Made by a program: the position numbers and the translations under genes. DNA of 64,000 nt from Parvibaculum sp. (lineage in GTDB: Bacteria; Pseudomonadota; Alphaproteobacteria; Parvibaculales; Parvibaculaceae). The notes under the pieces were generated by a model. The model ran no database searches. It was not told the DNA's origin and was given only the letters and a program-made list of their open reading frames with translations. Location of the stretch: positions 186,001 to 250,000 of the forward strand of contig NZ_JAUSBV010000008.1 in the NCBI RefSeq assembly GCF_030651915.1. The letters are read 5' to 3'. Of this stretch, positions 1-64,000 are shown in pieces (the stretch's first letter is position 1; every line of letters begins with the position of its first letter).

Positions 1-1
1 G

Positions 2-646
2 TCCGACGGTCTCGGACTGACCGATCATGTGGTGCAAATCGTTGCATTGGTCACGATCCTGAGTCTTGCGCCATCGATTCTGATCATGGTGACGTCATTC
101 GTGCGCATCATCGTTGTACTGTCGCTTCTCAGAACGGCACTCGGCATGCAGCAATCGCCGCCGAATGCCGTTCTGGTCAGCCTTGCACTCTTCCTGACGG
201 CGTTCGTGATGACGCCAACCTTCACCAAGGCCTATGACGCCGGCATCCTGCCCCTGATGAACCAGGAAATGGAAATGGGCGAAGCATTTGAAAAGTCGAG
301 CGAGCCGTTCAAGACTTTCATGCTCTCGCAAGTACGCAAGCAGGACCTGAAGCTCTTTGTCGATTTGTCGAACATCGCCGAACCGGAAGAAGCAACCGAC
401 ATCGGCCTTCAGGTGCTGGTGCCTGCTTTCATGATCAGTGAACTGCGCCGCGCCTTCGAGATCGGCTTCCTGGTCTTCCTGCCATTCATTATCATCGACA
501 TGGTGGTTGCATCGGTTTTGATGTCGATGGGCATGATGATGCTGCCGCCGATCATCATATCTCTACCGTTCAAGCTGATCTTCTTCGTGCTGGTCGACGG
601 CTGGTCGTTGATCGCCGGGAGCCTGGTGCAGAGCTTCGGAACCTGA
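2..646 (+). CDS. fliP: Flagellar biosynthesis protein FliP (5' end outside window)
   Basis: FliP is an inner-membrane core component of the flagellar type III export gate, acting with FliQ and FliR. The reading frame is open to the left edge, so the N-terminal signal region is missing and the GTG at 29 is not the true start. Family hallmarks are visible: LSLAPSILIMVTSF, then an LLRTALGMQQSPPN-like segment and LALFLTAFVM, and near the C-terminus the hydrophobic hairpins expected of FliP. About 214 residues are present of the usual 245 or so. It converges on the TPR gene, whose stop lies 21 bp away, so it is transcribed from genes to the left of the window. Confidence 0.95.
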   Translation, partial: SDGLGLTDHVVQIVALVTILSLAPSILIMVTSFVRIIVVLSLLRTALGMQQSPPNAVLVSLALFLTAFVMTPTFTKAYDAGILPLMNQEMEMGEAFEKSSEPFKTFMLSQVRKQDLKLFVDLSNIAEPEEATDIGLQVLVPAFMISELRRAFEIGFLVFLPFIIIDMVVASVLMSMGMMMLPPIIISLPFKLIFFVLVDGWSLIAGSLVQSFGT

Positions 647-667
647 CGGCACGGAGCCGTCCGATCC

Positions 668-3600
668 TCAATTGATCGCCGGCGGCGCGTTATCCCGCAA
701 TGACGTCACGAACCGCTCCATCGTATCGATGGATGCAATTCGGCTGGCAAGTTCGCGGAAGGCGACACCCTGATCGATGATCGGATCGGAAACGATTGCG
801 AAGGCGCCCGCATCTGCACTGCGACTCATGGCATCACCGAACTTCGTCCGCATGCGCGACAGTCCGTCTTCGTTGCCCGCCAGCGAATAGGCAACAGCGG
901 CACGCATAACCTGCAGGCGCACATCCTCAGACAGGGAATGGTCGGCCTTCCAGCTGTCGCCGAGCAAGGTCTCGAAAGCGGCACCTGCCTCCTCCCAGCG
1001 CCCGGCGCGCCACAATACGTCGGCACGCAGCACATTGGAAAGCGCGTCGCTGCGTGTTTCGAGGAGGTCGAGCGCGTAGTCATATTGCTTGGTCTCGGCA
1101 AGCGCCCGCGCTTCGATCAGGAGCCGGCGCTCGGCCAGTGCTTCAGGCAGCAGATTCTGTCTGGTCGCACGCAGCGCCGCCAGCGCGTTTTCCGGCTTTT
1201 CGTCGAGCAGCAGAATGGCGGCAAGTCGCGCCGCAACTTGCGCCTTGGCAACGCCGCCATGCAGCCGGTTGGCAACCTGATAGTCGAGAAGTTGAGCGGC
1301 CTGGGGCAGCAGATCGGCCTCTACCAGACGCTCGGCCAGATGACGGATCATCTCATCGCCCCGTTGGCCGATCGGCGTCAGATCCTTGAACCGCTCGAAA
1401 AAGGCCAGCGCCTGCAACGGAGTCAGGCGCGTTGCTTCGTCACCCAGAAAAAAATCCGCAAATAGATCTGACATCTGCATATTCATGCGATGTGCATGGT
1501 CGCTATCCGGATAGTTAGCAGTTGCGATACGCATGACATTCAGCGCTTCGACGATTTCGCCTGCCTCAAGATGCAGCGCCGCCAGTTGGCTCAGCACTTC
1601 GAGCTCAAGCGCATCGCCGCGCCACGCAAAACGCAGGCTTTCGAGTTCTGTCTTCAACGCTTCATGGTCGAGCTTGTCGCTCTTGCTGAGCAGCATGGCC
1701 TTGCCGAAACGCGCCCGCGCTGCAACGGGCGGATATCCGTCCTCAATGGCACGGTCGTAACGAATAAGCGCTTCGTCGGCCCGTCCAATCCTGTCGGCGA
1801 TCAACGCATCGACAAACATGACCTCGGCACGCGCCTTGCGGCTCTGCGGGTTCTCGGGAAAGGCGGCCGCATGACGTCGCGCGCCCTCGATATCGCCATT
1901 CGTCAGCGCAGCCTCCGCTGCATGGGCGCGGAATGTTGTCCGCCAATCGTCGTCGAAGGAATCCATGACGGCGCCGGCAAGCGCAAACTGCCCGCGTGCC
2001 GCATCCCAATGACCGAGCTTCGCCCGCGCCAGACCGCGCCAGACCGCAGCATGAGGGATGTTGTCCAGTCCGTTCCCGCTGAGGCTGCGAATGGCATCGA
2101 CGTAGCGGCCGCTCATCGTCTCGGCAACACCCTGAACGCTGCGAAAGGCGGCGTTCTTGGCCAGCGCGGTATCTTCGATCGCGGCAGCGCCCAACGCAGC
2201 CAGCGCTTCGGGCGCAAGTCCATAGGCCAATAGAAACTTCGCGTAGTCGAAACGCACCGCACCGATGTCCTGCGTCGGCGCGTTGGTCAGACGATCCAGG
2301 TAATACTGCCGCCTTTCGACAAAGTTTGAACCCGGCGCCTCGCGCCATCGGGCAAATTCCATCACCGCAGGGAGCACCGCGGTGGTCGCCAGAACGCCGC
2401 CGGACACAGCACTCTCCGTGTCCACCGACAGCATCAGTCCGTCCGCACGCGAAACCACCACATTGTTCGGAGCCGCTGCGGCAACGAGGTCGTCGGCGAT
2501 CGGCACGATAGCGATGCCTTGCGACGTCTGAAGCACCTGAAACTCGACAAAATTGTGGGGCGTCTGCACGGATTGCGACGGCCCACGCGCCGTCGCGACG
2601 ATCAGCATGTCGCCGACCAGCCGGTCCACGAACTTCAGGACGTTGCGCGTGGCTTTGAGATCGAAAGCCACGCTACCGCGTCCATCCGCGCGCCAGTCGC
2701 GCGATATGGCGATGGGACGGCCGGTCGTCTGAAGCGTTTCGCCCGCGGAAATGCGCCAGTCGGCGCCCTCTTCAACGACGCTGACAAGCGCACGTTCGAG
2801 CAATGGCAGAACCAGCGCAACGCCCCCCTCGAACCTCACGACTTCCGGTGGCCCGAAAGGAGCCGGCAATCCGGCATCGGACTCGAATGTCAGGGCGCTC
2901 GCATCGATCGGCAACGGCGCATCGAAAACCATCCACAAGCGACCGGCGCGCTCGAATACCGCCGCGCCAACGGGTTCGGGCCACGAAACGACGATGTCGG
3001 CTGTACCGCGTCCGGCACGGATGCTGGCAATCGCCTCGCCAACCGGCCGCGCGCCGAGTGGCATCGGCCCCATAGCGGGTTCGAACGCCCCATCTGCAAC
3101 CGCCACTTCCGCGGCAGCGACATCCGCACCGGCTGCGGAATCAGGCGTGCCTGCCGGGGTGATCTCTTCGCCAGCCGCAACTTCTTCCTCCAGTTCGGTG
3201 CGCACAGCGTCGGGCCGAATGTCTGTCGGGCCTCGGACTTTCTCTTCAAGTGCACTGTCCCGGGAATGCCCCGGTTTGAGATCGAAGACGACCGTCATAT
3301 CCTCACGGAAATCGTTGACGACGACGCCCGGCTTCAATGTCAGCACAACCGCAAGCCGCCCGTCATGTTCGATGGCCGATGCGTGGCTGAGATAGGGGGG
3401 TGGGTCGACGCGCAGGGATGCGAGATCGACCCGAGCAGTTCGATCGAAGGTAATGGTGGCAAGCCCCTGCCGCTGGACCAGCGAATAGATCACGGGCTGA
3501 TTCCAGTCGAAAACGAGCCGCGTGATCCCTTCATGGCGGACGACGCGCACATTGAGACCCGGCAACGGCACATCCGGCTCGACGATGCCCTGTGCCTTGG

Positions 3601-4105
3601 CAACGGCCTTGGCCTCCTCAACCTGCCTTTTTGCCTCGGCGGCGGCTGCGATGCGCGCCTGAATTTCGGCCGGCAGCGGCGGCGGCGCACCAGTCCATTG
3701 CGCCGGCATCAGATCGACGTAGAGCGCGTTTTCCGCTTGCTTCGTATCGATTCTGAAATCGGCCCTGAGCGCGAAGCGCAACGTCTTGCCGTCTTCGTCC
3801 TGCCGGGCCGTTGTGATGTAACGCGGCAATTGGCGTGCAAACGCGTCGAGATCGACCTTGACGGCCTTGTCAAAGGCCAACACGAGAACCCCGGCACTTG
3901 CTTCAGCCTTGTGCTTGGGCGCAGCGCCGGCAAACGCAAAGACCATGCGCCCGTAGCCGTCTTGCTCGGTCAGATTGAGACGCTCAGGCACCGCCTGCGC
4001 CGAGGCGCCAGCCGGCACGAACAGCAGAAACAGAGCAAACGCCATCGCGCTCGCAAAACTGCGGAGCCTTGTGTCGCACAACATATGTCGATGGATTTCG
4101 CTCAC
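668..4105 (-). CDS. Large secreted TPR protein at the end of the fliL-fliM operon
   Basis: A 1145-residue protein of unknown role. A signal peptide is clear (AMAFALFLLFVPAGASAQA), so it is exported. Residues about 40-470 hold three beta-rich segments of AMIN-like appearance (hydrophobic alternation, RLVFDWNQPV- and VVFDLKP-type strands), with an acidic Ala/Glu-rich linker between the second and third. From about residue 640 to the C-terminus the sequence is helical with TPR-like repeats. The GTG at 4105 has an AGGAG about 12 bases upstream; the ATG at 4084, just before the signal peptide, has no good ribosome site, so either could be used. It lies 116 bp after motE on the same strand and probably belongs to the same transcript. 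A periplasmic scaffold for the motor or stator is an inference from context only. Confidence 0.85.
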   Translation of the reverse strand: MSEIHRHMLCDTRLRSFASAMAFALFLLFVPAGASAQAVPERLNLTEQDGYGRMVFAFAGAAPKHKAEASAGVLVLAFDKAVKVDLDAFARQLPRYITTARQDEDGKTLRFALRADFRIDTKQAENALYVDLMPAQWTGAPPPLPAEIQARIAAAAEAKRQVEEAKAVAKAQGIVEPDVPLPGLNVRVVRHEGITRLVFDWNQPVIYSLVQRQGLATITFDRTARVDLASLRVDPPPYLSHASAIEHDGRLAVVLTLKPGVVVNDFREDMTVVFDLKPGHSRDSALEEKVRGPTDIRPDAVRTELEEEVAAGEEITPAGTPDSAAGADVAAAEVAVADGAFEPAMGPMPLGARPVGEAIASIRAGRGTADIVVSWPEPVGAAVFERAGRLWMVFDAPLPIDASALTFESDAGLPAPFGPPEVVRFEGGVALVLPLLERALVSVVEEGADWRISAGETLQTTGRPIAISRDWRADGRGSVAFDLKATRNVLKFVDRLVGDMLIVATARGPSQSVQTPHNFVEFQVLQTSQGIAIVPIADDLVAAAAPNNVVVSRADGLMLSVDTESAVSGGVLATTAVLPAVMEFARWREAPGSNFVERRQYYLDRLTNAPTQDIGAVRFDYAKFLLAYGLAPEALAALGAAAIEDTALAKNAAFRSVQGVAETMSGRYVDAIRSLSGNGLDNIPHAAVWRGLARAKLGHWDAARGQFALAGAVMDSFDDDWRTTFRAHAAEAALTNGDIEGARRHAAAFPENPQSRKARAEVMFVDALIADRIGRADEALIRYDRAIEDGYPPVAARARFGKAMLLSKSDKLDHEALKTELESLRFAWRGDALELEVLSQLAALHLEAGEIVEALNVMRIATANYPDSDHAHRMNMQMSDLFADFFLGDEATRLTPLQALAFFERFKDLTPIGQRGDEMIRHLAERLVEADLLPQAAQLLDYQVANRLHGGVAKAQVAARLAAILLLDEKPENALAALRATRQNLLPEALAERRLLIEARALAETKQYDYALDLLETRSDALSNVLRADVLWRAGRWEEAGAAFETLLGDSWKADHSLSEDVRLQVMRAAVAYSLAGNEDGLSRMRTKFGDAMSRSADAGAFAIVSDPIIDQGVAFRELASRIASIDTMERFVTSLRDNAPPAIN

Positions 4106-4221
4106 ACCCGGCGCGCGCTCCTGCAGCTTCTGCCCATATCGCCCGGCTTTCTGCCGTGCATCGGAGCAGTCTACGGCTCGGTCGGTTAAATGGTGCTTAA
4201 GGGGGACCGTTTTTTCGCGGA

Positions 4222-4953
4222 TTAGCTGGCGTTTTTGTCCGTCGAAAGGGAGGCTTCCGGTACCGGTACCGGTGCCGCGAGCGGCTCCTGCGGCAACGGG
4301 GTCTCGATCAGACGGTCGCCCGTCGCGATCTCCATGGTGAGATCCTGCGCGACCACCGGATCCATCGCCGCCAGCACGGCCGACATGCGGCGCGGCTGCA
4401 TCCGTTTCACGACATCGAGCAGTACGCCCATATCGAGCCGCTCGAAAATCCGGGCAGCATCCTTGGGTTTCATGCCTTCATACATCGAAACGAGGCCCGC
4501 CATCTTTTCCTCATGGGCCTTATCAATCTCGACAATCCGGCTGTTAATCTTTTCGTCGATCGCCTTGAGTTCGGCGATCCGATCCTCGACGCGCTTCTCG
4601 GCGGCCGCTAGAATCTGCTCACGCATATCCAACGCCTGTGCCCGCTTTTGCAGTTCTTCGCGTCGCGTCGAAAGGCTCTCCAGCACCGACATTTCGGCTT
4701 TGCTGAGTCGTGGATCACCTGGAACAGCGAAGTCCTCCGGCTTTACCGGCTCGGCGGTGGTCGTCGTGCCGTCGCTTTTTCCCGATTCTGGCAACTCGAC
4801 CGCAGGCGCCTCGGGTGTTTCGGCCCGCGCAACCGTGATCGCGGCAAAAGATTGCGTGTCCGCGCCTCCAGTTGCCAGGTCAGCCAGCTTCAAACCCAGC
4901 AGCAACGAAGCGCAGAGTATGACGATCGGCAGCAGACGGAGACGATCCAGCAT
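4222..4953 (-). CDS. motE: MotE-family flagellar protein
   Basis: MotE proteins of alphaproteobacteria are periplasmic proteins associated with MotC and stator function. The 243-residue product starts with a membrane anchor or signal (LLPIVILCASLLLGLKLADL), then an acidic/Pro linker, a coiled coil around residues 85-150 (heptad-rich, EERVEDRIAEL-like), and a C-terminal MgtE-N-like segment containing GMKPKDAARIFERL and LAAMDPVVAQDLTMEIA. That order is typical of the family. It follows the DUF6468 gene by 13 bp and precedes the large TPR gene, in the fliL-fliM transcript. Confidence 0.85.
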   Translation of the reverse strand: MLDRLRLLPIVILCASLLLGLKLADLATGGADTQSFAAITVARAETPEAPAVELPESGKSDGTTTTAEPVKPEDFAVPGDPRLSKAEMSVLESLSTRREELQKRAQALDMREQILAAAEKRVEDRIAELKAIDEKINSRIVEIDKAHEEKMAGLVSMYEGMKPKDAARIFERLDMGVLLDVVKRMQPRRMSAVLAAMDPVVAQDLTMEIATGDRLIETPLPQEPLAAPVPVPEASLSTDKNAS

Positions 4954-4966
4954 GATTTCAGTTGCC

Positions 4967-5428
4967 TCAGCGAGCCCGTTTCAGCGCATCGAGAAGCGGA
5001 TGCGTTGCACGGGCCGGGTTGGAGGAGTCACGGGCAGCATTCGCCGGCGCCTGACGCGGTCCTGCAACGGCCTGTGCAGCAGGTCTGACGATCGGTGGCC
5101 TGTCGCTGCGGCCCAGCCGATCGGCGATGCGATCGCCGGCCTCGACCATCAGCGCCAGTTCGTCCGCCAGTGCACGGGCGCGTCGAATGCCTTCGCCGAG
5201 GTCTTCACCTGTAGCTGCGCTCGCCTTTTTAAGATTGCCGATAGCCGACGCCGCCTGCGTGGTGGCAGCGTTGAGATCGCGAACGAGGTCGCGCAGCCCG
5301 TCCTGACCGGACCGCATGGCGCGCAACCGGCGGTCTAGCATCGCGCAATAGGCAATGGTCGCGACCAGAAACAGGCAGACAATGGCCTCGAGAAGAACGC
5401 CGAGCGGCAGCCCCAGGAGAACGGTCAT
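4967..5428 (-). CDS. DUF6468 flagellar-operon protein
   Basis: A 153-residue protein with one N-terminal membrane helix (GVLLEAIVCLFLVATIAYCAML) followed by a basic stretch and a helical segment, then a Pro/Arg-rich tail. This small protein is conserved between fliM and motE in many alphaproteobacteria (DUF6468) and has no known biochemical role. Its ATG overlaps the fliM stop by 4 bases (ATGA), implying translational coupling. The membrane anchor and location suggest an accessory basal-body or stator factor; that is inference. Confidence 0.8.
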   Translation of the reverse strand: MTVLLGLPLGVLLEAIVCLFLVATIAYCAMLDRRLRAMRSGQDGLRDLVRDLNAATTQAASAIGNLKKASAATGEDLGEGIRRARALADELALMVEAGDRIADRLGRSDRPPIVRPAAQAVAGPRQAPANAARDSSNPARATHPLLDALKRAR

Positions 5429-6519
5429 TTGAACGCTCCTGTTATTCGTGTCTCAATTGCTTTCTGTTCCGGCTCCACGAGCACCGTCCGTTTATGCATG
5501 CGCATGGCCTGTTCGACGCGCACGGCAATGTGATTGCCGACCCGTCCCATCCGCCCTTTTGCAACATGCACCCCGCCACAACGCATATCGATCGTGCCAT
5601 CGGGCGTGTTGTTGAACATCAGTGTCTGCCCGACCTCGAAAGCCATGACGTCGCGCAACGTAAGCTGTTGCTGATCGAGAACCGCCTCGAGCGGAACCCG
5701 CGTTGACCAGAGTTCGGTGGCGAGATGTCCTTCCCAGATTGAGTCCCGGCCGAATTTCTCCCCCATGAACATCTGCAGCAGCAGTTCGCGGATGGGTTCC
5801 AGTGTCGCATAGGGCAACATCAACTCGATCCGCCCGCCGCGATCTTCCATATCGACGCGCAGCTTGACGAGAATGGCGGCGTTCGCCGGACGCGCAATGG
5901 CTGCAAAGCGCGGATTGGTCTCCATCCGGTCGAGCTCAAGTGTCACCGGCGACAGCGGCTCGAAAGCCGCCTGAACATCCTGCAGCACGACCTCGATCAT
6001 GCGTTGCACCAGATTGAGCTCGATCGTGGTGTAGGGACGACCCTCAATACGCATGGCCGCGGTACCGCGCCGCCCGCCGAGCAACACATCGACGATCGAA
6101 TAGATGAGATTCGAGTCGACCGTGAACATGCCGTAATTGTCCCACTGCTTCGCGCGGAAAACCGCTAGAATGGCGGGCAACGGAATTGAATTGAGATAAT
6201 CGCCAAAACGGATCGACGACACATTGTCGAGCGAAACCTCGACGTTGTCGGATGTGAAATTTCTGAGCGAAACGGTCATCAGGCGGACCAGCCTGTCAAA
6301 CACGATTTCGAGCATCGGCAGGCGCTCATAGGAAACGAGCGCCGAATTGACAATGGCGTCGATGCCGTGCCGGTCGGGCGTCTGGCCCTCTTCGACCTCG
6401 AAGCCAAGCAGGCTGTCGATCTCGTCCTGATTGAGCACGCGTTCCGGCGCTTTCACCGCCGCATGCGTGGCGGCGGCAAGCGCGTCGGCGTCGTTGTTCT
6501 TGACGTCTGTGGTGGCCAT
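5425..6519 (-). CDS. fliM: Flagellar motor switch protein FliM
   Basis: FliM forms the middle of the C-ring and binds phosphorylated CheY. The 364-residue protein carries the N-terminal CheY-binding segment LNQDEIDSLLGF at about residues 30-40, the central CheC-like domain (SLRNFTSDNVEVSLDNVSSIRFGDYL region) and a C-terminal SpoA-like domain (AVLDQQQLTLRDVMAFEVGQ). Length is normal. It starts 19 bp after fliL and overlaps the DUF6468 gene by 4 bp, so it is the second gene of a sigma-54 operon read leftward from about 7161. Confidence 0.97.
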   Translation of the reverse strand: MATTDVKNNDADALAAATHAAVKAPERVLNQDEIDSLLGFEVEEGQTPDRHGIDAIVNSALVSYERLPMLEIVFDRLVRLMTVSLRNFTSDNVEVSLDNVSSIRFGDYLNSIPLPAILAVFRAKQWDNYGMFTVDSNLIYSIVDVLLGGRRGTAAMRIEGRPYTTIELNLVQRMIEVVLQDVQAAFEPLSPVTLELDRMETNPRFAAIARPANAAILVKLRVDMEDRGGRIELMLPYATLEPIRELLLQMFMGEKFGRDSIWEGHLATELWSTRVPLEAVLDQQQLTLRDVMAFEVGQTLMFNNTPDGTIDMRCGGVHVAKGRMGRVGNHIAVRVEQAMRMHKRTVLVEPEQKAIETRITGAFK

Positions 6520-6538
6520 AAAACGGTCCCCGAACCCT

Positions 6539-7057
6539 TTACTGAACGATGATTTCCCGGAACAGAATGTCCGTCACCAGCGGTTGCTGGGTCGCAAGCG
6601 TCAGGCGGCGCAGCAGCTCTTCTTTGAGGCTGAGCATCCCTTGCGAACCTTCGAGATCCTCCGGCCTGAGATCGCGCAGGAAGGTTTGAAAGCCATCGAG
6701 CACACGCGGCATCTCGATCTCGACGCGTTTGACCGCCTCGGCATCGACAACCTGCAGCGTCACGCGCATCTTGAGGTAATGCGCGGGCGGTGGGCCGGCG
6801 AGATTCACGAGGAAGTCCGGCAAATCATAAAAGACCGGATCGGCAACGACTTCGACAGCGGGCTTGTCTTCGGCCGAACCGCCGAAAATGCCCGACATGT
6901 AGAGCCCCACGCCAGCGCCGATCAATACCAGAAGTGGCAATGCGACATAGAGAACAAGCACTTTGCCAGCGAGCCGGCGTCGTGCCGGCGTCTCGGTGGC
7001 TTCCTCTTGTTCTTCGTCAAGTTCGGCATCGACTGCAGCCATCTTGAAATGTCCCAC
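6539..7057 (-). CDS. fliL: Flagellar basal body-associated protein FliL
   Basis: FliL surrounds the stator in the inner membrane and periplasm. The product (172 residues from the ATG at 7057; an ATG at 7042 is also possible) has an acidic cytoplasmic tail, one membrane helix (VLVLYVALPLLVLIGAGVGLYM) and a periplasmic domain with the typical FYDLPDFLVNLAGPPPAHYLKMRVTL start. It is the first gene of the leftward operon fliL-fliM-DUF6468-motE-TPR. Its promoter is the weaker of two divergent sigma-54 sites in the gap to flgF. Confidence 0.93.
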   Translation of the reverse strand: MGHFKMAAVDAELDEEQEEATETPARRRLAGKVLVLYVALPLLVLIGAGVGLYMSGIFGGSAEDKPAVEVVADPVFYDLPDFLVNLAGPPPAHYLKMRVTLQVVDAEAVKRVEIEMPRVLDGFQTFLRDLRPEDLEGSQGMLSLKEELLRRLTLATQQPLVTDILFREIIVQ

Positions 7058-7171
7058 CTCTTCGACATCGCCGGCGTTCCACCCGCGATGTCTTGTCCCT
7101 GTGCGATCGGTGCGCCGCGTCTTCTTTGCGACACAAGGCGATGCTCTCGCACTTTGGTTAATGAAGCGTTG

Positions 7172-7187
7172 TGCGAGACGCGTTCCG
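7172..7187 (-). promoter_or_regulatory. Probable sigma-54 promoter of fliL operon
   Basis: Reads CGGAACGCGTCTCGCA on the minus strand: GG and GC separated by exactly 10 bases, with the ACG that follows GG in the consensus TGGCACG-N4-TTGCA. Predicted start near 7161, about 100 bases before the fliL ATG. It is weaker than the other four sites (C before GG, TCGC rather than TTGC), but the palindrome pair sits at -84 and -98, the same geometry as at flgE and flagellin 1. Confidence 0.55.
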
Positions 7188-7238
7188 GCGCCTTGTTTGA
7201 AGCGACCCGTAAGGATTATGACGCTGGAGAGACCAAGC

Positions 7239-7265
7239 GGCAGAAACTGCCCGGTAGTCCCTGCC
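7239..7265. promoter_or_regulatory. Paired GGCAG-N3-CTGCC palindromes, putative FlbD enhancer
   Basis: GGCAGAAACTGCC at 7239-7251 is a perfect palindrome with a 3-base centre. GGTAGTCCCTGCC at 7253-7265 matches with one change. Centres are 14 bp apart. Similar pairs occur upstream of flgI, flagellin 1 and flgE, so this is probably the binding site of an NtrC-family activator such as FlbD, whose Caulobacter sites contain a CGGCA core. The protein itself is not in the window. Confidence 0.65.
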
Positions 7266-7327
7266 GCCGAACATTCCGCCGGCCCATCAAAATTTCTTAT
7301 CCCATTGTTTTTATTGATATTTTACTG

Positions 7328-7343
7328 TGGCATGAGCCCTGCA
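7328..7343 (+). promoter_or_regulatory. Sigma-54 promoter of flgF-flgG-flgA-flgH
   Basis: TGGCATGAGCCCTGCA has GG-N10-GC spacing and closely fits TGGCAYG-N4-TTGCA. Predicted start near 7354, about 50 bases before flgF. Palindrome centres lie at about -95 and -109. Confidence 0.8.
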
Positions 7344-7404
7344 CATCCGTCGACGGGACGCCAGCATCAGCGCCCGTCAACTGAACCGGACGACCGACGC
7401 CAGT

Positions 7405-8136
7405 ATGGAAAACGCACTTCTCATAGGTCTTTCACGCCAGATGGCGATGACGCGCGAAATGGCGACCATCGCAAACAATCTGGCGAACATGAACACGGCC
7501 GGCTTCAAGTCGGAATCGATGCTGTTCGACCAGTTCGTGATGAAGGGCGCCTCGGAAAGCAACGGCCCGTCCAAAATCACTTTCGTCCAGGACTTTGGCC
7601 AGCATCGCGATCTGCGCGACGGCACGCTGCAAATGACAGCGAACCCGTTCGATGTTGCGATCACGGGCGAAGGCTACTTCAGGGTCCAGACCGAAACCGA
7701 TGTGCTCTATACGCGCAACGGTCACTTTCGCCTCGACGAAGCCGGCCAGCTCGTGACGGCGAACGGAGACCCCGTGCTGACCGACGCCGACGCACCGATC
7801 CTTTTCGCGCAGGACGAAACCGGCATCACCATCGCACGCGACGGCACGGTCTCGTCAAGTCTCGGCCTGCGCGGAAAGCTTTCCGTCGTGACATTCGAAA
7901 ATCCGCAGAACATGCAGATGGCAGGCGGCACCCTCCTGAGGACGCTGCAGGACGAACAACCGGTCGACGAGCCGCGCCTCATGCAGGGTGCGATCGAAGG
8001 GTCCAACGTGCAGCCAATTATCGAAATGACAAACATGATCGAAGTGACGCGGTCTTACGCAAGCGCGCAGAAGCTCATCGATCAATCGGACCAGATGCGC
8101 CGCAAGGCCATTCAGGAACTCGGAAGCCCGGCCTGA
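7405..8136 (+). CDS. flgF: Flagellar proximal rod protein FlgF
   Basis: FlgF is a proximal rod subunit of the basal body, exported by the flagellar secretion system. The 243-residue product has the N-terminal rod/hook signature MATIANNLANMNTAGFKSE and the C-terminal flagellar domain ending MIEVTRSYASAQKLIDQSDQ. Length is usual. The ATG lies about 50 bases from the predicted sigma-54 start point. It heads the operon flgF-flgG-flgA-flgH and is followed by flgG after 41 bp. Confidence 0.96.
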   Translation: MENALLIGLSRQMAMTREMATIANNLANMNTAGFKSESMLFDQFVMKGASESNGPSKITFVQDFGQHRDLRDGTLQMTANPFDVAITGEGYFRVQTETDVLYTRNGHFRLDEAGQLVTANGDPVLTDADAPILFAQDETGITIARDGTVSSSLGLRGKLSVVTFENPQNMQMAGGTLLRTLQDEQPVDEPRLMQGAIEGSNVQPIIEMTNMIEVTRSYASAQKLIDQSDQMRRKAIQELGSPA

Positions 8137-8177
8137 AGCCGGCCTTCGATATGACACAAGGGTAAGGAACAAGCTCC

Positions 8178-8963
8178 ATGCAGTCGCTCAGCATCGCCGC
8201 CACCGGCATGATGGCCCAGCAGCTCAATGTCGAGGTGATATCCAACAACATAGCCAACATGAGCACGACTGGGTTCAAGCGTCAGCGCGCGGAGTTCCAG
8301 GACCTGCTCTACCAGAACCTGCGCCGCGTCGGCACCAACTCGTCGGATGCAGGCACCATCGTGCCCGCAGGCGTGCAGATCGGCCTCGGCGTCAAGACGA
8401 GCTCGGTCTATCGTGTGATGACACAGGGCAACATGGACATCACCGAAAACAAGCTCGACATGGCCATTCAGGGACGCGGCTACTTTCGCGTCGAGCTGCC
8501 GAGCGGCGAGGACGCCTACACCCGCGCCGGTTCCTTCCAGGTCAGCGGCGATGGCCAGATTGTGACATCGGACGGCTACACACTGGCACCGGGCATCTCG
8601 ATCCCGGCTGAAGCAACCGACATCACCATCAGCCGTGACGGTCAGGTTCAAGTCATGATCCCGGGCCAGACCGCTTCCCAGGTCGTTGGCCAGATCGAAC
8701 TGGCAAATTTCGCCAACGAGGCGGGTCTCGACCCGCAGGGCGACAATCTCTTCCTCGAAACGACGGCCAGCGGCGCACCCTTGATTGGCACGCCCAACAA
8801 TGCGGGTTTCGGCGGCGTTCTTCAGGGCTTCCTCGAAACCTCGAACGTGAACGCGGTTGGCGAAATCACCTCGCTCATAACGGCTCAGCGGGCCTACGAA
8901 ATGAACGCCAAGGTCATCACCGCCTCCGACGAGATGATGTCCGTCGCCACGAACGTCAAATAA
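8178..8963 (+). CDS. flgG: Flagellar distal rod protein FlgG
   Basis: FlgG forms the distal rod crossing the periplasm. The 261-residue product is full length, with the N-terminal motif VISNNIANMSTTGFKRQRAE and the C-terminal motif SLITAQRAYEMNAKVITASDEM. The start ATG has AAGGAACA about 6 bases upstream. It is a paralogue of the preceding flgF and is followed without a gap by flgA. Confidence 0.98.
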   Translation: MQSLSIAATGMMAQQLNVEVISNNIANMSTTGFKRQRAEFQDLLYQNLRRVGTNSSDAGTIVPAGVQIGLGVKTSSVYRVMTQGNMDITENKLDMAIQGRGYFRVELPSGEDAYTRAGSFQVSGDGQIVTSDGYTLAPGISIPAEATDITISRDGQVQVMIPGQTASQVVGQIELANFANEAGLDPQGDNLFLETTASGAPLIGTPNNAGFGGVLQGFLETSNVNAVGEITSLITAQRAYEMNAKVITASDEMMSVATNVK

Positions 8964-8975
8964 TTGGTGAATCAT

Positions 8976-9965
8976 ATGTACGCGCATAACGTCTTTTTGA
9001 TTGTAACACTCGCCTCAGCAGTGTTTTTCGCGGCGCCTGTCGCTGCCGCCGAATTGCGCCCGACGGTGACCGTCGCTGGCGAAACGGTGACGCTGGGCGA
9101 CCTCTTCGACGATGCCGGATCCGCGGCCCATGTCGTCGTCGCAAACGCACCGGCACCCGGCCTTACGGGCGAGGTTTCCGTGTCACGCATTTCGCTCGCG
9201 GCGCGTCGCAACGGCATCGCATGGCGCAACAATGCCGGCCTGACACATGTCGTCATCGGTCGCAGCGGCCTGCCTGTCCCCGAGAGCGAAGTTGCCGCGG
9301 CAATCGCCGGCGCCATCGAAACGCAATCCTCGTCCCTTCCCTCGGCAGCAACCCTTCAGGTCGACTTTGCCAACGGCGTCGCCGGAATCCAGGTCGCCGA
9401 AGACGCCGAACGCAGCGTTCGCGTCGAACAACTCTCTTTCAATCCACGCAGTGGCGCATTCACCGCAGTCATTCGTGCACCGGCCGACGACATGATGAGC
9501 CCGTTGCGCCGTGTGACCGGTCGCGCCTATCCCGTTATCGATGTGCCGGTGTTAACCCGTGACATCATGCCGGGCGATGTCGTCCGCCGGAACGACATCG
9601 ACTGGATTCGTCTGCCATCGACGCGCGTCAGCCAGAACATCGCAACATCGCTGCCCCAGCTTGTCGGCATGTCGCCGCGCAATCCGGCACGCGCCGGCGA
9701 ACCGCTTCGCATTTCCGACATGCGCCCGCCGCTGGTCGTCGAGAAGGGCGCACAGGTCGATATGACTTTCGTTTCCGGTTCCCTGACATTGACGGCGCGT
9801 GGACGTGCGCTGGACAGCGGCGCAATCGGCGATGTGGTGAATGTGCTGAACAGCCGCTCCAACCGCACCGTACAGGGCATCATCGAAGGTCCGAACATGG
9901 TCCGCATCGATGCGCCTGGCTCAGCACGTGCAGCGGCGCTCAATGCCGCTGGCGGCAACTCGTGA
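8976..9965 (+). CDS. flgA: P-ring assembly chaperone FlgA
   Basis: FlgA is a periplasmic chaperone for FlgI during P-ring assembly. A signal peptide (VFLIVTLASAVFFAAPVAAAE) is followed by an N-terminal SAF-like region and the conserved C-terminal part with DVPVLTRDIMPGDVVRRNDI and VEKGAQVDMTFVSGSLTLTARGRAL. An in-frame TTG directly after the flgG stop (8964) could add four residues; I prefer the ATG at 8976 because the signal peptide follows it directly. Neither start has a strong ribosome site, so coupling to flgG is likely. About 329 residues. Confidence 0.93.
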   Translation: MYAHNVFLIVTLASAVFFAAPVAAAELRPTVTVAGETVTLGDLFDDAGSAAHVVVANAPAPGLTGEVSVSRISLAARRNGIAWRNNAGLTHVVIGRSGLPVPESEVAAAIAGAIETQSSSLPSAATLQVDFANGVAGIQVAEDAERSVRVEQLSFNPRSGAFTAVIRAPADDMMSPLRRVTGRAYPVIDVPVLTRDIMPGDVVRRNDIDWIRLPSTRVSQNIATSLPQLVGMSPRNPARAGEPLRISDMRPPLVVEKGAQVDMTFVSGSLTLTARGRALDSGAIGDVVNVLNSRSNRTVQGIIEGPNMVRIDAPGSARAAALNAAGGNS

Positions 9966-10741
9966 TCGAAATACCGGAAGCCCCGATCAAAAAGGCCATG
10001 AAAATGTTTGTCAGTTCTCCTTGCCGCCTTGTCGCCGTCGTCCTGATCGCCGCCACGCTTGCCGGCTGCAGCAGCGCCGACCGTATCGCCAACATCGGCA
10101 AGGCACCGGATATGGCGCCGGTTGGCACCATCGAGCCGCGCGTTTCGATGCCGATGCCTGCGCCCGAAGAGATCGTCTATCAGCCGAACTCGCTCTGGCG
10201 CTCAGGTTCACGCGCCTTCTTCCGCGACCAGCGCGCCGCACGCGTCGGCGACATCCTCACAGTTCTGATCAACATTACCGACAGCGCCAAAGTCGATAAT
10301 TCGACCAAGCGCAACCGCGCCGGCTCGGAAGACGCCGCCATCAACAATTTGCTCGGCTATGAAAGCTATCTCGGCAAGGTCTTTCCGGGAGCCGTCGACA
10401 ACGCCAATCTCGCCCGTCTCGGCACCAGTAGCTCAAGCACCGGCGCCGGCTCGGTCGACCGCAAGGAAAAGATCGATCTCACGGTCGCGGCGGTCGTGAC
10501 CCAGGTCCTGCCGAATGGTAACCTCGTCATCTCCGGTCGCCAGCAGGTCCGCGTCAATTTCGAAGTGCGCGAACTCGATGTCACCGGCATCGTCCGGCCC
10601 GAGGACATTTCGAATATCAACACGATCCAGCACACCCAGATCGCCGAAGCGCGCATCGCCTATGGCGGTCAGGGCCAGATCTCCGATATGCAACAGCCCC
10701 GCTACGGTCAGCAGCTCTTCGACATTCTGATGCCGTTCTGA
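9962..10741 (+). CDS. flgH: Flagellar L-ring lipoprotein FlgH
   Basis: FlgH forms the L-ring in the outer membrane. The N-terminus is a lipoprotein signal ending LAGC (Cys36 from the GTG start). Conserved parts include NSLWRSGSRAFFRDQRA, VGDILTVLINI, and a C-terminal VSGxQ-like strand set ending QPRYGQQLFDILMPF. The GTG at 9962 overlaps the flgA stop (GTGA); ATGs at 9998 and 10004 would shorten the leader and also fit. It is the last gene of the operon, followed by a strong terminator. Confidence 0.95.
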   Translation: MIEIPEAPIKKAMKMFVSSPCRLVAVVLIAATLAGCSSADRIANIGKAPDMAPVGTIEPRVSMPMPAPEEIVYQPNSLWRSGSRAFFRDQRAARVGDILTVLINITDSAKVDNSTKRNRAGSEDAAINNLLGYESYLGKVFPGAVDNANLARLGTSSSSTGAGSVDRKEKIDLTVAAVVTQVLPNGNLVISGRQQVRVNFEVRELDVTGIVRPEDISNINTIQHTQIAEARIAYGGQGQISDMQQPRYGQQLFDILMPF

Positions 10742-10770
10742 CCACCCGACTGACGGCTTACCCAAAAGAA

Positions 10771-10799
10771 AAACGCGGCTCGCAAGAGCCGCGTTTTTT
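10771..10799. terminator. Bidirectional terminator flgH / dksA
   Basis: An 11-bp stem (10771-10781 with 10786-10796) around the loop GCAA, with A-tract before and T-tract after, so it works on both strands. It separates the convergent flgH and dksA genes. Confidence 0.9.
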
Positions 10800-10822
10800 C
10801 ATCCGTCCAGATCAACTGGCGC

Positions 10823-11239
10823 TCAGTCGTCGCGATAGACCTTCTCGCGGCGTTCGTGGCGCTCCTGTGCTTCGATGGAAAGTGTCGCGATCGGTCGCGC
10901 ATCGAGCCGCTTCAGACTGATCGGCTCGCCGGTTTCTTCGCAATAGCCATACGTACCTTCATCGATCCGCCTCAACGCGGCGTCGATCTTGGCGACGAGC
11001 TTGCGCTGTCGGTCGCGGGTACGGAGCTCAAGGGATCGTTCGGTTTCGGAGGAGGCGCGGTCGGCGATATCGGGATGCTGCACATTATCGTCTTGCAGAT
11101 GCTGCAGCGTCTCGCGATTCTCCTGGAGGATGTCGTCTTTCCAGTTTTCGAGCTTGCGGCGGAAATACTCCTTCTGCCGCTTATTCATAAACGGCTCATC
11201 GTCTGTCGGCATATAGCCCTTGGGTAAACGAACAGCCAT
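10823..11239 (-). CDS. dksA: RNA polymerase-binding protein DksA
   Basis: DksA binds the RNA polymerase secondary channel and mediates ppGpp responses. I place the start at the ATG at 11239 (MAVRLPKGYMPTDDEPFMN), the usual alphaproteobacterial N-terminus; upstream codons to 11332 look like leader. The 138-residue product has the coiled coil and the C-terminal region YGYCEETGEPISLKRLDARP. Only one Cys of the classical four-Cys zinc finger remains, as in other alphaproteobacterial DksA proteins. It is monocistronic and convergent with flgH. Confidence 0.93.
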   Translation of the reverse strand: MAVRLPKGYMPTDDEPFMNKRQKEYFRRKLENWKDDILQENRETLQHLQDDNVQHPDIADRASSETERSLELRTRDRQRKLVAKIDAALRRIDEGTYGYCEETGEPISLKRLDARPIATLSIEAQERHERREKVYRDD

Positions 11240-11392
11240 TCGCGACAATCTTCCTCCAGCCCGAGCCCCTGCGGAAACGGGCCGGACTATAGCGACCGGC
11301 CCCACGATTCTCAACAGCGATGGACCGGCCAAACCGGTGAAATATATGTGAAATCCGGGATGGTTCCGGCGCGGGCCGAAAGCAAGGAAAAT

Positions 11393-11827
11393 CTAGATTT
11401 TAGTATAGGTCCCGAACTTGGCCAGCTCGACCCGCGCCCGGAGTTCGATCTGGTCGAGAATCTCGCGCAAAGCCGGATCGGCAATCCCGCCAAGCTGCCG
11501 TTCGACGACGGAAAGCAGGCGCGAAAGCTTCGATTTCGGCACCTGGCCCATCAACAGCGCCAACTTGATCTCGTCGAGAATATCGAGCATTTCCTCGGCC
11601 CGGGCGACGGCCTTGCGGCGTGGCGCGTGGAGCGCATCATCAGCTGCCCCGGTTTCCTGAAGCGCCAGCAGGGCATCGACAGCGCCGAGCGAGGCCGGCC
11701 CGGACAAACCGGCGGCCCCGCGTGTGGCGCCTGCGCCGGCGGGAGCAAAGCCGCTGCCGGCGCTGCGGACGGCCGTGCCGCGCGCCCCGCCGCCCTGCGA
11801 TGTTGCTCTGGTATTGCCAATCTTCAT
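11393..11827 (-). CDS. fliX: Flagellar assembly regulator FliX
   Basis: In Caulobacter FliX links basal-body assembly to the activity of the sigma-54 activator FlbD. The 144-residue product starts MKIGNTRATSQ, has a Gly/Ala/Pro-rich variable region, then the conserved part SLGAVDALLALQE, the basic segment RRKAVARAEEMLDILDEIK, and a C-terminus LDQIELRARVELAKF. The frame stays open to 12112 but upstream codons are not FliX-like, so I start at 11827. It faces flgI across a shared region with a CtrA box on its own side. Confidence 0.93.
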   Translation of the reverse strand: MKIGNTRATSQGGGARGTAVRSAGSGFAPAGAGATRGAAGLSGPASLGAVDALLALQETGAADDALHAPRRKAVARAEEMLDILDEIKLALLMGQVPKSKLSRLLSVVERQLGGIADPALREILDQIELRARVELAKFGTYTKI

Positions 11828-11895
11828 GGCGCTGCCCCACCCCGATCCGAAACAGTCGTGCCCAGTTTCAGTTGCTCCAAAATGAACGGGAGGTC

Positions 11896-11910
11896 TTAAG
11901 GCGGCGTTAA
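11896..11910. promoter_or_regulatory. CtrA box upstream of fliX
   Basis: TTAAGGCGGCGTTAA is an exact TTAA-N7-TTAA match to the CtrA consensus, with a further TTAAC a few bases to the right. It lies about 70-83 bp upstream of the fliX ATG. In Caulobacter fliX is a CtrA-controlled early flagellar gene. Confidence 0.7.
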
Positions 11911-11937
11911 ACTTAACAATGGATCGGGTCATCCGGC

Positions 11938-11970
11938 GGCAGGAATTGCCGCCCCGCGGCAGGAGATGCC
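11938..11970. promoter_or_regulatory. Paired palindromes upstream of flgI, putative FlbD enhancer
   Basis: GGCAGGAATTGCC (11938-11950) and GGCAGGAGATGCC (11958-11970), 20 bp apart, resemble the GGCAG-N3-CTGCC element. Centres are at about -138 and -118 from the predicted flgI start point, slightly farther than at the other promoters. Confidence 0.55.
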
Positions 11971-12055
11971 CGAGCGCCACGGCAATGCGCATGGATCTCT
12001 GCCGCAGAAAAAGAAAAACCCGATAGAAATCAACAGCTTGATCCAACGCGCCGGA

Positions 12056-12071
12056 TGGCATGTCTTTCGCT
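12056..12071 (+). promoter_or_regulatory. Sigma-54 promoter of flgI operon
   Basis: TGGCATGTCTTTCGCT has GG-N10-GC spacing and the TGGCAYG half intact. Predicted start near 12082. It overlaps the most upstream ATG of the flgI frame (12060), which therefore cannot be the used start from this promoter. Confidence 0.7.
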
Positions 12072-12110
12072 AGAAGAACGCCGTATCGCAAGCGAATGAT
12101 CGGTTGTTCC

Positions 12111-13250
12111 ATGTTACGGCTTTTTGCCCATCATCTCCGTTCTTTCCTGACGCTCGTACTCGCTGCCTCCCTTCTGACCGCCACCATGCCGGTCGGGGCC
12201 GGGGCCAGTTCGCGCATCAAGGACATCGTCGATGTCGAGGGCATCCGCGACAACATGCTGGTCGGCTACGGCCTTGTCGTCGGCCTCAACGGCACCGGCG
12301 ACACGTTGCGCAATGCGCCCTTCACCCAGCAAAGCCTGATCGGCATGCTGGAACGTCTCGGTGTCAACACGCGTGGCACGGCGCTGAAAACCGCCAACGT
12401 CGCCGCTGTCATGGTCTCGGCCAACCTGCCGGCCTTTGCCGCCCAGGGCACCCGTATCGACGTGACGGTCAGCGCACTCGGCGATGCGACCAACCTGCAA
12501 GGCGGCGTCCTGCTGGTGACGCCGCTGATGGGCGCCGACGGCCAGGTCTATGCCGTCGCGCAGGGATCGGTCGCCACCGGCGGCTTCGCGGCCAAGGGTG
12601 AAGGCGCCTCCGTCGTGCGCGGCGTGCCCACCAATGGCCGCATCGCCAACGGCGCCATCGTCGAACGCGAAATCGAATTTCAGCTGGCCGAACTGCGCTC
12701 GCTGCGCCTGTCGTTGCGCAATCCCGACCTGACAACCGCGCTGCGCGTCGCCACGGCCATCAACACCTATCTCGGCATCAATACCGCAACCGCCGATAAT
12801 CCGACCACCGTGCAGCTCACCGTTCCCGGAAGCTATCGCGGCGGCGTCGTCGGCCTTCTCACCGACATCGAACAATTGCGCGTCCAGCCCGATCTCGCCG
12901 CTCGCGTCGTCATCGACGAAGCCTCGGGCGTCATCGTCATGGGTCAGGACGTCCGCGTCAGCCAGGTGGCGATTGCGCAAGGCAATCTCACGATTTCCGT
13001 CAACGAAACGCCGCAGGTCAGCCAGCCCTCGCCCTTCGCCGCGCAGGGCGACACGGTCGTGGTGCCGCGCACCACCGTCACGGTCGACGAGGAAAACGGC
13101 AAGCAGCTCGGTATTATCGAGGGCAGCGTCAGCCTCAAGGAGCTGGTCGACGGTCTCAATGCGCTGGGCGTCAGCCCGCGCGACATGATCACCATCCTGC
13201 AGGCGATCAAATCCGCCGGTGCGCTGCAGGCCGAAATCGAGGTGATGTGA
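12111..13250 (+). CDS. flgI: Flagellar P-ring protein FlgI
   Basis: FlgI builds the periplasmic P-ring around the rod. I start at the ATG at 12111, giving 379 residues and a clean signal peptide (FLTLVLAASLLTATMPVGAGA), followed by the family hallmark SRIKDIVDVEGIRDNMLVGY and GLVVGLNGTGDT. The C-terminus LKELVDGLNALGVSPRDMI is also typical. ATGs at 12096 and 12060 are in frame, but 12060 lies inside the predicted promoter. flgJ follows with a 1-base stop/start overlap. Confidence 0.95.
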   Translation: MLRLFAHHLRSFLTLVLAASLLTATMPVGAGASSRIKDIVDVEGIRDNMLVGYGLVVGLNGTGDTLRNAPFTQQSLIGMLERLGVNTRGTALKTANVAAVMVSANLPAFAAQGTRIDVTVSALGDATNLQGGVLLVTPLMGADGQVYAVAQGSVATGGFAAKGEGASVVRGVPTNGRIANGAIVEREIEFQLAELRSLRLSLRNPDLTTALRVATAINTYLGINTATADNPTTVQLTVPGSYRGGVVGLLTDIEQLRVQPDLAARVVIDEASGVIVMGQDVRVSQVAIAQGNLTISVNETPQVSQPSPFAAQGDTVVVPRTTVTVDEENGKQLGIIEGSVSLKELVDGLNALGVSPRDMITILQAIKSAGALQAEIEVM

Positions 13251-13564
13251 TGGACCTGGCCGCCCTTCCCGCCCCTCTGCCCGCGATACCCGGCAAGCCG
13301 GCGCCGAATCCGGCCGCCCAGGGCCGCGACGCGCGCGCCTGGGAAACCGCGCGCGACTTCGAAGCCCAGTTCGTTTCGGTCCTGCTGCAACCGATGTTCG
13401 AGGGCACGGGCGAGGACAGCGCTTTCGGCGGCGGCCCCGGCGAAGGCATGTTCCGCTCGCTGCTGGTCGAACAATATGGCCGGGAAATGGTCAAGAGCGG
13501 TGGCATCGGCCTCGCCGACAGCGTCTATCGTGAAATGCTGAAAATGCAGGAACAGCCCCGATGA
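13250..13564 (+). CDS. flgJ: Rod-binding protein, FlgJ N-terminal type
   Basis: The FlgJ N-terminal domain is the rod cap or scaffold. This 104-residue product contains the conserved ARDFEAQFVSVLLQPMFEG, GEGMFRSLLVEQYGREM and GIGLADSVYREML segments, and lacks the C-terminal glucosaminidase domain, as is common in alphaproteobacteria. The wall hydrolase must be elsewhere. The ATG overlaps the flgI stop (TGATG); a GTG one codon earlier is also possible. It overlaps the next gene by 4 bp. Confidence 0.88.
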   Translation: MDLAALPAPLPAIPGKPAPNPAAQGRDARAWETARDFEAQFVSVLLQPMFEGTGEDSAFGGGPGEGMFRSLLVEQYGREMVKSGGIGLADSVYREMLKMQEQPR

Positions 13565-14040
13565 GTGCGCCCGCCCGCCGCATCGCCGCCGAAAACCTGG
13601 CGCCCGCCGATCTGGTCGAGCGCATGCTCGAGCAGACGCTCGCCCTGACCGGGATTGTCCGCCGCGAAACCGGCTTTCTGCGTGATCGGGCGCGCTCCGA
13701 GGTCGCCGCGCTGCAACCTGAAAAAATTCGTATCGCCAACGACTATGCGATGGACGCCCAGGCGATTCACGGCCGCAAGGATCTGATCGACCGCGCCCCG
13801 TCCGAACGCGTCTCGAGGCTGAAAGCGGCCATGATCGAACTCGATCGCTCGCTGGCCGAGAACGGCGAGGCGCTGGTAGCCGCCCGCTCGGTCTCCGAAG
13901 GACTGATTCGCATGGTCGCCAATGCGATGAGCGAACAGGCCGCGCCGACGCTCGGCTATGGCCGCGACGCCGCCCCGGCCGCCCGGCGCGCCGGAAGTGC
14001 GGCCACGCCAGGCTCATTGACCCTCGACGCCCGGTTTTAG
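13561..14040 (+). CDS. FlgN-like flagellar export chaperone
   Basis: A 159-residue mostly helical protein. The FlgN-like core has AADLVERMLEQTLALTGIVRRE, a central long helix, and the VSEGLIRMVANAMSEQ segment typical of FlgN-like proteins beside flgJ in alphaproteobacteria, where they chaperone hook-associated FlgK and FlgL. A Gly/Ala/Arg-rich tail may be disordered. Its ATG overlaps the flgJ stop by 4 bp (ATGA). The assignment rests on helical pattern and location more than on strong identity. Confidence 0.7.
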   Translation: MSAPARRIAAENLAPADLVERMLEQTLALTGIVRRETGFLRDRARSEVAALQPEKIRIANDYAMDAQAIHGRKDLIDRAPSERVSRLKAAMIELDRSLAENGEALVAARSVSEGLIRMVANAMSEQAAPTLGYGRDAAPAARRAGSAATPGSLTLDARF

Positions 14041-14058
14041 GCGACTTCGTGGCCGCCG

Positions 14059-14073
14059 TTAACTCGGTGGTAA
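14059..14073. promoter_or_regulatory. Near-match CtrA box before the TPR glycosyltransferase
   Basis: TTAACTCGGTGGTAA is TTAA-N7-GTAA, seven of eight consensus positions, about 65-80 bp before the start of the glycosyltransferase gene. It could drive that gene independently of the flgI operon. Confidence 0.35.
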
Positions 14074-14138
14074 CCACGATGGGTCGCAGATAGACAATCA
14101 AACGGCCGATACGGCAGGTCACGGGAACGGCATCCGGC

Positions 14139-15764
14139 ATGTCTGCACTGAAGAAGCAGCGCGTCGCGGCAAGCGACGGTGAGATCGAGAAGAAGTTCGC
14201 GCAGGGCCAGCGGCTACAGGTCCGCGACCGCTTCGCCGAAGCCGAACAGCGATTCCGCAAGGTCCTGGCTCTCGATCCCCGGCATCTGGGCGCCCTGACC
14301 GGCCTCACCCAATGCCTGATTGCACAGAAAAAACAGCAGGACGCGATCGAGACGCTTGACCGGGCTGCGGCCGATGCGCCCGAGGGCGACGAAATCTGGC
14401 TCTTCGATCTTGCCGGTCTCTGCACAACGGTGAAATATCTTCAGCAGGCCCGGACGCTTTATGAGCGCGCGCTGGAAATCGCACCCGACATGTCGTCTTC
14501 CCTGATCAACCTTGCCAATGTTGTCGAGGAGCAGGGTGAAATCCAGAAAGCCATCGACCTGCTCTCGCGCGCCATCGAGGTTCACCCGACATCCGCCAGG
14601 GCCTATGGCAATCTCGGCAAGGTGCTGACGGGAACACGGCTGCGTGACGAAGCGCTGGCCTGTTACCGCCGCGCCATCGAACTCAATCCCAACATCTCCC
14701 AGACCTGGACCAACCTCGCCGCTCTGTTCGAAGTCCTGGGCCGGCACCACGAAGCCTTGCCGGCGCTGCAACAGGCGCTGAACCTCGATCCGAACAGCGA
14801 CGCCGCTCGCTGGAACCTCGCCCGCACCTTGCTGACAATCGGCGAGATCGAAGCCGGCTGGGACATGTATGGCTTCGGCTTCGCCTGCCGCGAACGCCAG
14901 CCCTGGCGCCCCTTCCCGGGCCTGATCTGGGAAGGCCAGGACCTGACGGACAAGACCATCATGGTCTGGCGCGAACAGGGCCTTGGGGACGACCTGATCT
15001 TTTCGACCTGCTATAGCGATCTGATCGCCCGCGCCGGCCATGTCATCATCGAAACCGAACGCCGTCTCGTTTCGCTCTACCAGCGGACCTGGCCCGAGGC
15101 GACGGTCCGCGTCGAAACATGGACATCGACCGGGCTCGAAAACTACGGCGAAGTCGATTTCGACTACACCGCCCCGGCGGGCCTGGTCGCCGCGCAACTG
15201 CGCCGCAAGCTGACGGAATTTCCCGCGCCGCGCCATGCGCTGGTGCCGGATCCCGCCCGCGTCGCCGAATGCCGCGCCTGGCTCGATACGCTGGGCACCG
15301 GCCCGAAAATCGGCATCTCCTGGACCTCCGGCAAGGTCGACGATATTCGCGCGCTCAGCTACACGAAGCTGGCCGACTGGAAAGACCTCTTCGCCATCGA
15401 AGGCGCCGCCATCGTCAATCTTCAATACACCGACGTGTCGGAAGAAGCCGAAGCTCTCCAGCGGGACCACGGACTGACATTGCATCGCATGCCCGGCCTC
15501 GATCTCTTCAACGATCTTGAAGGCGTGGCCGCCCTGACCGCGTGCATGGATGCTGTAGTTGCGCCCTCGAGTTTCCCGATGATGGTGGCCGGTGCGCTCG
15601 ATCGTCCCTGCTTTCACTACATTCGCCGGAACTGGACCATGCTGGGCACCGACGGCTCGCCCTGGTTCCCTGAAATGCGCTGCTACCTGATCGAGGACAC
15701 CGGAAGTGTATCCGGTTTCCTGAGCCGCATCGTTGCGGATGTCGGCGCCTTCTTGCGCGCCTGA
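14139..15764 (+). CDS. TPR glycosyltransferase, probable flagellin glycosyltransferase (FlmG-like)
   Basis: A 541-residue protein with an N-terminal block of TPR repeats (about residues 15-250; for example AEAEQRFRKVLALDPRHLGAL and ALACYRRAIELNPNISQTWTNL) and a C-terminal glycosyltransferase-like domain (about 260-541; KTIMVWREQGLGDDLIFSTC, KIGISWTSGKVDD, and a late segment VVAPSSFPMMVAGALDRP). This is the architecture of Caulobacter FlmG, which glycosylates flagellins with pseudaminic acid using its TPR part to bind flagellin. The position just before two flagellin genes supports this. The sugar donor pathway is not in the window. Confidence 0.75.
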   Translation: MSALKKQRVAASDGEIEKKFAQGQRLQVRDRFAEAEQRFRKVLALDPRHLGALTGLTQCLIAQKKQQDAIETLDRAAADAPEGDEIWLFDLAGLCTTVKYLQQARTLYERALEIAPDMSSSLINLANVVEEQGEIQKAIDLLSRAIEVHPTSARAYGNLGKVLTGTRLRDEALACYRRAIELNPNISQTWTNLAALFEVLGRHHEALPALQQALNLDPNSDAARWNLARTLLTIGEIEAGWDMYGFGFACRERQPWRPFPGLIWEGQDLTDKTIMVWREQGLGDDLIFSTCYSDLIARAGHVIIETERRLVSLYQRTWPEATVRVETWTSTGLENYGEVDFDYTAPAGLVAAQLRRKLTEFPAPRHALVPDPARVAECRAWLDTLGTGPKIGISWTSGKVDDIRALSYTKLADWKDLFAIEGAAIVNLQYTDVSEEAEALQRDHGLTLHRMPGLDLFNDLEGVAALTACMDAVVAPSSFPMMVAGALDRPCFHYIRRNWTMLGTDGSPWFPEMRCYLIEDTGSVSGFLSRIVADVGAFLRA

Positions 15765-15779
15765 GAACGCCCCCTGCCC

Positions 15780-15811
15780 GGCAATTCTTTCCCGCAGCGG
15801 CAGTTCCTGCC
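15780..15811. promoter_or_regulatory. Paired palindromes upstream of flagellin 1, putative FlbD enhancer
   Basis: GGCAGTTCCTGCC at 15799-15811 is a perfect GGCAG-N3-CTGCC palindrome. A weaker copy, GGCAATTCTTTCC, starts at 15780. Centres are at about -89 and -108 from the predicted start point. Confidence 0.65.
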
Positions 15812-15867
15812 AGCACCGCTCCGGCCATGATGAACATAACCCATTGATTATCATGGATTTTTCATTT

Positions 15868-15883
15868 GGCCCGGCCCTTGCGA
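15868..15883 (+). promoter_or_regulatory. Sigma-54 promoter of flagellin 1
   Basis: TGGCCCGGCCCTTGCG has GG-N10-GC spacing and the TTGC element intact. It is nearly the same as the flgE promoter. Predicted start near 15894. Confidence 0.82.
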
Positions 15884-16098
15884 AGTAATCCGCAGATGAA
15901 ATCGCGGGTGCGGAACGGCCAATCGAATTGCCTCATGCCCCCGGTTCGACGGCGAAGAGACGGACGACCTTCAATCGGCAGATCGTCGGTCAAATCGAAA
16001 GACAGTTCGGACTGTTTACGTCGAATTAATGATTAATGCCGAGTGTAGTGCCCGTGCCGCCATGAGACGGCCGAGCCAAACCCTGGAGGGTAGAGACA

Positions 16099-17280
16099 AT
16101 GGCTGATGTGGTCCTTTCCGGTGCGATCCGGTCGAATCTGCTCAGCATGCAGAATACAGCGCGGATGCTCGATGAATCGCAGCTGCGCCTCGCAACGGGT
16201 CTGAAAGTCCGCAGCGCGGTCGACAGCCCGACGTCGTTCTTCACGGCGCAGGGCCTCAACAACCGCGCTTCCGATCTGAACAACCTGCTCGACTCGATGG
16301 GTCAGGCGGTACAGACGCTGGAAGCGGCCGATCAGGGCATCAAGTCGATCTTGAAACTTGTCGACAGCATGAAGTCGGTCGCCAACCAGGCCCTCGAAAC
16401 CAAGGTCAAGGCAACCGTCCTGACCGGCAATCAGGACACGGCCCTCACCGGCGGTGTCACGCTCGCCAGTCTCGCGGCGCTCGCGACGGGCCACCAGATC
16501 ACCATCACGGTTGGCGAAGTCACCAACAACGTGACCATCGGCACGGGTGCCGCACAGGTTTCGACGATCACCGAGCTCATGGCCTGGGTCGGCGCAACCT
16601 TCAATGGGGACGAGCCGCTCGCCGCCACGCTGAATGCCGACGGACAGTTGCAGTTCACCGCCGCAAACGGCCGCGACATTGCAATTTCCGCTAACAACAG
16701 CGGCACGCCGGTCAGCCTCGACGCGCTTGTCGGCAGCCGCATCTCAGCGACCGATGGCGTCAATCGCGACAAGTACGAACGCGACTTCAACAATCTGCGC
16801 GAGCAGATCGACCAGTTGGCCGGCGACGCAAGCTACAAGGGCGTCAACCTGCTGAAGGGCAACGACCTGCTCAGCGTCTTCTTCAATACCGAGCAGACCA
16901 GCCAGCTCGACATCCAGGGCGTCTCGCTGACGCCGGACGGTGCGCTGAACATCGCAGAGGTCGGCAACGCTTCCGGCGATCACGGCTTCGCGGCCGACGC
17001 CGCGATCAAGGCCTTTGTCGAAAGCCTGAACTCCGCCACCAATGCACTGCGCCAGCAGGCCTCGACCTTCGGTGCCAATCTCGGCGTCGTACAGATTCGC
17101 CAGGACTTCACCAAGTCGCTGATCAACACGCTGCAATCCGGCGCCTCGAGCCTCGTCGTCGCCGACACCAACGAGGAAGGCGCCAAGATGCTGGCCCTGC
17201 AGACGCGCCAGCAGTTGGGCACCACGGCGCTCTCGCTGGCCAACCAGGCCGAACAGGGCGTCCTGCGTCTCTTCGGTTAA
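16099..17280 (+). CDS. Flagellin 1
   Basis: Filament subunit, 393 residues. The N-terminal D0/D1 region is typical (IRSNLLSMQNTARMLDESQLRL, then ATGLKVRSAVDSPTSFFTAQGL) and so is the C-terminal one (MLALQTRQQLGTTALSLANQ, ending VLRLFG). The central part is short and Ser/Thr-rich, as in Caulobacter flagellins, which are glycosylated there. It is monocistronic with its own sigma-54 promoter and a strong terminator. It is a diverged paralogue of the next gene, mainly different in the central 150-250 region. Confidence 0.97.
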   Translation: MADVVLSGAIRSNLLSMQNTARMLDESQLRLATGLKVRSAVDSPTSFFTAQGLNNRASDLNNLLDSMGQAVQTLEAADQGIKSILKLVDSMKSVANQALETKVKATVLTGNQDTALTGGVTLASLAALATGHQITITVGEVTNNVTIGTGAAQVSTITELMAWVGATFNGDEPLAATLNADGQLQFTAANGRDIAISANNSGTPVSLDALVGSRISATDGVNRDKYERDFNNLREQIDQLAGDASYKGVNLLKGNDLLSVFFNTEQTSQLDIQGVSLTPDGALNIAEVGNASGDHGFAADAAIKAFVESLNSATNALRQQASTFGANLGVVQIRQDFTKSLINTLQSGASSLVVADTNEEGAKMLALQTRQQLGTTALSLANQAEQGVLRLFG

Positions 17281-17306
17281 CAGCCGTTCACGACAATATG
17301 CGATCG

Positions 17307-17335
17307 AAAAGGCGGGTCCCCGGACCCGCCTTTTT
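17307..17335 (+). terminator. Terminator after flagellin 1
   Basis: A 9-bp GC stem (17311-17319 with 17322-17330) followed by TTTTT, preceded by AAAA. It isolates flagellin 1 from flagellin 2. Confidence 0.88.
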
Positions 17336-17493
17336 CATTGATCGGGTTTCATGAAACGGACGGCTCGAACATTTTCGTCGAATGATTACAAAAAAAGCAA
17401 TTCGTTTTACCGGCTCTTAACGGACCCCGCTGCATGATCCCGCCATGGCTCAGAAAGAGCCGAAAAACTAGGTCCTAGGAAAGGAACTGAACT
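17336..17493 (+). promoter_or_regulatory. Leader region of flagellin 2
   Basis: This gap has no GG-N10-GC site and no GGCAG palindrome. Just before the gene lie a hairpin (GGCTC/GAGCC, 17447-17461), a short palindrome CTAGGTCCTAG (17468-17478) and the ribosome site GGAAAGG. The promoter class cannot be assigned; the hairpin next to the ribosome site suggests translational control. Confidence 0.45.
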
Positions 17494-18642
17494 ATGGGTG
17501 ATATCACCATTTCCAGCGCCGTGCGCACCAACCTGCTGACGCTGCAGAACACCGCGCAGATGATGGCGCAGACGCAGAACCGCCTCGCCACCGGCTTGAA
17601 GGTTTCGAGCGCTCTCGACAATCCGCAATCCTTCTTCACCGCCGCCGGCCTCTCGAGCCGCGCCACGGACATGAGCGCCCTGCTCGACTCGATGAGCCTT
17701 GGCGTGCAGACGCTGAAAGCCGCCGACGAAGGTATCAAGTCGATCCAGAAGCTGGTCGACCAGGCGAAGTCGGTTGCCAACCAGGCCCTCCAGGCCAAGG
17801 CGACGGCGACGACCCTCGACAAGACGGCCGAAGCGGCCGCGATTGCCGGCTCGGCCGGTGCCCGCACGGTCACCTTCCAGATCGGTACGGCCTCGGCGGT
17901 CAGCGTCGTCTTCGACACGGCGACCTATGCTTCGGCCGCTTCTTCGGCCGCGGCCATCGAAACCAAACTCGCGGGTCTCGTCTCGTCGGGCGGCACGCTG
18001 GCCGGCCTGGCGGTTTCGCGCACCGGCGGCGATCTGAGCTTCACGGTCGCCTCGGGTGAAAACCTGACGATCGCCGGCACGGCGGCGGCCACGGGTGCGG
18101 CGGGCTTCGGCATCGCCACCTCCGGCACGCAGGGCCAGAACGGCGAGACGCTGGCAGAAGCCAAATCGACCTTCGCCACGGACTACAACAACCTGCTCGC
18201 GCAGGTCGACCAGATGTCGCTCGATACGAGCTTCAACGGCATCAACCTGCTTTCCGGCGACAACCTGTCGGTGATGTTCAACGAAGGCAGCACCTCGAAG
18301 CTCGACATCGTCGGCGTGACCTTCAACGCCGCCGGCATCGGCCTGGCCTCGACGGACTTCAGCGACATCAACGCCGAAGTCACCAAGCTGAACGCGGCGA
18401 CCGCCACGCTCCGCAAACAGTCCTCGACCTTCGGTGCGAACCTCTCGGTCGTGCAGAACCGCCAGGACTTCACCAAGAACATGATCAACGTTCTTGAAGC
18501 GGGCGCCGGCAACCTGACGCTGGCCGACACCAACGTCGAAGCGGCCAACCTGCTCGCCCTGCAGACCCGCCAGTCGCTGGCCTCGACCTCGCTGTCGCTG
18601 GCCAACCAGTCGGAACAGAGCGTCCTCTCGCTGCTCCGCTAA
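17494..18642 (+). CDS. Flagellin 2
   Basis: A second filament subunit, 382 residues, close to flagellin 1 at both ends (VRTNLLTLQNTAQMMAQTQNRLATGLKVSSALDNPQ at the start, LLALQTRQSLASTSLSLANQ near the end) with a different Ala/Ser/Thr-rich centre. Tandem flagellins with different promoters usually mean filament segments of different composition. It is followed by a strong terminator. I see no sigma-54 promoter for it, unlike flagellin 1. Confidence 0.97.
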   Translation: MGDITISSAVRTNLLTLQNTAQMMAQTQNRLATGLKVSSALDNPQSFFTAAGLSSRATDMSALLDSMSLGVQTLKAADEGIKSIQKLVDQAKSVANQALQAKATATTLDKTAEAAAIAGSAGARTVTFQIGTASAVSVVFDTATYASAASSAAAIETKLAGLVSSGGTLAGLAVSRTGGDLSFTVASGENLTIAGTAAATGAAGFGIATSGTQGQNGETLAEAKSTFATDYNNLLAQVDQMSLDTSFNGINLLSGDNLSVMFNEGSTSKLDIVGVTFNAAGIGLASTDFSDINAEVTKLNAATATLRKQSSTFGANLSVVQNRQDFTKNMINVLEAGAGNLTLADTNVEAANLLALQTRQSLASTSLSLANQSEQSVLSLLR

Positions 18643-18678
18643 ACGGATCCGCCTTCGGGCGAAACCGGAGACAAAAAC

Positions 18679-18710
18679 CGGCGGGGGCCTTGGCCCCCGC
18701 CGTTCCTTTT
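18679..18710 (+). terminator. Terminator after flagellin 2
   Basis: An 11-bp GC stem (18679-18689 with 18692-18702) with loop TT and a downstream TTCCTTTT. Confidence 0.85.
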
Positions 18711-18796
18711 GAGCCGGTCCGATAGGCCTGCCAACTGCCGCAGATCTGGGCTAGACTCGGCCCGATTCAATCGGCAGATCACCGGACGGGAACGGC

Positions 18797-19189
18797 ATGG
18801 CTCTCAAAGTCGAACTGAAACCAGGCGAGCGCTTCATTCTGGGCGACAGCGTCATCACCAATGACGACCAGCGCACGCGCCTCTTCATCGAGGGCGACGC
18901 GCCGATCCTGCGCGAGAAGGACATTCTCAGGGCCGCCGACGCCGACACCCCCTGCAAGCGCGTCTACCTGCTGGTCCAGATGATGTACCTGGCGCCCGAC
19001 CCGCGCCCGCATCACGAGATGTATTTTCAGATTGTTAAGGATGTGGCCGAGGCGGCCCCCTCGACCATGCCGTATCTGGACACCATCAACAGCAAAATCT
19101 TAACCGGCGAAATGTATAAAGCTCTCAAGGAAGCTCGAAAATTGATCGAGTACGAACGGGGGTTGCTGGAGAATGTCAAAACCGCTTGA
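18797..19189 (+). CDS. flbT: Flagellin translation regulator FlbT
   Basis: FlbT binds the 5' leader of flagellin mRNA in Caulobacter and represses translation until the hook is complete. The 130-residue product has the family start LKVELKPGERFILGDSVITND and conserved LFIEGDAPILREKDI, VYLLVQMMYLAPDP and GEMYKALKEARKLIEYE segments. It overlaps flaF by 17 bp. Its position directly after two flagellin genes matches the usual alphaproteobacterial layout. Confidence 0.96.
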   Translation: MALKVELKPGERFILGDSVITNDDQRTRLFIEGDAPILREKDILRAADADTPCKRVYLLVQMMYLAPDPRPHHEMYFQIVKDVAEAAPSTMPYLDTINSKILTGEMYKALKEARKLIEYERGLLENVKTA

Positions 19190-19550
19190 GGCTTATGCCA
19201 CCGCGTCGCGGATGACGATTTCGGATCCGCGTGAATTCGAGGCCTCGATCCTGACCCGCGCCGCCGGCCAACTTCAGCGTATCCGCGACAACTGGACGGC
19301 CGAAACATCCGCAACGCTGCGCGACGCTCTTCTTTACAATCGCCGCATCTGGACCGTATTCGCCGCCTCGGCCGCCGAGCTCGAGCATCCGCTGCCGCGC
19401 GAGATCAAACAGAACATCGCCAACCTCGCCGTCTTCATCTTCAAGCGCACCGCAGAGATCGAGGCGACCCGCGAGCCCGAGCCGCAGCTCCTCGACACGC
19501 TGATCATGATCAACCGCGAAATCGCCGCCGGCCTCTACCAGAAGGGCTGA
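19173..19550 (+). CDS. flaF: Flagellin synthesis protein FlaF
   Basis: FlaF is a small flagellin-binding protein needed for flagellin production and export, antagonistic to FlbT. The 125-residue product contains PREFEASILTRAAGQLQRI, LYNRRIWTVFAASAAE and PREIKQNIANLAVFIFKRT, all typical. The start lies inside flbT, so the pair is translationally coupled. Transcription ends at a terminator shared with the convergent flgL. Confidence 0.95.
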   Translation: MSKPLEAYATASRMTISDPREFEASILTRAAGQLQRIRDNWTAETSATLRDALLYNRRIWTVFAASAAELEHPLPREIKQNIANLAVFIFKRTAEIEATREPEPQLLDTLIMINREIAAGLYQKG

Positions 19551-19661
19551 CGCGGTTCGAGCGCACGGGGCGCCCGATAGCTCCCACACGATCCATCTTC
19601 GTTCTCCACCATCTTGTTTGGACGAACATGTGGCCTCTCGCGAACAGCCGGTGCACGGACG

Positions 19662-19692
19662 AAAAACGCCCGCTTTGAAAGCGGGCCTTTTT
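19662..19692. terminator. Terminator between flaF and flgL
   Basis: An 8-bp stem GCCCGCTT/AAGCGGGC (19668-19675, 19679-19686) with AAAAA before and TTTTT after, suitable for both converging operons. Confidence 0.85.
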
Positions 19693-19709
19693 GTCTGTGC
19701 ATGGTCACC

Positions 19710-21200
19710 CTAGAGATAATTGACCAGCGACATCCGCGAAAGCATCGCGGTAACCTGATAGCTGGCCTCGAGCTGAGTCTGCAGCGTCGTCAGCTTGACG
19801 CCGACTTCGTAGGAGTCGGCGTTCTGAATATCGCCCAGGATCTCGTTGGCGGTCGCCATCATCTTGTCGTGCCGGTCCTGCGTGTTGGCCAGCGTGGCCG
19901 CCGTCAGCCCGAGCCCGGTCACGATGCTTTCGACCGAGGGCGTTCCCTCGAAATTGAGCGTTGTCCCGATACGTTGCGTCAGCGCCTTGTAGGAATGGCT
20001 TTCCTCGGGATCGGTGCCGGTATATTCGACCGCCGACATCAGCGCCGCCACCTTCAGCGTGTCGCGGATCGCCGCCTGGTCGGCCCGCGCCCCATAGGCC
20101 AGCTGCCGCCCGTCATCGATCTTGGCGATCATGTTGTTGCCCGGCACGCCGCTCTGGTCGCCGCTGTACCAGAACACCGTATCGGCTTGCGTTCCATCGC
20201 GCAGCGCTGTCGCCGTGCCGAAGGGCGGCCCGTCGACGCGTTGCGGCGCGCCGCCATTGGCATAGTCAAAGAAATTGTTGGCCGCTTCCACCGCCGAGGC
20301 GGCCCGCAGCCTGGTATTGGCTTCGGTCTGGACGGCCGTGTCGAGCGCCGCCTGGAAATTGACCGAGGTCGCCGTCGCATCGGCGCCGATCGTGAACTGT
20401 CCGGCGGCCGGCGGGTTGTCGGTCGTCGCGGTGAGCGTTACCCGTGTCGTCGTCCCGTCGGGCAAGGCGAAATCGAGCGTCAGCTTCTCGCCGGCCTGCG
20501 GCACGCCGGTGAAATCGACTTCGATTTCGGCCGGTGCGCCCGCCGGGCCATTGACCGTGACATTGGAAAGCGACGAGTCGGCGGCAGCAAGCTTGAATCC
20601 GAACACGCTGGGCGCGGCATCTTCCGACAATGTGACCGTCGTGCCCGTCAGATCGAGTTCGAGCCGTCCCCGCCCGTCGGTGCCGAGATCGGCCTGGGCC
20701 CGCTCGTCGATGAACTGCTTGAGACCGGCCTTGTCGCCCGTGCCGTTCAGCATCGCATCGGGCACCGCCACCGGCTGTGTCTGCGTATCGCGGCCACCAA
20801 AAAGATAACGGTCCTCGACCCGGAGATTGAGCAGGTTGATGATTTCGTCGAACTGCATCGCCGCCGTCACCTGGGCGCTGGTCTGCTTGCCGTTCACCAG
20901 CTCGAAACCGCTGGTGATGTTGGTCGTCTTCATGCTGCTGGCAATTTGCGCGACGCGCGTCAACGCGTCCGACGAGATCTGCACGCGCATCTGCGTCTGC
21001 GAAATCGTCTTGGTGTAGGTCTGGAGCTGGCTCAGCTGATGTGAAAGCGACAGCACCATGTTGCGGTCGGTCCCGAGCTTGGCGTAGCTGTCGGACTTGA
21101 TCCCGGTCGCAAGCTGGCGCTGCAGATCGTCGAACTGCGCCCGCATCGAGTTGATCGAACTGCGCAAGGCCAAGGACTGGGAGAGCGTTGAAATCTGCAT
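19710..21200 (-). CDS. flgL: Hook-filament junction protein FlgL
   Basis: FlgL (HAP3) joins hook and filament. The 496-residue product has a flagellin-like N-terminus (LALRSSINSMRAQFDDLQRQLATGIKSD region) and C-terminus (LTTLQTQLEASYQVTAMLSRMSLVNYL), with a long central insertion (about residues 150-290) of beta-rich repeats that makes it longer than the enterobacterial protein. It starts 5 bp after flgK and ends the operon flgE-flgK-flgL. Confidence 0.93.
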   Translation of the reverse strand: MQISTLSQSLALRSSINSMRAQFDDLQRQLATGIKSDSYAKLGTDRNMVLSLSHQLSQLQTYTKTISQTQMRVQISSDALTRVAQIASSMKTTNITSGFELVNGKQTSAQVTAAMQFDEIINLLNLRVEDRYLFGGRDTQTQPVAVPDAMLNGTGDKAGLKQFIDERAQADLGTDGRGRLELDLTGTTVTLSEDAAPSVFGFKLAAADSSLSNVTVNGPAGAPAEIEVDFTGVPQAGEKLTLDFALPDGTTTRVTLTATTDNPPAAGQFTIGADATATSVNFQAALDTAVQTEANTRLRAASAVEAANNFFDYANGGAPQRVDGPPFGTATALRDGTQADTVFWYSGDQSGVPGNNMIAKIDDGRQLAYGARADQAAIRDTLKVAALMSAVEYTGTDPEESHSYKALTQRIGTTLNFEGTPSVESIVTGLGLTAATLANTQDRHDKMMATANEILGDIQNADSYEVGVKLTTLQTQLEASYQVTAMLSRMSLVNYL

Positions 21201-21205
21201 TTGAC

Positions 21206-23056
21206 TTACCTGCCGATGCTCATAAGCACATCGAAGAGTTGTTTGACGGTGGTGATGACGCGCGCATTGGCCGAATAGGCGTTTTGCAGCAGCAGCAGAT
21301 TCGACATTTCATCGTCGATATTGACGCCCGTCTGCGCATCGAACCGGTCCTGAAGCGACGACGAGACGATCTGCTGCGCCTCCGCGTCACGCTGTGTATT
21401 GGCGGCCTGCGACGACTGGAACGACACCAGGCGTCGCGCAAAACTGTCGATCGTCCCGTTGAAGGGCGAGGACGCGCCGCCGATCCCCGATCCCGGGGAG
21501 AAGTAACGGCTCTGGCCGGTCAGACGCTCAAGAAGATCGTGCACCCGCGTCGAATCGCCCAGCGGCACATCCGTGTCATAGGCCACAAGCAGCGTGTCGT
21601 CGGCGATGATCGCCGGATTGACCTGGATGCGGCTCGCAAAGCCGGTCTTCTGGGGCGGATTGTCGAGGCTGTTGGAGAAAATCTTGCTCCCGGCGCCGTC
21701 GACGAACAGCGCCATGCCTGTCGTACCGTCGGCAAGTCCCGCCGGCGTCACCGTGGCCGAGAGCGTATTGATATCGCTGGTGGCGGCAAGGCCATCATCG
21801 AGAAAGCGAATAACTTCGCCCGACGGGTTCGACACCACCACTTCCGGCGGCAGCGCCGCCTGCAGCGCCGCAACCACGGCAGCCATCGGCTGGTTGAAAT
21901 TGATGCCGATCACCGTATCGTTGGGGTCGGCCGTCGCGGCATTGGTCAGCGGCAACGTTGACGGATCTTCCACACGAACGATTGTCACGGTATTCGGCAC
22001 GCCGCCGACCGTATAGGTCAGGGTCATCGAATTGCCGGGCAGCAGCGCGGCCGTATCGATCTCGAAACCTGATGCGGCGCCGTCCACCGCGGCATCGCCG
22101 GCCACGGTTTCCTGCGACAGGGCCAGCGCCAGTTGCGCGGCCAACTCATCGAGCTGCGCCTGCGCCTGGGTCAGCACATTGTCGCGCATCTCCAGATAAC
22201 CGCCAATGGCGCCGGAGCGGATCGCGCCCGCCGCCAGCAGATCGATGGTCGTGCTGCCGGCGGTCAGCGTGATGGTGCCGACACCGCCATTCGCGCGCGA
22301 GGACGTCGCGTCGATCTGTGTCCGTTCGTCGAAGCTCAGCGTCACGGCGGTCCGGTCGAGCAGCAACTGCCCGCCCGAGGTAAAGATCGTCACCGTTCCG
22401 TCGTCGCGATTGGTGACCCGCACATCCATCAGGCGCGACAGCTCGTTGATCGCCATGTCGCGCTTGTCTTGCAGGTCGCCCACGGATTGGCTCGAGGCCT
22501 GGCGCTGCGAAATCTGGCTGTTGACCTCGGCAATGGTCTTCAGCAGCGAATTGGCGCTCTCGACCGCCGCGGCGATGTTGCGCTCGGCTTCAAGCCGCAT
22601 GTTCTGAACGGTATGCGACATCGTGTTGAGCTGCGCCGCAAGATTGCCGGCATGGTTGAGCAGCGACTGGCGCGCCGCCGGCTGTTCCGGGCTGCCGGCC
22701 AGTTCCTGAAGCGCCGTTGCCAGCGCGCTGATCGAACCGGCAATCGAGCTGTTGGAGCTTGGCGCGCCGAACAGCGCGTCAACGCGCCCGAGCATCGAGG
22801 CTTTGACGTTGAGGTTTGCCGCGCCGGCCGACGCCACGCGCATCTGCTGTTGCAGGAATTCGTCGATCTGGCGCTGCGCCGCTTCGCGACGCACGCCGAT
22901 GCCCTCGGCCCCTGCCAGCGCATTGACCTGGTTCGGCACTTTCCGTGTGTAGCCGGGCGTGCCGACATTGGCGATATTGCGCGCGGTAACGTCGATGCCT
23001 GACTGGGCGACGTTCAATCCGCTCAATGCGGCGCCGAGTGCGGTGGAAAGGCTCAT
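21206..23056 (-). CDS. flgK: Hook-filament junction protein FlgK
   Basis: FlgK (HAP1) is the first hook-filament junction protein. The 616-residue product has the N-terminal signature GIDVTARNIANVGTPGYTRK and the C-terminal one NIDDEMSNLLLLQNAYSANA, with VKQLFDVLMSIGR at the end. The middle is a long variable region typical of the family. It lies 76 bp after flgE and 5 bp before flgL. Confidence 0.95.
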   Translation of the reverse strand: MSLSTALGAALSGLNVAQSGIDVTARNIANVGTPGYTRKVPNQVNALAGAEGIGVRREAAQRQIDEFLQQQMRVASAGAANLNVKASMLGRVDALFGAPSSNSSIAGSISALATALQELAGSPEQPAARQSLLNHAGNLAAQLNTMSHTVQNMRLEAERNIAAAVESANSLLKTIAEVNSQISQRQASSQSVGDLQDKRDMAINELSRLMDVRVTNRDDGTVTIFTSGGQLLLDRTAVTLSFDERTQIDATSSRANGGVGTITLTAGSTTIDLLAAGAIRSGAIGGYLEMRDNVLTQAQAQLDELAAQLALALSQETVAGDAAVDGAASGFEIDTAALLPGNSMTLTYTVGGVPNTVTIVRVEDPSTLPLTNAATADPNDTVIGINFNQPMAAVVAALQAALPPEVVVSNPSGEVIRFLDDGLAATSDINTLSATVTPAGLADGTTGMALFVDGAGSKIFSNSLDNPPQKTGFASRIQVNPAIIADDTLLVAYDTDVPLGDSTRVHDLLERLTGQSRYFSPGSGIGGASSPFNGTIDSFARRLVSFQSSQAANTQRDAEAQQIVSSSLQDRFDAQTGVNIDDEMSNLLLLQNAYSANARVITTVKQLFDVLMSIGR

Positions 23057-23132
23057 CTGGCAACCTGGGAACGAGGAACCGGAAACTCAGCGCCGGGCGT
23101 TCCCGCAAGGGAACCGCCCGCCGCCATGCCTG

Positions 23133-24497
23133 TTAGCGCTTCATATTCAGCGTTTCGCGAATGAGTTCATCGGCCGTCGTCACGATGCGTGTGCCGGCCG
23201 TATAGGCCTGCTGCGTCACGATCAGCTTCGAAAACTCGTCGGCGATGTCGACATTCGACGCTTCGCGCGCCGAGGCGATGATGTTGCCGCCGGCGCCCAG
23301 AATGGCCTCGCCCGATTCCTGCGTCGCGGCGAAGGCCGTGCCGTCGAGCTTCTTCAGCTTGTCCGGCGCATTGAACTTGGCCAGCGACACTTCGGCGAGA
23401 TCGATCGTCTTGCCGTTGGAGTAAGTGCCGGTGATCCGGCCATTCTCCGACACAGCGACGCTGACAAGCTCGCCCGACGGATAACCGTTCTGGTCGATCG
23501 TGTTGACCGCAACCGTGCCACCCGTGCTCTGGAACTGCGTGATGTTCGAGGAGCCGTGATTGAGTGTCACATCGCCGAGATTGATGCCATTGACGGTGAG
23601 GGCGGTAATCGTGGTCGAGTCGACAGCGGGTGCCAGTCGGCCCTGCGCATCGAACGCATAGGACTGACCGATATTGACCCATTTGTCGGCCGCGCCGACC
23701 GCGGCGTCGTCGGTCTTGTAGAACAGGTTCCACTCGTCGCCGCCGCCGGCCGCATTGTCGACCTTCGACCAGCGCAGCTGGATGTTGACCGGCGCGCCGA
23801 GCGAGTCGTAACCGGTGACCGCGCCGCCCGAAAGCGAGTTGTCGAGAAAGATGTCTTCGCCACTGGCCGGGATTGCAGAGAGATCGGCGAGTGGCGGCGT
23901 GAAGCGGCCAACCGTCAAAAGCTCGCTGTTGGCAACACCGGTATCGGCATTGACCGTCTTCGGCCAGGCCGGCAGGTTCGCCGTGTAGCTGATCGAATTG
24001 GTCGGCCGCGCCGCCAGGAAGTCGCGGTTGATCTGGATGCGGCCGGGCGTGTCGCCCACCGGATTGCCGGTCACCGGATCGATGGCGAGCCCCTGCAGCG
24101 CATAACCGGCGCCGTTCACGAGATGGCCGTATCGGTCCATCGTGAAGTCGCCACGCCGCGTGTAGTAGTTGACGTTGTCGAAGACGGGCTGGTTGTCGAC
24201 GGTCGCGATGGTCGACGAAACGATGAAGAAGCCTTCGCCATTGATCGCCATATGCGTCGGCACTTCCGAAGCGTCGATCGACCCCTGCACCGAATTGGTG
24301 AAGGAAGGCGCCGCCAGAACCGCGCCCGGCAAATGGTTGCGGCTGGAGGACGCGGTGACGATATCCTGGAAGCTCGTATCGGTGCGCTTGTAGCCGATCG
24401 TCTGCGAGTTGGCGATATTGTCCGAGATGTGACCGAGCGCGCTCGACTGGGCGCGAATGCCGGAAATGGCGGTGGACATCGATCCAAAGAAACTCAT
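23133..24497 (-). CDS. flgE: Flagellar hook protein FlgE
   Basis: FlgE is the hook subunit. The 454-residue product begins MSFFGSMSTAISGIRAQSSAL with HISDNIANSQTIGYKRTDTS and ends FSKLIVTQQAYTAGTRIVTTADELI, the terminal coiled-coil segments of hook proteins. The middle has the beta-domain expected of FlgE. It is the first gene of flgE-flgK-flgL and has the clearest sigma-54 promoter on the minus strand in the window. Confidence 0.95.
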   Translation of the reverse strand: MSFFGSMSTAISGIRAQSSALGHISDNIANSQTIGYKRTDTSFQDIVTASSSRNHLPGAVLAAPSFTNSVQGSIDASEVPTHMAINGEGFFIVSSTIATVDNQPVFDNVNYYTRRGDFTMDRYGHLVNGAGYALQGLAIDPVTGNPVGDTPGRIQINRDFLAARPTNSISYTANLPAWPKTVNADTGVANSELLTVGRFTPPLADLSAIPASGEDIFLDNSLSGGAVTGYDSLGAPVNIQLRWSKVDNAAGGGDEWNLFYKTDDAAVGAADKWVNIGQSYAFDAQGRLAPAVDSTTITALTVNGINLGDVTLNHGSSNITQFQSTGGTVAVNTIDQNGYPSGELVSVAVSENGRITGTYSNGKTIDLAEVSLAKFNAPDKLKKLDGTAFAATQESGEAILGAGGNIIASAREASNVDIADEFSKLIVTQQAYTAGTRIVTTADELIRETLNMKR

Positions 24498-24559
24498 GGC
24501 TCTTCTCCATGCGGTGGGTCCCGGCAGGGGCTCTGCGGAACACGTGCTGCCTGCATGTG

Positions 24560-24575
24560 AGCAAGGAGCGGGCCA
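24560..24575 (-). promoter_or_regulatory. Sigma-54 promoter of flgE-flgK-flgL
   Basis: TGGCCCGCTCCTTGCT on the minus strand has GG-N10-GC spacing with TTGCT. It is nearly identical to the flagellin 1 promoter. Predicted start near 24549, about 52 bases before the flgE ATG. Confidence 0.85.
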
Positions 24576-24630
24576 TCGATTTTTGTGAACAAAATCAACA
24601 TGTTACCATTCGTTAACTGTTTCGGAACTC

Positions 24631-24664
24631 TGCAGCCCCTGCCCCCTGCCCGGCAGAAATTGCC
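24631..24664. promoter_or_regulatory. Paired palindromes upstream of flgE, putative FlbD enhancer
   Basis: TGCAGCCCCTGCC (24631-24643) and GGCAGAAATTGCC (24652-24664), centres at about -88 and -109 from the predicted start. The geometry matches that of flagellin 1 to within one or two bases. Confidence 0.65.
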
Positions 24665-24849
24665 GCAAGGGCGGCACCGGCCGCCGCGCCTGTCCGTTCG
24701 AATGCGGCAGGGTCCGGCGTCGGCGGCGAACAGGCCTTTTCCTTGAACCGGCCAAGGTCACCCATTAGTTTCTCAGCCGTTCAGCAATTCGATGAGCGGC
24801 CTGCGCTTGGTAAGCGTCAGTTCCCGCGTCCCAGGGGAAAGCAAGTTCG

Positions 24850-25695
24850 ATGAAATTTGAGGGAACGAAGGATTACGTTGCCACCGACGACCTGCGTGTG
24901 GCGGTCAACGCGGCGATCACGCTGCAGCGTCCGCTGCTGGTCAAGGGCGAGCCCGGCACCGGCAAGACGGTGCTGGCCGAGGAGATCGCCAAGGCGATCG
25001 ACGCCGAACTGATCACCTGGAACATCAAGTCGACCACCAAGGCGCATCAGGGCCTTTATGAATATGACGCGGTCTCGCGCCTGCGCGACAGCCAGCTCGG
25101 CGACGAGCGCGTCAGGGATATCCGCAACTACATTTCCAAGGGCAAGCTCTGGGAAGCCTTCGAGCGCAAGAAGCGCCCGATCCTGCTGATCGACGAGATC
25201 GACAAGGCCGATATCGAGTTTCCGAACGACCTGCTGCAGGAACTCGACCGGATGGAATTCTACGTCTACGAGACCAACGAGACCATCAAGGCCGAAATCC
25301 GCCCCATCGTCATCATCACCTCCAACAACGAAAAGGAACTGCCCGACGCCTTCCTGCGCCGCTGCTTCTTCCACTACATCAAGTTCCCGGAAGAAGACAC
25401 GATGCGCGCCATCATCGATGTCCACTTCCCGGGCCTCAAGGGCAAGCTGGTGCAGGAAGCACTCAACATCTTCTACGAGATCCGCGAAGTCCCGGGCTTG
25501 AAAAAGAAGCCCTCGACCTCCGAGCTGCTCGACTGGCTGAAGCTGCTGCTCTCGGAAGACATCTCGCCGGAAACGCTGCGCGAGAAGGACCCGACCAAGC
25601 TGATCCCGCCGCTCCACGGCGCGCTGCTGAAAAACGAGCAGGACGTCCACCTCTTCGAACGCCTGGCCTTCCTGGCACGCCGGGAACGGAACTGA
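24850..25695 (+). CDS. MoxR-family AAA ATPase
   Basis: MoxR ATPases act as chaperones with von Willebrand A proteins, for example CoxD with CoxE in metal-cofactor maturation. The 281-residue protein has Walker A GEPGTGKT (about residues 35-42), Walker B PILLIDEIDKAD, sensor 1 IVIITSNNEKELPDAFLRRC with the arginine finger, and a C-terminal helical lid. Its likely partner, the VWA protein at 27418-28593, is 1.7 kb away on the same strand, separated by unrelated genes. It is followed by a terminator. Confidence 0.9.
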   Translation: MKFEGTKDYVATDDLRVAVNAAITLQRPLLVKGEPGTGKTVLAEEIAKAIDAELITWNIKSTTKAHQGLYEYDAVSRLRDSQLGDERVRDIRNYISKGKLWEAFERKKRPILLIDEIDKADIEFPNDLLQELDRMEFYVYETNETIKAEIRPIVIITSNNEKELPDAFLRRCFFHYIKFPEEDTMRAIIDVHFPGLKGKLVQEALNIFYEIREVPGLKKKPSTSELLDWLKLLLSEDISPETLREKDPTKLIPPLHGALLKNEQDVHLFERLAFLARRERN

Positions 25696-25758
25696 CACCC
25701 TTCTTCGTCATGGCCCGGCCCTCCGATCTGGCGGGCCATACAAGTCTTTAACAAGCAA

Positions 25759-25787
25759 AGCCCGCGCCTCATCCGCGCGGGCTTTTC
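25759..25787 (+). terminator. Terminator after the MoxR gene
   Basis: A 9-bp stem AGCCCGCGC/GCGCGGGCT (25759-25767, 25775-25783) with a 7-base loop and TTTT. Confidence 0.75.
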
Positions 25788-25809
25788 ACTATCGGATGAG
25801 ATCGCACCC

Positions 25810-26421
25810 GTGAACGACAAGACTCACGATCCGAAGACCCTCGCCTTCTACGACGCCGAAGCGGCGGCCTATGCCGCGCGCGGTGACAGGAGCAATGTGA
25901 GCGGATCGCTTGGCGCCTTCCTCGCCCATCTCGCGCCAGGCGCGCATGTCCTCGACCTCGGCTCCGGCGACGGGCGCCATGCGGTGGCGATGATCGAGGC
26001 AGGCTTCGAGGTAACGCCGCTCGACGGTTCCGCCGGTCTCGCCGCCATCGCAAGCCGCCACCTCGGCAAACCCGTTCGCGTCGCGCGCTTCGACGAAATC
26101 GAGGACGTTGAGGCCTTCGACGCCGTCTGGGCCCACGCCTCGCTTCTCCATGTACCGCGCGACTCCATCGTCGGCATCCTTGCCCGTGTCCACCGGGCGC
26201 TGAAACCGGGCGGCCGCCTCTTCGCAAGCTTCAAGTCAGGCGACGCAGAAGGACGCGACACGCTCGGCCGCTACTACAACTATCCCTCGAAGGATGAACT
26301 CGCCGCCTGGATCGCGGCGAGCGCGCGCTGGTCCGGCGTGGAGATTGAGGAAACCGGCGGCAGCGGCTATGACGGCAAGCCGACCGAGTGGCTTTTTCTG
26401 CATGCGCTGAGGGATGAATAG
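25810..26421 (+). CDS. Class I SAM-dependent methyltransferase
   Basis: A 203-residue methyltransferase with the glycine-rich motif I HVLDLGSGDGRHAVAM, an acidic post-I loop, and a VWAHASLLHVPRDSI motif near residues 105-120 that resembles other small-molecule methyltransferases. The C-terminal SGYDGKPTEWLFLHAL fits the family. The start is a GTG; there is no strong ribosome site. The substrate is unknown. It follows the MoxR terminator and probably has its own promoter. Confidence 0.85.
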   Translation: MNDKTHDPKTLAFYDAEAAAYAARGDRSNVSGSLGAFLAHLAPGAHVLDLGSGDGRHAVAMIEAGFEVTPLDGSAGLAAIASRHLGKPVRVARFDEIEDVEAFDAVWAHASLLHVPRDSIVGILARVHRALKPGGRLFASFKSGDAEGRDTLGRYYNYPSKDELAAWIAASARWSGVEIEETGGSGYDGKPTEWLFLHALRDE

Positions 26422-26484
26422 CCTCCCGCCCCCAAAAAAACTTATCCCCACCCTGCTTTCAGCCCCCATCTTATGTGTACCGCC

Positions 26485-26675
26485 TTCAAGAGGGATGCTC
26501 CGGAGCGTCCGTTGCATGAAGGTTTGGGCGGCGCCTGCGCCGCCGGGGAAGTAACGCACCCCGGCGCTCCGGGGCTCCCGATGCGAGAAGGGCGCGGGCA
26601 CTATGACCCGCTCGGCAAGACGGTTCCTCTTCGGAAGAACCCGAAGCTGTTGGGTGGATGAGGGCATCGGGGCAA
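26485..26675 (+). ncRNA. Probable 6S RNA-like structured RNA
   Basis: Outer stems GATGC/GCATC (26494-26498, 26664-26668) and CGTCC/GGATG, with an internal loop, resemble the closing stem of 6S RNA. Inside are hairpins GGCGGCG/CGCCGCC, CCCCGG/CCGGGG, GCGGG/CCCGC, and GGTTCCTC-TTCG-GAAGAACC. The last one sits where E. coli 6S has its 3' central-bubble hairpin. GGCGCTCCG and, later, GAGAAG also occur in E. coli 6S in this order. 6S RNA inhibits sigma-70 RNA polymerase in stationary phase. Strand and ends are inferred; the neighbouring genes are not the usual gammaproteobacterial 6S neighbours. Confidence 0.5.
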
Positions 26676-26684
26676 AAACGTCGT

Positions 26685-26746
26685 GCGCGGAGTGTCTTCG
26701 GGCGCTCAAAAAACAAATTAGAGTCGCGGTCGAAGTCACTCCGCGC
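26685..26746. repeat. 16-base inverted repeat with 30-base loop
   Basis: GCGCGGAGTGTCTTCG at 26685-26700 and CGAAGTCACTCCGCGC at 26731-26746 pair at 15 of 16 positions. There is an A-tract in the loop. It may be an RNA hairpin at the 3' side of the structured RNA, or an operator. Confidence 0.6.
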
Positions 26747-26801
26747 CCCTCTATATCTCTGGCCGAACCCGCATGTCGCCCGCGGGGCCGTTTCCGCGTG
26801 T

Positions 26802-27326
26802 CTAATCGGGCTCCGGCACGATCAACGGTTGCTCGCCAAGAAAATCCGCAAGGTCGGCTGCTCGCTCCATCGTCGTTTCCGTCAGACAGGCCGCATACAT
26901 TTGCAGATACATCGTCCCCATCGGCAGCAGGAATCGCTGGCAGCGCGCCTCGCGATAAGCCGCATAGGCGACACCGCTGACCTCCACATAATCGGTCAAC
27001 CGCTGGTCCTCGATGTCGAAAACCGCACGCTCCCGCGCTTTCGCGACACCCTCCCAATAGCCCAGCGCCGCGCCCTGGCACTGGTTCATCGCATGCGTGG
27101 TCCAGTCGCCTTGCTCGGCGCAGGCCGTGAAATAGGCATCGCTGCATTGCCGGGGCGCGTCGCCCCCCTCTTCCTCGCTCGATGCGGCGACAAGACAGGC
27201 CTCGATCAGGCTCCCGGCCGCGCCCTCGGCAAGCCAGGGATTGTCCGGCGGCTCGGCACAAGCCGCCCCGCCAAAACCCATAAAAACGGCAAGAACCGGC
27301 AAGAATCTCAACTTGACCATCTTCAT
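26802..27326 (-). CDS. Secreted LprI/DUF1311-like protein
   Basis: A 174-residue exported protein: signal peptide RFLPVLAVFMGFGGAACAE, then a helical Cys-containing domain (CSDAYFTACAEQGDWTTHAMNQCQGAALGYWE; later C pairs near 130 and 148) typical of the lysozyme-inhibitor LprI N-terminal family (DUF1311). The Cys residues probably form disulfides in the periplasm. It is on the minus strand, between the RNA candidate and the VWA gene, and stands alone. Its target is unknown. Confidence 0.75.
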   Translation of the reverse strand: MKMVKLRFLPVLAVFMGFGGAACAEPPDNPWLAEGAAGSLIEACLVAASSEEEGGDAPRQCSDAYFTACAEQGDWTTHAMNQCQGAALGYWEGVAKARERAVFDIEDQRLTDYVEVSGVAYAAYREARCQRFLLPMGTMYLQMYAACLTETTMERAADLADFLGEQPLIVPEPD

Positions 27327-27417
27327 AAATGAACCGTCCGAGCCCCTTCATTCTGCGGCCTTGAGGCCCTAAACTGCCGCCAACGCGCCATTCACCGAAT
27401 TAAGCCCGGAAAACCTC

Positions 27418-28593
27418 ATGTTCGTCCATTTCTTCCATGAACTCAAAAAAGCCAATGTACCGGTTTCGCTCCGCGAATATCTGACCCTGCTTGAGGCGAT
27501 GGACTCGGACATCATCGACCGCAAGGTTGAGGACTTCTACTACCTCTCCCGCGCGTCACTGGTGAAGGACGAACGAAACCTCGACAAATTCGACGTCGTC
27601 TTCGGTCATGTCTTCAAGGGACTGGAACTGGTCGGCGACGGCGAGCTCGCCAACATACCGGAAGAATGGCTGAAGGCGCTGACCGAAAAATTCCTGACCG
27701 ATGAAGAAAAAGCGCAGATCGAGGCGCTGGGCGGCTGGGAAAAGATCATGGAAGAGCTGCAGAAGCGGCTTGAGGAACAGAAGGAACGCCACGAAGGCGG
27801 CAACAAGTGGATCGGCACGGGCGGCACATCGCCCTTCGGTGCCAATGGCTACAACCCTGAAGGCATCCGCATCGGTCAGAAGGAAGGCCGTCACGGCAAG
27901 GCCGTCAAGGTCTGGGACAAGCGTGAATACAAGAACCTCGACGACCAGGTCGAGCTCGGCACCCGCAACATCAAGGTCGCCTTGCGTCGTCTGCGCCGCT
28001 TCGCCCGCGAAGGCGCGCCGACCGAACTCGATCTCGACGGCACCATCAAGGCGACCGCGCATCAGGGCTATCTCGACCTGATCATGCGCCCCGAGCGCCG
28101 CAACAAGATCAACGTGCTGATCTTTTTCGACATTGGCGGCTCGATGGACAGCCACATCAAGCTCTGCGAGGAACTGTTCTCGGCCGCGCGCACCGAATTC
28201 AAAAACCTCGAATATTTCTACTTCCACAACTGCCTCTATGAAGGCGTCTGGAAGGACAACCGCCGCCGCCATGCCGAGAAAATGTCGACATGGGACGTGC
28301 TCCACAAATATCCGTCCGACTACAAGGTCATCTTCGTCGGCGATGCCACCATGAGCCCCTACGAAATCACCTATGCCGGCGGCTCGGTCGAGCATTGGAA
28401 CGAAGAGCCCGGCGGCATCTGGCTTGAGCGCGTCAACCAGATTTACGAAAGCGCCATCTGGATCAACCCGATCCCGGAGCGCCACTGGGAATACACGCCT
28501 TCTCTCCAGATCATCAAACAGATCATGGGCGAACGCATGTTCCCGCTGACGCTGGAAGGCCTCGACCACGCGATGCGTGAGCTCTCGCGCTAG
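27418..28593 (+). CDS. VWA domain protein, CoxE-like, partner of MoxR
   Basis: A 391-residue protein with an N-terminal helical region (FVHFFHELKKANVPVSLREYL) and a C-terminal von Willebrand A domain with a MIDAS-like motif DIGGSMDSH at about residues 238-246 (CoxE-type, D-x-G-x-S) and a VIFVGDATMSPYEI segment. CoxE proteins work with MoxR ATPases in maturation or chaperone roles. The likely partner is the MoxR gene at 24850. The 3' end meets the ABC ATPase gene tail to tail, overlapping by 4 bp. Confidence 0.85.
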   Translation: MFVHFFHELKKANVPVSLREYLTLLEAMDSDIIDRKVEDFYYLSRASLVKDERNLDKFDVVFGHVFKGLELVGDGELANIPEEWLKALTEKFLTDEEKAQIEALGGWEKIMEELQKRLEEQKERHEGGNKWIGTGGTSPFGANGYNPEGIRIGQKEGRHGKAVKVWDKREYKNLDDQVELGTRNIKVALRRLRRFAREGAPTELDLDGTIKATAHQGYLDLIMRPERRNKINVLIFFDIGGSMDSHIKLCEELFSAARTEFKNLEYFYFHNCLYEGVWKDNRRRHAEKMSTWDVLHKYPSDYKVIFVGDATMSPYEITYAGGSVEHWNEEPGGIWLERVNQIYESAIWINPIPERHWEYTPSLQIIKQIMGERMFPLTLEGLDHAMRELSR

Positions 28594-29294
28594 CGCCGCG
28601 TATCGCTGTCGATCTTCCCGTCGACCAGATGCACATTGCGCGGCGCCGCGTCTGCGAAATCCTTGTCATGCGTGACCGCAATCACGGTGCGGCCCTGCTT
28701 CGCGGCGAGGTCGGCGAAAATGCCTTGCACGATTTCACTGTTGCGCATGTCGAGATTGCCGGTCGGCTCGTCGGCGAGAATCACCGCCGGGTCGTTGGCG
28801 AGCGCACGGGCAACCGCGACGCGCTGGCGCTGTCCGCCTGAAAGCTGGTCGGGCCGCTTCTTGGCCTGATCGTCGATTTCGAAATCCCTCAGCAGAGACA
28901 TACCGCGTTCGTGAATCTCGCTCTCGCTCAGACGTCCGAGCCGGAGCATCGGCAGCGTGACATTCTGCAGGACGGTGAACTCCGGCAGCAGAAAATGAAA
29001 CTGGAACACGAAGCCGAGCTTGGCGAGACGCACTTCGGCGAGCTTATCGACCGAGTAGCCCGACGTGTCTTCGCCATCGATGAACACATGACCTTTGGTC
29101 GGCAGGTCAAGCAATCCGAGCAGGTAGAGCAGCGACGACTTGCCGGAGCCGGAGGGCCCTGTAACGCTGACGAACTCGCCGCGTCGAATCGAAAGGTCGA
29201 TATCGCGCACCAGGGTCACCGGCACCGCTTCCTGCAGGATGCGCGTGACGCCCCTGAGTTCGATGACCGGCACCTCGCCGGCGGTCGCGTTCAT
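28590..29294 (-). CDS. ABC exporter ATPase (LolD/MacB-type)
   Basis: A 234-residue ATP-binding subunit: Walker A GPSGSGKSS, signature LSGGQRQRVAVARALA, Walker B VILADEPTGNLD, and H-loop VIAVTHDKDF. The class is the LolD/MacB/DevA type, which drives lipoprotein release or export through a tripartite pump. I start at the ATG at 29294, which overlaps the permease stop by 4 bp; longer frames upstream read into the permease. Operon order is adaptor, permease, ATPase. Confidence 0.92.
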   Translation of the reverse strand: MNATAGEVPVIELRGVTRILQEAVPVTLVRDIDLSIRRGEFVSVTGPSGSGKSSLLYLLGLLDLPTKGHVFIDGEDTSGYSVDKLAEVRLAKLGFVFQFHFLLPEFTVLQNVTLPMLRLGRLSESEIHERGMSLLRDFEIDDQAKKRPDQLSGGQRQRVAVARALANDPAVILADEPTGNLDMRNSEIVQGIFADLAAKQGRTVIAVTHDKDFADAAPRNVHLVDGKIDSDTRR

Positions 29295-30541
29295 GTTGCA
29301 CCTCGGATGATGTCGACGGGCCTGACCTGCGCCGCCTTGCGCGCCGGAAACCACGCCGCAGCAACCGCCGACGAAACCGCAAAAAGTCCGCCAATGCCGA
29401 ACTGGAAAAACCCGATGGCAAGCGGCAGGCGCTGCGTGTCCATCAGGCCCGGCACGTTGATCTCGACCGAGCCGAGCATTTGCAGCAACACCAGCCCGAT
29501 CCCCCAGCCAAGCACCATGCCGATCAATCCGACAAACACGCCCTGCACCAGAAAAATCCACTGAATGTCGGCGGCCCGAAACCCCATCGACATGAGGATC
29601 GCGATGTCGCGCCTCTTTTCCATCACGATGGTCGAAATGATGTTGAATATCCCGAAGGAAGCGACGGCCATGATCGCCCCGACGATCGAATAGGTAATGA
29701 CGTTGCGGATGACAAACAGACCCAGAAAGTCCCGGTTCACTTCCTGCCAGGATTCCGTGCGATAGCCCCAGCGCGCTTCAAGCTGGGCGGCTATATCCTC
29801 GGCGATGTCGGGATCGGCTATCTTGATGCGGATACGATTGGCGATGAACGGCTTGTCGAGAAGGACCTGCGCATCCTTAATCAGCATATAGGCCTGACCT
29901 TCATCGAGCAGCAGGTTGCCGGTGCGGAAGATGCCGACCACTTTCATCCGCCGGACCAGCCCGGTCGGCGACACCACGGTCGCAAGATCGTCCATGCCGA
30001 GGCCAAGGCGGGTTGCCATGCCGCGGCCGATGACCATGCCCTGCGACGAGGTCTTGAGGCGCATAAGGCTGCCTTCGCGCATATTGTCCTCTATCGTCGT
30101 CAGGAACCTCTCCTTCTCGGGATCGATCCCCGCGATGCCGGCACTGGCATCCTTGGACGCATAGCGGACAATTGCCTGTCCCATGAGCGCCGCCTCGGCG
30201 ATCACGCCGGGCTGCTGCGACAGTTCCTCGACTTTTGCACCGTGATTTTTGATGCCGCGCAGATATTCGCGCGGCTTGGTGCTGGAAAGCGTCACCGCGC
30301 CCTCGGGAAACGCCATGAAAACCGGCTGCGGTGCGGCGGCGCGGAATTCGTCCTTGATGGTGATGTGCGGCGCATTGTCGAGCAGCCGCCGCACCATGTC
30401 CTGTTCCGAACCCGACATCAGCGCCGACGTGGCAACGAAAAATCCGACGCCGAGCGCCACGCCCAGCGTCGAAACGATGGTCTGCCGTCGCCGATAGGAA
30501 AGCTGGGCAGCCGCAATGCCGATGCTGACGCGCCAGAACAT
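29291..30541 (-). CDS. ABC exporter permease (FtsX/MacB-PCD family)
   Basis: A 416-residue permease: N-terminal membrane helix (TIVSTLGVALGVGFFVATSALM), a large periplasmic MacB-type domain (about residues 45-275), then three membrane helices in the C-terminal FtsX domain (VITYSIVGAIMAVASFGIFNII, VFVGLIGMVLGWGIGLVLL, and FGIGGLFAVSSAVAAAWFPA). EKRRDIAILMSMGFRAADI is the coupling-helix motif. It lies between the adaptor gene (9-bp gap) and the ATPase gene (4-bp overlap). Together they form a DevBCA/MacAB-like exporter; the substrate is unknown. Confidence 0.9.
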   Translation of the reverse strand: MFWRVSIGIAAAQLSYRRRQTIVSTLGVALGVGFFVATSALMSGSEQDMVRRLLDNAPHITIKDEFRAAAPQPVFMAFPEGAVTLSSTKPREYLRGIKNHGAKVEELSQQPGVIAEAALMGQAIVRYASKDASAGIAGIDPEKERFLTTIEDNMREGSLMRLKTSSQGMVIGRGMATRLGLGMDDLATVVSPTGLVRRMKVVGIFRTGNLLLDEGQAYMLIKDAQVLLDKPFIANRIRIKIADPDIAEDIAAQLEARWGYRTESWQEVNRDFLGLFVIRNVITYSIVGAIMAVASFGIFNIISTIVMEKRRDIAILMSMGFRAADIQWIFLVQGVFVGLIGMVLGWGIGLVLLQMLGSVEINVPGLMDTQRLPLAIGFFQFGIGGLFAVSSAVAAAWFPARKAAQVRPVDIIRGAT

Positions 30542-30550
30542 GGGAAACCT

Positions 30551-31603
30551 CTAGCTGCCGTCGCGCGCCCGCACACGCTGGCCTTCGGCGAGGCCCACCT
30601 GTGGATTGACGATGATCATGTCCGCATCCGAAAGACCCGAGAGAATTTCGGCTGCCGTACTCCCCACAGCGCCGAGCGTTACCGGCCGGAGCTGCGCCTG
30701 GCCTCCATCGACGATCCAGACGGAAGCCCCTGCCAGCGCCGACAGTGGCACAAGCAGCGCATTTTCTTCACGCCGCACGACGATGTTGATTTCGGTCGTC
30801 ATACCGGAGACCAGCGGCGTGTCGGCGGGCAATTCGATATAGATGCGATAGGTCCGGGCCACCGGATCGCCATGCGGCGTGATCCCGCTGACAGTTCCCC
30901 CAAGAATCTGTCCGGCGAAGGCGTCGGCCCGGATCAGCGCCTCCTGTCCACGCTCGACTTTCAGGATGTCTTCCTCATCCACTTCGGCGTCGATTTGCAA
31001 CGCCGACGCATCGCCTACCATGAAAAGCACTTGCCCCGGCTGTGCCATATCGCCGATCTTGAGCTGGTTTTCGGAACGCAGGATCGTGCCGGAAATGGGC
31101 GCGGTAATGAAATGTTCGTCGAGCCGCGCTTGCGCTCCCTTCAATGCCGCGACGGCGGCCGCATGCGCGGTCTCCATCTGGTCGAGAACGGCGGCGCTCA
31201 CATGCCCGGAACGGCGCAGCGTGCGCGTGCGCTCAAGTTCCGAGACAGCGAGTTGCAACCGTGCGCTGAGCTCCTGAACGCGGGAGATTTCTTCTCGTGC
31301 GTCAATCACGGCCAGTACATGCCCCGCCTCGACGGCTGCACCTTCCCGCGCGAGCACTTCGGTCAGCCTGCCGGAAATCTTGGTACCGACTCGTGCATAG
31401 GCGATGGGCTCGACCGTCCCAGTGGCGTAAACGGCCTCCACAGCCGTCCCGCGCGTCGGCGTTGCCGTTTGAATGGCCGGCGCGCGCAGAAACAGAAAAT
31501 AGACCGCAGCCAACAGAAGAATGGCGAGGGCAATGCCGCCACCCCAGATCGTGCGCTGTCGCAAAATGCCTCCGCCGCTGGTCAGGCTGTTCACAGATGG
31601 CAT
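30551..31603 (-). CDS. Periplasmic adaptor of ABC exporter (HlyD/MacA-like)
   Basis: A 350-residue membrane-fusion protein. Start chosen at the ATG at 31603, 32 residues before the membrane anchor (WGGGIALAILLLAAVYFLFL). Biotinyl-lipoyl-like segments (VGTKISGRLTEVLAREGAAVEAGHVLAVID and FITAPISGTILRSENQLKIGD) flank a short coiled coil, followed by a beta-barrel and a C-terminal VRAR tail. It is the first gene of the adaptor-permease-ATPase operon, divergent from the membrane-protein gene at 31683. Confidence 0.9.
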   Translation of the reverse strand: MPSVNSLTSGGGILRQRTIWGGGIALAILLLAAVYFLFLRAPAIQTATPTRGTAVEAVYATGTVEPIAYARVGTKISGRLTEVLAREGAAVEAGHVLAVIDAREEISRVQELSARLQLAVSELERTRTLRRSGHVSAAVLDQMETAHAAAVAALKGAQARLDEHFITAPISGTILRSENQLKIGDMAQPGQVLFMVGDASALQIDAEVDEEDILKVERGQEALIRADAFAGQILGGTVSGITPHGDPVARTYRIYIELPADTPLVSGMTTEINIVVRREENALLVPLSALAGASVWIVDGGQAQLRPVTLGAVGSTAAEILSGLSDADMIIVNPQVGLAEGQRVRARDGS

Positions 31604-31682
31604 CTTGTATAGCAGAGTCGGCCGGAAGATGCGCGCGGGCCGCATGGGCGATTTATCACATCGAGGATCAGGAGAAAGAGGG

Positions 31683-32093
31683 ATGAGCGGAAACGAGACG
31701 CAGACAAGGGTGATCCGGGGCTTTGCCTGGGTCGATCTGGCGATCACCTTGCCTTTCGCCCTGCCCTTCATCGCCGAAGCAGTGATTGCCTTGCTTTATT
31801 TCGTCGACAGATGGCTCGGTTTCGGCACGCCATCGATCATGTTCGAGGCAGGGCCCTTCGGCTTGATGTTCGTTCATATCATGGGCGTGCTGGGCGTTCT
31901 CTGGGCGATGGCGCGGTTGCGCCGCCCGGAAGCCGATCTGGCGTGGATGGATGTCCGCGCGCGCCTCGCCGTGATGGCGCTGATTCTCTATGCGATCACG
32001 CTTGGCGCAACGCCGGTATTGTGGCTTTTCGTGGTCACGGAGGTTGCCGGGAGCGCCGCGCAATTCGCGGTGCTGCGACAAAAATCAACTTAG
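31683..32093 (+). CDS. Four-helix membrane protein of unknown function
   Basis: A 136-residue protein with an AGGAGAAAGAGGG ribosome site before the ATG and about four hydrophobic helices (VDLAITLPFALPFIAEAVIALLYF, PFGLMFVHIMGVLGVLWAMA, LAVMALILYAITLGATPVLWLFV, the last long). I do not recognise the family. It is divergent from the adaptor gene and its stop interlocks with that of dnaE2 (4-bp overlap of stop codons). Confidence 0.75.
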   Translation: MSGNETQTRVIRGFAWVDLAITLPFALPFIAEAVIALLYFVDRWLGFGTPSIMFEAGPFGLMFVHIMGVLGVLWAMARLRRPEADLAWMDVRARLAVMALILYAITLGATPVLWLFVVTEVAGSAAQFAVLRQKST

Positions 32094-35000
32094 TGAAAAT
32101 CGCGACTCTTCGGCACGAAACGCGCCGCACGCAATCGCCGCTCCTCGTGCCGGGCGGTCACTGCTTCGCGCGGATCGCGTGATGCCCGCTTCACTTCATC
32201 GATCGGCAACAGCGCCACCTCGCCAATATCGCCGATCTCCGAGAGCCCTGTCAGTTCATCCGTCAGATCTTCGAGTTCCTCGGCCACGACATGAATGACG
32301 ATCCCTTCTTTCTGCACCCGCCCGCGCACCAGAAGAAGCCTTGACGTGATGACAATACGCCGCCGCGCCTCGAAAAGTTTCGGCCAGATGATGATGTTGG
32401 CGATGCCTGTTTCGTCTTCGAGCGTCGCGAAAATAACACCGCGCCCCGTGCCCGGCCGTTGCCTCACCAGCACCAGTCCCGCCAGCGTCACGCGGCGGCC
32501 GGCCTCGATTGTCTTGAGCCCCGCATTGGGTGTCACACCCCGCGCTGCGAAGCGTGGTCGCAGGAAGGAAATAGGATGCGCCTTCAGCGACAGCCTGAGC
32601 GTCGCATAATCGAGCACCACATGTTCGCCAAGCGGTATGGCGGGCAGCGCCATTTCTTGTTCGCGTTGAAAACCGCCCCCCTCCAGCGCCGCGAAAAGCG
32701 GCAGTGCGGCAGGTTGTGCACCGCTTCCACCGCCGCCATATCCACCGAGCCCGCGCACCGCCCACAATGCCTCTCGCCGGTCGAGGCCGAGCGAGCGGAA
32801 CGCATCGGCATCCGCCAGTCTTTCGATCATGGCAGGCTTGAGCCCGGTCTTGAGCCAGAAATGACGCACGGAATCGAAGCCCACGCCCCGCGCCTTCTCG
32901 ATCGTTTCTCCCGCTTCCGCCGGCAAACCCTTCACCTGCCGGAAACCCAGCCTTACGGCATACCTACTTCCATCATCCATCTCTTCCAGCGTGCAATTCC
33001 AGTCGCTGCGATTGACATCGACCTCTCTGACATCGACACCATGCTCCTGCGCATCACGCACAAGCTGCGCGGCCGCATAAAAACCCATCGGCTGCGAATT
33101 GAGAATCGCGGCACAAAAAACATCCGGGTAATGGCACTTCAGCCAGGCGGAAACATAGGCGAGAAGCGCAAAGCTTGCTGCATGGCTTTCGGGAAAACCG
33201 TAATCGGCAAAGCCCTCGATCTGCTTGAAACAGCGCTCGGCAAAATCCACTTCATATCCGTTGTTGATCATGCCGGTAACGAACTTGTCCCGGTAGATGC
33301 CGATCGTGCCGGATTTCCGGAACGTCGCCATAGCGCGCCGCAACTGGTCGGATTCGCCCGGCGTAAAGCTCGCCGCGACAATGGCGATCTTCATCGCCTG
33401 TTCCTGGAACAGCGGCACGCCATATGTCTTGTGCAAGACCTCTTCCAGAACTGCGGAAGGATAGGTGACTTTCTCCCCTCCGCTGCGCCTTCGCAGATAA
33501 GGATGGACCATGTCGCCTTGTATGGGCCCCGGCCGGACGATCGCCACCTCGACCACAAGATCGTAAAAGCAGCGCGGCTTCAGCCGCGGCAGCATCGACA
33601 TCTGCGCCCGGCTCTCGACCTGGAAAACGCCGATGGCGTCCGCCTCACACAGCATGTCGTAAACCGCCAGGTCATTCTGTGGCACATCGGCAAGCCCCAT
33701 GCGAATGCCATAATGCCTGTCGAGCAGATCGAAGGCGCGCCGGATGCAGGTGAGCATACCAAGCGCCAGAATGTCGATTTTGAGGATGCCCAGCGTATCG
33801 AGATCGTCCTTGTCCCATTCGACGAAAGTACGATCATCCATTGCCGCGTTCTGGATCGGCACGACGTCTTCGAGTGGACCCTTGGTGATGACGAAACCGC
33901 CCACATGCTGCGAAAGATGACGCGGAAAGCCGATCAGTTCCCGCGCCAGCACCAGCGCCTGCTGCAAGCTCCTGTCGCCGGGATCGAGCCCGGCTTCGCG
34001 CGCATCCTTTTCGGAGATGCCGCTGTTCGACCAGCCCCACGTCGAGCGTGACAGTGCGGTCACGACATCTTCCGACAGGCCGAATACCTTGCCGACATCT
34101 CGAATGGCACTACGCGAGCGATAGGAAATGACGGTTGCAGCGATACCGGCACGGTGTCGCCCGTATTTTCCATAGATGTACTGGATCACCTCTTCGCGCC
34201 GTTCATGCTCGAAATCGACATCGATATCCGGCGGTTCGCTGCGGTCCTTCGAAACGAAGCGCTCGAACAGAAGATCTATCTCGGTCGGGTTGACCGAGGT
34301 GATACCGAGACAGAAACAGACGGCGGAATTGGCTGCAGAGCCGCGCCCCTGACAAAGAATATTTCGGCTGCGTGCTTCGCGGACAATGTCATGCACAGTA
34401 AGAAAATAGGGTGCATAGTTCATTTCACCGATCAATTTCAGCTCATGCACGATGGTCGCCTTGAGCTTGTCGTCGGCACCGTCGGAAAGCCTCCCCTGCG
34501 CACCTTCCCATGTCAGCCTTTCGAGAAGTTCTTGCGGCGTCTCATGCTCGGAAAAATTGTCGGTCGGATATTCGTAGCGAAGTTCATCGAGCGAGAATGC
34601 GCAGCGCGTTGCAATGTCGCGTGTCGCGGCCAGCGCCTGAGGCGCATGGGCGAGAAGCCGCGCCATTTCCATCCCGCTTTTGACATGCCGCTCGGCATTC
34701 GCTTCGAGACGAAATCCCGCTTCCGCGAGCGTGCAATGTTCACGGATGCAAGTGACGACATCGGCCAGCGGTTTGCGGTCCGGTGTGTGATAGAGCACAT
34801 CATTGGTCGCCACGAGCGGAACGTCCGCCTCCCGCGCCATACGGCCGAGAAGAACGAAACGGCTCTTGTCGTCGGCGCGGTAGAGCGGCGTCAGGCCAAG
34901 CCAGACAGATCCTGGAAAACCTTGTGCGAGCTGCGTCAGCGCGGCTGTGAAATCCTTGCCCGGCACAGGAGGCGGCATGGCGATCAAACATTGCCCCACG

Positions 35001-35350
35001 CCATGTTCCAGCACATCGGCGAGCGTCAGGTGGCATTGGCCTTTGGCTGCGCGCCGGTTACCGAGCGTGAGAAGCCGCGTCAGCCGCGCATAACCCGCGC
35101 GATCCTGCGGATAGGCGATGACTTCGAAACCGTCCATCGTCACAAGCCGCGCACCCACAAGAAGTCGCAAGCCTTCCACCTTTGCCGCCGCATGGGCACG
35201 CACAACGCCGGCCAGCGTATTGCGATCAGCGACGCCGATGACGTCAAGCCCCTGCGCCTTCGCCGCCAGCACCAGCTCGGTGGCATGCGACGCGCCGCGC
35301 AGGAAACTGAAATTTGTCGAAATCGCCAACTCTGCAAACGGCACGCTCAT
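32090..35350 (-). CDS. dnaE2: Error-prone DNA polymerase DnaE2 (ImuC)
   Basis: The catalytic polymerase of the SOS mutasome with ImuA and ImuB. The 1086-residue product has an N-terminal PHP-like domain (TNFSFLRGASHATELV; the expected His pair at the start is absent, as in DnaE2), the polymerase core with catalytic aspartates in PDIDVDFEHERREEVIQYI, then helix-hairpin-helix and OB-fold regions. I start at the ATG at 35350, which overlaps the imuB stop by 4 bp. It is co-transcribed with imuB under a LexA box. Confidence 0.95.
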   Translation of the reverse strand: MSVPFAELAISTNFSFLRGASHATELVLAAKAQGLDVIGVADRNTLAGVVRAHAAAKVEGLRLLVGARLVTMDGFEVIAYPQDRAGYARLTRLLTLGNRRAAKGQCHLTLADVLEHGVGQCLIAMPPPVPGKDFTAALTQLAQGFPGSVWLGLTPLYRADDKSRFVLLGRMAREADVPLVATNDVLYHTPDRKPLADVVTCIREHCTLAEAGFRLEANAERHVKSGMEMARLLAHAPQALAATRDIATRCAFSLDELRYEYPTDNFSEHETPQELLERLTWEGAQGRLSDGADDKLKATIVHELKLIGEMNYAPYFLTVHDIVREARSRNILCQGRGSAANSAVCFCLGITSVNPTEIDLLFERFVSKDRSEPPDIDVDFEHERREEVIQYIYGKYGRHRAGIAATVISYRSRSAIRDVGKVFGLSEDVVTALSRSTWGWSNSGISEKDAREAGLDPGDRSLQQALVLARELIGFPRHLSQHVGGFVITKGPLEDVVPIQNAAMDDRTFVEWDKDDLDTLGILKIDILALGMLTCIRRAFDLLDRHYGIRMGLADVPQNDLAVYDMLCEADAIGVFQVESRAQMSMLPRLKPRCFYDLVVEVAIVRPGPIQGDMVHPYLRRRSGGEKVTYPSAVLEEVLHKTYGVPLFQEQAMKIAIVAASFTPGESDQLRRAMATFRKSGTIGIYRDKFVTGMINNGYEVDFAERCFKQIEGFADYGFPESHAASFALLAYVSAWLKCHYPDVFCAAILNSQPMGFYAAAQLVRDAQEHGVDVREVDVNRSDWNCTLEEMDDGSRYAVRLGFRQVKGLPAEAGETIEKARGVGFDSVRHFWLKTGLKPAMIERLADADAFRSLGLDRREALWAVRGLGGYGGGGSGAQPAALPLFAALEGGGFQREQEMALPAIPLGEHVVLDYATLRLSLKAHPISFLRPRFAARGVTPNAGLKTIEAGRRVTLAGLVLVRQRPGTGRGVIFATLEDETGIANIIIWPKLFEARRRIVITSRLLLVRGRVQKEGIVIHVVAEELEDLTDELTGLSEIGDIGEVALLPIDEVKRASRDPREAVTARHEERRLRAARFVPKSRDFH

Positions 35351-36954
35351 TCGAAAACACCGTGCAGATACCAACGTGGTCCCTCCGTGTCGCGCAGGTA
35401 AAGCCCGTCGCGATAGAGCCAGAAGCGCCGCCCCTCGACATCCTCCACGCGGTAATAGTCGCGCGTTCGCCGTTCGCCAGGCCGCCACCATTCGGGTGCA
35501 ATCCGCTCTGGCCCTTCAGCCCGCGCCACGCGATGCGCGACGCGCCGCCATCGGAAAATCCGCGGTGGCCCTTCCGGCACTTCGGCAACGGCTTCCACAG
35601 CCTCCGGCTGCGCCAGAAGCCGCAGCGGCCGGGCGAGACGCCCCGTCAGCGCCGCCGCCATCTGTTCTTCGACTTGTGTGCGCCAGCCGCACATGGCCGA
35701 TGTCACACCCTTGAGCGCCGGCACGGGAATGACGGCACGTTCCGGAATGTGACTCGCCCGCGGTTCGAGCCTGACGATGCGATCATGCCCCAGCCGGACG
35801 CCGAACCGATCGATGATCTGCGCCAGCGCTTCTGCGCCAGCGCCCTTGGCATCGAAACTGTCCTGCGCCGGCACCAGCGGGTCGGCTGCGGTCGCGGCCA
35901 GCATCGCCGCCTCGATACCGAAACCCGCATCGAAATTATCGCCCGTCTGTGCAAGTTTCTCGTGGAAAAGCCGCGCTAGATGCGAAGCGTCATGCGAAGC
36001 GGCCGCGGTACCGGCAAAAAGCCGTGTCACTTCACCATCGGCACGGAAAAGCGTCAGTTCGAGCCGCCGCGCACCCCGCCGCTCGCTTGCGAGCAACCGG
36101 CAAAGCTCGGTGGCGAGAAGCCGGACTGCTTCCACGATGTCTTCGGTTCGCACCAGCCCTTCGACGAAAAGCCCGCGCGCACGAAAAGGCGCCGGCGGCC
36201 GCAGCGGCGAAATCGGTTCGCGCACGAAGCCCAGCGCCTCGTCAAGACGTCGCGCGACATCGGGTCCAAACCGCGCTGCGAGGGGCGCGCGTGGCTTGCC
36301 ATAAAGATCGCCGATGCGCTTGAGGCCGAGCCGCATCAGCCCACCGATCGTCGCATCATCAAACCGAAGCGCCGCCACCGGCAATGTTTCGAGCGCGCCC
36401 GCCTCACCTCCCGGCGGCAGGATGAGAGCGGGTACATCGCCAAACCGCGCCAGTGCCCAGGCCGCACCTGGCGTTGAGGCGACCGCCACACGCCCCGTCA
36501 ACCCGAACCCGCGAAGCTGCCTCCGCAGATCGGCGACAAGCGCCGCCTCACCGCCGAAAAGATGATCGCAACCGCTGATGTCGAGCAGCAACCCGTCAGG
36601 TTCCGCGCCAATGCCCACGGGATCGACCGCCGTCCAGGGCGTGTAGCGTCCGCACCAGAGCGCAAACTGCGTCAGCGTCGCCCGATCGGCGCCGAAATCG
36701 GCAGCCTGCAAATCGAGCGCTGGGCAAATCATCATTGCATCGGGCACAAGCTGTCCCGGCGCGATGCCGGCCGCCGCCGCTGCCCGGTTGCGCGCGGTCA
36801 CGCGGACCCCTCCCTGACCCGGTGCAGCCAGTGCCAGCGGTATCTCGGGAGCCGAAACCCTGCCGCCCGTTCGCCGGAGCGCACGACGAAACCGCTCCAC
36901 CGGCCAGTGCGGCAGCCAAAGCGCGGCGATCCGCCTTTTTTCGTCCATACGCAT
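35347..36954 (-). CDS. imuB: Y-family polymerase-like protein ImuB
   Basis: ImuB links ImuA and DnaE2 to the sliding clamp; family members lack polymerase catalytic acids. The 535-residue product starts RIAALWLPHWPVERFRR, without the DxD of active Y-family enzymes, and the region of the second catalytic pair reads LLLDISGCDHLFGGE. Finger/palm-like helices and a C-terminal region with conserved REPISPLRPP follow. The start is one of two close ATGs (36954, 36948). A LexA box lies 21 bp upstream. Confidence 0.93.
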   Translation of the reverse strand: MRMDEKRRIAALWLPHWPVERFRRALRRTGGRVSAPEIPLALAAPGQGGVRVTARNRAAAAAGIAPGQLVPDAMMICPALDLQAADFGADRATLTQFALWCGRYTPWTAVDPVGIGAEPDGLLLDISGCDHLFGGEAALVADLRRQLRGFGLTGRVAVASTPGAAWALARFGDVPALILPPGGEAGALETLPVAALRFDDATIGGLMRLGLKRIGDLYGKPRAPLAARFGPDVARRLDEALGFVREPISPLRPPAPFRARGLFVEGLVRTEDIVEAVRLLATELCRLLASERRGARRLELTLFRADGEVTRLFAGTAAASHDASHLARLFHEKLAQTGDNFDAGFGIEAAMLAATAADPLVPAQDSFDAKGAGAEALAQIIDRFGVRLGHDRIVRLEPRASHIPERAVIPVPALKGVTSAMCGWRTQVEEQMAAALTGRLARPLRLLAQPEAVEAVAEVPEGPPRIFRWRRVAHRVARAEGPERIAPEWWRPGERRTRDYYRVEDVEGRRFWLYRDGLYLRDTEGPRWYLHGVFE

Positions 36955-36974
36955 CGCCGGAAAAACCGTCAAAA

Positions 36975-36989
36975 GAACAAAAAGGGAAC
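36975..36989. promoter_or_regulatory. LexA (SOS) box upstream of imuB-dnaE2
   Basis: GAACAAAAAGGGAAC is an exact GAAC-N7-GAAC match to the alphaproteobacterial LexA operator. It is 20 bases before the imuB ATG. Confidence 0.85.
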
Positions 36990-37097
36990 GATCACTTTGA
37001 CTCAGCCACGTCCCGAAGGCGAGTCGAATCTCGCACCGCCCTGTTTTTGCCTGAAACAGGCATAAGATGAGCCCGCACACCCGAAAGGCATCGCCCC

Positions 37098-37352
37098 ATG
37101 ACGAAATATCCGCTCATCCTTCTCGCGCTTCTTGCGCCACTGACACTGGCCGCCTGCGCCGACCCGAAAGCCGAGCAGGCACGTCTTGATGCGATCGATC
37201 ATACGAATTGCGTCGACCTGGGCTTCGAGCCGGGCACCGAGGCCTATGGCAATTGCCGGCTGAAGATGAAGGAAATCCGTGCGAAGGAAGAAGGCAACCG
37301 CTCGCCGAACATCGGTTTCGGCGTAGGTATCGGCGTCAGCAAGGGTTTCTGA
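37098..37352 (+). CDS. Small lipoprotein A
   Basis: An 84-residue lipoprotein: signal LILLALLAPLTLAAC with the lipobox Cys at residue 20, then a short charged helix and the motif CVDLGFEPGTEAYGNCRLKM, and a Gly-rich tail. It shares the C-x(2)-LGF-x-PGTEA-x(2)-NC-x-LK pattern with the next gene, so they are tandem paralogues. Function unknown. Both lie between imuB and imuA on the opposite strand. Confidence 0.85.
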   Translation: MTKYPLILLALLAPLTLAACADPKAEQARLDAIDHTNCVDLGFEPGTEAYGNCRLKMKEIRAKEEGNRSPNIGFGVGIGVSKGF

Positions 37353-37372
37353 CGCAACGAAGGGAGGTTGGC

Positions 37373-37669
37373 ATGAAAGTCGTGAAAACTACTCTGGCCC
37401 TCCTGATGCTGTTTGCGCTTGCCGCCTGCGTAAGCCCGCAGGAACAGGCCGCACGCGCCGCCGCCCAGACGCAGGCCGACGGTACCGAATGCGAACGGCT
37501 GGGTTTCACGCCCGGCACCGAGGCTTTCGCCAATTGCCAGTTGAAGCTGAAAGAAATTCGCGCCCAGCAGGAAAACACGCAGGCGCTGCGTCGCGCGCAA
37601 ACACCGCCGCCTTTCTGGGGACCATGGCCGGGCTACTATCCCCACCCTTATCCCTACCGGCGCTGGTAA
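37373..37669 (+). CDS. Small lipoprotein B, paralogue of A
   Basis: A 98-residue lipoprotein: signal TLALLMLFALAAC (Cys19), then CERLGFTPGTEAFANCQLKL, followed by a helix with KEIRAQQ and a Pro/Tyr/Trp-rich tail ending YPYRRW. Ribosome site GGGAGG. Start chosen at the ATG at 37373; the frame is open farther upstream but within lipoprotein A. It ends one base from the imuA stop, on the other strand. Confidence 0.85.
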   Translation: MKVVKTTLALLMLFALAACVSPQEQAARAAAQTQADGTECERLGFTPGTEAFANCQLKLKEIRAQQENTQALRRAQTPPPFWGPWPGYYPHPYPYRRW

Positions 37670-37670
37670 C

Positions 37671-38501
37671 TCAAGCGCTTTGCCTGAATGCCGCCACGCT
37701 CTCTCTCGCTGGCGCGGGCGGTTTCTCCCATCGTGCAAGCGCTGCCGTATCGGCAAGCGCAAAGCGCCTGTCGCCGGCATGCCATGCCACATTCCATGTG
37801 CCCGGCGCACCGCCGCGCGCGCGCGTCAATGCGGCGCGCCAGCATGGCACGCCCGTCAACCCGGCAAACTCATCTGTATCCGGAATAACTGAACCTGGAA
37901 GAGCGGCAATGCGCCAGCGTGTGACAGCCGCGCTTGCCGCCCCGCCGTCATGCCCGGTGAACAGAAGTACTGGTGTTCCTTTTTCTTCCGCTGCAAGCTG
38001 CAGCCGTCGCGTCGCCGTCAGATCGAGTGCGGCAGCGCGCCCGGCCACCTCGCCGATAACGACAGCAAAGACGCCGGACCGCAGCGCCTCCTCCATCGCC
38101 CAGAGGCAATCCGTGACGGAGGCAGGAAGCGCAAGCACGAGCCGCGCCGGGTCGAACCCGAAGCCGACAAGCCCCGGCCCGTAAAGCGCGCCGATGTCGA
38201 AAGGCGGTTGCGCCGAGCCACACCAGAGAACGGGCATGGATGTGCTTTCGGCAAGGCATGTGGCAAGCGCCGCCAGAAAACCCGTCGCCGCGCCCATGTC
38301 GCGATAATCCGCGGCGCCCACCTCATGCAGTGCACCGGCCTTCAGCCCGCCGCCCGGCAGCGCCGCATCGATCGCATCGACGTTTAGCGGCACGAAACGC
38401 CCGTTCCCTGCCGTTTCAAATCCGGCGAAAGGCCCGGCAATCCGGGCCCTGAGGTCGGCGACAAGCGCGGTTTTGGCATCCTGTTGCGAGAGCGGCGGCA
38501 T
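37671..38501 (-). CDS. imuA: Mutasome protein ImuA
   Basis: ImuA is a RecA-like protein of the SOS mutasome. The 276-residue product has the ImuA pattern: VDAIDAALPGGGLKAGALHEVGA near the N-terminus, VLWCGSAQPPFDIGALYGPGL, then helices ending with LDLTATRRLQLAAEEKGTP and SAAVTRWRI. A full Walker A is not evident, as is usual for this group. It is separated from imuB and dnaE2 by two lipoprotein genes and has its own LexA box. Confidence 0.9.
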   Translation of the reverse strand: MPPLSQQDAKTALVADLRARIAGPFAGFETAGNGRFVPLNVDAIDAALPGGGLKAGALHEVGAADYRDMGAATGFLAALATCLAESTSMPVLWCGSAQPPFDIGALYGPGLVGFGFDPARLVLALPASVTDCLWAMEEALRSGVFAVVIGEVAGRAAALDLTATRRLQLAAEEKGTPVLLFTGHDGGAASAAVTRWRIAALPGSVIPDTDEFAGLTGVPCWRAALTRARGGAPGTWNVAWHAGDRRFALADTAALARWEKPPAPARESVAAFRQSA

Positions 38502-38517
38502 GAGACAAAGCCTTTTT

Positions 38518-38532
38518 GTTCTTGTTTTGTTC
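38518..38532. promoter_or_regulatory. LexA (SOS) box upstream of imuA
   Basis: GTTCTTGTTTTGTTC is GTTC-N7-GTTC, read GAAC-N7-GAAC on the imuA strand. It is 16 bases before the imuA ATG. Exact spacing and half-sites. Confidence 0.85.
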
Positions 38533-38586
38533 TAGCCACACATCTTCCACAAGTCAATTCTCCTCACAGGACGTCGGAACATGGAC

Positions 38587-39204
38587 TCAAGCTTGCGCCA
38601 CGCCCCAATAATTGAAGCCCGCAACGCGCGGCGTCGACGGCAGATACATGGTCTGCAGATCGGCGATGCGGAACCCGCCTTCCTCGATAAGCGCCGGCAT
38701 CTTGCGGTTGAGGTTGCAGCCGCCAAACAGCACTTTCCACACCGGATTGATGCGATCCTGCCATTTCGCCACGCCCTCGTCCGGCGCCGCGCCATGCTCG
38801 CAGAAAATGAGCTTGCCGCCCGGCTTCAACACCCGCTTCATGCCTTCAAGCGCCTTCACCGGATCGGGAATGGTGCAAAGGCTGAAGGTGCAGAGCACCG
38901 TGTCGACGCTCTTGTCGTCGAGCGGGATTTGTTCGCCAGGCAGGCCGATGAATTCGACCGGGAAGGAAAGATCTTTCGCCCGCTCGCCGGCAAGCTTCCA
39001 CGAGGCTTCGGACGGATCGAGCCCGATCACGCGTGTGACTTTCGCCGGATCGTAATAAGGCAGGTTGAGGCCCGTCCCGATGCCGATTTCAAGCACCGTT
39101 CCCTCGGCCATCGGCACCACCTTCTTGCGTTGATAGCGGATCGGCTTGGTTCCGCAGGCGCAGTTGATGATATGCGGTACAATCCGGTTTTCGTAAAAGC
39201 CCAT
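38587..39204 (-). CDS. Methyltransferase type 11 (METTL7/UbiE-like)
   Basis: A 205-residue SAM methyltransferase starting MGFYENRIVPHIINCACG, with motif I TVLEIGIGTGLNLPYY, an acidic residue after it in IGLDPS, and a conserved VDTVLCTFSLCTIPDPVKAL. The short N-terminal ..FYENRIVPHIIN form is typical of methyltransferases in lipid or thiol chemistry. Start chosen at 39204. Substrate unknown. Confidence 0.85.
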   Translation of the reverse strand: MGFYENRIVPHIINCACGTKPIRYQRKKVVPMAEGTVLEIGIGTGLNLPYYDPAKVTRVIGLDPSEASWKLAGERAKDLSFPVEFIGLPGEQIPLDDKSVDTVLCTFSLCTIPDPVKALEGMKRVLKPGGKLIFCEHGAAPDEGVAKWQDRINPVWKVLFGGCNLNRKMPALIEEGGFRIADLQTMYLPSTPRVAGFNYWGVAQA

Positions 39205-39257
39205 GATGCGTCCCTCCCGATCCGTCAGACAGCGCGGAGTATGACGCCGCCGCTTCG

Positions 39258-40115
39258 CTAGCGCCACTCCGAAACGCCGAAGCGCAGCAGACGGTCGCCA
39301 TCAATCGGTCCGACGGTACGCCCGCGCCCCTTGAGGCCCAGCGCCGCCGCGCGCAACAACCGCTTCTCGCGCAGCACACTGGCCCGCCGCACACCCGCCG
39401 AAAGCGCCTGCCAAACTGTCTCCGGTTCGATGAGGCCCGCCACAGCGGTCACGCCCCGCCCGTCCCAGCCCATTGCAACAAGCCGGTCACGCGAATGCCC
39501 GGCCTCGCGCGCGGCGCCCGCGACATCAGCCGCATCGGCAAGCGCGGCGGCGGCGAGACCCGCCAGTGCCGTATTGCGCGCCTGCACCGCAACGCAATCG
39601 GCAAGCCCCGAAGTCGGCGTGGCGGAGCGAATGCCGCCGATGGCGACACCCCCTTGCAACCCCGCACCGAGCGCCGCGGAAAATTCATGAAGCACCGGCG
39701 GCAGGCTCGTCCGCAACGGTACGTTTTCACCTGCTTCCAGATGAACTGCCATCACGTCGCCCACCGAAACCAGCACCAGCGTCGTCCGGCCGCCCTCGCG
39801 CATTGCCACCAGAACCGCATCGCAAACCGCACCGGGCAGCGCCGCCAGCGCCGGCGGCAGATCATCGACGGGCATGGCATCGCGCATGGTGTGGAATGCC
39901 TCAATCGCAAGCCGCCCGGCACTCCCGCGCGGCAATATATCGGCAGACCCACCTGCAAGAAGTTCGGCATCGGCCATCAGCGCCAACGAAACCTCGCGTG
40001 CCATCTCCATGCCCGCATCGAGCGCATCGCGCGCGCCCTCTCCCGCCGCCGCCAGCCGAAGCACGCCCGGCCATACCTCGAATTCTTTCTCAATCAACGA
40101 TGCAGCAGCCAGCAT
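39258..40115 (-). CDS. Uncharacterised protein, possibly UPF0280/ApbE-like
   Basis: A 285-residue Ala/Gly-rich protein without signal or membrane segment. The region GLADCVAVQARNTALAGLAAAALADAADV resembles UPF0280 proteins, a thin similarity that I would not rely on. Length and neighbours (methyltransferase, DUF3574) do not clarify its role. The frame is well supported by coding pattern. Confidence 0.6.
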   Translation of the reverse strand: MLAAASLIEKEFEVWPGVLRLAAAGEGARDALDAGMEMAREVSLALMADAELLAGGSADILPRGSAGRLAIEAFHTMRDAMPVDDLPPALAALPGAVCDAVLVAMREGGRTTLVLVSVGDVMAVHLEAGENVPLRTSLPPVLHEFSAALGAGLQGGVAIGGIRSATPTSGLADCVAVQARNTALAGLAAAALADAADVAGAAREAGHSRDRLVAMGWDGRGVTAVAGLIEPETVWQALSAGVRRASVLREKRLLRAAALGLKGRGRTVGPIDGDRLLRFGVSEWR

Positions 40116-40138
40116 GGCGGAAACTCGACAGGGAAAAA

Positions 40139-40558
40139 CTATTCAACAACACGAACCGGCGCTTCCGTATGGAAAACCGATCTCTGGCCGAAACGCTTTA
40201 TGTAGTCGGCCTTGATCGCGGCAAGAGCTGCCACAGCATCCGGTGTTGCATCGTGCACGACAATCACGACCTTGGTCGCCTCTCTCACGATGGCCGCATC
40301 GGCAAGTCCCGCGTCGCGCCATTGGCCGTAGGCGTCGACAACGGTCAGCCCGTCGGGAAAGCGCGGCGTCACCGCCTCGACGAGAAATCGCCGCCAGTCG
40401 CGCTCGCTGACCGTGCCGCCATCGCCGCGATCGAGCCCGAAATAGAGCGTCGTCTGGACAACACCGGAGACCGGATCGGCAATGGCTGCATGGCGCGGCG
40501 ATGCGACACCGACAAGTGCCAGAACGACAAGAAAGACATGGATGAATCGGCGGGTCAT
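40139..40558 (-). CDS. DUF3574 secreted protein
   Basis: A 139-residue exported protein: signal peptide (FIHVFLVVLALVGVASPRHA), then the DUF3574 pattern TTLYFGLDRGDGGTVSERDW, FLVEAVTPRFPDGLTVVDAYGQWR, and KVVIVVHDATPDAVAAL ending RFGQRSVFHTEAPV. Function unknown. It lies 40 bp from the ferredoxin gene and may share its transcript. Confidence 0.75.
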   Translation of the reverse strand: MTRRFIHVFLVVLALVGVASPRHAAIADPVSGVVQTTLYFGLDRGDGGTVSERDWRRFLVEAVTPRFPDGLTVVDAYGQWRDAGLADAAIVREATKVVIVVHDATPDAVAALAAIKADYIKRFGQRSVFHTEAPVRVVE

Positions 40559-40598
40559 GGCCCCTACTCTGAACCCTGACGCGCCGCTTCGCTAGCCC

Positions 40599-40922
40599 TC
40601 AGGCGGCCTCGCGCAAGGCCACGTCTGCGATACGAAGACGCAACCCGTCAAGCGCCGGCGTCATGATCAGCTGGCAGGAAAGCCGCGACCAGTCGCCGCC
40701 AAAGTTCCGGTCGAGCATATCGACCTCGTCGTCGCGTGGTGGATGAAGCTTCGTCGTCCATTCGGGATCGACTTCCACCTGGCAGGTGCCACAAGCGCAG
40801 GCCCCGCCGCATTCGGCGACGATCGGAAAGCCGTAGTCGCGGATGATTTCCATCACCCGCCAGCCCTCGGCGGCTTCGAGCGCTTGCTCAACGCCCTTTT
40901 GGTCCACAAGAACGATACGCAT
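40599..40922 (-). CDS. 2Fe-2S ferredoxin (adrenodoxin-like) A
   Basis: A 107-residue ferredoxin with cluster Cys at 38, 44, 47 and 83 (C-x5-C-x2-C, then SRLSCQ). Electron carriers of this type serve P450s or Fe-S assembly. It is 24 bp downstream of a ferredoxin-NADP reductase gene, which probably supplies its electrons. An additional Cys42 is not a usual ligand. Confidence 0.9.
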   Translation of the reverse strand: MRIVLVDQKGVEQALEAAEGWRVMEIIRDYGFPIVAECGGACACGTCQVEVDPEWTTKLHPPRDDEVDMLDRNFGGDWSRLSCQLIMTPALDGLRLRIADVALREAA

Positions 40923-40946
40923 TTCTTGCTCCGGCTGTTCAGTGGT

Positions 40947-42014
<1,068 letters not shown>

Positions 42015-42214
42015 CTAAAATAACTTGCAAAAATTGTGGTTTAATCTATTTCACAATCCGCGACGCTTATATAGGGGCGCGGAGGCCCGCCGCCAAGCGG
42101 AATTTGCAGAATTGTGGCGCTCCGCGGCGATTTGCGGCGGTATGCGCCCCGTGACATTCCGTCCGCCCTGCCTATTTTATGCGGAGCGCGGCGAAGAGAG
42201 AGGCGGAGACGAGA

Positions 42215-42523
42215 ATGGTCAAGTGCAACACCATGGCGGATGTCCGCCGCGAGATCGACCGGATCGACCGCGAGCTGGTGAAGCTGCTGGCGGAGCGCCA
42301 GACCTATATCGAACAGGCCGGGGCGATCAAGGGCGAGCGCACGCGGGTGCGCGACGAGGCGCGGATCGAAGACGTGGTGCAGAAAGTGCTGGCCGAAGCC
42401 GACCGCGCCGGCCTGTCGCGTGCCATTGCCGAGCCGTTGTGGCGCCTGCTGATCGAGAAATCGATCGCGCATGAATACGAAATTTTCGACGCCAAGCCGC
42501 GCGCGACCGGTACCGGCGACTGA
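42215..42523 (+). CDS. Chorismate mutase, AroQ class
   Basis: Converts chorismate to prephenate for Phe and Tyr synthesis. The 102-residue all-helical product has the AroQ pattern VRREIDRIDRELVKLLAERQ, EQAGAIKGERTRVRDEAR, and IAEPLWRLLIEKSIAHEY. Start chosen at the ATG at 42215; upstream codons are unlikely. It is divergent from ferredoxin reductase, across an AT-rich gap, and convergent with the GST gene. Confidence 0.9.
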   Translation: MVKCNTMADVRREIDRIDRELVKLLAERQTYIEQAGAIKGERTRVRDEARIEDVVQKVLAEADRAGLSRAIAEPLWRLLIEKSIAHEYEIFDAKPRATGTGD

Positions 42524-42543
42524 CAGCCGCCGGCGAGACAAGT

Positions 42544-43173
42544 TCAGCCCTTCTTGATCAGCGACATTTCTTCCGACAAGGCACGCGCGACGCTCGGACG
42601 CTGCGCCAGATCGGCGTAATAGGTTTCGAGCGCCGGCCAGCGGCTGCGATCGATGCCGGCAAATCCACACAGTGTCAGCACGAAAAACGCATAGGCATCG
42701 GCAACGGTGAAGCGCTCGCCGACGAGATAGCGCCGCCCCTTCAGCATGCCTGCCAGCGCTTCGAACTTCGCCGGCGCCACTTGGTCGCGGGCGAATGCCT
42801 TCGCTTCTGACGGCGATGCAGGATTGAAGATCGCGGCGAGCACCTGCTTGTGCAGTTCGGTCGCGATGAAGTTGAGGCACTCCTGCAGGCGGTAGCGTTC
42901 CATCGTTCCGAAGGCCGGCGCCAGACCGGTATCCGGATTGCGGTCGGCGACATATTGCAGGACGGCCGGCCCTTCGGTGAGCAGTTGCCCGTCGTCGAGC
43001 CGCAGCGTCGGCACCTGCCCCTTCGGATTGATCGCGTAGAAGTCGGAACCGTCCGCCAGCTGCTTGGTTGCAAGCGTCACCGGGTGGAATGAGGCCGCCT
43101 CGTCCTGCCCCGACTCGTAGAGGGCGATGCGTGTGGCGATCGAGCAAGCCATTGGTGCGAAATAGAGATCCAT
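42544..43173 (-). CDS. Glutathione S-transferase
   Basis: A 209-residue GST: N-terminal thioredoxin fold beginning MDLYFAPMACSIATRIALYESG, with GQVPTLRLDDGQLLTEGPAVLQYVADRN (the GSH-binding cis-Pro and ES/EGPA motif), and a C-terminal helical domain ending KGRRYLVGERFTVADAYAFFVL. It is divergent from a TetR regulator, which probably represses it. Confidence 0.93.
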   Translation of the reverse strand: MDLYFAPMACSIATRIALYESGQDEAASFHPVTLATKQLADGSDFYAINPKGQVPTLRLDDGQLLTEGPAVLQYVADRNPDTGLAPAFGTMERYRLQECLNFIATELHKQVLAAIFNPASPSEAKAFARDQVAPAKFEALAGMLKGRRYLVGERFTVADAYAFFVLTLCGFAGIDRSRWPALETYYADLAQRPSVARALSEEMSLIKKG

Positions 43174-43193
43174 GAATGCCTCCCGCGAGTTGA

Positions 43194-43266
43194 ATTTTTG
43201 TACCGATCCGAATAATATTAAGCGGACGCCTGCCGTCAATGATTTTTTGCGAATTGGTACAAAAAT
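43194..43266. promoter_or_regulatory. Inverted repeat between GST and TetR genes, putative operator
   Basis: ATTTTTGTACCGAT (43194-43207) and ATTGGTACAAAAAT (43253-43266) are inverted copies with one mismatch in 14, separated by 45 bases. One arm is 20 bases from the GST start, the other covers the TetR start codon. This arrangement fits autoregulation and control of GST by TetR. Confidence 0.6.
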
Positions 43267-43864
43267 GTCGGAAAAAGCCCGCGGGCGCCCACGCGCCTAT
43301 GATCCGGAGGTCGCGCTGTGGCAGGCGCTGGAAACTTTCTGGGCGAACGGTTTCAGCCGAACCTCGCTCGATGCGCTGGCCGCGGCGACGGGTATGAACC
43401 GCCCGAGCCTCTATGCCGCATTCGGCGACAAGAAATCGCTCTACCTGAAATCCTTCGAATGCTTTGCCGGACAATTGCACGCGGCGCTCGACAACGCGGC
43501 ACATAGCGAGGCGCCGCTCGAGGCGACGTTGCGCGACTTCTATCGGGACGCGATCGAGATTTACATGTCGGGTCCGGACGGTCCGCGCGGCTGCTTCATC
43601 ATCTGCACCGCGCCGGCGGAAGCCGCGATGGATGCCGACATTCGCGCGGCGCTGAAAGCGGCGCTGGCGGAAATCGACAAGGGCCTCGAAGTGCCGTTCG
43701 CAAAGGCAAAGGCCGAAGGACGCCTGCCGCCCGATGCCGACACCGCCGCATTGGCGCGCCTGGCGGCGTCGGTTCTGCACAGCCTCGCGGTCAGGGCCCG
43801 CGCCGGCGAAACGAAAGAAGCGCTGCACGCGCTGGCGCGCCAGACCGTGCAATCGCTGTGCTGA
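43265..43864 (+). CDS. TetR-family regulator
   Basis: A 199-residue repressor: N-terminal HTH with SRTSLDALAAATGMNRPSLYAAFGDKKSLYLKSF, then a helical ligand domain. Start chosen at 43265 (MSEKARGRPRAYDPEVALWQAL), the usual TetR beginning. Divergent from GST; ligand unknown, probably an electrophile or xenobiotic. Confidence 0.92.
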   Translation: MSEKARGRPRAYDPEVALWQALETFWANGFSRTSLDALAAATGMNRPSLYAAFGDKKSLYLKSFECFAGQLHAALDNAAHSEAPLEATLRDFYRDAIEIYMSGPDGPRGCFIICTAPAEAAMDADIRAALKAALAEIDKGLEVPFAKAKAEGRLPPDADTAALARLAASVLHSLAVRARAGETKEALHALARQTVQSLC

Positions 43865-43890
43865 GATGAGGGTCGAAAGGAAAAGACGTC

Positions 43891-44292
<402 letters not shown>

Positions 44293-44419
44293 TCAACCCC
44301 TCAATCCGGTTAACCCCCCGGGATCGCCCGGACAAGGCGCCGCACCCCCTGTTGTCGGCCTGTCGCAGGCGGCGCATAGTCTGGAACAACAACGAAAAAC
44401 CGCCGGGAGCGCGACGGAA

Positions 44420-45958
44420 ATGCCAGAGCCCAAACAGGCACCCATGAACGTCCTTTTCATCACCGCCGACCAGTGGCGCGGCGAATGCCTGTCGGCCCGC
44501 GGCCACCCGACGGTCAAGACGCCGAACCTCGACGCGCTGGCGAGGGAGGGCGTTCTCTTCCGCAATCACTTCGCCAACACCGCGCCCTGCGGGCCCTCGC
44601 GCGCCTCGCTGCACACCGGCATGTATCTGCAGAACCACCGCTCGGCGACCAATGGCACGCCGCTCGACGCGCGCCACACCAACTGGGCGAAGGAAGCGGC
44701 GCGCATCGGCTACGACCCGGTGCTCTTCGGTTACACCGACACCAGCCAGGACCCGCGCGAGGAGGATCCCGAAAGCCCCTGGCTGACGACCTATGAAGGC
44801 CCGCTGCCCGGCATCCGCCCGATCTGCATGATGGGCACCTGGCCGACGCCGTGGACGGACGATCTGAAAGAACGCGGCTTCGAAGTGCCGAAAGACATCC
44901 GCTACGCCTATGGCCATCGCGCGCCGGGCCCGGAATATGAGGACGGCGCCGCGGTGCCTCGCCCGCTCGTCTATCCGAACGAAGTCGACGACACGGCGTT
45001 CCTGACCAACCGCCTGATGGAGTTCATCGGCGAATCCGAAAAGCCTTTCATCGCGCATCTGTCGCTGTTGCGCCCGCACCCGCCTTTCGTTGCGCCGGAG
45101 CCTTACAACGCGATGTACGATCCCGAAAACGTGCCGGGTTTTGCGCGGCAAGCGACGCCCGAAGTGGAAGCGGCGCAGCATCCCTGGCTCGAACACCAGC
45201 TCGGCCGCAAGCTCTTCCGCGCGCCCGCCGACGAGAAAAAGCTCCGCCGGCTGAAGGCCGTCTATTACGGGCTGATGTCGGAAGTCGACGCCGCACTCGG
45301 CCGTGTTTTCGATTTCCTGAAACAGACCGGCCGCTGGGACAACACGCTGATCGTCTTCACCTCCGACCACGGCGAACAGATGGGCGACCGCTGGCTCTTG
45401 GGCAAATGCGGCTGGTTCGACGCGTCCTACCACATTCCGCTGATTGTCCGCGACCCGCGCCCCGCGGCCGACGCGACGCGCGGACGCGTCGTCGATCAGT
45501 TCACGGAGAATGTCGACATCATGCCGACCATGCTCGATTTCATCGGCGCCGAAACGCCGGTGCAATGCGACGGCAAATCGCTGATGCCCTTCCTGACGAC
45601 GACCCGCGCGCCCGAAAACTGGCGCAAGGAAGCGCATTGGGAATATGATTTCCGCGATCCGGCCGACGACACGGCCGAGAAACGTCTCGGCCTGACGCTG
45701 CATCAATGCACGATGAACGTGATCCGCGACGCGAAATACAAATATGTTCACTTCACGCATCTGCCACCGCTCTTTTTCGATCTCGAAAAGGACCCGCATG
45801 AATTCGACAATCGCGCGGGCGACCCCGCCTACCTGCCCCTGATGCTCGAATATGCGCAAAAGCTGCTCTCCTGGCGGATGAACCACGACGAACAGACGCT
45901 GACCCATATCGCGCTGACCGACGACGGACCCGTGGCGCGCAAGGCGGCGCGCTATTGA
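44420..45958 (+). CDS. Formylglycine-type sulfatase / phosphonate monoester hydrolase
   Basis: A 512-residue cytoplasmic or soluble hydrolase of the alkaline phosphatase fold. Metal Asp in LFITADQWRGE, catalytic Cys57 in TAPCGPSRASLHTG (the C-x-P-S-R motif converted to formylglycine), and TSDHGEQMGDRWLLGK later. The length and the sequence ISLLRPHPPFVAPEPYNAMYDP are close to phosphonate monoester hydrolases. No signal peptide from the ATG at 44420. An anaerobic or aerobic sulfatase-maturing enzyme is not in the window. Confidence 0.88.
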   Translation: MPEPKQAPMNVLFITADQWRGECLSARGHPTVKTPNLDALAREGVLFRNHFANTAPCGPSRASLHTGMYLQNHRSATNGTPLDARHTNWAKEAARIGYDPVLFGYTDTSQDPREEDPESPWLTTYEGPLPGIRPICMMGTWPTPWTDDLKERGFEVPKDIRYAYGHRAPGPEYEDGAAVPRPLVYPNEVDDTAFLTNRLMEFIGESEKPFIAHLSLLRPHPPFVAPEPYNAMYDPENVPGFARQATPEVEAAQHPWLEHQLGRKLFRAPADEKKLRRLKAVYYGLMSEVDAALGRVFDFLKQTGRWDNTLIVFTSDHGEQMGDRWLLGKCGWFDASYHIPLIVRDPRPAADATRGRVVDQFTENVDIMPTMLDFIGAETPVQCDGKSLMPFLTTTRAPENWRKEAHWEYDFRDPADDTAEKRLGLTLHQCTMNVIRDAKYKYVHFTHLPPLFFDLEKDPHEFDNRAGDPAYLPLMLEYAQKLLSWRMNHDEQTLTHIALTDDGPVARKAARY

Positions 45959-45992
45959 TCCGTGAGCGGATTTTAAAGGCTGCGGAAAGGCC

Positions 45993-46105
45993 GGGGATAA
46001 GTCATTTGTGACAGTTTCGTGACAGCCGAAAACGGCTGCAGACCCCCCTCTGTCACAAAACTGTCAAAAAACTGTCACAAATGGAATTGGCGGCGACTTA
46101 TCCCC
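45993..46105. repeat. Nested inverted repeat with TGACAG and TTATCCCC motifs
   Basis: GGGGATAAGTC and CATTTGTGACAG on the left (45993-46014) pair with CTGTCACAAATG (46072-46083) and GACTTATCCCC (46095-46105). A perfect hairpin CAGCCG-AAAA-CGGCTG lies at 46023-46038, and TGACAG/CTGTCA occurs five times. Another TTATCCCC follows at 46119-46126. It looks like a binding cluster or a mobile-element remnant. Confidence 0.7.
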
Positions 46106-46192
46106 GGGACTGGCCGCACTTATCCCCGCTGGAGCGCGATTGACGGCGACGAATTCGGAGACGATCCGAGAGACGCGCGCGGAGACCGGCAC

Positions 46193-46336
46193 GGCGCTTT
46201 TGAAGGGGACGTGTTGAGGGTGCTTAGCGGTGCGATCAAGAGGGTGAATTCAGGTGTCCGGATCGGTGCTTTCCAAGGTGATGCGTTGAGGGCTGTGTTC
46301 GGTGCGAAGGGAAGGGCCGATTTCGGAGCTTCCGAT
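46193..46336. repeat. Imperfect 72-bp tandem repeat
   Basis: Copies at 46193-46264 and 46265-46336 share GCTTT, AAGG and GTTGAGGG-type blocks at the same offsets. The plus-strand frame would encode a 24-residue repeat with GAF-x-GD. It may be a decayed repeat-protein gene. Confidence 0.4.
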
Positions 46337-46457
46337 GGTGGGCGTACGGACTGTGGGGATAATGACCGACCACCCTCCCACATTCGTCTCCCCCGGGGCT
46401 TGACCCGGCAAAGACGAAGTGGAGGCGGAAGAATAATCCGCTAACGGATTATTTTAT

Positions 46458-46551
46458 CGTCATTGCGAGGAGCGATAGCGACGAAGCAATCCAGAAGCGG
46501 CAAACTCGGCGCCCGCCGCCTCTGGATTGCTTCGCTGCGCTCGCAATGACG
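46458..46551. repeat. REP-like palindromic element
   Basis: The arms CGTCATTGCGAG and CGAAGCAATCCAGA (46458-46496) are inverted in TCTGGATTGCTTCG and CTCGCAATGACG (46521-46551). This CATTGCGAG...GAAGCAATCCAG palindrome is a dispersed intergenic repeat in many alphaproteobacteria. Confidence 0.8.
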
Positions 46552-46574
46552 GGAATGTGAAGTTTCTTGGAAAG

Positions 46575-46650
46575 GCCCCCTCACCCTTCCCAACGCAGCG
46601 CCGCTGCGTTGGGCCCCTTCCCTCTCCCCCTGAAGGGGGCGAGGGAGAAG
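46575..46650. repeat. Hairpin-rich dispersed-type repeat next to autotransporter end
   Basis: A perfect 11-bp stem CCCAACGCAGC/GCTGCGTTGGG (46589-46599, 46603-46613) followed by a pyrimidine tract and CCCCCTGAAGGGGG. It resembles dispersed intergenic repeats and may also act as terminator for the leftward autotransporter gene. Confidence 0.5.
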
Positions 46651-46660
46651 TGGACGCCCC

Positions 46661-49600
46661 CTACCAGCTCACCCGAAAATTGAGCGTCGCCGCATGGGCG
46701 GTTGCGTTCTTGCTGGCGGCGAGGCGGTAGCCGGCTTCGAGGACGGTCGAGGGCCCAAGCGCCAGCGCGAGGCCGGTGCCGAGTTCGAGCGTGTCGCGGC
46801 CGGGCGGCGCGGCGTGGATGGTGAAGCTGCCGCCCGCAAGCGCGGCCGATGACGCGGCGGCGCTGTCGGCAAATTCGTGGGCCCAGCCGAGCGTGACGTC
46901 GGCGGCGAGATCGGAACCGGCATAGGCGAGCGTCGCGCCGAGGCGGCTGCGCAGCGACGAACGCGTGGCAGCCGAAACATCGAGCGCGGCGCTGCCGCCA
47001 TTGCTTTCGGAAAATTCCTTGCGCTCGAGATGCGCGAAGGCGAAGCCCGCCTCGGGCGCGAGCGTGAAGGACGGCGCCAGCGCAAAGGCCCGCGTCAGCC
47101 CCGCCGCGCCGGCGAGGCCCCAGCCATCGGCATCGCCTTCGGGATCGGCGGCGAATGCGCCGGCGCGCACGGCGCGGTTCGTTTCGTAAGCATCGGTGCC
47201 GCCGATCAGATGTCCGTGAAGCGTGGCGGGGCCGAGCGCCTGCGCGCCATAGACGGCGGCGAACAGGCTCGTTACATCGGCCGAGCCATTGGCGGCGGCG
47301 ACACTCGTTTCGACCTGGCCGATGGCAACGCCCAGCCGAAGCTCGGGCGTCGCGGCGCCTTCGACGCCGAAGACGAAGCCGCGATGATCATTGTCGTAGC
47401 CCTGAATGCCGCCGGCATCGCGCTGGCGGCCACGACTGTCGAAGACCTGCATCCAGGCCCCCTTCGCCGCCGCCCTGCCCGCTCCGGCCGGCGGGGCGAA
47501 GACCAGCGACTGAAGGAGGCGCCGCCCGGCCAGCGCCGCATCGAGCGCATCGGCATGGACCTGCCCCGTCAGGCTGTCGAGCGCCGGCGCAATCGCCGCC
47601 GCAGCGAGCGGCGCCAGCGCCGGAAAGAGATCCGTCGCCGCGCCGGCCGGACGGACGCCCGCCGCCGGACGGATCGCGTCGAGCGCCGCGCCGACCGAGG
47701 CCTGATTGCGGTTCTGGGAAAGCCCCGCCGCCGCTAGATCGCCATAGGCCGCCGGCGTGACGACGAGATCGATCGTCTGCGCGCCATAGATCACATCCAT
47801 CCGCGTGCCGGGCGCGAGCCCCGAACCCGGCTGCGCCAGCGCGGCAAAGGAGCCGGTGACGCCGCCTTCGGCCGCGACGATGCCGTCGAAGCGCTGGCCG
47901 AGCACGGGCGTGAAATCATTGTTGGCGGGCGGCGTGATGCCGCGAAGACGGATATCGAGCGTGCCGTCGGCGGCAAAACCGTTTCCGGCGCCGAGTACCA
48001 GCACCCGGTCATAGCCGCCGGCGCCGTCGACCGGCAACGGCCCGTCGACCTCGATTTCGAGCGTCGCGCCCGGCGCCATGACGACCGGAGCGAGAAAGGT
48101 CAGCGTGCCGGGCGACTGACCCGGCGACAGCGTGCCGCCGATATTGGTCTGTGTATTGACGATACCGCCGCCACCGAGAATGCCGCCCGGCCCGACATCG
48201 AGCGGGCCGCCGGTCAGCACGCCATTGACCAGCAGTTTGCCGTCCTCAACCTCGGTGCCGCCCTCGAAACTGGCGAAGGAGGCGATTTCGAGCGTGCCCG
48301 AACCCTGTTTGACGAGCCCGCTGTCGCTGTCGATCGGATCGGTGAGCGAAACATCGTCGGAACGGTCGAAGGTGATCTCGGATGGCAACACCGGCACGAA
48401 GAGCGCCGCATACCAGCCGATGCCCTGATATTCGGCGCCTTCGATCTGCAGACCTTGGCCGAGATCGGGGGTGAAGAGATGCCAGCCACTCGCCGGATCG
48501 AAGAAGCGATAGATGGCGCCGGCGCCGGGCCAGGCGCGGTCGAAGGCACCGAAGGCACGTCCCTCGTCGTCCCAGTCGCTGTCGGCGGCGAGCAACGCCT
48601 TCTCGTCGGCATCGAGCGTGTAGATGCGGTCGCCGGTCGCCGCGGAAAAAAAGGCATCGACGTCGAGAACGCCCGGCCGCGCCGATTCATTGGCAAAATC
48701 GACGCCGGCCTCGGTCAAGCCGGCACCCAGCAGCGCCGCGACTTCATTGGTGCTTGTGGTGAAGCGGTCCGGACCGTCCGGATCGTTGAGGCGGAAGACG
48801 ACCGGCAGATCGTCGTCGAGATCGTAAGCGGCGAAATCCTGCGCCGCATAGCTGACCGTCCGCGGATCGTCGAGGCTGAGGTCGATGGCAAACATCTGCG
48901 GCAGCGCCGCTTTGGTATAGATCGTGTCGGGATCGGGCGTGCGGCCGGGACCGCCGGGATTGTAGATGTCGCTGTAGCCCGCAACGGCGGACGTCGGAAT
49001 CTCGACCCAGCGCAGAAGCGCGATCGCCGCTTCGTCGCCCTTCAGCACGATGTCGAAATAATTGTCGTGGTCCTCGACATAATAGATGCGGTCGTAAGGA
49101 TCGTCCTGGGGTGCGCCGGTTTCGGCGAGACCGACAATTTCGACCGTGCCGACACCGAGATCGTAGACGCGGCCGACTTCGTCGATCAGCACGTCGTTGC
49201 CCTCGGCATCGACCGCATGCAGCCGGAAGAAGGTTTCGAAATCGGTGGGCAGGAAGCCGCTGACGCCATCGGGCGAGAAACCGCCCGAGGTGAAAAGACG
49301 CAGCCGGTATTCGGCATCGTCGCCATAGAGCGAATAGGCGTCGTTGGGAAAGGCATTGGCGAGCGATTGCGGCGCGAAATCGCCGACCGGCGAAAAGTGG
49401 TTGAGCTTGGCGCCGACCAGCCCCGGACCGGCGACATAGGGGTTGGCGCTCGGCGCCGTGAGGCCGACGATCGAGACTGGCCCGTCGGGCCCGACCGCCA
49501 TCAGCGGCGAGGAGCCTTCGACGAAGGCGACCGACACGGGATAGATCGCACCCGCCTCGCCCGGCGCCAGGCGATTGCCGAATTCGCCGAAGACGACGAT

Positions 49601-50113
49601 CACATGACGCTCATTGTAGTCGTAATTGGGATTGAGCGCGGCGAGAACGGGCGTCACGACTTCGCCGGTGTTGAGCGTGATCGCAATATTGTCGGGCGAG
49701 AGCGAGCCCGGCAGGATCGGCCAGCTGACCTCGATCGGCATCGCGTCGGCAAAGGTTACCGTGCCGCCATAGCCGGCCGCCGCAACACCGACGACGCCGG
49801 CGCCCGATGTCAGATTGCGCAAGGGCGGAACGGGATCGAGCGCGGCCCAGTCGAGATTGACGCCGGCACCGGCAGCGACGGCAAGCGCCAGATCGTCGGC
49901 CGTCTGCAGGCCGGGAATGCCGATGATGCCTTCGAAGCCGTAATTGGCGGCAAGGATTTCCGGCTGGTCCGACCAGAGGTCGGCGTTGATGAGGATCGGC
50001 CGCTGAAACTCGATATAGGCCGGCATCTGCGTGGCCGGCGTGTCGGCGCGTACAGGCGCGGCGGCCAGGGCGAAGGAGAGAAGGACGACCGGATATCGAA
50101 ACCGCCTGCCCAT
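46661..50113 (-). CDS. Autotransporter with DUF5648-like passenger
   Basis: A 1150-residue surface protein. Signal peptide PVVLLSFALAAAPVRA. The passenger first has a region without recognised domains (residues 30-400), then a DUF5648-like segment (YRFFDPASGWHLFTPDLGQGL and YALDADEKALLAADSDW-like motifs, about 440-580), then a beta-helix with LVKQGSGTLEIA, PGGILGGGGIV and LSPGQSPGTLTF typical of autotransporter-associated repeats (about 590-720). The C-terminal 290 residues form the outer-membrane beta-barrel, ending LNFRVSW. It is monocistronic with a good sigma-70-like promoter. The ligand of the passenger is unknown. Confidence 0.85.
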   Translation of the reverse strand: MGRRFRYPVVLLSFALAAAPVRADTPATQMPAYIEFQRPILINADLWSDQPEILAANYGFEGIIGIPGLQTADDLALAVAAGAGVNLDWAALDPVPPLRNLTSGAGVVGVAAAGYGGTVTFADAMPIEVSWPILPGSLSPDNIAITLNTGEVVTPVLAALNPNYDYNERHVIVVFGEFGNRLAPGEAGAIYPVSVAFVEGSSPLMAVGPDGPVSIVGLTAPSANPYVAGPGLVGAKLNHFSPVGDFAPQSLANAFPNDAYSLYGDDAEYRLRLFTSGGFSPDGVSGFLPTDFETFFRLHAVDAEGNDVLIDEVGRVYDLGVGTVEIVGLAETGAPQDDPYDRIYYVEDHDNYFDIVLKGDEAAIALLRWVEIPTSAVAGYSDIYNPGGPGRTPDPDTIYTKAALPQMFAIDLSLDDPRTVSYAAQDFAAYDLDDDLPVVFRLNDPDGPDRFTTSTNEVAALLGAGLTEAGVDFANESARPGVLDVDAFFSAATGDRIYTLDADEKALLAADSDWDDEGRAFGAFDRAWPGAGAIYRFFDPASGWHLFTPDLGQGLQIEGAEYQGIGWYAALFVPVLPSEITFDRSDDVSLTDPIDSDSGLVKQGSGTLEIASFASFEGGTEVEDGKLLVNGVLTGGPLDVGPGGILGGGGIVNTQTNIGGTLSPGQSPGTLTFLAPVVMAPGATLEIEVDGPLPVDGAGGYDRVLVLGAGNGFAADGTLDIRLRGITPPANNDFTPVLGQRFDGIVAAEGGVTGSFAALAQPGSGLAPGTRMDVIYGAQTIDLVVTPAAYGDLAAAGLSQNRNQASVGAALDAIRPAAGVRPAGAATDLFPALAPLAAAAIAPALDSLTGQVHADALDAALAGRRLLQSLVFAPPAGAGRAAAKGAWMQVFDSRGRQRDAGGIQGYDNDHRGFVFGVEGAATPELRLGVAIGQVETSVAAANGSADVTSLFAAVYGAQALGPATLHGHLIGGTDAYETNRAVRAGAFAADPEGDADGWGLAGAAGLTRAFALAPSFTLAPEAGFAFAHLERKEFSESNGGSAALDVSAATRSSLRSRLGATLAYAGSDLAADVTLGWAHEFADSAAASSAALAGGSFTIHAAPPGRDTLELGTGLALALGPSTVLEAGYRLAASKNATAHAATLNFRVSW

Positions 50114-50189
50114 GACTGCCCTCCCCGACCGGCATCTGCCCGCGCCGCCCCTTGCGGACCGGGCCGAGACGCGCTTTCACCCGGGGCCC

Positions 50190-50218
50190 TGTTTATATAT
50201 TAGCACGTCGAGTGTCAA
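50190..50218 (-). promoter_or_regulatory. Probable sigma-70 promoter of the autotransporter
   Basis: On the minus strand TTGACA (50218-50213) is followed, after 15 or 17 bases, by TATAAA or TAAACA. It is about 77 bases before the autotransporter ATG and stands out in AT content. Confidence 0.55.
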
Positions 50219-50297
50219 TTTATTTGGGGGCGCGCCGCCCCTTGCTTTCCGCCAGCCGTCGCCCCCATGCTGGACGGCCAACGCCGGAGGAGAACCC

Positions 50298-50852
50298 ATG
50301 ACATCGCGCCTGACGCTGCTTGCCGCCTTCGCCCTTGCCGCCGCGCTCTTCGCCATCACCCACTACGCGCCGATCCCTTACGGCTTGAAGGATGTGACGG
50401 CGGCGGGAGGACGCGCGCAGATTCTCGATCTCGCACCGGCCTTCACGGGCGAGGCGGTGCATGCGCGGCTTGAGGCCTTCGGCGCGGAAGGCCGCGCGGT
50501 CTATCAGCGCTTCGCGGTGACGACGGATGTGGCGTTCCCGCTGGCGCTGATGGTGTTTCTTCTGGTGTTTGCGCGTTTCGCGGGCGAACGCGCGTCATTG
50601 CCCCGCACCGCGCGCGGCCTTGTGCTGGCGGTGCCCGTTCTCTGGTTTGCCACCGACATGATCGAGAACCTGACGATCTTCACGCTGATCGCGCAGTTCC
50701 CCGCGCGCAACGACTTGCTGGAACCAAATCTCGGCTATGTGACGCTTGCCAAGCGGGCGCTGCTGCTGGCGTCCCTTGCGCTGCCGGTCCTCTTGCTCCT
50801 CTGGACGATGGCACGCCGCCTCGGCGCGGGACGCAACGCACCGGCAAACTGA
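50298..50852 (+). CDS. Four-helix membrane protein of unknown function
   Basis: A 184-residue protein with a GGAGG ribosome site and ATG at 50298. Membrane helices: LTLLAAFALAAALFAITHYA, FPLALMVFLLVFARFA, GLVLAVPVLWFATDMIENLTIF, and LLLASLALPVLLLLWTMA. A soluble loop lies between the first two. I do not recognise the family. It is divergent from the autotransporter and may share its upstream region. Confidence 0.75.
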   Translation: MTSRLTLLAAFALAAALFAITHYAPIPYGLKDVTAAGGRAQILDLAPAFTGEAVHARLEAFGAEGRAVYQRFAVTTDVAFPLALMVFLLVFARFAGERASLPRTARGLVLAVPVLWFATDMIENLTIFTLIAQFPARNDLLEPNLGYVTLAKRALLLASLALPVLLLLWTMARRLGAGRNAPAN

Positions 50853-50859
50853 TCCGGCG

Positions 50860-50899
50860 CCCCTTGCCACCCTCCCCGTTCTCCGGCACTTCCGAGTGA
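50860..50899. repeat. 40-bp direct repeat, copy 1
   Basis: Identical to 54456-54495 except for one base. It overlaps no gene, lying between the membrane-protein stop and the end of the glycosyltransferase. The two copies bound the glycosyltransferase, oxygenase and toxin-antitoxin genes. Confidence 0.85.
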
Positions 50900-50908
50900 G
50901 TGTCGCCG

Positions 50909-52588
50909 TCACGACACCGGCAGGACATCCGGCGGTGCGATGGGGCCGAGCGGCGGCGCGGGCGGCAGTTTCCATTTTCCGGCCATCTCGAAGAACCGGT
51001 CGAGGATCGCCAGCTTGGTGTCGCCGATCCGGACCGGCGCCGGATTCCAGTCGACATCGCGCCAGCCGTTCTGCGCCTGTGCGTCGAGATCGTGAACCGG
51101 CAGGAAATCCGTCAGCGAAGAAAAGCGTTCGCGGTCGGACGCGTGGCCGCGTTCGCTGTTGAGCGGATAGAACATGACCACCGGAATGCCCATCGCGATG
51201 GCCGGCAGCGCACAATGGAGCAACGTCGTGACGACGAGCCGGGCGCGCGCCCGGTAGAGCTCAAGAAGGCTTTCCGCCTCGCGCATGTTGGCGGCGAAAT
51301 CGTTCGAACCCGAATAATGCGAGACGAAATTGCAGGGCCCCAGCTCCGGCGGCAACCGGTCGCATATCCGCGCATCGCGCGAGACGACGAAGACCTCGGA
51401 CTGCGCGTCGCTGGCGACACGGCGCGGCAATGTCAGCGACAGGCAGTGACTGACAAAGGTCTCGACGCCGTGCCCGGCAAGCAGTTGTGCGGTGTAGCTG
51501 TCGCGGCAGCCGATGGGCTGGTGGCGCCGATAGAATGCGATGGCCGCGTCGGACACCAGCGCCGGACATTGAAACAGCCGGATATGAAAGCCGAAGAGCA
51601 GCGGCGCAAGCTTCGGGTGCGGCGGCCATTCGGCGTCATTGGTCTTGAACCAGCCATTGAGCAATATGCCGACCTCGCCCCCTTCTGCGTCGAGACAGGG
51701 CGCCGACATGATTTCGTCGTCACGGTCGATCTCATGGCGATGCGCGACGCCGAAGCGCGACAGCAGCTGCCGGCCGGCAAGGATCTGGACATGGTCGCCG
51801 AGATTCTCGGTCGCCACTTTCAGCGACGCAAATGCCGCCGGCGCGGCGGCCGGCCCGGTCGGCGGCGCTGAAACCGGCAGCATTTCCGCATCGGGACCGA
51901 GCACCCGCGCCAGAACCGAGTCCGGGTGCAGCGGTCGGGCCAGCCGATGGGTCAACTTGAAGACGGGTGTCGTCCAGTCGATCCGGTCTCCGACATCCGC
52001 CGCCGGACTGTACATGCAGCCGGGCGCCTGCAACGCATGAGATGGACCGGCACTGACCTTCGGCACGCGGGACCACAGGCCGGCAAAAAATCCGCTGGTT
52101 TCGCAGATCGTCTTGAACCGGTGGTGAAACCAGAAATAGTCGTTCGAGCGGGTGCGATCCTGCCAGTACTCAATCGTCTTGCGATACCACTCGGCAACAA
52201 GCCGGTTGTCCGGTTCCGCGCTCAGGAACCATGACGAGAGCGGGCGGGTGGGAACCGGATCGGCAAAGGCAAAAAATCCTTCCTGCATGACATCCGGCAG
52301 CCAGTCGTCGAGCGGCCGGTTGCAGAACAAGGTGGCATCGGCCCATACGCCGCCAAACTCGTGAAGCAGAGAAATTCGAACGATGTCCGACAATGACGCC
52401 GCCGTGATCGTCCGGTTGTCGAGATCGATCAGATCCCGAATGGGAACGAAACGCTCGACGGTCCGCGCGTCGAGGCAGCGGAACTCCCAATCGGGGTTCT
52501 TTCGCTCCCAACTGTCGAGACATTTCCGAACCAGCGGCGGCGCGGCCTCGCGCCCCTGAAACCAGCACGCCCAGATCGTCTTTCTCAT
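50909..52588 (-). CDS. Glycosyltransferase fused to polysaccharide pyruvyltransferase
   Basis: A 559-residue fusion. The N-terminal half is a capsular-polysaccharide-type (GT32-like) glycosyltransferase: MRKTIWACWFQGREAAPP, SDIVRISLLHEFGGVWADAT with the catalytic acid cluster. The C-terminal half (from about residue 245) resembles polysaccharide pyruvyltransferases: LKVATENLGDHVQILAGRQLL, GCRDSYTAQLLAGHG, VVTTLLHCALPAIAMGIPVV. Fusion of these activities implies that one protein both adds a sugar and caps it with pyruvate ketal. It overlaps the oxygenase gene by 4 bp. No signal or membrane segment. Confidence 0.82.
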   Translation of the reverse strand: MRKTIWACWFQGREAAPPLVRKCLDSWERKNPDWEFRCLDARTVERFVPIRDLIDLDNRTITAASLSDIVRISLLHEFGGVWADATLFCNRPLDDWLPDVMQEGFFAFADPVPTRPLSSWFLSAEPDNRLVAEWYRKTIEYWQDRTRSNDYFWFHHRFKTICETSGFFAGLWSRVPKVSAGPSHALQAPGCMYSPAADVGDRIDWTTPVFKLTHRLARPLHPDSVLARVLGPDAEMLPVSAPPTGPAAAPAAFASLKVATENLGDHVQILAGRQLLSRFGVAHRHEIDRDDEIMSAPCLDAEGGEVGILLNGWFKTNDAEWPPHPKLAPLLFGFHIRLFQCPALVSDAAIAFYRRHQPIGCRDSYTAQLLAGHGVETFVSHCLSLTLPRRVASDAQSEVFVVSRDARICDRLPPELGPCNFVSHYSGSNDFAANMREAESLLELYRARARLVVTTLLHCALPAIAMGIPVVMFYPLNSERGHASDRERFSSLTDFLPVHDLDAQAQNGWRDVDWNPAPVRIGDTKLAILDRFFEMAGKWKLPPAPPLGPIAPPDVLPVS

Positions 52589-53505
52589 TCCGGGTGCGTG
52601 TCTTTCGGCAACGGCTTTCCATGTTCATCGACAAGGACGCGGCCCTGCGGCGCGTTGACCAGACAGGCGGCGCGCTCCTCGGCCAGCCGCCGCCCCTCCT
52701 CATCGAAGGACATCAGCGGGTGATCCTTCAGCTTCTGTTCGATGGCATCGAGAAGGCCGGTGAAGGGCGGCTGGTCCTTCGCCGCCTTGCGGATCGACTG
52801 CCATTGCCGCAACGCATCGCCATTGACATAGAACATCACCAGCGCGTCCCGGTCGATCGTCGAGGAGAAGCCGTGATAGGACGAGAATTGCGGCACGAAG
52901 GTGCAGACCGAATTGGCCTTGAAGCGGGCCAGATAATGCGGCTTCAGCTCCTTGTCGTAGAGAATGGTCGCGTTGCGCTCTTCCTGCTCCGGCGTTACCG
53001 GATGTTCGGGAATGTAGAAGACCAGCGACAGGAACTTCGGCGGAATGTCGATGTGAATGTTCTGGAAGCGTCCCGCCTCGGTGAAGACGAATTCGAATTC
53101 CTCATGGATCGCCAGCGCATCGGCCAGCGCCGCGCTGGGCACGCGGTAGAACTTGCGCAGGATCGCCTGCTTGACCTCACGGTCGGAGAAGACGCGCCGG
53201 AAGCAGCCGATGACGTCGCTGTAATCCTCGACGAGATTGTAACGCTTGTTGACGTAGAGCGGATTGTCCTGATGGCGCTCGCTGACCTTGTCGCTGTGCT
53301 TGAACGCCAGCATGTGCGCCCGCAGCGCCGCGTAATAATCCGCCGGAAAGATGTTCTCGATGAAGGCGTGCTCGAAAGGCCAGGTGCTGCCCTGGGTCTC
53401 GGCGATGCGCTGCAGCACATGGGCACGGCAGCGATTGAAATCGGTTACCGATCCGCCGGTCACGGGCGCCGCGTCGTCGAGAGCGGCCGGAAGACTGTTC
53501 GTCAT
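52585..53505 (-). CDS. 2-oxoglutarate/Fe(II)-dependent oxygenase-like protein
   Basis: A 306-residue protein with a jelly-roll core of the 2OG-Fe(II) oxygenase type: HID in FQNIHIDIPPKFLSLVFYIPE (HxD metal site), a distal His in FSSYHGFSS and Arg in TIDRDALVMFYVN for 2OG. N-terminal helices (WPFEHAFIENIFPADYYAALR) are common in prolyl-hydroxylase-like proteins. Start chosen at the ATG at 53505; a TTG farther upstream is unlikely. Translationally coupled to the glycosyltransferase. It may hydroxylate a sugar or peptide in the same pathway. Confidence 0.8.
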   Translation of the reverse strand: MTNSLPAALDDAAPVTGGSVTDFNRCRAHVLQRIAETQGSTWPFEHAFIENIFPADYYAALRAHMLAFKHSDKVSERHQDNPLYVNKRYNLVEDYSDVIGCFRRVFSDREVKQAILRKFYRVPSAALADALAIHEEFEFVFTEAGRFQNIHIDIPPKFLSLVFYIPEHPVTPEQEERNATILYDKELKPHYLARFKANSVCTFVPQFSSYHGFSSTIDRDALVMFYVNGDALRQWQSIRKAAKDQPPFTGLLDAIEQKLKDHPLMSFDEEGRRLAEERAACLVNAPQGRVLVDEHGKPLPKDTHPE

Positions 53506-53650
53506 GATCGAATCCGCAACGGCACAACAGGAAAACAAGGAGTTCAGACGCTACCCAAGGCGAAAGCGCGTGTAAAGCCGCGCCCCGCCCCCTTGCCACC
53601 TGCCGCCCGGCCCGCGCATTCTTACCCTGCCCCACGCCAACAATATGTAC

Positions 53651-53680
53651 TTGACACCATATTATCTGGAGTCCATATTT
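53651..53680 (+). promoter_or_regulatory. Promoter/operator of the toxin-antitoxin operon
   Basis: TTGACA (53651-53656) with CATATT 17 bases on (53674-53679). CCATATT occurs twice (53657-53663, 53673-53679) and the segment is AT-rich in a GC-rich region, as expected of an autoregulated operator. Confidence 0.6.
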
Positions 53681-53682
53681 TC

Positions 53683-54048
53683 ATGACATGGCAGGTGCTC
53701 TTCGATGCGGCTTTCGAAGCCGAGTTCAACGAAATGCCCGAAGACGCTCAGGACGAGTTGCTGGCCCATGCCCGGCTGCTCGAAACCTTCGGACCGCAGC
53801 TGCGGCGGCCACATGCCGATACACTGGAAGGGTCGAAGCACGCCAATATGAAGGAGCTGCGCTTCGCGGCCGATGACGGCGTCTGGCGCGTGGCCTATGC
53901 CTTCGATCCCGAGCGCAAGGGCATCCTGCTGGTCGCCGGCGACAAGTCGGGGCAGTCAACGAAACGGTTCTACAAACAGTTGATCGCCAGGGCCGACAAA
54001 CGGTTCGATGCGCATCTGGCGCGTCTGAAGAAGAAAGAAGGCCGCTGA
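53683..54048 (+). CDS. HigB/RelE-type toxin (Gp49-like)
   Basis: A 121-residue toxin of the phage-derived Gp49/HigB class, which cleaves mRNA on the ribosome. Features: WQVLFDAAFEAEFNEMP, LETFGPQLRRPHADTLEGSKHANMKELRF, and RVAYAFDPERKGILLVAGDKSG, typical of this group. Start chosen at the ATG at 53683; the longer upstream frame is antisense to the oxygenase. The toxin precedes the antitoxin with 1-base overlap (TGATG). Confidence 0.9.
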   Translation: MTWQVLFDAAFEAEFNEMPEDAQDELLAHARLLETFGPQLRRPHADTLEGSKHANMKELRFAADDGVWRVAYAFDPERKGILLVAGDKSGQSTKRFYKQLIARADKRFDAHLARLKKKEGR

Positions 54049-54422
54049 TGCCGAAGAATCTCAAGGAGATGATGGACCGCCTCCCGGCGGCGCGCCGCAG
54101 GAAGATCGAGGCGCGCGCCGGAGAACTGATCGCCGAGGAAATGACGCTTCGCGATCTGCGCAAGGCGCGCGAACTGACACAGGAGCGAATGGCCGACGTT
54201 CTCAAGATCGGACAGGACAGCGTGTCGCGGCTGGAGCAGCGGTCGGATCTGTTGCTCTCGACACTGAAGACCTATGTCGCGGCGATGGGCGGATCGCTCG
54301 ATCTCGTCGCCCGGTTCCCGGACCGCCCGGCGGTGGTCGTGTCCGGCATCGGCGAACTCGCGCCTGAGAAGAACGCCGGAAAACCGAAGAGCGGTCGGAA
54401 CAAGGCGGCGCGAGGGAAGTGA
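54048..54422 (+). CDS. XRE-family antitoxin
   Basis: A 124-residue DNA-binding antitoxin with an XRE helix-turn-helix (LRDLRKARELTQERMADVLKIGQDSVSRLEQRSD, about residues 35-70) followed by a strand LDLVARFPDR and a basic disordered tail that probably binds the toxin. Order toxin then antitoxin is that of HigBA. It represses its own promoter by family analogy. Confidence 0.9.
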   Translation: MPKNLKEMMDRLPAARRRKIEARAGELIAEEMTLRDLRKARELTQERMADVLKIGQDSVSRLEQRSDLLLSTLKTYVAAMGGSLDLVARFPDRPAVVVSGIGELAPEKNAGKPKSGRNKAARGK

Positions 54423-54455
54423 GGCGCAGAAGAGGCGGATAGCGTCTCCGAGCAG

Positions 54456-54495
54456 CCCCTTGCCACCCTCCCCGTTCTCCGGCACTTCTGAGTGA
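54456..54495. repeat. 40-bp direct repeat, copy 2
   Basis: Same orientation as copy 1 at 50860-50899, with one base different. It lies between the antitoxin and the LhgO-like gene. Confidence 0.85.
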
Positions 54496-54527
54496 CCGCC
54501 GCCGCAAGAATCGGAAGACCGCAACCC

Positions 54528-55637
54528 GTGACCGACACACATCAGATCGAAGCCGTGGTGATCGGCGCGGGCGTTGTCGGGCTGGCTTGCGCGCGAGCGC
54601 TGGCGCTCAAGGGCCGCGAGGTTGTGGTGCTGGAGCGGCATGGCGCCATCGGCACCGAGACCTCGTCGCGCAACAGCGAGGTGATCCATGCCGGCATCTA
54701 CTATCCGCAAGGGAGCCTGAAGGCGCGGCTCTGCGGGGCGGGCCGCGCGGCGCTTTACGATTTTCTCGAAACGCGGAAGCTGCCGCACAGGCGCCTGGGC
54801 AAGCTTATTGTCGCCAGCGATGCGGGCGAGGCGCAAGCGCTTGACGGGATCGCGGGCCGCGCGCGGGCGAACGGCGTGGTGGATTTGCGGGCGCTGACCG
54901 GCGCGGAGGCCCGCGCGCTGGAACCGGCGCTCCGTTGCGCGGCGGCGCTGCTATCGCCCTCGACCGGGATACTCGATGCGCATGCGTTCATGCTCGCCTT
55001 GCGCGGCGAGCTCGAAGATGCGGGCGGCGCCATTGCCTTCAACACCGAATTCGCGCGTGCGGAACGCGGGGCGGACGGATTTGTCATTCATGCGGGCGGA
55101 ACGCGGCTGAAAACGAAGCTGCTGGTCAATGCGGCGGGGCTCGCGGCGGCGCGCGTCGCGCGGGCAATCAAGGGGCTCGATGCGGGCCATGTGCCGGCAC
55201 TGCATTTTGCGCGCGGCAATTATTTTTCCTGCGCGGCGCGGGCGCCGTTTTCGCGGCTGATCTATCCGGCCCCTTCCGGCGATGGCGGGCTCGGCGTGCA
55301 TCTGACGCTCGACATGGGTGGCGCGGCGCGTTTCGGGCCCGATGTCGAATGGCTCGCGGAGAGCGGGACGCCGGATTACACCGTCGACGCCGCGCGGGGC
55401 GAGGCGTTTTACGCGGCGATCAGGCGCTACTGGCCGGCGCTCCCCGACGGCGCGCTGGCGCCTGCCTATTCCGGCATCCGCCCGAAGCTGGCGCGCGGCG
55501 ACAGCGACTTTGCGATGGCAGGGCCGGAAGCGCACGGGGTGCCGGGCCTCGTCAATCTCTTCGGCATCGAAAGCCCGGGCCTGACGGCCTCGCTGGCGAT
55601 CGCCGACGAGGTTGTGGGGATGCTCGAGGATTTTTGA
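54528..55637 (+). CDS. FAD-dependent oxidoreductase, LhgO-like
   Basis: A 369-residue flavoprotein of the DAO family resembling L-2-hydroxyglutarate oxidase. FAD motif [17 protein letters not shown], then [34 protein letters not shown], diagnostic of the LhgO group, and a C-terminal [16 protein letters not shown] start at the GTG at 54528; a GTG at 54492 lies inside the 40-bp repeat. The substrate could be another 2-hydroxy acid. A repeat element follows its stop. Confidence 0.88.
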
Positions 55638-55911
55638 TTCACGCGACGGCGCGGAAAAGAAAAGAAGGACTCACGCAGAGGCGCAGAGACGCAGAGGGGC
55701 TGTGCCCTTGAGACCGGCCGTGCCTCCATTGTTTCAATGATTGCGCCTGCGGCGCGAAGACACTTCCGGCGCGAAGCGCCAGAAAACCTTCTCTTTCGTC
55801 GCTGCCGCTCCGTCCATGCATCCGGTTGGGGAAGCGCAGTGCCTTGCCGCAGATGCGGCACCTCTGCGTCTCTGCGCCTCTGCGCCTCTGCGTGCAAAAA
55901 ACCGCCGCGCT
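55638..55911. repeat. Inverted-repeat element with CTCTGCG arms (copy 1)
   Basis: The left arm (55672-55697) is a run of CACGCAGAGG and GCGCAGAGAC units; the right arm (55861-55894) is its reverse complement plus one extra CCTCTGCG unit. The arms pair over 24-26 bases. The 160-base centre has short hairpins. No protein gene. Compare copy 2 at 58902-59064. It resembles a miniature non-autonomous element. Confidence 0.75.
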
Positions 55912-56319
55912 TCAGGCGTCGACGATGCTGTCGATGAAGGCGTTGACGGCGGCCGCCGCATCGCGGAGGCGGGCGAGGATGTCGTCGCGGCCTTCGCCGT
56001 CGACGGCCATCCATTCGGCTTCCTCGGCGAGTGCCGCCAGCGGCCAGGCGCCGAGGCCCTTGGCCGAGCCCTTGAGGCTGTGGGTGGCGTTCTTCCAGTC
56101 GATGGCGGTGACCGCCGTTTCGATGCGTTCGATATAGATGCCGGCCTGGGCGCGGAAGAGACCGAGCAGTTCGATCTCCAGCGCGCGGTTGCCGAGCGTG
56201 TATTTCGCCAGATGCACCAGATCGAGCGGCCGCCCGGCCGGGACCGAAGCCTCGCCGGCCCGGAACGTCATCGCCGCGCCTGCCGCATTCGCCGTCGCCG
56301 CACTTGCCTGGGGTTTCAT
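55912..56319 (-). CDS. Histidine phosphotransfer (Hpt) protein
   Basis: A 135-residue protein with an Hpt four-helix bundle: active His80 in ATHSLKGSAKGLGAWPLAAL, preceded by VHLAKYTLGNRALEIELLGLF. It would shuttle phosphate between a hybrid kinase and a response regulator, but no kinase gene is adjacent. A short Ala-rich N-terminus precedes the domain. The reading direction is toward the repeat element. Confidence 0.88.
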   Translation of the reverse strand: MKPQASAATANAAGAAMTFRAGEASVPAGRPLDLVHLAKYTLGNRALEIELLGLFRAQAGIYIERIETAVTAIDWKNATHSLKGSAKGLGAWPLAALAEEAEWMAVDGEGRDDILARLRDAAAAVNAFIDSIVDA

Positions 56320-56649
56320 CGGACCCGCTCCATGCCGTCATTCCCGTTGCAGGCAGCTTAGGGGCGGAGGCGCTGCAGAATCGTTAAGCCGGACCGGGCG
56401 GCGGGCGGCGGTCATTGCAATTATGGTTAACAAGGGCCTAAGCTGACCCCGACAGCGCGTTCCAGCGGGCCCCGAGAGCCGGCAACCACGCGCCGTCAGC
56501 CCCCCTTTCGGCCCCCGGCATGTCCCCCGTGCCCGGGGCCTTTCTTTGTGGCGGCCTTATGGTTGACGGCGCCGGGGGCATCGGACAGGCTGACGCGATG
56601 TGGCGGGCGGCCAAGGCCCCCGGACGGGCCAGGGGAGGCCGGAACTTTC
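56320..56649. other. 330-bp gap with an orphan terminator
   Basis: A GC-rich gap upstream of both Hpt (minus) and the coiled-coil gene (plus). It has a near CtrA box (TTAA-N7-CTAA, 56427-56441) and a rightward terminator-like hairpin at 56511-56548 with no gene upstream on that strand in this gap. A small RNA read rightward is possible but not shown. Confidence 0.5.
56511..56548 (+). terminator. Orphan terminator-like hairpin
   Basis: GGCCCC-C-GGCA and TGCC-C-GGGGCC (56511-56541) form a stem of ten pairs with one mismatch around a 9-base loop, followed by TTTCTTT. It points rightward. Confidence 0.55.
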
Positions 56650-58839
56650 ATGAAAAACAATGACATGTCGCCAACAGCCGAAACGCGGCCCGCCACCGAA
56701 GACAGCGCGACGCCCGGCGAAGCAACCGAACCCCGCGTCCACGCCGCCAATGAGGACAGCCCCGAAACCGGCGCCCTCTACCGGCTGATCCAGCGCCGCC
56801 CGAGCCCGCGCATTTTCGGCGCCGCGCTGGTCGCGAGCCTTTTCGTTCTGGGCGCCGAGGCCGCCTTTCTCTGGGGCCGCTACGGGACCGACGGGCTGCA
56901 GGCCCTGACGCAGCTTGAAACCGGATTGATCGCGGCCGCCGCCCTCGCCCCCGTCACGCTGATCTGGATGCTGGCCTTTGTCGTCTGGCGCGGCCAGGAA
57001 ATGCGGCTGATGGCCGACGCGCTGGCCCGCACCGCGATCCGCCTGTCGGACCCGGAAGATTTCGCCAGCGGTCAGATCGCCACCATCTCGGGCGCCGTGC
57101 GCCGCGAACTCGCCGGCATGCGCGAAGGGCTCGACGCGGCGCTGAAACAGGCAAACGACCTGAAGGAGATCGTCGCCCGCGAGGTCGAGGAGATCGACCG
57201 CGGCACCGGCCGCGCCGAATTCCGCACACGGGCGATGGAAGAACTGCTGGGCCGCCACCGGGAGAGCCTTGAGGAAATCGCCCGCACACTCGGCAGTGAA
57301 AGCGATGCGATTTCACGCGCCGTCCGCGAACAGGTCGAGGCCGTGCGCGGGCTGACCGGCAAGGCCGAAAGCGACCTGAAGGCCGCCGGCGACCGGGTGT
57401 CGGAACAGGCCGGGACGCTCGGCCGCGTCAGCGAAGCGGCGCGCGCCGGCGCCGATGCGACCGCGCTGATGCTGGAGCGCCAATCCTCGCGCCTCGAAGT
57501 GGTGGCGGCGGGCGCGCTCGGCAAGGCCGAGGATCTCGGCCAGCGCTACGACCAGCAGCGCGCGGCGATTGCCGAGGCGGCCGACCGCATGAATGCCGAA
57601 CGCGAGCGGCTCGACAGCGCGTTCGAACGTCATCGCGCGACGATGGAAACGGCCGATGCGGCCCTTGCCCGCCATACGGCGCAGATCGGCGTGGCCGTCG
57701 AAAACCTCGGCACCGGCATCGAAGCGACCTTCGACACCGCCGCCGCCCGCGCCGCCGCCTTGCGCGACATGATCGCCGGCGAAATCCGCAATGCCGCCGC
57801 CGAGGCCGAAAGCGCCTCGACCGCCGTCAGCCGCTCGGCCGGCGCCGCGACACGGGCCATCGGCGCCACCGTCGACGAATTGAAAGCCGCGACCGGCGCG
57901 CTCTCGACCGATGTGGCGCGCTCGGCCGCCGAAGCGATCGACAAGACCACCGAAAAGGTCAAGTCGGCCACCGTCTCGATGAGCGAAGAGGTGATGCGCG
58001 TCACGACGGCGCTGACAAGCGAGATCGCCGGCCGCACCGGCGAGTTGCGCGGCATCATCGAGGCGACGGCCGCCGAAAGCGACAATGCGGCCGAACGTTT
58101 CAACGCCGCCATGATCCGCCTCGGCGGCACGGCGCGCGAAGCCGGCCGCGCGCTGCACGAGGCGACCGACGATCTGGCCGCCCGCATCGACGAATTGCCC
58201 GGCGAGGCCGCCGAAAGCGCGCTGGCGCTGAAGAACGTGCTGCAGGAACAGGTTTCGGCGCTGGCGACCATCGCCGAAATCGTGGTGCGCCATGCGCGCA
58301 CGCTCGACCGCTCGGCCCCCCTCCACGATATCGGCGCGCCGGCGCGGCCAACACCGCAAACGCCGCGCGCGGCCGAGAGCCCGCGCCGCTGGGGCCTGTC
58401 GGAATTGCTGGCCGCTGCCGAACGCAAGCCGGCCGCACCCGACGCCGCCGACATCACCGGTGGCGGCGAGCGCGACTTCCAGCGCGCCTCGCTGCATGTG
58501 ATCGAAACGCTGCAGGCGCTGGCCATCGACCTCGATGCGGCGCTCGAGCAAAGCCCGCCGGCCGAACTCTGGCAGCGCTACCAGGCCGGCGAACGCAACG
58601 TCTTCACGCGCCGGCTTTACAACCTGGCCGGACGCGATCTCTATGACCGCATTGCGACGAAATACAAGAAGGATGCCGACTTCCGCACCCATGTCGACCG
58701 CTTCACCGCCACTTTCGAAAACCTGCTCGGTGCCGCCACCGCCCGCGACCGCGACAACATCCTGGTGCAGACCTATCTGACATCGGACACCGGCAAGGTC
58801 TATCTGATGCTCGGCCAGGCGACGGGGAAACTGGGCTGA
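56650..58839 (+). CDS. Membrane-anchored coiled-coil protein, TipN-like architecture
   Basis: A 729-residue protein: acidic N-terminus, two membrane helices (FGAALVASLFVLGAEAAFLW at about 55-75 and LETGLIAAAALAPVTLIWMLAFVVW at about 88-113), a very long coiled coil (about 120-570, repeats rich in Ala, Glu, Arg), and a conserved C-terminal domain (DLYDRIATKYKKDADFRTHVDRF, ILVQTYLTSDTGKVYLMLGQATG). The layout of two helices then coiled coil is that of TipN, the new-pole marker that places the flagellum in Caulobacter. I see no direct identity, so this is an analogy. Start chosen at 56650. A terminator follows. Confidence 0.75.
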   Translation: MKNNDMSPTAETRPATEDSATPGEATEPRVHAANEDSPETGALYRLIQRRPSPRIFGAALVASLFVLGAEAAFLWGRYGTDGLQALTQLETGLIAAAALAPVTLIWMLAFVVWRGQEMRLMADALARTAIRLSDPEDFASGQIATISGAVRRELAGMREGLDAALKQANDLKEIVAREVEEIDRGTGRAEFRTRAMEELLGRHRESLEEIARTLGSESDAISRAVREQVEAVRGLTGKAESDLKAAGDRVSEQAGTLGRVSEAARAGADATALMLERQSSRLEVVAAGALGKAEDLGQRYDQQRAAIAEAADRMNAERERLDSAFERHRATMETADAALARHTAQIGVAVENLGTGIEATFDTAAARAAALRDMIAGEIRNAAAEAESASTAVSRSAGAATRAIGATVDELKAATGALSTDVARSAAEAIDKTTEKVKSATVSMSEEVMRVTTALTSEIAGRTGELRGIIEATAAESDNAAERFNAAMIRLGGTAREAGRALHEATDDLAARIDELPGEAAESALALKNVLQEQVSALATIAEIVVRHARTLDRSAPLHDIGAPARPTPQTPRAAESPRRWGLSELLAAAERKPAAPDAADITGGGERDFQRASLHVIETLQALAIDLDAALEQSPPAELWQRYQAGERNVFTRRLYNLAGRDLYDRIATKYKKDADFRTHVDRFTATFENLLGAATARDRDNILVQTYLTSDTGKVYLMLGQATGKLG

Positions 58840-58867
58840 ACTGCGGCCGTTGGCCGGAATGAAAGCG

Positions 58868-58900
58868 AGAGGCCCTGCCAGAGCAGGGCCTCTTTATTTT
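58868..58900 (+). terminator. Terminator after the coiled-coil gene
   Basis: An 11-bp stem AGAGGCCCTGC/GCAGGGCCTCT (58868-58878, 58883-58893) with loop CAGA and TTATTTT. Confidence 0.85.
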
Positions 58901-58901
58901 G

Positions 58902-59064
58902 CACGCAGAGGCGCAGAGACGCAGAGGGGACTGTATGCGTGGCTGGTTCCCGTTTCCTGTCGCTTGATTGCCTTTGCCGGGCGAAGCCCGGCAAGAAAGG
59001 AAGTGGCGTATGCGGGGGCCTCGTGCGCTCGCTCCGCGTGACGACACCTCTGCGCCTCTGCGTG
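58902..59064. repeat. Inverted-repeat element with CTCTGCG arms (copy 2)
   Basis: Left arm 58902-58927 is identical to the left arm of copy 1 (55672-55697) over 26 bases; the right arm 59047-59064 is its partial reverse complement. The 119-base centre differs from copy 1. It sits directly after a terminator and just before the lipoprotein stop. Confidence 0.75.
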
Positions 59065-59074
59065 AATCCTTACC

Positions 59075-59761
59075 TTATGACGATGCGCGTTTCGGGAAGG
59101 CCTTTGCGCCTTCGTCGAGCGTCCAGAGCGCGATGTCCGACAGCACTTGCCCGAGAGCGGCGTCATAGGCGGCAACGATGTCGGTCATCTTGCCGCTGGC
59201 CGAGGGCGCCGTCGCGGCGAATTCGCGGCTGGCGACAATCGAGCGGTCGGAGGCGCGCAGGAGGCGAACATAAAGCGTGACGCGCGCTTCCGTCGCCGCC
59301 TGGCCGAGGCCCTGCGTGGCAACGCGCGCCGCCGCAAACTGGCGAATGTCGCCGACCAGCGCAAGGTCCATGCGCGCGCCGCTGCCCGAACCGATGGCGG
59401 ACGGGAAATGTCCGGTATTGTGCAATGTCTCGACCGTCAGCGCGGCGATCATGCGCGGTGCGCGGTCGCTCCAGCGCGCGCCGGCATAATATTTGATCTC
59501 GTTGGGCGACGGCTGAAAGACGATGCGCGTCGTATCGACGGCGGCCGGCGCCGAAAATTCCTCGACAACCACCTGCGCCATCGCCGCCACCGCGCCTGCC
59601 GGCACCTGCGGCGTCGCCGCCGTCAACACATAAAGACTGGGCGCCGGCTCGCTGGCGACATTGGCCAGCGCACAGGCGCCGAGCGGCCCGAGCATCAGGC
59701 CGAGGCCCGCCACGCGCAGCATTTTTCCAAACCGGCTGTCCATCGCGCCCTGCCCTCTCAT
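59075..59761 (-). CDS. ABC-type transport auxiliary lipoprotein (PqiC-like) of Mla operon
   Basis: A 228-residue lipoprotein: signal LGLMLGPLGAC with Cys30, then the DUF330/PqiC-like core (AAVDTTRIVFQPSPNEIKYYAGARWSDRAPRMIAALTVETLH). PqiC-like lipoproteins sit at the outer-membrane end of MCE systems. The ATG at 59761 overlaps the mlaD stop (ATGA), so it is coupled to mlaD. Last gene of the operon, next to a repeat element. Confidence 0.88.
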   Translation of the reverse strand: MRGQGAMDSRFGKMLRVAGLGLMLGPLGACALANVASEPAPSLYVLTAATPQVPAGAVAAMAQVVVEEFSAPAAVDTTRIVFQPSPNEIKYYAGARWSDRAPRMIAALTVETLHNTGHFPSAIGSGSGARMDLALVGDIRQFAAARVATQGLGQAATEARVTLYVRLLRASDRSIVASREFAATAPSASGKMTDIVAAYDAALGQVLSDIALWTLDEGAKAFPKRASS

Positions 59762-60666
59762 TCGGCCCTGACCTCGGGCACATTTTTGCCGATCAGAAAG
59801 CGGGCCGGATCGTCCTGCGCCCGCGACGCGATCCGGTCGAGCGAGGCCACCAGCGCCCGCGTTTCGGCGACCAGTTGCGGCAATTGCGCAAGGCCGGCGC
59901 CGAGGCCGGGCCCGCTCTGTTTCAGAACCGTGTCGAGTTCCTCGGCGACCAGACGATAGGAATGCGCGGCCTCGCGCGCATCGGTGAGGAAGAGGCGGAC
60001 ATCGTCCTTGAGCAGCGCATCGGCATTGCGGCTCAGGCTGTTGAGATGCACCGAGGCCTCGGAAAGCTGCTTGATCGCCCGGCTCATGTCATTCGAACCG
60101 CCGGCCAGCGCCGCCGATATCGTGTTCATGTTTTCGATCGCCTCGGTGATCGCTTGCTGGTTGGCGGTCACAACCGCATTGAGGTCGCGGATCAGACTGT
60201 TGGCGCTTTGCAGCGTTTCGGGGCCGGCCGCGAGCAGATCCTGGAACACGGACGGCGCGGCGCGGATGATCGGGTATTCGCGATCGGATGGCGCCGTCAG
60301 CGGCGCCGATCCCTCGGTGCCGCCGGTGATCTGGATGAAGGCAACGCCGGTGAGACCCGAGAGCTCAAGCTGCGCCACCGAATCTTCCTTGATCGGCGTG
60401 CGCGCATCGAGTTCGACGATGGCGACAACCTTGTTGGGATTGCGCTCCATCAACCGCAGGTCGACGACCTTGCCGACCGGCAGGCCGTTATATTGCACCG
60501 GGCCCGAGACCGAGAGACCCGACACCGAACCGTCGAAGATGATCATGTAATAGGCAAACTGGCGATTGAGCTGCACGCCGTTGAGCCAGAGCACAAACAG
60601 GAAGATGCCGACCAGTGTCAGCAGCGTGAAGGCGCCGATCAGCACATTGTTGGACTTGATTTCCAT
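59758..60666 (-). CDS. mlaD: MCE-domain substrate-binding protein MlaD
   Basis: MlaD is the periplasmic MCE component of the Mla phospholipid transporter. The 302-residue product has a membrane anchor (NVLIGAFTLLTLVGIFLFVLWL), one MCE domain (GSVSGLSVSGPVQYNGLPVGKV and LELSGLTGVAFIQITGG), and a longer C-terminal helical region (about 160-300). That long tail is typical of the alphaproteobacterial form. It lies 5 bp after mlaF. Confidence 0.93.
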   Translation of the reverse strand: MEIKSNNVLIGAFTLLTLVGIFLFVLWLNGVQLNRQFAYYMIIFDGSVSGLSVSGPVQYNGLPVGKVVDLRLMERNPNKVVAIVELDARTPIKEDSVAQLELSGLTGVAFIQITGGTEGSAPLTAPSDREYPIIRAAPSVFQDLLAAGPETLQSANSLIRDLNAVVTANQQAITEAIENMNTISAALAGGSNDMSRAIKQLSEASVHLNSLSRNADALLKDDVRLFLTDAREAAHSYRLVAEELDTVLKQSGPGLGAGLAQLPQLVAETRALVASLDRIASRAQDDPARFLIGKNVPEVRAE

Positions 60667-60671
60667 GGCTC

Positions 60672-61442
60672 TTACTTGCCCGCAAAGGCCGCGCGCGCCC
60701 GCGGCCCGTGAAAATATTCATGCACCCATGAATGACGGCTCAACAGCATGTCGTCGATCGTGCCGATCAGAATAACATGCTTCTCGGCAATGACCGCTAT
60801 CCGGTCGCAGGTCGCATAGAGCGTATCAAGGTCGTGGGTGACCAGAAAGACCGTCAGGCCCAGCGTTTCCGTCAGATCGTTGATCAGCTCGTCGAACGCC
60901 GCCGCGCCGATCGGATCGAGACCGGCGGTCGGTTCGTCGAGAAAGAGGATTTCCGGGTCGAGCGCCAGCGCACGGGCCAGGCCCGCTCGCTTTCGCATGC
61001 CACCGGACAGCTCCGAGGGGTAGAGCGTGGCCGCCGCCGGTTTCAACCCCACCATCGCAATCTTGACCGCCGCCAGTTCATTCATCAGCTCCGGCGACAG
61101 ATGGAGATGCTCCCGGTACGGAACCTGGATGTTTTCGGCCACGGTGAGCGCCGAAAAGAGCGCCCCGTCCTGGAACAGCACGCCCCAGCGCCGCTCATGG
61201 AGGCGGCGCTCTTCTTCCGGCAGTTCGGCAAGGTCGATGCCGAAGACACGGATGCGCCCGGCATCGGGCGTCTTGAGGCCGAGGATCGTGCGCAAGAGGA
61301 CCGACTTGCCGGTACCCGAACCGCCGACAATGCCGATCACCTCGCCGCGCTTCACCGTCAGATCGAGACCGTCATGGACGACATTGTCACCGAACCGCGT
61401 GACAAGGCCCTCGACTTCGATGATGGGTTCGCCCTTCTGCAT
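60672..61442 (-). CDS. mlaF: Mla ABC transporter ATPase MlaF
   Basis: A 256-residue ATPase: Walker A GGSGTGKS, signature LSGGMRKRAGLARALA, Walker B ILFLDEPTAGLDP, and the H-loop VTHDLD. Homologous to MlaF/Ttg2A. It is the second gene of mlaE-mlaF-mlaD-lipoprotein, 3 bp after mlaE. Confidence 0.96.
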   Translation of the reverse strand: MQKGEPIIEVEGLVTRFGDNVVHDGLDLTVKRGEVIGIVGGSGTGKSVLLRTILGLKTPDAGRIRVFGIDLAELPEEERRLHERRWGVLFQDGALFSALTVAENIQVPYREHLHLSPELMNELAAVKIAMVGLKPAAATLYPSELSGGMRKRAGLARALALDPEILFLDEPTAGLDPIGAAAFDELINDLTETLGLTVFLVTHDLDTLYATCDRIAVIAEKHVILIGTIDDMLLSRHSWVHEYFHGPRARAAFAGK

Positions 61443-61445
61443 GGC

Positions 61446-62699
61446 CTAGATATCCACAGCGGTGAAGAACATGGCGAAAAGCGCATCGAGAACGATGACG
61501 AGGAAGATCGAATAGACGACCGAGCGTGTTGTCTGCGCGCCGACCGATTCGGCGCTCCCCGAAACCGCCATGCCGGCGCGGCAGCCGACCAGCGCGATGG
61601 TGGCGGCCATGAACGGCGCCTTGACCAGACCGACGCCGAAGGTCCAGAAACCGATCGCCTCCTGCACGCGCTGGATATAGACGCCGGGCGACATGTTGAG
61701 CATCAGCTGCACGACGACGCCGCCGCCGATCAGGCCCATGATATTGGCGACGAAGGTCAGCAGCGGCAACGCCACGATCAGCGCCAGCACGCGCGGCAGC
61801 ACCAGCATTTCCATCGGGTCGAGACCGAGCGTGCGCATCGCATCGATTTCCTCGCGCATCTTCATCGAACCGATTTCAGCCGTGAAGGCGCTGCCCGAAC
61901 GTCCGGCCACGATGATCGCGGTCAAGAGCAACCCGACCTCGCGCAGGAAGATGATGGCGATCAGATTGACCGTGAAGACCTCGGCACCGAACTGCTTGAG
62001 CTGTACCGCACCCTGCTGGGCAACGACGGCGCCGATCAGAAAGGTCAGCAGACAGACCAGCGGCAACGCGTCGAAACCGGCCTTCTCCATGTGATGCATG
62101 AAGGGAACGATGCGAAATCGACTCGGATGGACGATGGTGCGGCCGGCGGTGACGACAACGGCACCGACGAAACCGAGCATGCCCAGCGCCTCGCCGCCAA
62201 TGGCGCGCACCGCCTCGCCGACCCGGCCGGTGAACTCGATATAAAGCGGCTGCGAAAGATGGATGACGGGTTCGGGCACGCCGCCCCGGCCGATCTTGTC
62301 GATCAGGATGCGCTGGGCCTCGCTGATGTTCTTGAGATCGACCGCCAGTCCGCCCGCCCGCAGGAACGTCGCCGTGCGCGCCAGCACGCAGGCGCCCGCC
62401 GTGTCGAAACGGCTGATATCCGTGAAATCGATTTCGGCGCGCCGGGCCTCCGGCGGCGCGGCCAGCAGCTTGCGCAATTGCCGGTCGATCGGATCGAGAT
62501 GGACAATCGACCAGTCGCCCGCCGCCACGATGCGCAAGGTCCCGGCCTCGACGCCGATCGTGCAGGACGCTGGCGTCGCGGCATCCGGCTCCCGTCCTGC
62601 TGAATTATGCGTCCCGGCCAAACCGCCCCCAAAATCCGCCCCGCACCCGTCGATTGACGCACTGTGCCCCCGGGCCCGGCCGACGGCAAGCAATCCCAC
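61446..62699 (-). CDS. mlaE: MlaE permease with N-terminal STAS (MlaB-like) domain
   Basis: A permease (about 417 residues) in which the MlaB-type STAS domain is fused to MlaE. STAS: LRIVAAGDWSIVHLDPIDRQLRKLL with FTDISRFDTAGACVL. MlaE part: FLIGAVVAQQGAVQLKQFGAEVF, GSAFTAEIGSMKMREEIDAMRTLG, and six membrane helices. No ATG occurs before the STAS; I start at a GTG at 62699, although a TTG at 62786 extends the frame. The operon's first gene, divergent from cytochrome c. Confidence 0.85.
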   Translation of the reverse strand: MGLLAVGRARGHSASIDGCGADFGGGLAGTHNSAGREPDAATPASCTIGVEAGTLRIVAAGDWSIVHLDPIDRQLRKLLAAPPEARRAEIDFTDISRFDTAGACVLARTATFLRAGGLAVDLKNISEAQRILIDKIGRGGVPEPVIHLSQPLYIEFTGRVGEAVRAIGGEALGMLGFVGAVVVTAGRTIVHPSRFRIVPFMHHMEKAGFDALPLVCLLTFLIGAVVAQQGAVQLKQFGAEVFTVNLIAIIFLREVGLLLTAIIVAGRSGSAFTAEIGSMKMREEIDAMRTLGLDPMEMLVLPRVLALIVALPLLTFVANIMGLIGGGVVVQLMLNMSPGVYIQRVQEAIGFWTFGVGLVKAPFMAATIALVGCRAGMAVSGSAESVGAQTTRSVVYSIFLVIVLDALFAMFFTAVDI

Positions 62700-62817
62700 A
62701 CGGGCCTTGCGCGCGCGCGTGCCGCATGGATTTGCCGGCACCGCCGGGCTAGTTTCCTGCTCTGTCCCGGCGGCAGCCGGGCTCAATCCCGGTCCCGACC
62801 TTCAGAAAGGTGTTCCC

Positions 62818-63216
62818 ATGCGTGGTTTCTATGCAGGTTTGACGGCAATCGGTCTGGCGCTTTCGCTGCCGGGCGCGGCGCTCGCCGAGGAGGCCGATCT
62901 CGCCGCCGGTGAGAAGCTCTTTGCCCGCTGCAAGGCCTGCCACACGCTCGATGAGGGCGGCAAGAACGGCATCGGCCCCAATCTGCACGGCATTTTCGGC
63001 AGCACGGCCGGAACGCGCGAAGGCGTCACCTATTCCAAGGCCATGAAGGCCAAGGGCGAGGAAGGCCTGGTCTGGACCGATGAAACGCTCTCGACCTATC
63101 TCGAGCGCCCGGCGGCGATGGTGAAGGGCACCAACATGGCTTTTCCCGGCCTGAAAAAGCCCGAGGAACGCGCCAGCCTGATCGCCTATCTGAAGCGCGA
63201 GACCGACGCCGAATAA
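62818..63216 (+). CDS. Periplasmic cytochrome c
   Basis: A 132-residue class I cytochrome c (c2/c550 type). Signal peptide YAGLTAIGLALSLPGAALA, haem motif CKACH (Cys38, Cys41, His42), and a distal Met in TNMAFPGLKKPEER. Ribosome-site AAAGGTG. It is the typical small electron carrier between the bc1 complex and oxidases. Divergent from mlaE. Confidence 0.95.
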   Translation: MRGFYAGLTAIGLALSLPGAALAEEADLAAGEKLFARCKACHTLDEGGKNGIGPNLHGIFGSTAGTREGVTYSKAMKAKGEEGLVWTDETLSTYLERPAAMVKGTNMAFPGLKKPEERASLIAYLKRETDAE

Positions 63217-63393
63217 ACTTCCACATATCGCCATAATTAAGGCGCGCCCGCGCCGGCCCGGCGCTGGAACGAATGCTGCAGCAAAAGCAGTAGCGGCATC
63301 CGTCTTTGTCCCGTAACAAGACAAGGGCGGGGTCGAAAGTTTCAATATGGGGCACCCGTTCCGGCATTTTCCCCGGGGCGGTCGCAGTGAGAC

Positions 63394-64000
63394 ATGAATC
63401 CGACGCCTGCATTCCGCAGACTTTCCGCAATCCTGCCGGGCCTTGTGCTTGTGCTGGGGCTCGCCGTTGCGATCTACGATCCGCGCGGCATGGGCAGTTT
63501 CCTGCAGAATCAGGTCTTCGATCTCTATCAGCAAATCCTGCCGCGCGAAGCGGCACCGGCCGGCCCGCATGCCGTCTATGTCGACATCGACGCCGAAACG
63601 GCCAAGCGCTTCGGCGCATGGCCCTGGCCGCGCAAGCGGCTGGCCCAGCTTGTCGAGCGCGTGCGCGAGGGCGGCGCCACCGCCATCCTGATCGACGCAG
63701 CCCTGTCCGAGCCGGATCCGACCGCCATCCGCGAACTGATGCAACTCTGGGCGCCGCTGCCGGCCGGGGGCGACTTCGCCGGCCTCGCGGGCGCGCTGCA
63801 AAGCCTTCCCGATCATGACCGCGAACTGGCGGCCCAGTTGCGCGCGACGCAGGCCGTCGTTTCCTTCGTGCCGGGAAAGACCGCCTTCGACGGACAGCAC
63901 ATGCCGGCCCGCCCCGCATCGATCGTGCCGCAAGGCGGCGAACCGCGGCACTATATGCATGAATACAAGACCTGGCGCCCGACGCTCGCGCCCTTCGAGG
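63394..64000 (+). CDS. CHASE2-domain sensor (5' part, runs off the edge)
   Basis: The reading frame starts with ATG at 63394 (MNPTPAFRRLSAILPGLVLV), a membrane helix, and stays open to the right edge (about 202 residues). The CHASE2 pattern is clear: VFDLYQQILPR, YVDIDAETAKRFGAWPWPRKRL, then the ATAILIDAALSEPD segment. CHASE2 sensors usually continue with three membrane helices and an adenylate cyclase, GGDEF or kinase domain; the output domain is not visible here. Probably a membrane sensor of the adenylate cyclase type, to be decided by the sequence to the right. Confidence 0.8.
   Translation, partial: MNPTPAFRRLSAILPGLVLVLGLAVAIYDPRGMGSFLQNQVFDLYQQILPREAAPAGPHAVYVDIDAETAKRFGAWPWPRKRLAQLVERVREGGATAILIDAALSEPDPTAIRELMQLWAPLPAGGDFAGLAGALQSLPDHDRELAAQLRATQAVVSFVPGKTAFDGQHMPARPASIVPQGGEPRHYMHEYKTWRPTLAPFE

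Follow-up and report, generated by a model that had tools for sequence, protein, structure and literature searches.

The closest described system is the FlbD/ftr regulon of Caulobacter crescentus, whose regulator FlbD sets the timing of flagellar construction, with FliX and IHF. There, FlbD acting at ftr4, upstream of fliF, represses fliF (PMC3930126). The CtrA box is described for Caulobacter in PMC4287350. The polar flagellar sigma-54 activators FlrC, FleR, and FlgR resemble FlbD in protein kind and in hierarchy position (PMC7064773); unlike FlbD, which works with FliX, they pair with sensor kinases. Among the 20 papers covered of 80 matching ones, none joins Parvibaculum and FlbD.

We analyzed a 64,000-nucleotide stretch of a Parvibaculum genome, referred to here as the window. 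As in C. crescentus, an FlbD equivalog, FliX, and RpoN are present, palindromes lie upstream of GG-N10-GC promoters, candidate IHF-like sites occur at some of these promoters, and an FlbD-type site is found at the CtrA-driven fliF promoter. Unlike C. crescentus, the Parvibaculaceae have a second fliF palindrome and one upstream of fliP, and just inside the left arm they mostly carry G, not A; this comparison was made on Caulobacter loci. The Parvibaculum system is very probably a member of the known FlbD/ftr regulon, with a probable family-specific extension to early genes. It would tie the Caulobacter flagellar assembly checkpoint to the Parvibaculaceae, and the analysis supplies a usable site matrix.

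FlbD and its partners

The flbD product scored 806.8 bits against the NCBIfam FlbD equivalog NF050807 (cut-off 750). Its gene lies in a class II cluster, fliK-flgD-...-fliF-fliG-...-fliN-flbD-flhA, whose other named members were assigned by Pfam. The genome also encodes the sigma-54 factor RpoN (PF04552, E 1.3e-70). An ortholog is present in 29 of 30 chosen relatives, and their FlbD sequences were extracted by tblastn; none was found in genome G009 (locus L035), though the sites are present there, the best match being 43% identical and the genome possibly incomplete. The aligned proteins are 59 to 99% identical, and the helix-turn-helix stretch HCLGNRTHAANILGISIRTLRNKL differs by 0 to 2 residues in the 29 relatives, including four Caulobacter/Caulobacteraceae loci. 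Three further full-length sigma-54 activators are encoded in the genome, and all differ from FlbD in this stretch. The flagellar genes of the window considered here are as follows.

7405..8136, + strand: flgF, followed by flgG, flgA, and flgH (Pfam FlgE/F/G domains)
11393..11827, - strand: fliX, adjoining flgI (PF10768, E 5.9e-40); the Pfam match places its start at 11827, where an ATG stands (start inferred)
12111..13250, + strand: flgI (Pfam and alignment; start inferred)
16099..17280, + strand: flagellin 1 (Pfam)
23133..24497, - strand: flgE, hook (Pfam)

The ORF-finder start of flgI, 12060, falls within its sigma-54 site, and the in-frame ATG at 12111 is likelier. No Rfam match was obtained within 7000-25000. 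A conserved fold in the flagellin 1 leader was considered and rejected, RNAalifold giving about -1.8 kcal/mol for 19 sequences.

Palindromes and sigma-54 sites

The initial annotation had proposed that five promoter regions (fliL, flgF, flgI, flagellin 1, and flgE) each carry a sigma-54 site and two copies of the same palindromic 13-mer, GGCAG-N3-CTGCC. The sites concerned are listed below, with mismatches to the 13-mer and matrix scores.

7239..7251, no strand: FlbD-type palindrome GGCAGAAACTGCC, common to fliL and flgF; 0 mismatches, 19.4 bits
7253..7265, no strand: second fliL/flgF FlbD-type palindrome GGTAGTCCCTGCC, at a spacing of 14 bp; 1 mismatch, 14.5 bits
7328..7342, + strand: flgF sigma-54 site TGGCATGAGCCCTGC, conserved in relatives
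11938..11950, no strand: flgI FlbD-type palindrome 1, kept in the alignment; 1 mismatch, 17.3 bits
11958..11970, no strand: flgI FlbD-type palindrome 2, 20 bp from palindrome 1; 1 mismatch, 15.0 bits
12056..12070, + strand: flgI sigma-54 site TGGCATGTCTTTCGC, with C at -14, conserved in relatives
15780..15792, no strand: flagellin 1 FlbD-type palindrome 1, GGCAATTCTTTCC; 3 mismatches, 17.2 bits
15799..15811, no strand: flagellin 1 FlbD-type palindrome 2, GGCAGTTCCTGCC; 0 mismatches, 15.1 bits
15867..15881, + strand: flagellin 1 sigma-54 site TGGCCCGGCCCTTGC, conserved in relatives
24561..24575, - strand: flgE sigma-54 site TGGCCCGCTCCTTGC; TGGC-N7-YTGC in 14 of 15 Parvibaculaceae
24631..24643, no strand: claimed second flgE palindrome TGCAGCCCCTGCC, weak; 1 mismatch, 4.9 bits
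24652..24664, no strand: flgE FlbD-type palindrome, the best site of the window; 1 mismatch, 20.8 bits

The pairs claimed for fliL and for flgF are the same two palindromes, so the independent regions number four, and at these four strong sites were indeed found. The second flgE copy is weak and could well be chance; relatives carry a copy of 10.7 to 12.4 bits at the matching distance (60 to 62 bp) in 5 of 14 cases; the stronger flgE palindrome reaches at least 15.9 bits in all 15 Parvibaculaceae. The mismatches of the eight copies run 0, 1, 1, 1, 3, 0, 1, and 1, and two match letter for letter; the core is better written (C)GGCA-N5-TGCC(G).

A site matrix was built from other Parvibaculaceae promoters, with the window and its near twin L020 excluded. 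Its top seven sites in the window, at 24658, 7245, 11944, 15786, 15805, 11964, and 7259, are seven of the eight copies. At 13 bits or more the window has nine matrix sites, versus 1, 0, 0, 0, and 0 in five shuffles; the 13-mer with at most two mismatches occurs 106 times (mean of 100 shuffles 56, largest 79). GC-rich DNA is rich in near-palindromes, and it could be argued that those near genes were simply picked. The genome counts of the 13-mer and of the core, given below, lend themselves to such a reading, which is nonetheless hardly credible: an independent matrix places the copies at ranks 1 to 7, and alignments retain the palindromes while the adjoining bases drift. This evidence against chance covers seven of the eight copies.

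The same palindromes are rare in the coding sequence of the genes that they precede. When gapped palindromes were counted de novo, GGCA-N5-TGCC ranked second, behind TTAA-N7-TTAA. Promoter regions of the Parvibaculaceae hold 67 occurrences (in 60 of 99 regions), whereas 142 kb of coding sequence holds 3; for other families the figures are 45 (in 35 of 53 regions) and 5 in 138 kb. A sigma-54 site paired with a palindrome scoring 11 bits or more was found at flgF in 22/22 Parvibaculaceae and 17/17 regions of other families, at flagellin 1 in 19/19 Parvibaculaceae, and at flgI in 24/25 Parvibaculaceae and 27/36 others, the pair being missing from 9 of the 36 non-Parvibaculaceae fliX|flgI regions. 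The initial annotation had suggested that the motif may be particular to this lineage. It is not, because both the recognition helix and the palindrome core are nearly alike from Parvibaculum to Caulobacter, the core also occurring at promoters of other families.

We conclude, with a probability of about 0.9, that the palindromes are FlbD sites (ftr elements) and that FlbD would activate through sigma-54. FlbD had been named as the likely binder, and it is strongly, if indirectly, supported by its score above the equivalog cut-off, its place in the flagellar cluster, the presence of fliX and rpoN, the near-invariant helix, and the palindrome core in other families. Counting against this reading are the variable pair spacing and the missing second copies, the lack of IHF-like sites outside the family and at flgF in the window, the nine flgI regions without a pair, genome G009, the two genome places on C7, and the high frequency of the core, each detailed in its place. 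Dyad sites are usual for the class of sigma-54 activators, and three more full-length members are encoded, so the palindromes might belong to another such regulator, for example NtrC or NtrX, with FlbD acting elsewhere. This is improbable, given that the palindromes concentrate at flagellar promoters, that the helix-turn-helix of all three proteins is unlike that of FlbD, and that palindrome core and FlbD helix are preserved together from Parvibaculum to Caulobacter.

If FlbD is the binder, it would sit about 60 to 125 bp upstream of the sigma-54 site at flgF, flgI, flagellin 1, flgE, and fliK, and DNA looping would carry it to the sigma-54 RNA polymerase; IHF may bend the intervening DNA and so aid the loop at some promoters. 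FliX would signal that the early basal body is complete, whereupon FlbD would turn on transcription of the middle and late flagellar genes. What the sequence shows are the sites with their spacings and conservation, the genes flbD, fliX, and rpoN, and the retained recognition helix; the steps from binding and looping to the FliX signal, like the repression discussed below, are modeled on Caulobacter and on where the sites lie.

For the bending step, candidate sites were matched to the IHF consensus WATCAANNNNTTR.

12028..12040, + strand: flgI IHF-like site AATCAACAGCTTG (consensus match; alignment)
15837..15849, - strand: flagellin 1 IHF-like site AATCAATGGGTTA (consensus match)
24593..24605, + strand: flgE IHF-like site AATCAACATGTTA (consensus match)

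Among Parvibaculaceae regions, WATCAANNNNTTR was matched in 12/20 at flgI, 8/12 at flagellin 1, and 10/21 at flgF, and an IHF-like site lies upstream of flgE in 9/15. The flgF promoter of the window itself is without one, and none was seen in 27 regions from other families.

Specificity and spacing

According to the initial annotation, a palindrome common throughout the genome outside flagellar promoters would refute the proposal; this applies to the bare 13-mer but not to a palindrome combined with a sigma-54 site. The literal 13-mer was rejected as a marker: only 2 of its 11 listed genome places are flagellar promoters, one lies inside a CckA-like gene, and eight are without identification. 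When up to one mismatch is allowed it has 309 matches, fewer than the 511 of its backward control. Across the genome, CGGCA-N5-TGCC was matched 84 times on the forward and 77 times on the reverse strand, where the backward control gave 35 and 41, and the core alone is frequent enough that a lone copy is not specific. A palindrome followed after 40 to 101 bp by a sigma-54 site, by contrast, occurs at six genome places (backward control, 0). Four of these lie upstream of flgF, flagellin 1, flgE, and fliK; the other two are on C7, near ORFs without identification. ORF labels at matrix sites were disregarded, as several promoter sites fell in spurious ORFs.

Spacing within pairs varies, being 14 bp at flgF (in 17 of 22 Parvibaculaceae), 18 to 23 bp at flgI and flagellin 1, and 14, 20, 33, 54, or 56 bp in other families. 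Among Parvibaculaceae promoters, no more than 17/22 at flgF, 15/24 at flgI, and 9/19 at flagellin 1 carry a second copy that reaches 11 bits. Distances from palindrome to sigma-54 site were tested for helical phasing by scanning periods of 9 to 12 bp, with fliK distances included and flgE relatives left out. The 18 collapsed Parvibaculaceae values favor a periodicity at 10.7 bp (P 0.006 versus uniform), the 16 values of other families alone are not significant (P 0.089), and all 34 pooled give P 0.002. The phasing is no more than suggestive, and part of its signal comes from pairs spaced by 20 bp.

CtrA boxes and early promoters

Sigma-54 sites had been claimed at all five promoters; those at flgF, flgI, flagellin 1, and flgE are conserved, but that at fliL is not. 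The fliL candidate near 7172 (CGGAACGCGTCTCGC, score 15.4) was rejected as a promoter: among the other 21 Parvibaculaceae fliL regions, a GG-N10-GC at an allowed distance is absent in 9 and only weaker in 10, and the higher-scoring ones in the remaining two (L020, 16.2; L030, 15.5) lie at a different distance. Two CtrA-type elements are present in this part of the window.

7153..7171, - strand: CtrA-like block upstream of fliL, plus-strand TTTGGTTAATGAAGCGTTG, conserved in Parvibaculaceae
11896..11910, no strand: CtrA box TTAA-N7-TTAA between fliX and flgI, in 25/25 Parvibaculaceae regions

The core TT.GTTAA.GAAG of the fliL block is found in 22/22 Parvibaculaceae fliL|flgF regions, and fliL looks CtrA-driven, not sigma-54-driven, which together with the wider distribution of the motif corrects two points of the initial annotation. 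With boxes at fliX|flgI, upstream of fliP, and at fliF, and the CtrA-like block at fliL, these promoters resemble the CtrA-controlled early promoters of alphaproteobacteria; unlike those, two have an FlbD-type palindrome at a constant distance from the box. At fliF (box TTAA-N7-TTTA), a palindrome lies 23 to 25 bp downstream of the box in 18/18 genomes with a recognized box, two Caulobacter included, and Parvibaculaceae have an additional palindrome upstream of the box. Upstream of fliP (box TTAA-N7-TTAA), a palindrome lies 23 to 24 bp downstream of the box in 15/15 Parvibaculaceae and in 0/12 genomes outside the family with a CtrA box.

Sequence does not distinguish activation from repression. 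By analogy with Caulobacter, FlbD probably represses early genes at fliF and upstream of fliP: bound 23 to 25 bp downstream of the CtrA box, near the expected -10 region, it would switch them off. These palindromes could instead be co-activation sites or neutral remnants, as the differences among early-type promoters might suggest, the fliX palindrome lying 41 bp away on the far side of its CtrA box and the alignment showing no palindrome downstream of the fliL block. We consider this unlikely. The distance is constant at both promoters, the 330 bp that precede fliF gave no TGGC-N7-YTGC in any of 21 genomes, and ftr4 provides a precedent in Caulobacter (PMC3930126).

If repression is the function, the FlbD switch may have been widened in Parvibaculaceae, a proposal that we regard as evenly balanced. 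FlbD would directly shut off a further early CtrA-driven unit through a site acquired upstream of fliP, placed 23 to 24 bp from the CtrA box as the ancestral site at fliF is, and the second fliF palindrome would let FlbD flank the CtrA box on both sides. One distance rule, a CtrA box with an FlbD site 23 to 25 bp on, would then constitute a transferable early-to-middle off-switch, and it suggests a route to extending the assembly-coupled switch, by a single site at constant distance from the CtrA box of a new operon. The CtrA boxes and IHF-like sites are additions to the initial annotation, as are the sites outside the window at fliF, at fliK, and upstream of fliP.

Sigma-54 sites and FlbD-type palindromes at flagellar promoters

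The window (C10:186001-250000) carries fliP, fliM, fliL, flgF-flgG-flgA-flgH, dksA, fliX, flgI, three flagellin genes, flbT, flaF, flgK, and flgE; the genome comprises 3.50 Mb on 11 contigs, and its FlgI shares 97% identity with the FlgI of a Parvibaculum MAG. A CckA-like kinase is encoded nearby (locus L018, contig C10), scoring 890 bits with the NCBIfam CckA model, below the cut-off of 1000.

L018 13250-15856, CckA-like hybrid histidine kinase gene, adjoining flhB, near the flagellar cluster

The initial annotation placed eight copies of a shared 13-mer, GGCAG-N3-CTGCC, with sigma-54 sites (GG-N10-GC) at five promoters (fliL, flgF, flgI, flagellin 1, flgE). We scored the window with a matrix of 71 sites from other Parvibaculaceae promoters, a set that excludes both the window and L020, a near twin of it. 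Seven of the eight copies were strong and took ranks 1 to 7 of all window positions, which argues against chance, but the second flgE copy gave only 4.9 bits. The seven lie in four upstream regions; one pair is common to fliL and flgF, so the count of five promoters contains a duplicate. The 13-mer is exact in two copies but inexact in the other six. Rank 8 fell at 40226 (14.2 bits), where there is no known flagellar promoter. Gapped palindromes were also counted de novo, with no motif supplied, and ordered by the product of log count and enrichment relative to coding sequence. The CtrA box (TTAA-N7-TTAA) and GGCA-N5-TGCC headed the list for 99 Parvibaculaceae regions as well as for 53 regions from other families; AT-rich palindromes absent from coding sequence followed closely behind. 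Within locus L031, and likewise within L034, the two flagellin regions are a single stretch of DNA entered twice.

The bare palindrome did not prove rare outside flagellar promoters. A single copy is non-specific, because the 13-mer occurs at 11 places among the genome matches listed and CGGCA-N5-TGCC gives 84 forward matches, against 35 for the backward control. The combination held up: requiring a sigma-54 site 40 to 101 bp after the palindrome left six genomic places, of which four precede flgF, flagellin 1, flgE, and fliK, and none with the backward control.

A sigma-54 site accompanied a palindrome scoring 11 bits or more in 39/39 flgF and 51/61 flgI regions (all families) and in 19/19 flagellin 1 regions, counts biased in the matrix's favor within Parvibaculaceae, whose flgF, flgI, and flagellin regions (minus the window and L020) trained it. 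Outside the training set stand the other families, the window, fliF, fliK, the fliP upstream region, and the relatives' flgE regions; flgE has a sigma-54 site in 14/15. The site claimed for fliL is not conserved in Parvibaculaceae, and a CtrA-like block, TT.GTTAA.GAAG, is conserved there in 22/22. For flgI, the start called by the ORF finder (12060) overlaps the sigma-54 site; translation more probably begins at the in-frame ATG at 12111.

The flgI sites (12056-12070 and orthologues) lack the usual T at -14 in all 51 picked cases, reading TCGC (44), TAGC (5, weak sites), or TGGC (2); flgF has this T in 39/39. The -12 element of flgI is a conserved departure peculiar to that gene.

IHF-like sites, matching the IHF consensus, lie between palindrome and sigma-54 site in 12/20 flgI, 8/12 flagellin 1, and 10/21 flgF regions of Parvibaculaceae (shuffle means, 0.03 to 0.06 regions), and in 0/27 regions of other families; the window's own flgF promoter has none, and 9/15 flgE upstream regions have one. 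Palindrome-to-sigma-54 distances in Parvibaculaceae appear to step by about one helical turn (P = 0.006); the stepping is not significant in other families alone (P = 0.089).

The predicted activator

An activator gene on contig C9, in the cluster fliK-flgD-...-fliF-fliG-...-fliN-flbD-flhA, exceeds the NCBI FlbD equivalog cut-off, and both fliX and rpoN were found in the genome. FlbD orthologs were identified in 29 of 30 relatives, hand-picked from 80 loci. Their recognition-helix region differs by 0 to 2 residues, records named Caulobacter included, and is unlike that of the three other full activators of the Parvibaculum genome. FlbD/ftr control is already well known in Caulobacter: class III and IV genes of C. 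crescentus are described as requiring sigma-54, IHF, and FlbD, with FliX tying them to assembly (PMC3096577), and a map of the FlbD sites in Caulobacter promoters is credited to Fumeaux et al. (cited in PMC12421884). In the Parvibaculum genome, FlbD/ftr control with the usual parts is very probably present.

The remaining relative, G009 (Parvibaculaceae, locus L035), keeps the palindromes, and an FlbD ortholog was not found in its genome; this may reflect an assembly gap or genuine loss.

Early genes: fliF and the region upstream of fliP

In C. crescentus, fliF is reported to be repressed by FlbD at ftr4, a site upstream of the gene (PMC3930126). Every one of 21 genomes has a fliF palindrome scoring 9 bits or more. 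In all 18 with a recognized CtrA box, including two Caulobacter and one Maricaulis, one is located 23 to 25 bp downstream of this box. Of these 18, 10/11 Parvibaculaceae and 0/7 genomes of other families carry an extra palindrome 21 bp upstream of it. A similar arrangement precedes fliP, where the palindrome follows the CtrA box by 23 to 24 bp in 15/15 Parvibaculaceae (this genome and 14 others); the next gene is fliO-like, below curated cut-offs. Examples are as follows.

L107 (locus) 7129-7186, fliF promoter, CtrA box flanked by two palindromes, one 21 bp upstream and the other 24 bp downstream of the box center
L018 19427-19463, CtrA box with a palindrome 23 bp on, upstream of fliP (contig C10, shortly before the window)

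In other families, 12/15 loci have the CtrA box before fliP, and 0/12 genomes with a box have the palindrome (within 15 to 32 bp downstream of the last box, the best score is 4.3 bits). One of the 30 genomes surveyed gave no fliP match. We read this as a probable family-specific broadening of the FlbD off-switch, repression being suggested by position and the Caulobacter precedent. This probable extension to early genes is the part that merits a test.

Flagellin leaders

In the window, neither GGCA-N5-TGCC nor TGGC-N7-YTGC occurs within 400 bp before the second or the third flagellin gene (17094-17493 and 21201-21600), and these genes may therefore be driven differently. Downstream of the sigma-54 site, the flagellin 1 leader holds a block, GTTTAC-N5-ATTAATGATTAA (16014-16036), largely conserved in 19 aligned Parvibaculaceae; it is CtrA-like and perhaps a second promoter of the gene. 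An inverted repeat, ACCCTGGAGGGT (16080-16091), spans the likely ribosome-binding site and recurs in some form in 15 of the 19 sequences; given the role of FlbT, it is a possible FlbT target.
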